DNA from: Stramenopiles sp. TOSAG23-6
Taxonomy: Eukaryota > Sar
Length of the DNA: 30,743 nucleotides
Assembly: GCA_900128565.1 (NCBI GenBank)
Contig: LT635963.1
Span: 1 to 30,743, forward strand
Reading direction: 5' to 3'
Part shown: piece by piece, positions 1 through 30,743 of the stretch
Layout of the letters: every line of letters starts with the position of its first letter
Position numbering within the stretch: the stretch's first letter is position 1
Notes under the pieces: generated by a model
The model's input: only the letters and a program-made list of their open reading frames with translations
The model's database searches: none
Told to the model about the DNA's origin: nothing
Position numbers and translations under genes: made by a program

Positions 1-101
1 TTGTGAAAAAATATTTCAAAAAAAAAACTTAAATTTGTTAGGTACAAAATTTCGTACAAAACAAAATTCGATTTTTTTGTTAAAAAAAAAATAAAACATA
101 C
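1..101 (-). mobile_element. Introner-type intron N of the myotubularin-like gene (3' end cut by window edge)
   Basis: Begins GTATG at 101 after exon bases AT (phase 2). It carries the GTACCTAAC motif, and its T-rich tail reaches the window edge at ...TTCACAA, so only about six terminal bases are missing if it follows the family pattern. Confidence 0.8.
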
Positions 102-3100
102 ATATTAAATGGACATAACCAAGGCGAGCCTATATGATGGTCGCCTAATGCAGCTGCAACGGATAATGCGGAGCAGGAGTAAAACATATCCACGTATTTT
201 GGAAAAATATTTGAAAAAAAAAATCATTAGGTACAAAATTTCGTACGAAAAAAAATTCGAAGTTGAAAAAAAATAAAACGTACACTTCCAAATGTTTGTT
301 AATATGATGATGATGGAGTCTTTCATACAAGGTTGTCAGATGACTTAAACTCCGAAATAAAGTATGTATTTTGGAAAAATATTTGAAAAAAAAATCGTTA
401 GGTATGAAATTTCGTATGAAAACAAATTCGATTTTTTTGTTAAAAAAAAAAATAAAAATATTTGAAAAAAAAATCGTTAGGTACAACATTTCGTATGAAA
501 AAAAAATTAAATTAGAAATTCATATAAAACGTACATTATCTTCATCCCATTCTTTACTTCTATTCAGTGTAATATGTTCAACTATAAAACGAAAACGCCG
601 AAAATCTCTAGTCAGAATTTCCAAAACTGTTTTACTACATACATTGCGTTTACAATGTTTTTTGGAAAAATATTTCAAAAAAAATCTAAACACAATTGTT
701 AGGTACAAAATTTTTTTACCAAAAAAAAAAATAAATTTGAAATTGAAAAAAAATAAAACATACATGCTGTTTGCTATTTTGATTGCTACCATCCTTACCA
801 TCACAAAATGAATTAGAATTCTGAGCTTGATGAAGGATTCCATTTGAATTATTTTGTCTACCATTGTCATAATTAAAAAGAGATTTTGGTTCAATTTCTG
901 AACAAACTGAGCTGATATTATCATAAGTATTCATACTTAATTTTGCAATCATGACTAACGGAAATTGTAATAATGAATCCGATGTATTTTGGAAAAATAT
1001 TTCAAAAAAAATCTAAAACATTTTGTTAGGTACAAAATTTCGTACGAAAAAAAAATGTAGACAAAAAATTGAAAAAAAATAAAACATACATGCTCCAGAA
1101 TCACTTATATGAGAATCTTGTACCATTTCTTCCGGCATAAAAATAACTCGCCAATCCGTTAATAGCAAGGTACCAATTTTTAGTTCGTTAGGAGTAGGGT
1201 CAGGACAAGAACCCAATATCGCAAGAATATGTATTGTGAAAAAATATTTTGTGAAAAAAATCGTTAGGTACGGAATTTCGTACGAAAAAAAAACTTGAAT
1301 TTGAAATTCATTATGAAATTGTACATGAGGAATAACCAGTTCTGGGAGTTCTGTGGCTTTGGGTGGAAGAGAAAGAACTCTAGCCTGGGAAGCACGCTGA
1401 TCTTTTGATGCATCAAGTAGTAACTTCACACGGCGTTTTCTGAAAAAGTCATTACGAAATTTTGATGCATACGTATTGCAAAAAAATATTGCAAAACAAA
1501 AAAATCGTTAGGTACAAAATTTCGTACGAAAAAAATAAATTCGAAATTGAAAAAAAAAACGTACACTGTGTACATATAAAATGATCCCATGCAATGCGAA
1601 GCGACATCAACTCACCGAAATTAAAAAACGTTTTCATTGCAAATTCTGCAACAGCATTTTGTAATTGAGTCCGTCTCGATGTATTTTGGAAAAATATTTC
1701 AAAAAAAAAAAATTAATTTTTGTTAGGTACAAAATTTCGTACGAAAAAAAATTCGATTTTTTGTTTAAAAAAAAAGATAAAACATACATGCTGCTAAAGA
1801 TCTTGCACTGAACGGTTGGCGTGATTCCAACATTCCGCCCTCTCCTTTTTTTAATTCCATCTCTTCAATCGCTTTTACAAATATATTTTGGAAAAATATT
1901 TCAAAATTTACTATAAAAAAATTTGTTAGGTACAAAATTTTCAAAAAAAAAAAATCAATTTTTTGTTAAAAAAAAAAAATAAAACATACATAATTCAAAA
2001 CTTCCTGGGGAAAAAATGGGTTTTTCTCCTTCAGTATTTTTAGTATTTTTAGTATTTTTAGTATTTTTAGTATTTTTAGATTGTTCACTCACCCACTTGC
2101 GAAGAACCTTTCGAGACCATCGAGATAGTTGGGCACCTGAAAGGTTTACAATTGTATTTTCATTACTAGTTGTAGAAAAATGAAAACCACGTTTTGCCGC
2201 TGCAGCTACGAAACGCCGAGTGACGTCATCAACTGCTTCTAGATTGGATCCAAGTCGAGTTTTTTCCACATTTGCTAAATTTTCAGCTCTTATATCAGCA
2301 TCTATTTGAGCAACTTCTGCTTCTTTTTTTGCTGCATCTAACAAATCAATGTGTATTTTGGAAAAATATTTCAAAAAAAATCTTAAAAAATTGTTAGGTA
2401 CAAAATTTCCTATGGAAAAATAAATTCAATTTCAAATTTAAAAAAAAAAAAAAAACATACATTTGTTTTTTCTAGATCCAAACACTTTTCAATATATAAT
2501 TTATCACTTGCAGAATCGTTAGGGTTAGGATTTTGGAGGCTAAAAGGAAGCGCCAATCTACCTTCGCTTCGAATATTTCGTATGAATTGTGGAAAAATAT
2601 TTCAAAAAAATCTAAAAACATTTGTTAGGTACAAAATTTCCTATGAAAAAATAAATTCGAAATTGAAAAAAAATAAAACATACATTGATTCGTGAACAAT
2701 ATTTTCACTCGGAGATATCGAACAAATGGCCTCAACCAAAATTTCTCCAGTCACATATAATGAAAAGAAATATTTCCAAAAATTGATTTTTTTGTTAGGT
2801 ACGAAATGTTCTATGAAAAACAAACTTAAAATTCATGATAAATAAAAACGAATATAATAAAAACGAATATAATAAAAACGAATAGTATATAAAAACTCAA
2901 AAAAAAATCTTTTTTGTTTTTTTTGTTTTTTTTTGTTTTTTTTTGTTTAGGTACGAACTTTCCTATGAAAAAAAATAATAAATGAAAACATACATGCTTT
3001 GAACGTTTCGTCCGTTTGCCTAAGGGAAGCCATTCAGAACAGATGGTGCACGCAGATAGTGAACATATACTCATGTATTGTGAAAAAATATTTCAAAAAA

Positions 3101-3806
3101 AAATTAATTTTTGTTAGGTACAAAATTTCGTACGAAAACAAATTCAAAATTGAAAAAAAAATAAAACATACATAGCAGCTTTCCCAAGAAATTTTCCAGT
3201 GCCAATTATAGATCGTTTGTGAAAAACTTCGACTTCAATAAAAGAGTGTAACCCTTGAGACAACGGAAATACAAACATCATGTCCCAACTAGGGTTAATA
3301 CCCCCCTTCTTCTCACCCTCAATCTTATGGTCCAGTGTACATGTATTGTGAATTTTTTTTTTATAAAATTTGTTAGGTACAAAATTTCGTACAAAAAAAA
3401 CAAAAATTTGAAATTGATAAAACGTACAGGCTTTTCCGCTACCAACACGTACTTCACAATATGGATTTAATGTTCCAACAGTTCCTTTGGAAGTCAAGTT
3501 TCGGGCGCTAGAAATTTTTACAACGATAAAAGGACCAAGGTCTTGCTGTTTGTGCCGAAGTGAAGACAACTCAAAGAACTCCTTTAATCCTCCTTGCGAT
3601 CTATAAAGTCGAACTGCAAGAGCTGGACGCTTTCTACACGATGCACGGGAATTAACTATAGGTACTATGTCTTCTACTGTAGGTGTATCTTGACCACCAC
3701 CTTGATTTATTACAGTCTTCTTAGAATGAAAGTCACTATCAGACGAAGTTTCAACAGAAGGACAGGCATTTCGTTTTTTTCGTGAAAATGGGTTCCAACT
3801 CTTCAT
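1..3806 (-). CDS. Myotubularin-like protein with N-terminal C2 domain, 5' part (C-terminus beyond window)
   Basis: Starts at the ATG ending at 3806. Exons on the minus strand: 3806-3428, 3340-3172, 3072-2994, 2754-2684, 2581-2461, 2350-1990, 1880-1788, 1678-1565, 1470-1325, 1228-1090, 981-764, 654-535, 363-284, 191-102. All phases close, giving about 726 residues. Residues about 85-225 form a C2 domain (LNPYCEVRVG, then INPSWDMMFVFPL, then GEILVEA), a lipid- or membrane-binding fold. Residues about 395-510 are charged and helical. Residues about 512-670 match the PH-GRAM domain of myotubularins: LKIGTLLLTDWRVIFMP, then FPLVMIAKL, then ILTRDFRRFRFIVE. The following TLFRSLSHL segment and DMFYSCSAL fit the start of the phosphatase region. 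Myotubularins remove the 3-phosphate from PI3P and PI(3,5)P2 on endosomes. The catalytic CX5R loop would lie outside the window, so activity cannot be judged. Fourteen introns are all of one repeat family. The family call is inferred from motifs. Confidence 0.72.
192..283 (-). mobile_element. Introner-type intron M, 92 bp
   Basis: GTACG...ATACGT, phase 2 (GT|G), perfect internal TTTCGTACGAAA palindrome. The exon ends in GT and the intron also ends in GT. This is one of two copies where the flanking dinucleotide is GT instead of AT and both sides changed together. Confidence 0.88.
364..534 (-). mobile_element. Composite introner-type intron L, 171 bp, with partial tandem duplication
   Basis: GTACG...ATACAT, phase 0 (AAT|ACT). 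It contains the 3' module twice: the branch-like motif (seen on + as CGTTAGGTA), the CGTATGAAA-type core and the AATATTTGAAA tail recur about 80 bp apart near 380-420 and 457-500. Only the outer ends are used if the reading frame is to stay open. Confidence 0.85.
655..763 (-). mobile_element. Introner-type intron K, 109 bp
   Basis: GTATG...AAACAT, phase 0 (CAT|TGT). The internal palindrome is degraded, but the GTACCTAAC motif and tail remain. A TTTAG occurs about 30 bases before the end; using it would shift the frame by one. Confidence 0.87.
982..1089 (-). mobile_element. Introner-type intron J, 108 bp
   Basis: GTATG...ATACAT, phase 1 (GCA T|CG). The shared CAT lies at exon end and intron end. 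The splice joins the two halves of the GRAM domain. A TTTAG upstream of the end would lead to an in-frame TGA if used as acceptor. Confidence 0.9.
1229..1324 (-). mobile_element. Introner-type intron I, 96 bp, diverged 5' segment
   Basis: Begins GTACAATTTC in place of the usual GTATGTTTTATTT, then regains the family core (TTTCGTACGAA) and ends ATACAT. Phase 0 (CAT|ATT), with CAT on both sides. Confidence 0.85.
1471..1564 (-). mobile_element. Introner-type intron H, 94 bp
   Basis: GTACG...ATACGT, phase 1 (CAG T|AT). Second copy whose exon end and intron end are both GT. The palindromic core is intact. Confidence 0.88.
1679..1787 (-). mobile_element. Introner-type intron G, 109 bp
   Basis: GTATG...ATACAT, phase 1 (GCA T|CG), palindromic core intact, CAT shared by exon end and intron end. 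Confidence 0.88.
1881..1989 (-). mobile_element. Introner-type intron F, 109 bp
   Basis: GTATG...AATATAT, phase 1 (TTA T|TT). The palindromic core is replaced by an A/T-rich stretch. TAT is shared by exon end and intron end. Confidence 0.85.
2029..2080. repeat. Coding microsatellite, 9-bp unit, about five copies
   Basis: AGTATTTTT repeated on the plus strand. Read in the minus-strand exon it encodes repeated Lys-Asn-Thr triplets just after a SEQS segment of the myotubularin-like protein. The unit length is a multiple of three, so copy changes keep the frame. Confidence 0.9.
2351..2460 (-). mobile_element. Introner-type intron E, 110 bp, ending ACAC
   Basis: GTATG...ATACAC, phase 0 (AAT|ATT). 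This is the one complete copy ending in AC instead of T, and its boundary is unambiguous because no bases can be shifted between exon and intron. Confidence 0.83.
2582..2683 (-). mobile_element. Introner-type intron D, 102 bp
   Basis: GTATG...AATTCAT, phase 2 (AT|A). The core is diverged (a CTATGAAA form on the plus strand). Confidence 0.87.
2755..2993 (-). mobile_element. Composite introner-type intron C, 239 bp, with internal short repeats
   Basis: GTATG...TTATAT, phase 0 (CAT|GTG). The longest copy. Two branch-like GTACCTAA motifs (near 2794 and 2949 on the plus strand) flank an internal array of an about 15-bp AATAAAAACGAATAT unit (2838-2890) and a T/G-rich run (2908-2948). It looks like a doubled element with a microsatellite expanded between the copies. 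Confidence 0.8.
2838..2948. repeat. Tandem short repeats inside intron C
   Basis: Three consecutive copies of an ATAAAAACGAATATA-type unit are followed by TTTTGTTTTTTTT-type runs. They lie wholly inside the composite intron, so length variation would be invisible in the protein. Confidence 0.85.
3073..3171 (-). mobile_element. Introner-type intron B, 99 bp
   Basis: GTATG...ATACAT, phase 2 (AT|G), palindromic core intact. It separates two parts of the C2 domain. Confidence 0.9.
3341..3427 (-). mobile_element. Introner-type intron A, 87 bp
   Basis: GTACG...ATACAT, phase 1 (GCC T|GT). Shortest complete copy. TGTAC occurs at both junctions, so the exact cut is ambiguous over five bases although the spliced product is the same. 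Confidence 0.88.
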
Positions 3807-4196
3807 ATCACTTTCTACTACAAACTACAAACTACAACGTAAAGTAAAGTAAAGTAAAGCAAAAAGGTACAATGGTGTTGTGGAAGTTACAGGTGTGAAA
3901 ATAGTGGTGCATTCCAAAAATGTTTCGTATGGGATGACCTATACCTACAAGTATATTAGTATCGATAAAGCGCGTGAAATGAAAAAATTCGACCTGAAAT
4001 CCAAAAAATAGCAAATTTGAAAAAGTCGATCCCGGTAATCCATCGGTTAAAAAAACGGAAATTTGAAATTTCTCTTTTTATACCCTTCGGCATTTGCCTA
4101 AACGTTTCACATTATTCTGGAACATCGAAATCTACGCCGATCAATAGTGATTTATATGTGCACACGATTCAATATCCTGCATAATATACTTTGGTA
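3807..4196. other. Divergent intergenic region
   Basis: 390 bp between the start codons of the myotubularin-like gene (-) and the LRR gene (+), so it must hold both promoters. It contains a short AGTAA/AAGTA microsatellite at about 3838-3860 and a CTACAAA triplication just before it. I recognised no TATA box or other core element with confidence, and no coding segment. Confidence 0.6.
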
Positions 4197-4997
4197 ATGG
4201 TCAAGACTAAATCAAAGTCGAAAAAAAGTAAGCCTACTTGGGTCACGAAACTTGATGAAGGCATTGAAACACTAGATTTATCCACCTACAACTTTAGCGG
4301 TGAACGTACCAAAAAACTTGCTAAAAAATTAGTGCAAAACAATACATTGACTTTTCTCGACATGTATCGATCACGGTGTGGTCCAGTGGGTTGCACTGCT
4401 ATTGCTGATGCCCTGGGAAAGAATCATACCCTCCAGCATTTGCATTTACGAAGTAACGGTGTCAAACCAGATGGAGTACTATATCTATCAAAAGCATTAG
4501 CACATAAGAGTTGTGCTCTCTTATCCCTTGATTTGTCATATAATCTACTGAAAGATGAAGGTATGATTGAAATTGGGAGATCTCTGAGAGGTAATCAATC
4601 ACTCATTCGATTATTTCTCTCTGGTAACGGTATTGGTGCCAAAGGCGTCGAAGCACTAACTAAACCACTACGTAAAAATGTGACGTTGACGGAACTAGAT
4701 CTATCGTGTAATCGTCTTGGGGGTAGTAGTGGGACGCTGGCAGCAGAATGCATCGTGGTACTACTTCAAGAAAATAAACATTTACTTTCGCTCAACTTAG
4801 ACACGAACAAACTTGGTAACGATGGTGCGCATATAATTTCCGGTGCTATTTCTGGAGACACAGCACTAACATATCTTGACATGTCTGCTAATTTTTTAAA
4901 AGAAGATGGGGCGAATGCGTTGAGTGTTGCGGCTAGAGGCGCAATACAGTTAACAGTTTCAATGCAAGATAATAATCTACCTATAAAGAAGTTTTAA
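4197..4997 (+). CDS. Leucine-rich-repeat protein, ribonuclease-inhibitor/NLRC3 type
   Basis: 266 residues from the ATG at 4197; an in-frame TTG six bases upstream is not a plausible eukaryotic start. After a Lys/Ser-rich N-terminus (KTKSKSKKSKP), residues about 40-255 form about seven LRRs of the 28-29-residue RNI type, with phrases such as LQHLHLRSNGV, LLSLDLSYNLL, LIRLFLSGNGIG, LTELDLSCNRLG, LLSLNLDTNKLG and LTYLDMSANFLK. Such proteins form curved protein-binding scaffolds; the partner is unknown. There is no signal peptide or membrane segment. The gene is uninterrupted and carries none of the introner-type introns that crowd its divergent neighbour. Its stop lies only 75 bp from the stop of the giant minus-strand gene (convergent). 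Confidence 0.85.
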   Translation: MVKTKSKSKKSKPTWVTKLDEGIETLDLSTYNFSGERTKKLAKKLVQNNTLTFLDMYRSRCGPVGCTAIADALGKNHTLQHLHLRSNGVKPDGVLYLSKALAHKSCALLSLDLSYNLLKDEGMIEIGRSLRGNQSLIRLFLSGNGIGAKGVEALTKPLRKNVTLTELDLSCNRLGGSSGTLAAECIVVLLQENKHLLSLNLDTNKLGNDGAHIISGAISGDTALTYLDMSANFLKEDGANALSVAARGAIQLTVSMQDNNLPIKKF

Positions 4998-5072
4998 TCT
5001 AAGTAAGATATTTCAGTAGAGTCAAATTATTTTTCTAATTTTATTATTTTGTGGGAAATTAAGGTTTTGAAA

Positions 5073-8000
5073 TCATTTGCCCTGAACATCAGTGTCGTCG
5101 TCGGTTTTAGACCTCCTGCGCCTCCTACGGCGTTCATCTTTTTGGTTCTTCCGTTTAGCAGCCATCAACTTTGCTTGATCTTCATGCTCATCCCTGGCTC
5201 GTGATTCTTCCTCGGCATCTTCAAGCAATGCATCGGTATCTTTCTTGTTTGTTGCTTTTTGCATAGCTTGTTCCCTTGCTGCATGACCAATCGCAGTATT
5301 CTCATCATGCACCTTCATCGACTGTTGCTTTCTTCTTTTTAGTTCCTCTCGTTTACGTTTTCGCCTATTGAAATCATCATCATTTAATTTGCTCTTCTTT
5401 CGTGCTATACCGCCTACTCCTTTTTTATTGTTTTCATTTGTAATAGTGGTAATTACATCCGTAACGTCGCCATCTCTATCAATGTGTAATATCCTACCAT
5501 CTTTAGATGCTATGTTCATACTCTTCATACTCTTTATAGTACCATCTCCATGTGATTCTGTATTTTTTACATCAATAGGATCACTCCAAACTATATCCCC
5601 AGTAACTGAATTAACCCAATAAGGAGCATCTTTAGAACGAGAGTAACTCTTGCGCCAATTCTGAACGGAGGATATAGGAACTACTGTACCTTTTTTCTTA
5701 TTTTTAGACTTTTTGCACCATTCAAGTAGCGGCTCGGCGAATCTGTCCCGCATACAAGGAATCATACAAATCATAAGGAGAGCGCCAAATATCAAAACAC
5801 TAATGTTAGAAATGACGAGTAATTGTCCCAAAAATTCATTGTTTGAACATGATGTAGAAGTAGATATTAACAACCCACTGAAAAAGATAAAGAATAACAC
5901 CATTAGTAGACATTGTTGTAGTACGTCATCGACATCTGTTTCATACGGTCTCGTATTCATTGCTAGAAGCATAAATAGCACCACTAACAATACACCTAAA
6001 ATACAACGCTCAACTGGCGTTCCTGCTAAAGACAGAAAGCCAGTCATCATCGCTTTTCTTAACATTTCTATTAGTTCAAACCACCAATATTGTCGCTCGT
6101 ATTGTTCAAATAAAGATCCGTACACGCGTTTTGTGCGATGATAATGCCTATTTCTAATAAGTTCGGCCTCCGTACCAGATCCTGACAATGCCTTTGTATT
6201 AACCAAGTATTCGCGGCGGGAGTACAATATACAGACATATATAATAGGAATGCCAAAAACGTACAGAGCTATAAAAAGCATAGAAGCTGCTGCAAGTGCT
6301 CCGTATATCTCATCATTCATATTACAAACAATACTAGAATCATCACGAAGGTAACTTATTCCGTTGACATCAAAACAATTAAATACACGAAAACATCTTG
6401 TTGCTAGCCCAGGATATAAAAGAAAAACAACGAGATTAAACATTTTCACTGCATTATCTGAAACACTAAGCTTAGAGAATTGTGCCTCGGGGTTTACAGC
6501 TTTCAAACAACGACATAATATCACTGCACAGATTAAAATCATTGTAAATAGAGGTAAAACCATCATATACACATAAAACTTTGTGTCGTATTTTGTTGAA
6601 AAGTCACATGTAGAAAAACCTGCAAGAAGATTCATGAAATCTAGATTAATCACTTTGAAAAGGCGAAATAGATCGTCGAAGGCTTGGGGAAATTTGACGC
6701 CTAATGAGAAATCTAGCTGTGACATAATTTGCAAATGTCCTACTACCTGTCTAAGTGTTGCCGCCATTGCAGCAATATCAGCAAAGCCAAGTCCGCTGCC
6801 TCCAATACCACCAGTCATTGACAACATGTCATCTTTTTTTGTCATTATGTCATCTGCTTGTGTATATCCATCCTCCATTGATCTTTTCGTTTTGTTCTTT
6901 AAATTTTCAGGATTACGAGTTTTCCCTACAGAAGATGCTGCAATATCGATCTCAGCTAAAACATTAACGTTGCGTACAAATTTTGAACCTTTTAAGGATC
7001 TTTTACGTTTTAGTCCTTTAGAAACAGTAGGTGTCTCATGTACATGTTTCTTCATTTGCATCTTGGACCATGTTTTTTCCATTTCTATAGCCCTTATCCA
7101 CTCAGTGAAAGAAATTGCCCCATTATGGTCTGTGTCAACAGCCTCTACCATCGCACTTGCAAGTCGACTATCCATTCCTTTTTTTGACAAGACGTAAAAA
7201 TAATTCATCTAATCCAACAACGCCATTACCATCAATATCAATATCATTAAAAATGTCATATAAATCCATGTCAGATGCATCGACCTCTTCAAACGGAGGA
7301 CGTCTACTGACGTACCAAAATGATACCCAAAATGTTATAAAACACACTAAAATGAATAAATATGTAGCTCCGTCAGAACTTCCTCCGCCCTCACAAAGTA
7401 CACAACTGACCTCATCTCCACCTCTTACATAACTTTCAGCACATACACCACAAAGGGGTCCCTCATAACCAACCTTGCAAGTACCCCATGCGCCACCACC
7501 ATTGCAAGCTTCGTGAGTTAAGTCTTCCACGAATGTAGTATTTGTTGAAGCTGTAGCAGTTGCTTCACATTCGTCATTGTCGTTTGATTCTAATGTATAA
7601 GCACCATTAATATTCTTACACGTGCGCATTCTTGCTGTTGCGGGTTTCAGTTTGAAGTATGGTCTCTCCTGCCAATAACCTTTCAAAATATGTATTTGCA
7701 TATTAGGATCATTTGTCATAAATGCAAGACCTGGTTTCGTGCAATTCATTCCCGTGGTGCACATTGTACATGAAATTGCCAAGGTTTCATCGGATGAAAG
7801 ATCTTCAATAAGCATATCTGTAGCCGGTTTACCATATTTCTGCTGAAAATATGCTGAGTTAAATTGTTCATAACCTTGTACAGGTGGCTCATAAAGATCG
7901 ACATCGCCTAAATGAGCATAGTACGATACTGGGCACTGGCAACGATCTTTTGTTTCATTCGTTGTTGCTATAGGATGCCAACAACTATAAGGTGCCTTCG

Positions 8001-11000
8001 ATCCTGCTGGACAAAATTGGCCTTCTGTACATGGAACGATACTACTCTCATCTTGACAATACGATCCTGCAGGGCATTTAGTTCTTTCATACGCTCCCTC
8101 TGCACAACTGTATGCAATAGGTCCTTGTACAGTGCAACTCTTTTTCTCTGCCGGTGTTGTGCAATAAAACCCTCTAGGGCACGGAGAGAATTCCCAGCTT
8201 GCTTCTGGGCAATATTGAGCTGTTGTAGTTCCCCCACAAGCTACTTTAGAATCGCCGCTACTACAATAATAACCTTTTGGGCACTTTTTTGGACTCGTGA
8301 CGCCTGTATCACAAAACCATGAATCGACTTCGGCAGGGTCATATATAAAAGGATCTTGGGGCTCTCCTTCCGCTGGTTCTTCGTATTTGCATAGCTTCCT
8401 TTTTGAAGGCGAAGCACAATAGAAACCTTTAGCACATGGGGTTTCTTTAGATGAACCTTCTGGACAGTACATGCCTATTTCACAATCTATCTCAGTTTTT
8501 GACGCTTCATTTGGACAATACTTACCCGCGCTACAAAGTGTTGCTGATGTTGAACCTTCAGAACAATATTTACCTGCAGAACATGCGCTCTTTTCACTAC
8601 CATTGCTGCACCAATATCCAATAGGACACATCTTGGGATATTGCGTTCCTTCTTCGCAATAATATGACTTACCCTTTGTCATATACGGATCTTCTGATGT
8701 TGATGGGTTGTCACATGTTACCTGCTGTGAAGGTGTTGGGCAGTAGTGTCCTTTTTTACAATTACTTTGAGAAATAGAGCCTGGTGGGCAGTATTGTGCC
8801 GTATTCTCATCTAAAGCACATGCTGTTTCACTCGTCGCACCTGCCTTTTCACAAAAGTGACCTGCACTACAACGGCTACCATTGATACTGGTACCATTTT
8901 GTTTATTGGTTCCTCCACTACAAAATTTACCAGCAACACATTCAGTTTTTGCATTGCCATTTTCACACCAGTGTCCTATTGGGCAAAGCAGTGGTTCTTG
9001 TGGTTTTGCTCTCTCCGCAAGACAAAGCCACGCTGTCCCTTCTTGAAGTTGAAGATCAGTGACCTGAAATGTGTCTTGAGGTGGAGCTTCCACTTCTTCG
9101 CCCAAATACCAAATTTTGCCGGTAGTACAAGAAACTTTTGCACTTGGTATTGGGCAATACCAGCCTTCAGGACAATTTTCTTCATTCTTTCGATTAGTTG
9201 CGCTTTCATTTGCATGAAGTACACAATACTTTCCTGCATTGCAAGCTTTTTTTGTGGCAGTGTTTTCACAATAAAATCCAGGAGGACAAATACCTTCTTC
9301 TTGTCTTTCTTTTAACTTTGCTAATCTTTCTTCATTGCTTAGATTCTCGAGTTGAGTATCTGTTAAAAGCGGGCAAAATGAACCTTCTGAGCAAACTTCA
9401 CGAGAATTTGGCTGAGCACAGAAATATTTCCCAGGGCAATGTGCCTGGTTTGAAGTTCCCAGTGGGCAATAATAACCACTTTCACACTGATTAGCTTCTG
9501 TTGATTGGACATCTGGACATTCGAAGTTTGCAGGACATTTTGTTGGAACTTCTCGATCAATGCTTTCCTTTGATTTAACAGGAACTTCCGAACAAATATA
9601 ACCAGAGTTACATTTGTTCTTTCGAGACGTGTCAGAACAGTAATATGTTCCCGGGCATGACATGCTTCTCTCTCTTTCCTGCCCAGATGCCTTGGGGCAA
9701 TAAGTACCTCGTTTACATTTAGTACGGATTACAGAATTATTGTTTGTAGTACATATCCACCCAGCAGGACAGTCCTGTTCATATGTCCGATCTTGGCGAT
9801 CCGCGTCACACTTCCCTTGTGTATCACAACGTTTAACTTCCTCGCCAAATATATTTATACATTCACCCACTTGTGAATTCTCTTTATTTACAAGCCAAAA
9901 GTTTGGCCCATTACTCCATATTGCTGGGGATTCACAATCATCTTTAGCTCGTGTTTGGTCATTAGCATTAGGATCCTCCACCGCTGAAGTATTTTTGGTG
10001 AATGCTCCATTACTACAGACATCCGCACGTAGTCTTTGTATACGGGCATTTGAACCAAATCCCACACATGAATCATCAGCTTGATTATATCCAACACATT
10101 GTGCATCGTTCAAACATTTTTTGGCACAATCCATTGCTCCATTTATTGTCACGGTATTATCTCCATCTGCGACGTAACAATATGATTTTTTCAGGATATT
10201 TTATGAAATCACCAAAGTCCCGACATGTCCCACGGCTGCTACAGTATGTACCAGGACCACATACCGTTTTACTACTTGTAGTTGGACAATAAAATGAATC
10301 AGGACATTCTTGTTGTTGAGTTTGTCCGGTTGGACAGTAGTAACCGATGTCACAAGATTCAGGTTCTTTTGTGCTTACCGGGGGTTTCCATTCTGTTCCT
10401 TCAGAGTCACAAGAATCGTATACATTGCTAATCTCCTCATTTGAGTTTTTATCCACACAATATCCCTCTGCCCCAATCATTTCTTCAGGACAATATTTCC
10501 CTGCAGGACATTCAGTTTCTCCCGTTGAACCCTCAATACAGAAAAATCCAGCCCTGCAGTTTTCCTTTAATAGTGTTGTTTTACAAAAATAACCTGCGGG
10601 GCATTTTACTTGCTCGTAACCCGAGCCACCACCACGCAATTTTCGGAAATTTACACGATCCTCGCCACAATAATGCCCAGGGGTACATTGCTCTTTTGTG
10701 TTAGGTTCTACGCAATAATATCCGGCTGGACAAGGTTGTTCTTTTGTACGCGATGAGTGATCACCATAATTGTTTGCAGCGGCTCCTCCAGAAACTTTTG
10801 CGGCTCCTCCAGAAACTGCGGCTCCTGCTGAAACTGCTGAGTTAGCGGCCACCGCTGAGTTACCGGCCGCCGAGGAGTGCGTTTTACAATACGAGCCTTG
10901 ACTGCATGTTTGAGGTTCAGCATCTGGTGTAGGACAATAACTTCCTTCTGGACAATCTAATGGTCGAGTTCTTATTTCTCCTCCGGGACAATACATTCCA

Positions 11001-14000
11001 TCGGGGCATTTACTAAGTTGAATAGAACTTTGGCAAAAGTAACCAGCTTTACATTTTCCTTCCTTTTCGGCATCTTTTGTATCTCGCTCAATCATTCTAC
11101 AAATTTTTCTTTCACCCTCTGAGTCTTGTACTTTGTGGGTATATTCAAGGCATGCTAACCTGTTTTGTTGGTGGCATATTTCACTCAGACCTGCTTGTGC
11201 TTCACAGGATGCGACCCAAATTCTTTCCGTAACCGACCTTTTAAAAACACCGTTGCAAGAATTTTCTGTGGTTTTACTACTATCATTGCATGTGTTGTTA
11301 GTATAATCCCATACTCTATCAAAATCTTTCATAAAAGGCCCACCTTTGCAATCTGTCTCTGTAGTTTCATTAGGGTCATTACAAGAAAATACCTTTGTGC
11401 AGTGAGTTGGACACAATACATTTCCTTCTACAATAGTACTGGGACAATCCATAACTTCACATAAACCGGAACAAAAAGCACCTGCTTGACATACATCGGA
11501 ATCATGAGTTTGTGCTCGATTAGGACAGAATCTGCCATCTCTACATGGTCTACAAGTAGGAGTGTGAATTAATGCGCTGAATTTTCCAGCTTCACATTCT
11601 TCACACTTGAAACTACCATCATCCTTTTGTGTATAATGCTCACCTGGACCACATGTTAAAGCCAACTTTGCTTCACTAAAATCACCTTTACCTTTATCAT
11701 TTTCGGCTTGAACGCGTACAGAAATATTTGTCGTTCTGTTGACAGTCATAGTATGAACTACATTAAAAATACGCTCTGCGCCAGAAGAACAACCCCCAAC
11801 ATTTGTTTCGCCAGATGCACCAACATTGAAATTGAACCCAGATATCATAGCCCCTCCATTTTCCGGGCACGTATACTTTACTTCAATGGTCAGTCGTGTT
11901 GATGAGTCAGTTGTCGTGGCTGATTTTATAAAAGCTCTCAATATTGTTGGTGTTTTAGGAACAGTTGCGTCTAACGCTACATTGAATTCTGCCGTTAAAT
12001 CTGTCCTTCCTAGACTATTTTCACCCCATGCAGTTATTTTGGCACCTCTAGTTCCCTCTTCAAGTCTAGTGACTGCAATTGATGACCCTGTCTCTACACT
12101 AAGCCACAACTTGTATTCACTTGATGATGTACACGAACAACTAGAATTGTTCCAGCTACATGCCGAATCACTATTGCAATCAGACTCCTCCAAAGAAGTG
12201 CAGCTACATGGCTTATCCTCAAGAGTTGGGTTAAATGTGCCCGTTGTAACATCTCCGCTGCGAGAAGTAGTAATCATGGCTAACTCCCCCATCCGTTTTC
12301 CAGATAAGAATTGTACAAGTAAGTTTTTATGGTCATCATTTGTGTCTGGATCAATATACGCACCTAATTCAAACGCATCGAGTTCAGTGTCAATAAGTGT
12401 TCCACTCAAATCACCATTGATAAATGTGTGAAATATAACATACTTGTCAGATTCGTCCTTTCCAAATGCCTTACCATCTTCGTTCACTCCATACAAGGCT
12501 GGCAACTCGTACACAACTATAGTTCCAGCAGCAGCAATATATTGAATTTGAGGTTTTGTGTATTTACCCACACGCCCATCCGGTTCCCAGAGAGGTACAG
12601 ATGCAAGAACACACACTTGATTATCTGCATCATACGTAAATATAATTCCTGCATCAACACATTTGGAAATTTTTTCTTCAATATCTAAATCTTCTTCGAC
12701 ATCTCCGCATTCACCGGCATTGATAGCAAATAGTGAACATTCCTCTTTACAATGATCTTCATTGTAGTCGCCATCGTGTTCTAAATAACAACGACGCTGA
12801 TTCCATACATTGTGAAAAAATATTTCAAAACAAAATCGTTAGGTACGAAATTTCGTACAAAAATTAAATTCGTAATTGAAAAAAAAATAAAACAAACATG
12901 GTTTCTCTTCTCCAACATTTAGCGTATGTGTAATAGATTCTTGAGATGATCCCCAACATACATTATAGTTCCTATCTATTGGTGCAATCTTGCAAGAGTT
13001 TCCTAAAACACTTAAACAATTGGACACATTCTGATTTGGACATTTATCTGAACACACGTCATCGACCCATTCACAAGCACTCCCTATATCAAGACAATCA
13101 CTACTGTTTAGGTGTGCATAACAAGGAATATGATATTTTCTTATACATTGTGGTGAAATATTAATCAACCCAATATCGTTACTAGAAAATTCAACTTGTT
13201 GTGTCATTCCTGGGGCTTCAATACCGAAAATAGTATAACTTATGGTAGTGTCCTCAATATCGGAAATTATTGGGGCATCCCACGTAACGGTAATTGTACT
13301 GCGCTCTGCGGTTGTGCTGCTGGTGGTTATTTTTGAAAAATATAGAATACTGTCAACAGTAAACTTAAACTTCCAACCAACGTAGTGATGCAGCGTAGGA
13401 TTGAATAGGAAATTTTCTGGTGCATCAAGTATTGTAGACATGCGGTTTGCGCATCCCGATATTTTAGGGCATATTTCTTTACTCATCGTACTACACTGAC
13501 AATTATTTACATCATATGTGTTGCATTCACATGTTTCATCATTGGAATTATATGTACAATTGTCGTCACTTGAGCATTCTGAGACACTTTTGCTCTCACA
13601 GGCACATGTTGTTGAGCATTTACACGATTCATCCCAATGACAACCACCAGTGGTGTCACATTCAGATTCATCATATTGTTCACAAGTACAACTGCAATTA
13701 CCAAAACAACGACTTTCAATATTTGAAAGTGATCCTGAAATACCTGTGACAGCTTTGTCACACGGCGCAGTAGTTACTTTGACATATGGCCTTGGCGAAG
13801 TTTCTTCAAAATAGTCAATAATGAAATGCATTTTATGTGTTTTAGTAGGAGAAAGAATTTTGTCCTGTTTTGACCAACCAAACATATCATCAATCATTGG
13901 AACCCTGGTGATCTGTAAAGGGGTATCTTCTGAAATAGCATTATAAAATTCGTTATCATTCTCTAAAAGTTTATAGCAAACAGACACGTGGTCATCTTCG

Positions 14001-17000
14001 TCTTTATTTTCGCTACTCCATTCACTTAGATCTACTCGATCTAATGTAACTCTAGCTTCTGAATCGTTTATATATTCCAAACGCTCGTCGTGGGCTACCT
14101 CTCTAGAATCTTCGTCACATATGCTATTATTTTGATTCCCCATTGCTGCAATTTCTACATAAGGCATATTATCTTCAATGACATTTTTAACCGTGAATGT
14201 CAAAACAGACGGCCATCCGTCTGCGAAGGATCCTCCAGAATATGTAACAGAAGGTGGTGGCTTTACTGTTATCGTTTTATCTACGATTTTTTTCCCATGT
14301 AGAAAAATCAACTTGGCGAAACTGATAACAAATTGAAAGAATTTTTTCTTCAACAGTTGGTGGCACAACAAATCGACCTGGTTTTAATGCGGTCATTTTT
14401 ACAGCGTCGGTGTCCTCGTACTCAGTTATTCCAGCCATGCTTGGAAAACCGGGTTCATTATTACAATTACTATTCACAAATTTCACGGCTGGTAAAACTC
14501 CAGCAGAATCAAAATTCTCGCCACTGAATATAATTTCGTTGTCATATAGGGATGCTACTTCATCCGCGTCAAATGTTTCTATAGATGGAAGAGTTTTCAC
14601 TTCAATGTCTATTCCACTTTGTTCTATATATTGGCCACCTTCAATTTTGATACATATATTATATGTCCCGATACTCACATTATCGCTATCAGCAGACAGC
14701 GTAACACTTCCAGTGTTTGCGAATTCGAAATTTATTTCCCCTTCAATAACTGAGTCGTCAGAGCATTCATCTTCTTCAGAAACGATTTTCACGTATACCG
14801 GAAAAGTATCATCTGGAAAGTTCTCCATTTGGAATAGAAAACTTGTGTCTACATCTTGATACATCACTGGTGTTCTTGATTCTTCAGTATTTCCAACCCA
14901 TAATATATAATCACTTGAATTATCGCTGTTGCCTTCTGGTGATATTTTGGTTTTGAATATCAATTCATTTCTATTTTCATTGAAGTGTGCTGGATGTAAT
15001 GTGTTAACTCGAATTCCACTAGTGAACTGAACTGTTATTTCTTCATATGTGTTGCTTCCCTCGATGTAATAAAACAAATTATCAGTGTATGTGATCTTAT
15101 CTACGTCATCATCTGACAATGTTCTAGATTCAAAAAGATGACTCTTTGTAGGCATGTATAAAATATCATCGATGGTAGGTGCGTCTCGTATATCAAGAGT
15201 ATCTCTCAACAATATAAAATCATCAACACTGCATGGATTATCATCAGGAGTGTAACAATAACATATTTGAAAACCCATTCCTGCCACCGCAGGCACCGGT
15301 GTAAGTGTAAATGTCCAGGTGGACGAATCGGCATCGTATACAAGTAATCCTTCAACATGATCAGATGAGTTGTCAGTTACGCCTGATCCTGTTACTTTTC
15401 CTGGTAAGCTAGACTCTGATCTCGAATCATTGCATTTTTTTCCCTTTTGGAGGACCCTCAAATGTATTGATGGAGATGATTCATCTCTCATATTTACATC
15501 AAAAGTTAATTCCGTACTTGCGTTCTTTTTTACTATAGATAAACCATTAATTCCTATCACTCCTGGTTTTACTTTACTGTCATTAAGTTTGGAACAATTA
15601 CCCTTTGATCCTACTTTTCCATTTGAATTTACAGCATATACACATAAATGTGTATAATCTATAATAGTACCATCTTGTTCATCTCTTAAATTTGTATTGT
15701 CTGGTATGGTAATTGTAAAGTCAGAACTATCTGCTACAGATAATGGATCACCAATAGCCTTAGCAGCAAGACCCATATCATCTAGTGCTACGTACGCTTG
15801 ATATGCAGCTACATTATTTTCACTCAAATCAGTTCGCTCTTCCTGGCTAATGATATCAGCAATTTGTTCTTTCGATAAAGCATAATCATATAATTCTGCC
15901 ATGTATAAATCCATCTCTACATTTGGAGCATCTACGAACTCCATTGAGTTTGATAATACATCGTTTATATTTTGGTTTTGGTGTGCCCATAAAGCTAACA
16001 CTTGATCTATTTTAGAGATGTTGCCTTTTCCAAATTTTACAAAAAAATTTGAATCTTTGCTTATTGTATTTTCGCCGTATGCAATGCTAGGCATTGTATG
16101 TAATTTCCCACACCCCTGAGGATGTGCCTCTTGACTGGAAGGACAACAATGCATGAGAGGTAATACTTTATCTGGAAATATTCCATTTATAGAAGTATTC
16201 TCGTTTGCACAACATTCACCATTTTTACCGCTTTTTACATCATCTGAACAGTTTTGTGAAACTTTATAAAATTTCCCGTAGCAGTAGCAATTACAAGAGA
16301 AACACCAATCAGTATCTTTTGGATTATAAGTATAACTAGTTAATGTTTTACGTTCTACCGATTGCTGTGACTCAAAATTATTGTGTGTTTTACTGTATAT
16401 ATTTATATCTCCATTTGCTTTATATGTGATTGCTGTCAAAGAAACATCTTCATCTGATGGTATATCCAAAGTAGTAGAAGTAGTTCGGTCTTTATATATA
16501 CTTCCAGGGAATATTTCGCGATTACTTGCATCCAATGACAATGAATCATAATTGGTTTGAAAATGACCAGTGAAACCTTTCACTGTAGTAGCTGTCGTAT
16601 ATAATCCATACTTTATTGTTTCATAATTATTTTCAGTTGGCTCTTCAAGAATATCATCAAGACTATTTCCATCCATCATACATAGATGAAATTCAAAACC
16701 ATCGCTTTCACTCTGAATAATAAAGTGATCACCGGCTTTATATTCTTGTTTGGTCCCAAATAACGTACAATCTGTAGTATCACATTTACAATAAGGCTGG
16801 CCGTTAATTAAGAGCCACCCATGCCGTTTTTTATTTGAAGTTAATCTTCTACGGCGTTTCTGGGCTAGAGGTTCCAGATCCTCCTCTATGGTGTTTTGCG
16901 CCCTTCGTCGACCATTCGCGTTCCCGTCCCCGTCCACAGAACAATTTCCTTCACCTCGGCGACACTCGCGGGTCTCTCCATGCCAATGAGGACACACAAT

Positions 17001-20000
17001 ACCACCATTGTCTTCTTCTTGTGTTATTTTATATGTCCTTTCATCATCACAGTCCCCACAATGACCATCCCAATGGCCATGACAATGAACAGGCGGCTTT
17101 TCGGGGAAACTACCACTAACATGATTTAATCCCCATGATCTTTGTATACCAATGTCTTCTTTAATACGAAAACCACATGTTTTCCCACTGCTTATCCGGA
17201 TACATTGTAATGCTGCTTTATTCCCGTCGGCATCAATTATTTTATCCTCTATTGTTTCGAATGTACATTTTGATAAAGGAGCTAACTTAAATTTGTCAAG
17301 AGAATCTCCACCTTTGAGAATAATTTTAGCATCACCCATTACAGGTAAAACCGCATTATGGCCAACACATGTGTGTCGCACACCCGGACCTGTACCTGTA
17401 CATTCTGTATTTAATTCTATATTTAAATTTAAATATCTACTTTTAGGGAATTTTTCAGTTTTAATTTTTCGAACAGCTTCGTTCCATGTATCATCGAGAT
17501 CTTCTTTTGATAATTGCATTGAACTTGTCAACTCACAAAATGTTCCAGTATGAAATTTACCACGTGTATAGTACTCCTCCATTGGTATATGCATTGGTGA
17601 AAGCAGTGTTATTGCTTCACTAACGTATGCATCTGTAAGCTCATCGTCAGTTTTGATTAACACAACCCCAAGATTTCCTTTGGATTGAATAATGCATGGG
17701 TCATCATCATAACCAGGAAAACTTATAGAGTTAACATCATTTATATCACAGTCATCTGGATTAAATTTATCCTCATGAGGAGGGGATGGACACAACCGAA
17801 ATGATATAGTAGTATTTTGCATATATTCTTCGACGTCAACGTGTACAGTATTATCCTCATCACATTTACAATATATAGTTTCATTTCCCAAATATAATCT
17901 CTGCCCACAACAAGAAATGAAAGGTTTATACTTATCGTCTGCACTAGTGTCTCCGTCAGAAACCTCTAAAAAGAGACCAGTACCTGATAAATAATCAGTT
18001 AATGATGGAGCGGGAATATACCCAAAGACACAATTAAACGAAGACTTGCTATTGAATAAAACACAACCATCTTCTTCATCTACATCACATGCCCGTATCG
18101 GACAAACTTCAAATTGGGGAGTTTGATAATGCCAAAAATCATTATCATTTGTGATTGTAAATATATCTCCATCATTATGCCTTATAGTATTAGGGCGATT
18201 GGGAGGATTGGGAGGGCGATTGGGAGAATACCAGCATTCATCTTCAGGGCAAATAGTTTTTCCATGACTTATAGACGTGTAACAAAATTTTCTGGAATAA
18301 TCCCATTGACAAATACTATTTTCAAAACACCCATTTCGATCAGTCAATAAGTTGCAGGGATCAAGGCAGGATTGAATAGTTCTTAAAGCATCCAGTGGCA
18401 AGCATACCTGTGTATCTTCGGCCCATTCGCAACCATTTCCCCCCATCTTACATTTTTCTGAGCTTTTGAAAATGCATTCAGTTGGGATAGTAGCAATATC
18501 ATAATCTGGTGATTGGTAATATTTTCTCCTATGCTCGCAATCTGAATTATAAGGAGCACACCCACCGTGACCATCCCCGTAACACATCTTTGCATTTGCT
18601 TTTTTCAACCTTACCGGAGCCATGGTGATGTTTCATAGTAATTCTTGTGAAACCCGTTCCGAAAGGAGTTCTTTTTTCGTGCGAGGTAGCATCCCCAAGG
18701 AAATATAAACGAAGCATTCCGGTGCCATTTGCCTTGAATTTACATGAAAATCGTTTATGTTTCGCGAGTTTTTCTGTAAAGGAGATACATTGTGTGTCAG
18801 GATTGACTGGGCACTCAATTGCATGCTCGAAAGATGAGTATATATTTCTAGATAAACCATGAACTCCCATTATTTCTGCAGTAGTCTCGGGCGTATCATT
18901 GAATGTACTTGGAAAACTCACCCACGCTAAAAGACTTCTCTCTTTCAAAGTCACGTTGTGATTACTTGGCTCGCTCATTAAAGATAAATTATTACCCGAT
19001 TCTCCAGTGAATGAAATGAAATCGCCATAATTATCACTACTTTGTTTAGTATAGCACATAGATTTAGGAACCCAAGTATATGATTCGGTTTCACAATCTT
19101 CTTTAGTGGTAAGAGAACTATCACCATTACAAGTACCATAGTTGCAATTGGCCACACTCAAATGCAAATTGCCGAGAGAATCTTCCATAGTCTTTTCTCC
19201 ATTCCTTTCAAATGTCCATCGACTTATTGGTGGTGGCGGTGCAGACATAAAAACAGATGGATCAAGACGACTTTCGATCGTGCTTTTTACATCTTCAAAA
19301 TTAAGTTCTCCCCCAATCTGAGTCTCATCGCCATCTGTATCTGAAAATGTGAGATGACCTGGATAAAGATCAAATAAAATTGAACCGTCATCAATACAAG
19401 AAATACAACGGGTACTTATCTCTTGACCAGAAGCAGAAAAAACTACTAATACATATATAATCATAGCCGTCAGGTTTACTAGTATTCTCTGGTATATCAA
19501 TTGAATAATCAGTGTTTGTGGCAGGAATAATCGTTTTATACGCAATGGTTTTAACGGCGAAAGCAGGGCTATCCATTGCATTCCGAGTTGCAAGGAATAC
19601 TTCAAATTTAACAATCCCAGCAACACTGTTATATGTGCTGAAATTGAATGCCCCCTTTATTTGACCCGTGTGCCCATCTAAGTCTTCGAATGACAATGTA
19701 GTCATTTGTAAATTTGAACATTCTCCATATATACTTTTATGCGACTGTGTAATCGCTAAATCTGAGTCTTGACACGCATGACACATTTGCGAATTCTCTA
19801 ATTCCCCACACCCATCACAAGAAGCACTACATTTCAAATCAGTCCATGTTCCTTCTTTCATATTCTCACAATGATATTTCAGATTTTCTTTACTAAATAC
19901 ATTGCTAAAACTTTGTTTTATAGCTGCATAGTCTTGATTGGAAAAAGAAACATCACAATATCCTGATCGGATTTCAATAGGGTTTGATTTTACAGTAAAA

Positions 20001-23000
20001 GCTGCGGAGGGAACTTGTGTGACTTCCAATAAATATTCAAGAGGGTTTGCTGCACCCCAATCGTAAGCAATATGTTCATTAATAGCAAGCTTACAGGCCG
20101 TTGTTTCGGTAAAAACAAACTGCACGGTTTTATTAGGTTGTACACAGAATGAACTCCGCCAAGCTTTTGTTACACATACTTCATTTATAAGGGTACATTC
20201 ACTAGTACATTGAGTAGGACTTCGGTTAAAACAAGGATCCCTACATTGTGTTTTACCAGCTATCTCTACTCTATCGCACAAAATGCCTTCAGGACCAGTG
20301 TACAATACAGGGCATTTGCTTACTGAAAATGCTGAGCATGGATCACATGTAACAAACATTTCTACCCGGTTCGATGCATTTGTGCCCTTGTTTTTCCCAC
20401 TTTTTACAACTTTAGTTGAGGTTGCACCCATTGTATGTCCGACAATGTCACAAACCGCATTATTCTCCCCCTCAAAAGTTGTTTTACCCAGTGACGATTT
20501 TAGCCTAAGTACATGTTGCCGGAAAAGACCTGTTGGATTTGGCTTATACGGAGTTTGGAATGTAAAATATAATTTTGTTGGCCGAATGTTAGATTCAATA
20601 GTACTTAGTTGGGCAATTGCACCCATCTTGATATCGTCTACATCTATATAACCAAGGCACGATCCAACATTTTCGCTGTTTTGGTTTAGAACCAATAAAT
20701 TATTCTCAGTATCCAATGCACATGAAGTGCATGAATCCGCTTTATTGGCTTCAATGCAGGTGTTACACGTTGAATGACACGCGCCCGCAGCAAACACCTC
20801 AGCAGACCTGACAGTAACATCATGGCTTTGTCCCCAATAGAAAGAAAAATCGATGTATTGTTTCTTCTTGATGAAGCATCCATTTGAAGATTTCCTTGGC
20901 TCTATTCCATTTTCGTCAATGTCTACATTATTAGCTTTGCGAATAATCCAGGAATGTTGTTCTGCTTCTGCAGTAAACGATCCGTACAGTGCACATCCCT
21001 TCCAGTAATCGAGACCATATTGTCCAGCACCAGACCCAGCAACATATGCCTGACATTTTGGATTATCATTACATAGTTGCCGACATTCTTCAGATGAAGT
21101 CACAGAGCCCAATGTAGCAGTTGGATTTGGACAGATTGGATATGGCCTACGTAATAAACCCTTGTATGTTTTTTCCAATGGTACACACGAATTTCCTGTA
21201 AAGCTACAGCATGAATTTTCCTTTGCTGGGATAGATTGGCATATCGAGAATTTATCTACGACACTAGATGAAATTCTTGATTGCTTCACTTCACATGTGT
21301 CTTGATAATCTGAGCCATTTGTACAATCATCCTCGTCTTCCATTTCACATGATCCATCATCACCGAAACGGCAACATCGATCAGCTTCACTTAGATTATT
21401 ACACGATTGCAATGTTGTAGGATTTCTTTTTGTGGGACATAAGAGATCCACATCTGCGACATTTGTTATGTAGCTCTCGAGAGGGCGCGTAGAGCCATTT
21501 AAAGATATACCTTTGCAAACACCAAGTTGTCCATTACTTGACGCAATATATCCTTCGATACTTTCGTGACTTTTGAACTTACAGTGCGATCCACTTTTAA
21601 TTACAACTTTTATCGGAGCTCCATGTGGGAGATTGTCATTCAGCGATATTGAAATGCTCTCTTCTTTTTCGGCAAGCATACAGTCACTTGAATTTGTGAT
21701 AATCTCATATCCGTACTTGCAGAAATAATAAAAATCTTCAGAACATTTTTTTCTACCCAATGCACTGCAATCTGGGTCATTCATACACTTAGTCTTAGCA
21801 TCTTCTAAAGAATCAAACTCTTGGAAGTTGTACTGATGAGGAGCATCATGTATTGTGGAAAAATATTTAAAAAAAAAAATCATTAGATACAAAATGTAGT
21901 AGAAAAAAATATTTAGGTAAAAATTGAAATGAAAACATACACACGACAAATTCATCGATTCCATAAATAAATAAGCTATATTTGCGGTATCAAAATACTC
22001 TTCATCGTCACCATTGACATTCTTAACACTGACGTCACACTGACTTTCACCAATTGGTAAACCTTTACCTTGGCTATCGATAAAAAAGGGAATATTTGCT
22101 TGGGATTCATCACAGGGTTTGACAGTGTAATATTTCCAGCTCAGACCAAAAGATGGTGCATTGGACAGTGATACATTAGAATTATTGAAGACAATACATT
22201 CTTTCTCTTTCGGATTATATAATATTGCATTACATATACTACCCCAATTCGAGCATATATTGAAACAACTTTCAATAGTGGAGTGATTATTTTTCACTTT
22301 ACTTGCTTTACCTTGTGATATTTGTTGTTGATGAGAATTTGAACCACTTGGATGAAAGAAAGAACTCCCCTCAAAACGGGGGCAATTCACATCTACGAAT
22401 GAAAACTTTCGTTTATGAACCATAAAATGTATGTTTGATGTATTCTGCGATACTCTGAATTTTGTAGAGATAGTTGTGGGTGCATGATCTGGACCAAATT
22501 GTAAGGAATCCATAAAAACACTCAGTTGACATTTACCTACGATATCACTAACTTCAGTTAGTGACAGTTCCCCATTACAATTTCCACAACGAGTTGCATC
22601 ATTTTTATTATTACAACCATTGCAGGTTTCGTGACAATCATTTAGTCCAATGCTTTGCAACGACTCTCTCTTGTGTTGTTCATCGGTAAAATAATGATTC
22701 CACTCCCTATAATAACTTCCGCCATTTCCGTCAGAATATTTATGTCTCCATCGAATACCAAGACCTCTGTTATCATCATCGGCGGAATCAATTTCCCTAA
22801 ATCTACAATCACTGTCATCATTTTCGTCTGATTGCATTATAATGGTTAACACTTCTCGATTTTGGGGAAATAAAGCAGTGGTTGAAAATTTGGCCAATAT
22901 TGAAACATCTTTAGTGGCTAGATACATCTCTTCATGTTCTTCATCTGGATTAAGTGAAGGACATTTTTCATCATCTTCATCCAATGTTATGAAACCACTC

Positions 23001-25023
23001 TCATAATTTGATCCAGGATTTGCAATTTCACACCACGTAATATCACCATTATGAAAACATACATTAAGTGTCATTCCAGTACCTTCGCCACCTTTTGTTG
23101 CTACACCTTGAAAACATTCATTTTGGACGTCATATCTTCCCTCATTATCACCATTATCATCCCGACAAGAAATCAAAGGTACAAATTCTAATTCAGGATT
23201 TTCATCATTTTCAGGGCGGATTTCATTTAAGAGAAATTGTTTTCTTGGAAATGATGAACCTGCAATGTAGGATTCAAATTTACACCTACTCGATTGTTCG
23301 TCGGAGTCTAAAATAGATTGTTCAATTGCTGAAGATTCAGTTACATAAATCTCAGTACTTAAAATGTTTTGATCACTCCGATAATGCATTGTATTATCAG
23401 GCATTATTGAAATTTGTGCACTTGTTGGAGTAGTCTCTTCCTGTAAAGTGTTAAAAGTTGCCAAAATCTCTGGACACATTCCAACAATTTGAATCGGGGG
23501 CCAATTGCCGTCATGGTAGCTCAAACTACTAACACTCGGATTTAGAAAGTCAATATTACACGCATGACAGCTATGACTATCATGCTGGGCATTGCACGAA
23601 TCAAAGGCACAACTTCTTGGGCACCTCCCAGACTCAAGAAAATCGAGGGAGAAATAAAATTCAACATCGTCGTCTTCAATGTTTGCGTAAAATTCCATAT
23701 TTGAAGAAGGATTTGAATTCATTGAGCAGATACTAGTGAACCGAATAACGATAACAAGCGTCTGATTTTTATTAACACTTTCAGATAAAGTGATTGTGAG
23801 TTTATCTGAGGAGTCTACAGTGATACATATATTGTGAAAAAATATCTTTTTGTAAAATTTGTTAGGTACGAAATTTCGTACAAAAAAAAAATTCGAAATT
23901 AAAAAAAATAAAACATACTCTCCGCAATATTTGTTTCGTGTGGATAGTTTCCGCGGACATCCAGAATACTGCAGTTCTCAATATAGTCTGGAAATATCCT
24001 ATTTGCAGAATTGCCATTTATATCATGTCTTATGAAGATTTTGTCACCAGCAGATAAACTTTGACTCGTTTCAAACTCGGCGTAGAAAACATTTGGTACG
24101 CGACCAATTACTTGATTATCAAATTTTACTCGAAAGTTGCCATTATTACCACCATTACCATTATTACCACCATTACCATTATTACCACCATTACCATAAC
24201 CATCACTATCATCATTACCACCACCACCTGCACCTCCATCATTATAATCATTACCTCCACCACCTGCAGCACCTCCATTATCATTGACTTCACATACACC
24301 AGTTGATCCATTATTGTGATTATATCCCACACACTTTGGCTTGTCACTAGGGCACTGGCNCTGTGAGCTAACAGAGGAAGGATAAGACTGTCCACAGCAA
24401 GGTGAACTGGATTCGAAGTCTGCCTGGCAACCTTCATCATCTGCACCTCCACCACCTCCATTATTATTGACTTCACAAGCACCCCACGTATGTTGCGAAG
24501 AACTTGAACTTTGAACATACCCCGTACACTTTGGCTTGTCAGTAGGACACTGGTACTGTGAGGGAACATTAGAAGGAATAGACTGTCCACAGCAAGGTGA
24601 ACTTGAGGAGTAGTCAGCCATACAATCTTGATTGCAAGCACCCCACGTGAATTCATTTGCATTTAAACTATAAACATACCCCATACACTTTGGCTTGTCA
24701 GTAGGACACCGGTACTGTGAGGAAACAGTCTGAGGAACAGACTGTCCACAGCAAGGTGTAGTTGAGGAGTAGTCAGCCATACAACCATTATTATTGACTT
24801 CACAAGCACCCAACGTTTCTTGCAAAGAAGTTCTAACATATCCCACACACTTTGGCTTGTTAGAAGGACACCGTTTCCCTGAGGGAACATACTGAGGATC
24901 AGTCTGTCCACAGCAAGGTGAACTTGAGCCGTAGTCAGCCTTGCAACCGACCATTGCATCAACCGCAACTAAATGAATTAAGCAAAACAATACATATATT
25001 CTTCTGAACATGTGATTCGACAT
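5073..25023 (-). CDS. Giant cysteine-rich multidomain cell-surface membrane protein (about 6,555 aa), five apparent +1 frame breaks
   Basis: Exons 25023-23919, 23826-21941, 21847-12898 and 12804-5073. The start at 25023 is chosen because it places a signal peptide (MFRRIYVLFCLIHLVAVDA) at the N-terminus. Order: four CCGQ repeats (27-250), Gly/Asn-rich linker, furin-like CxxCxxC modules and PAN-like segments (about 300-1750), two LamG-like regions (about 1870 and 2960), a polybasic stretch (about 2660), many small C-x-C motifs with a Trp, an FN3 domain (about 4275-4370), about 38 ephrin-receptor-like (GCC2/GCC3) cysteine repeats (to about 5620), one helix, two EF-hands, a further set of about six helices, a WW-like domain and a charged tail. 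The frame breaks lie at homopolymers 19437-19442, 18600-18605, 14287-14293, 10186-10191 and 7179-7185. Dropping one base at each gives exact codon closure. Likely an adhesion or sensory receptor; this role is inferred. Confidence 0.8.
5562..5685 (-). other. WW-like domain near the cytoplasmic C-terminus of the giant protein
   Basis: The pattern W-(x12)-Y-W-V-N-x2-T-G-x3-W-x-D-P (residues about 6365-6395) matches a WW domain, which binds proline-rich peptides. The stretch that follows is Lys/Arg/Glu-rich and ends at the stop codon. Confidence 0.65.
5700..7380 (-). other. Membrane and EF-hand region of the giant protein
   Basis: A first helix (YLFILVCFITFWVSFW) is followed by two EF-hand loops, DIDGNGVVGLDE and DTDHNGAISFTE, both with the acidic and Gly positions needed to bind Ca2+. 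A linker then leads to about six hydrophobic segments. Between them lies WWFELIEMLRKAMMTG, a phrase typical of the polytopic domain that follows GCC2/GCC3 repeats in protist proteins. This arrangement places a calcium sensor on the cytoplasmic side next to the membrane. One of the frame breaks (7179-7185) falls between the two EF-hands. Confidence 0.75.
7450..11640 (-). repeat. Array of about 38 GCC2/GCC3 (ephrin-receptor-like) cysteine repeats in the giant protein
   Basis: Units of the form C-P-x-G-x-Y/F-C separated by 12-35 residues, for example CPAGYYC, CPEGSYC, CSAGKYC and CPRGFYC. The count is by eye. An Ala/Gly/Ser-rich insertion of about 45 residues interrupts the array at about 10,740-10,880. 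Extracellular stalk or ligand-binding region by analogy with the family. Confidence 0.85.
12805..12897 (-). mobile_element. Introner-type intron, 93 bp, third in the giant gene
   Basis: GTTTG...AATGTAT, phase 1 (CCA T|GG). The 3' end reads GTAT instead of ACAT. The family core TTTCGTAC and GTACCTAAC are present. The AT before the intron repeats at its end. Confidence 0.88.
21848..21940 (-). mobile_element. Introner-type intron, 93 bp, second in the giant gene, diverged core
   Basis: GTATG...ATACAT, phase 0 (TGT|GAT). The palindrome is lost and the branch-like motif is TATCTAATG, the most diverged in the window. Only T is shared between exon end and intron end, consistent with an old insertion. 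Confidence 0.87.
23827..23918 (-). mobile_element. Introner-type intron, 92 bp, first in the giant gene
   Basis: GTATG...AATATAT, phase 1 (GAG A|GT). The exon ends GAGA, so the usual AT duplication is missing on the left; GTAT recurs to the right of both junctions. This copy rules out reading the family uniformly as AT-AC introns. Confidence 0.88.
24136..24273 (-). repeat. Gly/Asn-rich linker with 18-bp minisatellite
   Basis: Encodes repeated GGNNGN hexapeptides. The 18-bp unit (plus strand ATTACCACCATTACCATT) occurs about three times at 24143-24196, with related Gly/Asp/Asn repeats beside it. It separates the N-terminal CCGQ repeats from the rest of the protein. Confidence 0.9.
24274..24945 (-). 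repeat. Four tandem CCGQ cysteine modules at the N-terminus of the giant protein
   Basis: Each module of about 45-55 residues follows C-x-A-D-(x6)-P-C-C-G-Q-(x9)-C-P-(x3)-K-P-K-C-x-G-Y-(variable)-C. The third and second modules are the most alike. The only ambiguous base in the gene (N at 24360) lies in the fourth module, at the residue before Q-C-P. I do not recognise the family; six conserved cysteines suggest a disulfide-bonded extracellular unit. Confidence 0.88.
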
Positions 25024-25269
25024 TTTAATAGTTTCTACTGAAGATTCATCAAACCAACCAGTTAGATATTTATGCAAGTACACCGTCGTTTTTTGTCAGT
25101 TTCTGTCAGTTACAAAACCGAAAAACCGCCAATATCTCCATATATTATTTCGTGCACAGCGGATTATTTTTTGTTGTCATAGACACCAAGAAAGAAGAGT
25201 AATAAGTAGTCAGCTACAAGTCATTATATTATTATAAGCATCGAAACTTAGTTAAACAGTATATCTTTA
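25024..25269. other. Divergent intergenic region
   Basis: 246 bp between the chosen starts of the giant gene (-) and the methyltransferase gene (+). It contains a direct repeat TGTCAGTT at about 25096-25111. In-frame codons upstream to 25083 could extend the giant protein by 20 residues, but the extension would push the signal peptide inward. No core promoter element was recognised. Confidence 0.55.
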
Positions 25270-26543
25270 ATGTCAAAGGAACCACACCCGGGCGACTGGG
25301 AATGTCCCGGGTGTTTACTGGTAGTGTTTGCACATCGTAGTGAATGCATACGTTGTGGTTTTGCCAAGCCAGGTGAGTATACTGTACCAAAGAAGTTACG
25401 AGCAAAGGTATCGAGACCATTGGCCAAGGAGGAAACAATCTCAACGAAATGTAATAATAGTTTAGAAAAAGGAACACAATCCAAGACAATTCACAAACAA
25501 TCACAACGAAGCCGTCACAATAAAAAACGGCGTCTTCGTCAAAGTGCTAGGAAGCCTCGCTTTGCAGCGTTTGCTCGTTGGATAAAGGAAAAGTTTGGTA
25601 ATGTGATGCTCCCAGGTTGTTCTGTCCTTGATGTGGCTGGTGGTTCAGGAGGCCTGTGTTGGGAATTGGTTGCCCCGTTATCAACAATAGATTCAATTAG
25701 ATGTACTGTGATAGATCCAAATCCCGTCCGATTTAGTAGAAGAAAGACTGAAAATCTCATTCGCGCTGCCTTAGTTAGAGTTAATGATTGCAATTTCAGT
25801 GTGACCAAAGTTGAAAATGTCACCAAAATAGACTCTCAGATAAAGGTGGCACTCGACATCAAGTGCTTAGACAAGACAGTCATTGATAAGGCTTCAGATG
25901 TTGTAAGCGATACAGCTGTAAATATTCTTCAAAAACGTGGCGCCCAGCAGCTAAAAACTCTTTTTAATGCAGACTTTTGTTCTGGTCAAAATCCGAATGG
26001 GTCTGAAATCTCGAAAGATTTGTGGCAAAAATGTGTGTTGGTAGTTGGCTTACACCCAGACCAAGCAACGGATTCAATCGTAGACCTCGCACTGAAGCAT
26101 CAAAAGCCTTTCGCTGTCGTTCCATGTAGGTTTTTTTATCATTACGTTTCACCTCTCTATTTTTTTTTATACCAAAATTTGTACCTAACAAATTTTTTAC
26201 AAAAAAAAAAAAAAATATTTTCCACAAAATATGCTGTGTATTTCCAACACTCTTTAAAAAACGTCGTCTTCCTGGTGAACTAAAAGTACGTACGCGTGAA
26301 GAATTATGTGAATTTTTGAGGTTAAAATCTCCGACTTATATACATATATGTTTTATTTTTGTTTCAGTTTCGAATTTATTTTTTTCATAAAATTTTGTAC
26401 CTAACGATTTTTTTTTGAAATATTTTTCCAAAATACATGTAGATACAATACCTGATTTACCTGGTCCTTGTAATACGGTAGTTTGGTGTTGTGACTATTC
26501 TGTACCAACTTTATCAACTGAAGACAATATTGTAAAAGTATAA
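25270..26543 (+). CDS. RanBP2-type zinc finger + SAM-dependent methyltransferase-like protein
   Basis: Exons 25270-26125, 26233-26345 and 26439-26543, giving 357 residues. Residues about 8-34 form a RanBP2-type zinc finger, W-x-C-x2-C-(x10)-C-x2-C (DWECPGC...ECIRCGF), though the usual Asn is replaced. Residues about 115-130 carry the Rossmann motif VLDVAGGSGGL of SAM-binding methyltransferases, followed by an acidic motif in CTVIDPNPVRF. Further on VVGLHPDQATD and, only after removing the first intron, VVPCCVFP appear; this phrase recurs in a family of poorly characterised eukaryotic methyltransferase-like proteins. Rejoining that phrase is independent evidence for the splice site. Substrate unknown; the zinc finger suggests RNA or ubiquitin binding. 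Basic linker at about 75-110. Confidence 0.8.
26126..26232 (+). mobile_element. Introner-type intron 1 of the methyltransferase gene, 107 bp
   Basis: GTAGG...AAAATAT, phase 1 (CCA T|GC), plus-strand orientation, matching the plus-strand host. TTTGTACCTAAC is intact; the 5' half is diverged. ATG occurs at both junctions. Confidence 0.88.
26346..26438 (+). mobile_element. Introner-type intron 2 of the methyltransferase gene, 93 bp, without 5' GT
   Basis: ATATG...ATACAT, phase 0 (CAT|GTA). The family 5' end GTATG is ATATG here, and the shared ATACAT at both junctions gives no GT in any placement. The body (TTTCGAATT, GTACCTAACG, CCAAAATACAT) is otherwise typical. Confidence 0.85.
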
Positions 26544-26680
26544 AATATAAATATAATACATAATAATATTTTTTGTTAAAATTGATACCTACATTTTGTT
26601 TCATCATAAAAATATCGAGTAAAAAATGGCACAAACCTGATCTTGTCCCCCAAGGGAGCGCGCATTTTGAGTCAGTTCGA
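26544..26680. other. Intergenic region between two plus-strand genes
   Basis: 137 bp, very AT-rich, between the methyltransferase stop and the proposed TBC start. It must contain the 3' end of one transcript and the promoter of the next. Nothing further recognised. Confidence 0.5.
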
Positions 26681-28738
26681 ATGCTTGGTAATTACTGGGC
26701 CACACGTCGCAATTACTTGCCTGCTTGTACGGAGTATAGCTAGTCCTAAAACTCAAACAAAACAAAAAGGAAATGAAGATTCTATCACTACTAACACTAT
26801 TTGTTTCAGCATCTTTTGTATACGGAGGCGATCCTGTGCCTGTTCACGATGAAGGCTTTAAGCGTTTTCAAGGAAAAATTAAAGGAGCGCCCTTTGAGCT
26901 TATGCTTCTGACACAGCATGTTCCCACCACATCAGGCGTCGATGCAGCTCTAGTCAAGAGTGAGAACGGACGTGTGATGATGTTTATTCCATATTTGGAG
27001 AATCTGCATTATAAACTTACAGGGCTTGACCTTATCGTCACGTCATCAAATATTGTAAGTGTTTATGCCGCAAAGGGACCCATGGGAAGGTTGGAAGAGT
27101 TCGAGATAACTTTTTCTTCGACTGAAATAGCCAAAAGCTTTGTAACTGCTGTAGAAGCTGTATTTAATCCGACCACTGCAATTACCAAAAGTGAATCAAG
27201 TGCATTTCATATTCCAACAAGCCGTCAAGAATCTAAAGCTCCCGGTTATGCTTCAATCAATGAATCGGCACAGACTAACAACCAGCAGATTAAACCACAT
27301 CTTCAAGATCTTCAAGTGCTCACAGCTAAAGACATAGACACTGGTTTTGAGCGACCTAAATTGACGAAAGAATCTTCAGCTGAGCTCCCCGGTAAGATTC
27401 ATCTAATAAAAGACAAATCACTTCAAGATTTGTATGAGTCAGATTCAACTTCAAGAGGAACTGCGTGGCAAACACGTGCAGGTGTGGCGGACTTCAGGAC
27501 CAAGGAAGAAACCAAATCTTTTCTTGAGTTAGTAAAAGAAGGCAAACAACGTTATGATGACGTTGCGGACGATAAACACTCAGACCAGTACTATGAAGCT
27601 AACTATACCCACGATGAATATCACTGTTATGAACAGATTGTAAAAGATGTTCCAGATCGAGTGGCTGCAACTGATCAAGAAAAAGAAGCACTGACAAGAA
27701 TATTATGTGCTTATTCCGTGTTTGATCAACGACTCCGGTTTTGTCAGGGAATGGATAATATTGCACTTACGCTTCTCAGACTCCCAATATCAGGAAACAC
27801 AGATGAGGGGAAACAAGATGGAGGGAAAACAAGCAAAATTTCTGAAGAGGATGCATTTTGGTTATTAGCAACAATATATCATGATAAAAAGTACAAATTA
27901 TCAAATTATGCACGTATTGACGATGGTGGAACAGTAGCAGAAACTGTCGCAGAGGCTGTGGAAAATTTGATGGAGTTACAGGAAGGTAATGATGCATTAC
28001 AGAAGATGCTTGAGTTTCCCAAAGCCATGAACAATTTGACTTTTTTTGTGTACAGTTTGACACATAAAATTTTCCAAATGTTTGAAGGGTTTGCAGTTAA
28101 GCTTGACATCTATGACATGTTTATTGAAAGTGGGTGGCCAGGTTTAGTAAGAGCCATCGTTGCTCTTGTTAATTTTGCAAGGTAAGTGAAAATATATCAT
28201 ATTTTATTTTATGGAAATCTCGAAATCACAAATTTATATATACTAACTAATCAAAATTTCTATTTTTACCACATAATTCAACAGTACTTTGCTTTTGGAA
28301 AAATTTGGAGCAGCAAACAACTGGAAAATTGGTGAAATGGAAAATGATGCACAAGAAATATTTGAAGCGTTGCCCAAAACGTGTACACAGAAAAGATTTC
28401 GAGAGAGCCTTAAAGCGATTAAGCCATTTGAAGAATTTGATACAATTTATTTAAGAAAGTTGCATGATATTTTTTATGAATCGAAGTCACCACGAAAAAT
28501 GTCAACAACTCAGAGACGTAGAAAATATCAAAAAGCTCGAATGTCTCAAATGCGGGGGCATTCACTGCCTGCAATGCCAAGAGAGCCAATGGAAGGCATG
28601 AACGTATCAGTACCGCGGCGATCCAAAAGCGCCAACGGCAGAGGAAGATCGATATCGCCAAAACCTATGTCAAGAGAGGCAGACACCGGGTCACTTTCAT
28701 CATTTTTGTCTTTCTTCAAAAAATCTTCCGGAGAATAG
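26681..28738 (+). CDS. TBC-domain protein (putative Rab GTPase-activating protein)
   Basis: Proposed exons 26681-26687, 26810-28181 and 28285-28738, giving 610 residues. The TBC domain spans about 235-505: IVKDVPDRV stands at the arginine-finger motif and RFCQGMDN at the glutamine-finger motif (usual YCQGM), followed by EEDAFWLLATIY and, near its end, DMFIESGW. TBC proteins accelerate GTP hydrolysis by Rab GTPases in vesicle traffic. Residues about 15-120 (FQGKIKGAPFELMLL and onward) may be a PH-like fold, uncertain. The C-terminal about 80 residues are basic and Ser-rich. A longer reading from ATG 26773 would begin with an apparent signal peptide, but that stretch contains TACTAAC and TTTGTTTCAG and looks like an intron end; a cytosolic start fits the family better. 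Arg stands one residue later than in the usual IxxDxxR. Confidence 0.78.
26688..26809 (+). other. Proposed canonical GT-AG intron 1 of the TBC gene, 122 bp
   Basis: GTAATT at the 5' end, CTACTAACAC branch site, then TTTGTTTCAG. Phase 1 (ATG CTT G|CA) keeps the frame. The 5' partner is the least certain element, since exon 1 would encode only two and a third codons. Confidence 0.5.
28182..28284 (+). other. Canonical GT-AG intron 2 of the TBC gene, 103 bp
   Basis: GTAAGT...TTCAACAG with ATACTAACTAA upstream of the acceptor. Phase 2 (GCA AG|T). Joining restores NFASTLLLEKFG and the end of the TBC domain. Not repetitive. Confidence 0.9.
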
Positions 28739-28878
28739 GGGGTTCTAATGATAACAATTATAGCCAGCCTTCATTCGCACTAGAAGCATATTCTAGCAAA
28801 AACTTGCACATATTTTGTATATAATTATAAAAGATCATCAATTTGACTAATATATGACAGTATATTTCAATACTTTTA
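28739..28878. other. Convergent intergenic region
   Basis: 140 bp between the stops of the TBC gene (+) and the SLC37 gene (-). AT-rich, presumably holding both 3' ends. No gene seen. Confidence 0.6.
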
Positions 28879-30688
28879 TTACAATTTTCTTATTTCTTTT
28901 ACAACAAGACGAATAAGGCATGCAGAAGCCATTAAACAGCAAAACATCAAAAAGTAAAATACATAATTCCATCCGAAATACGTTGAAATTGCACCAATAG
29001 CAACGCCTTGGATTGCAGCACCTATTGAACCTGTACCATCTACTATACCAGTTACGGTAGCCATTAATTTACCTTTTGAATAGTTTGAATGTTCATAATC
29101 TATGTTTGCAGATTCTGAATTGCTCAGAGAGGGATGACAACCGAGATCAGCTGAAACTGCTGTAGTAATGTATTTTGGAAAAATATTTCAATTGGTTTTT
29201 CTTTAGGTACAAAATTTCGTACGAAAAATAAATGTGAAATTGAAAAAAAAAAATAAAACATACATGAGTGCGTAAGGACCATTAATTAATACTCCAACAA
29301 ATAGCATGAGGAATACATTTGGTAGCAACTTATCGCCAATCTCAATAGATATATATCTGTATGTAAGTAATCCAGGGATTGAAAGTATCAGAAATCCAAA
29401 AGAGACACAAGCAGGTTTACGTGTCATATCTCGTAAAAGTCCAGCAAGGATACTCCCAAATATGCCACCAATATCAACAAAAGTACACAGATATCCCGCA
29501 TGTACAACGGAAAAACCATTATGCACTAAATAATATGGTGTCCAAAAAATAAAAGTATACGCAACTAATTTAACAAATAACAGACATACAGAAAATTCAA
29601 TTACTCCAGGGATGTGTTTTGGAAAAATATTTCAAAAAAAAAATTTTCAATTTGTTAGGTACAAAATTCCGTACGAAAAAAAAAACGAATTTGAAAAAAA
29701 ATAAAACATACATACACAATGCTTTGTAAAAATTAGACAATGACTGTTTACGCTTTGGGTTTTGTTTCATATTGTCTGCGGATAACACTTGACTTTCATT
29801 ATTTCTGAAAGATGACAAATTTGGATGTACATTATTTGACACATTTTCTGGATTTGTCTGTAAACGAACTTGCCATACCCCGCTTTCTCGAGTGCTTACA
29901 CTATGTAGTTGTCCAGTACTTGACATCAAATCAGAGTCGTTTAATTCTTCTTCATTGAGTCGTTGAGAATACATGTATTTTGGAAAAATATTTCAAAAAA
30001 AAATCGTTAGGTACAAAATTTATGNAAAAAAANAANTTCGAAACTGAAAAAAAAATAAAACATACATATTCCTAATGCCAGTTTCAGTTGATGATATTAT
30101 TTGATCTCCGATATTTTCTTGAGAAATGACATCAAGATCACCTGTTGGAAATCCAAGTTTCGAAGGATATGGAATGATAAAAATAAAGACAGTTATTGTA
30201 GATATAAACATTACAACACCCGCAATAACAAAAGCCATTGGCCATGTATTTTGGAAAAATATTTTTAAAAAAAGTAGTTAGGTACAAAATTTCGTACGAA
30301 AAAAACCTTCGAATTTGAAAAAAAATAAAACATACATGAAACATTGTTTTTTCCTAATTCACCAGTCCATAGAGGGAAGCTTAAAGCTGCAGTACCCAAT
30401 ATACTCCCAATGATATTACCAGTACTAGTGTGAGCATTCCAAATACCCATGACTAGACCTCTTTCATGTTTTCCATACCAATTACCAACGATTGATACAA
30501 CAGCAGGCCAACCTGAAGACTGAAAAATACATGTCCGAGAAAAAATATGTCAATCACAAAAAATATTATTAGAAACGGATACAGAATGTTTTGAAAATAA
30601 GAAAAACAAATGGATTTCAGTCTGAAGAAAGTACCTTGTACTGCATAGATAGAAATAAAGTAAATCAGAGAGTGTTCTTTGAACCAGT
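28879..30688 (-). CDS. SLC37-type sugar-phosphate transporter (major facilitator), 3' part
   Basis: Exons 30688-30635, 30512-30336, 30243-30066, 29972-29712, 29611-29264 and 29167-28879, giving 434 residues plus a cut N-terminus; all phases close. Diagnostic phrases after splicing are GWPAVVSIVGNWYG, MGIWNAHTSTGNIIGS, IPGVIEFSVCLLFVKLV, GGIFGSILAGLLRD, GPYALITTAVSADLG and TVTGIVDGTGSIGAA, all characteristic of the SLC37 glycerol-3-phosphate / glucose-6-phosphate:phosphate exchangers. These act at the ER or other endomembranes. A hydrophilic loop of about 100 residues between the N- and C-terminal helix bundles (after GDLDVISQE) is encoded across two introner-type introns. Substrate cannot be told from sequence. 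Confidence 0.9.
29168..29263 (-). mobile_element. Introner-type intron, 96 bp, last in the SLC37 gene
   Basis: GTATG...ATACAT, phase 2 (CTC AT|T). The branch-like motif is GTACCTAAAG. Joining gives the conserved PYALITTAVSADLG, which fixes the boundary independently of frame counting. Confidence 0.93.
29612..29711 (-). mobile_element. Introner-type intron, 100 bp, SLC37 gene
   Basis: GTATG...ACACAT, phase 2 (TGT AT|C). Joining gives CIPGVIEFSVCLL, a conserved SLC37 helix start. Confidence 0.92.
29973..30065 (-). mobile_element. Introner-type intron, 93 bp, SLC37 gene
   Basis: GTATG...ATACAT, phase 2 (AT|G). Contains three ambiguous bases (30025, 30033, 30036), probably because near-identical copies confuse assembly. 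Confidence 0.9.
30244..30335 (-). mobile_element. Introner-type intron, 92 bp, SLC37 gene
   Basis: GTATG...ATACAT, phase 1 (TCA T|GG), giving SWPMAFVIAG, a Trp-Pro at a conserved helix start of the family. Confidence 0.92.
30513..30634 (-). other. Canonical GT-AG intron in the SLC37 gene, about 122 bp
   Basis: CAAG|GTACTT...TCTTCAG|GTTGG keeps the frame and yields AVQGWPAVV. An AG eight bases earlier (30521) follows a better pyrimidine tract but would shift the frame. Sequence is unique, unlike the introner copies around it. Confidence 0.8.
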
Positions 30689-30743
30689 ATGTATTTTGGA
30701 AAAATATTTCAAAAAAAAATCTTAAAAAATTTGTTAGGTACAA
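30689..30743 (-). mobile_element. Introner-type intron cut by the right window edge (3' half)
   Basis: The 3' half of a family copy: TTGTACCTAAC, T-rich tail and CCAAAATACAT|AC. The exon begins with the last two bases of a codon. Confidence 0.85.

Follow-up and report, generated by a model that had tools for sequence, protein, structure and literature searches.

Putative introners of Stramenopiles sp. TOSAG23-6 end in a two-nucleotide target-site duplication that is seldom AG

Introners are a leading explanation of bursts of intron gain, and many known introners carry both splice sites or borrow one where the target offers a canonical site. Contig LT635963.1 of Stramenopiles sp. TOSAG23-6, analyzed here over a stretch of 30,743 nt (the window), raises the question of how a repeated element could serve as an intron when its 3' end is not AG. 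The window contains 24 copies of an element of ~98 nt with the form GTAYG...CTAAC...NN, and the element was confirmed at all 24 positions listed in an earlier note on this DNA. Twenty-two copies lie on the minus strand, and the two on the plus strand (26126-26232 and 26346-26438) run in the same direction as the gene that holds them. Of the 23 copies whose 5' end falls inside the window, 22 have a GT donor, and the one at 26346 starts with ATATG. In the 23 copies that show their 3' end, the terminal dinucleotide is AT in 20, GT in 2 and AC in 1; the AG acceptor of a canonical U2-type GT-AG intron is found in none, as the earlier note had observed. The fixed ACAT ending that it had proposed was rejected, since ACAT is the terminal tetranucleotide in only 14/23 copies and other endings occur with frames that still close.

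The copies interrupt several genes. A host gene with a C2 domain (102..3824, minus strand) has 14 exons, and its introners, on the same strand, end in AT at 655..763, 982..1089, 1229..1324 (donor GTACA), 1679..1787, 1881..1989 (ATAT), 2582..2683 (TCAT), 3073..3171 and 3341..3427 (upstream exon end CT), and in the composite copies at 364..534, which has two element bodies, and at 2755..2993, which is long. Those at 192..283 and 1471..1564 end in GT, as do their upstream exons, and that at 2351..2460 ends in AC after an exon ending in AT. Removal of these 13 introners left 0 stops in the 732 codons of the joined exons, versus 46 and 79 in the other frames. The adjoining minus-strand copy at 1..101 (GTATG...) is cut at its 3' end by the window edge. 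In a giant gene with three minus-strand introner junctions, an open frame requires removal at 12805..12897 (GTTTG...GTAT) and 23827..23918 (ending in AT, upstream exon end GA), and the frame at 21848..21940 (ending in AT, upstream exon end GT) is open either way. A gene with a RanBP2-type zinc finger (25252..26543, plus strand; start codon not fixed, end derived by counting along the translation) is open through to its own stop once both of its introners are removed, namely 26126..26232 (GTAGG...AT), where removal restores the phrase VVPCCVFP, and 26346..26438 (donor ATATG, ending in AT). Further minus-strand copies, all ending in AT, lie at 29168..29263, where removal restores GPYALITTAVSADLG, at 29612..29711, 29973..30065 (which contains N) and 30244..30335, and at 30689..30743, where the window edge cuts the 5' end. 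A transporter-like gene is open across its four introners given one further minus-strand intron near 30520..30641, which ends in TTTTTCAG and is probably a canonical intron outside the introner family; where it starts is uncertain, with an alternative open solution beginning at 30582. The earlier claim that four genes close in phase was therefore upheld for the genes at 102-3824 and 25252, holds for the transporter-like gene with the extra intron, and applies to two of the three junctions of the giant gene; both conserved phrases were restored as described.

A genome search and a table of terminal dinucleotides, both proposed in the earlier note, were then available for the 8-Mb assembly. The branch-site 12-mer TTTGTACCTAAC gave 888 + 799 = 1,687 matches (duplicate contigs included) against 1 + 0 for its reversed control, which excludes chance, and the genome holds many hundreds of element copies inside genes. 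The dinucleotide following one exact 3' motif was AT in 560/632 cases (89%) and AG in 19/632. The 72 non-AT rows consisted of 54 that were fetched, 12 that were duplicates or already obtained, and 6 located <130 bases from a contig start. For a second 3' subtype, 28/29 rows were fetched (one palindromic duplicate was omitted), with the endings AA, AC and AG only. A total of 127 copies were parsed, of which 105 from the window and the genome were kept; the 22 dropped as misparsed, truncated or degenerate include some AT/AT copies that run off the end of their stretch. Median pairwise identity of the 105 copies was 85%, for which "near-identical" was too strong a term, and median best-hit identity among sampled copies was 93%. 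Diverged copies such as that of L033 were missed because the finder requires a near-consensus 3' end. An exact element 23-mer had 0 matches in IMG/VR viral contigs, a search that diverged copies would escape, and carriage by viral contigs was rejected on this result.

Frame closure was assessed for the 122 of 127 parsed copies that had enough flanking sequence. Exact removal opened 105/122 junctions and did not open 17, and shifting the 3' end by 1-2 nt opened 27, 27, 27 and 30; with the element retained the frame was open in just 16/122, on which basis retention was rejected. The corresponding values were 94/104 versus 20 for each shift in the curated set, and 25/28 versus 16/112 for shifts in the second 3' subtype. 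Introners ending in neither AT nor AG closed the frame in 38/43 cases. Protein alignments were gap-free at the junctions of a CT intron in carbamoyl-phosphate synthase, an AC intron in ArgRS and an AG intron in myosin, and a WD40 protein had no gap at its TT intron junction and a one-residue gap a few residues later. The PAN2 alignment over a GT intron required an insertion of 5 residues, placed a few residues off the junction, and the displayed alignment of a PRP4-like protein stopped short of covering its TG intron junction. At AT introns, DEM^GLGKT of a CHD-type helicase and CGHSL^CAPC of a RING domain were restored, as judged by eye. The longest open frame was on the sense strand of the element in 98/104 copies, antisense in 3 and tied in 3.

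The origin of the variable ending is apparent from comparison with the preceding exon: the dinucleotide that closes the intron is the same as the one closing the upstream exon, and the pair differs by locus, AA, AC, AG, CT, GG, GT and TT occurring besides AT. Agreement between exon end and intron end was 87/105 at position -1 and 90/105 at position -2, both above all 2,000 shuffles, and did not go beyond shuffles at positions -3 to -7. As a point against, position -8 also agreed above most shuffles (40/2,000 reached the same level). Pairs other than AT were identical in 25/47 cases, compared with a shuffle mean of 4.5 and maximum of 13. The intron-end pair is thus a locus-specific target-site duplication that spans precisely 2 nt across the 105 copies, a point absent from the earlier note, which had described an introner family with an altered 3' rule; the non-AG introner stands, and a duplicated target pair takes the place of the fixed rule. 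A target-site duplication is also what a cut-and-paste transposon or MITE would leave. The second 3' subtype shows it less clearly: both pairs were identical in just 5/28 of the fetched AA, AC and AG endings, which points to poor retention or poor parsing of the duplication. The exon side reads YAT in 53/68 cases with AT, and most introns end in YAT.

The remainder of the element resembles a spliceosomal intron, in line with the GTATGT-like donor and CTAAC branch site noted earlier. Copies have GTATGT as a U1-like donor, TACCTAAC as a strong branch site, and a T-rich tract. The donor is GT in 92/105 copies and ATATG (8), GC (4) or GA (1) in the other 13, so the donor is relaxed too. CTAAC or CTAAT is present in 103/105 copies, which had been selected with the branch-site motif, and lies a median of 36 nt (range 31-59 nt) from the intron end. 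Repetition, the locus-specific 2-nt duplication, precise frame closure, gene-sense orientation and conserved-protein continuity make up the sequence basis for reading these elements as introns. They are probably introners that bring their own donor and branch site and take the acceptor from the target, in a host that tolerates non-AG acceptors. Under this model the introners would be short non-autonomous mobile elements that turn into introns upon insertion. Insertion would duplicate a 2-nt target, preferably in YAT, and the downstream copy would become the final two intron bases, the element itself bringing no acceptor. A U2-type spliceosome would then remove everything from GT through the downstream copy of the pair, whichever pair that is, which would restore the pre-insertion mRNA. 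Removal by RNA splicing, a choice of GT|NN among the registers that the 2-nt ambiguity allows, and excision by a tolerant U2 spliceosome are each what we infer from the genomic sequence, and acceptor choice would appear to be set less by the dinucleotide than by branch site and position. AG acceptors have not been lost: 19/632 copies of the exact-motif set end in AG and the window contains the probable TTTTTCAG intron, whose presence suggests an acceptor rule that is relaxed, not replaced.

The 2-nt duplication also means that a cut two bases upstream on both sides, giving introns with an exon-derived NN at the start and a fixed AATAC at the end (mostly AT...AC), would yield the same mRNA for most copies, namely wherever both dinucleotides match. 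The pair preceding NN, AC or AT in 104/105 copies, is indeed more constant than NN, and the resulting termini would resemble those of U12-type AT-AC introns. This register is nevertheless unlikely. It would place the U1-like GTATGT at +3, and the donor, branch-site sequence and branch-to-end distance differ from the U12-type consensus: in U12-type introns 10-20 nt separate the branch site from the 3' end, and the range here is 31-59 nt. Where the exon pair is still AT and the second intron base has changed, the intron ends in AG in 13 cases, AC in 6 and AA in 3 (P=0.012 if the three are equally likely), and the predominance of AG (13/22) is understandable only with that pair as the acceptor. 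For the second 3' subtype taken by itself the AG excess (5/10, P=0.21) is not significant, and one of its five AG-ending copies did not close a frame; a drift from AT to AG is only suggested. The contrary proposal, that these are ordinary GT-AG introns whose true AG lies within the element or in the exon after it, is very improbable. An AG does occur between branch site and end in 28/105 copies, several as TTTTAG, but its use opens 8/28 frames versus 24/28 at the exact end and rescues none of the exact-end failures, and the next downstream AG opens 30/92 versus 83/92 and rescues one. Acceptors at AG elsewhere, which the earlier note had named as a refuting case where they keep the frame, were accordingly rejected as a general explanation.

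Excision without a spliceosome, of the kind known for nonconventional introns with paired ends in euglenids and some diplonemids, would fit the short direct repeats at both borders and the pairing of GUAU with AUAC in 5/12 predicted folds. Its probability is low, as the donor and branch-site consensus is spliceosomal and folding is weak (z from -3.2 to +0.65, below -2 in 2/12 introns); the putative inverted-repeat ends, read by eye, comprise GTAT...ATAC and a run of T/A, ~8 bp in all and interrupted by a bulge, and a strong hairpin was rejected. Ciliate internal eliminated sequences lack orientation bias relative to genes, and short AT-rich elements with 2-nt direct repeats at their borders and precise removal would suit a comparable excision from DNA. 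The sense orientation of 98/104 copies, for which DNA excision has no need, led to rejection of this highly improbable mechanism; donor, branch site and T-tract are also all present, and two proteins placed in trees (which held no ciliate row) sit near stramenopiles.

The preferred reading, an introner with a borrowed acceptor, has precedents for non-canonical repetitive introns in Amoebophrya and Fritillaria. Farhat et al. (2021; PMC7789003) describe Amoebophrya introners with direct repeats of 3-5 nt, inverted repeats of 8-20 nt capable of forming hairpins, no fixed terminal dinucleotides and no clear splice signature. Like them, the present elements are putative non-canonical introns, repeated in a protist genome, that are bordered by direct repeats and have possible inverted-repeat ends and no fixed terminal dinucleotide; they differ in a duplication of exactly 2 nt, a strong donor and branch site, an AT ending in 89% of the exact-motif set and weak predicted folds in the 12 introns examined, which do not match a hairpin of 8-20 nt inverted repeats. 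In Fritillaria, according to Soo et al. (2026; PMC13326754), AT is likewise the commonest 3' ending (44% in F. pellucida, 34% in F. borealis), and a YAY triplet often precedes AG/AC and AG/AT introns and almost always ends them, which recalls the YAT preference above; the U2 spliceosome is stated to be required and a duplicated U2AF was found. Fritillaria is, however, an animal, and AG/AC and AG/AT are the most frequent of its non-canonical classes, unlike the GT/AT of this protist. Chrysochromulina introners also take the donor from the element and the acceptor from the target duplication, which is 4 bp there and here 2 bp with a variable co-opted pair, usually AT; that survey (Gozashti et al. 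2022, PMC9860276) refers in its methods to GY/AG splice-site nucleotides. The nonconventional introns of euglenids and diplonemids, for which PMC12621601 suggests a MITE-like origin, also have many non-GT-AG ends; unlike the present elements, they pair strongly at their ends, and the donors of two species mismatch U1.

If the landing site supplies the acceptor and AG is unnecessary, much of the constraint on targets would be removed. The genome would then offer hundreds of natural acceptors with a common donor, branch site and tract whose chief difference lies in their final two bases, a test bed already in place for how spliceosomes find the 3' splice site, and intron searches that demand GY/AG would presumably overlook introners with borrowed non-AG ends. 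It is conceivable, though rather doubtful, that the spliceosome picks the 3' splice site without reading the terminal dinucleotide, with a mild preference for AG and with canonical and any-NN introns sharing one machine. In that event branch distance and upstream context would be enough, an introner would be silent almost anywhere in coding sequence, and copies would drift towards the mildly preferred AG.

Components of the splicing machinery, most of them named in the earlier note, were sought in the assembly. Searches for U1, U2, U6 and U2AF1, run without a positive control, gave no match, and a side search for homologues of a TBC protein gave 0/8,000 scored candidates at E<=0.001. PRPF8 was found on contig C84, which had 0 introner cores in the ~11.7 kb read and may for that reason come from another cell. 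The protein is ordinary-looking, with 26 private changes over 1,879 residues compared, scored at sites with at least 99% agreement among 104 relatives. Its segment around KSYKMN, where a 3'-splice-site contact lies, closely resembles that of a bird.

All 24 element copies that the earlier note had claimed for the window, which is contig C13 in an 8.03-Mb assembly made up of 408 contigs, were confirmed, each in its place. These introners, short mobile elements that turn into introns upon insertion, run in gene sense from GTATGTTTTATT- through a T-rich body, then -TTTTGTACCTAAC- and a T-rich tract, to -ATATTTTTCCAAAATAC-NN, where NN denotes the last two intron bases; in a sample of 105 copies the median size was ~98 nt (range 86-138). 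The claim that they do not end in AG held for the 23 window copies with a visible 3' end, in which NN was AT (20), GT (2), or AC (1), and AG in none. Genome matches to TTTGTACCTAAC numbered 888+799, against 1+0 for the reversed control, and distinct copies are fewer because the count includes near-duplicate and palindromic contigs. Genome-wide, the exact 18-mer AATATTTTTCCAAAATAY was followed by AT in 560 of 632 cases (89%, with AG at 3%, duplicates included), by A and then A, C, or G in 43 (AG 19, AC 15, and AA 9, counted from the listed rows), and by C, G, or T as the first base in 29.

Removal of the introners from the minus-strand gene at 102-3824 gave 732 stop-free codons, and moving a single 3' end among the 13 internal introns by 1 or 2 nt introduced 1-66 stops. 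Frames also closed, as claimed earlier, in the plus-strand gene at 25252-26543 and in the minus-strand transporter-like gene. Among 122 testable copies from the assembly stretches analysed, junctions were open in 105 when removal was exact (57/67 for AT, 10/12 for AG, and 38/43 for other endings), in 27-30 when it was shifted, and in 16 when the copy was retained; the corresponding figures for 104 curated copies were 94, 20 for each shift, and 12. The coding strand was the introner sense strand in 98/104. By these sequence comparisons, the introners appear to behave as introns.

Exons joined across introners with various endings were aligned with conserved proteins. The junction was gap-free in carbamoyl-phosphate synthase (CT-ending intron), arginyl-tRNA synthetase (AC), a myosin (AG), and a WD40 protein (TT). 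The alignment of the last, to another WD40 protein, has a gap of one residue a few positions beyond the junction; this protein also matches CAF-1B over nearly the entire length. Inspection by eye of AT introns found DEM^GLGKT and CGHSL^CAPC restored, which are taken here to be a CHD-type helicase motif and a RING motif, respectively. Less clear cases were PAN2 (GT), with a five-residue insertion close to the junction, and a PRP4-like protein (TG), for which the alignment shown leaves the junction uncovered.

Exon ends and intron ends were compared in 105 curated copies against 2,000 shuffles. Agreement at -1 and at -2 exceeded all shuffles; there was no excess at -3 to -7, agreement at -8 was equalled by 40 shuffles, and the downstream side gave no signal. 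Identical pairs were found in 25 of 47 non-AT copies (TT 7, AC 5, CT 4, AA 3, GT 3, AG 2, and GG 1), compared with 4.5 on average and 13 at most among the shuffles. Judged from the sequences, the introner ending is a 2-nt target-site duplication. The pair agreement would imply that the element itself ends ...AATAC and that NN is supplied by the target, which is usually YAT (pyrimidine at -3 in 53 of 68 exons ending in AT). Counting against duplication, pairs matched in 5/28 copies of a second 3' subtype (...TTTTTTCACAATAY), sampled with endings AA, AC, and AG only; the frame closed in 25/28 of these copies, which are presumed to be older.

Where the pairs match, the mRNA is identical whether the cut falls at GT|NN or lies two bases further upstream. 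The GT|NN register is suggested because the U1-like hexamer then falls at +1 and because AG prevails where the exon kept AT and only the second base of the intron-end pair differs. Such changes gave AG in 8/12 first-subtype and 5/10 second-subtype copies, or 13/22 overall (P=0.012 under equal chances), an excess that is only suggestive, since the second subtype alone is non-significant (P=0.21) and mutation bias is unaccounted for; it suggests that an AG acceptor is still liked. Non-GT donors were present in 13/105 curated copies (ATATG 8, GC 4, and GA 1; for example at window position 26346 and in assembly stretches L083, L116, L070, L085, and L086), and 3/8 of the first-subtype AT-to-AG copies had a GC or GA donor.

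Acceptors at AG were weighed as the alternative to the exact end. An internal AG opened 8/28 junctions versus 24/28 for the exact end, and the next AG downstream opened 30/92 versus 83/92; this search for frame-keeping AG sites, proposed in the earlier note, did not reveal AG acceptors that could generally stand in for the exact introner ends. The altered 3' splice-site rule also put forward there stands as regards the non-AG introner endings, but not as a replacement of the AG rule, as the same window holds a probable ordinary intron ending TTTTTCAG (~30520-30641, minus strand), overlooked at that time, which gives an open solution in the transporter-like gene with an uncertain donor. Genome searches for U1, U2, U6, and U2AF1 gave no match and, lacking a positive control, permit no conclusion on U1, U2, and U2AF.

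An acceptor supplied by target-site duplication is already known for Chrysochromulina introners (PMC9860276), as are AT acceptors in Fritillaria (PMC13326754) and non-canonical introners in Amoebophrya (PMC7789003). Introners that take a variable, mainly AT acceptor from their target-site duplication were not found described in the open-access listings searched or in the available portions of PMC7789003, PMC9860276, PMC12621601, PMC12768974, and PMC13326754, with subscription papers and preprints outside this scope. Predicted folds of 12 introns were weak (z -3.2 to +0.65), whereas introns of Amoebophrya (PMC7789003) and hemistasiid diplonemids (PMC12621601) are described with hairpins.

The source organism is likely a stramenopile. 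PRPF8 on contig C84 was nearest by identity to metagenome proteins (81% and 79%) and oomycetes (77-78%), and clustered with two metagenome rows in a quick tree. For a helicase on introner-bearing contig C5, the closest tree path led to oomycete and unnamed rows, the helicase having a long branch; the top-scoring record bears a fish name (46% identity), and oomycete rows reached 43-55%. An HSP60-like gene on contig C380 apparently contains GTAAGT...AG introns. The introner core was absent from ~24 kb of C380 (L043-L047, L148-L150), which may therefore belong to a different organism, and from ~11.7 kb of C84 (L039-L041); for the two contigs, either patchiness or a second organism would account for the lack.

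Several contigs start within an introner (e.g., C18, C19, C21, C37, C43, and C45, near base 35), the repeat being the probable cause of the assembly breaks there. Contigs C2, C4, and C27 are palindromic with mirrored introners, and introner places in C13 and C14 correspond at a 2-nt offset. Errors of single-cell amplification and of assembly would seem to account for the palindromes, as for the frameshifts at homopolymers. The giant gene at 5073-25095 (minus strand), which has a PAN match and weak EF-hand and TRP matches, is split at A/T homopolymers into open frames that overlap one another, and these breaks look like indel errors, not introns. At 24137-24226 and 24281-24954, this gene also contains short tandem repeats, which encode Gly/Asn runs, and four repeats of ~158 nt. 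Tandem 9-nt units (AGTATTTTT) at 2031-2080 lie within a coding exon and give NTK repeats on the minus strand. In two introner-like copies on C27 (L004), the donor is directly followed by telomere-type repeats of CCCTAA (GTAGGTTAACCCTAACCC...).
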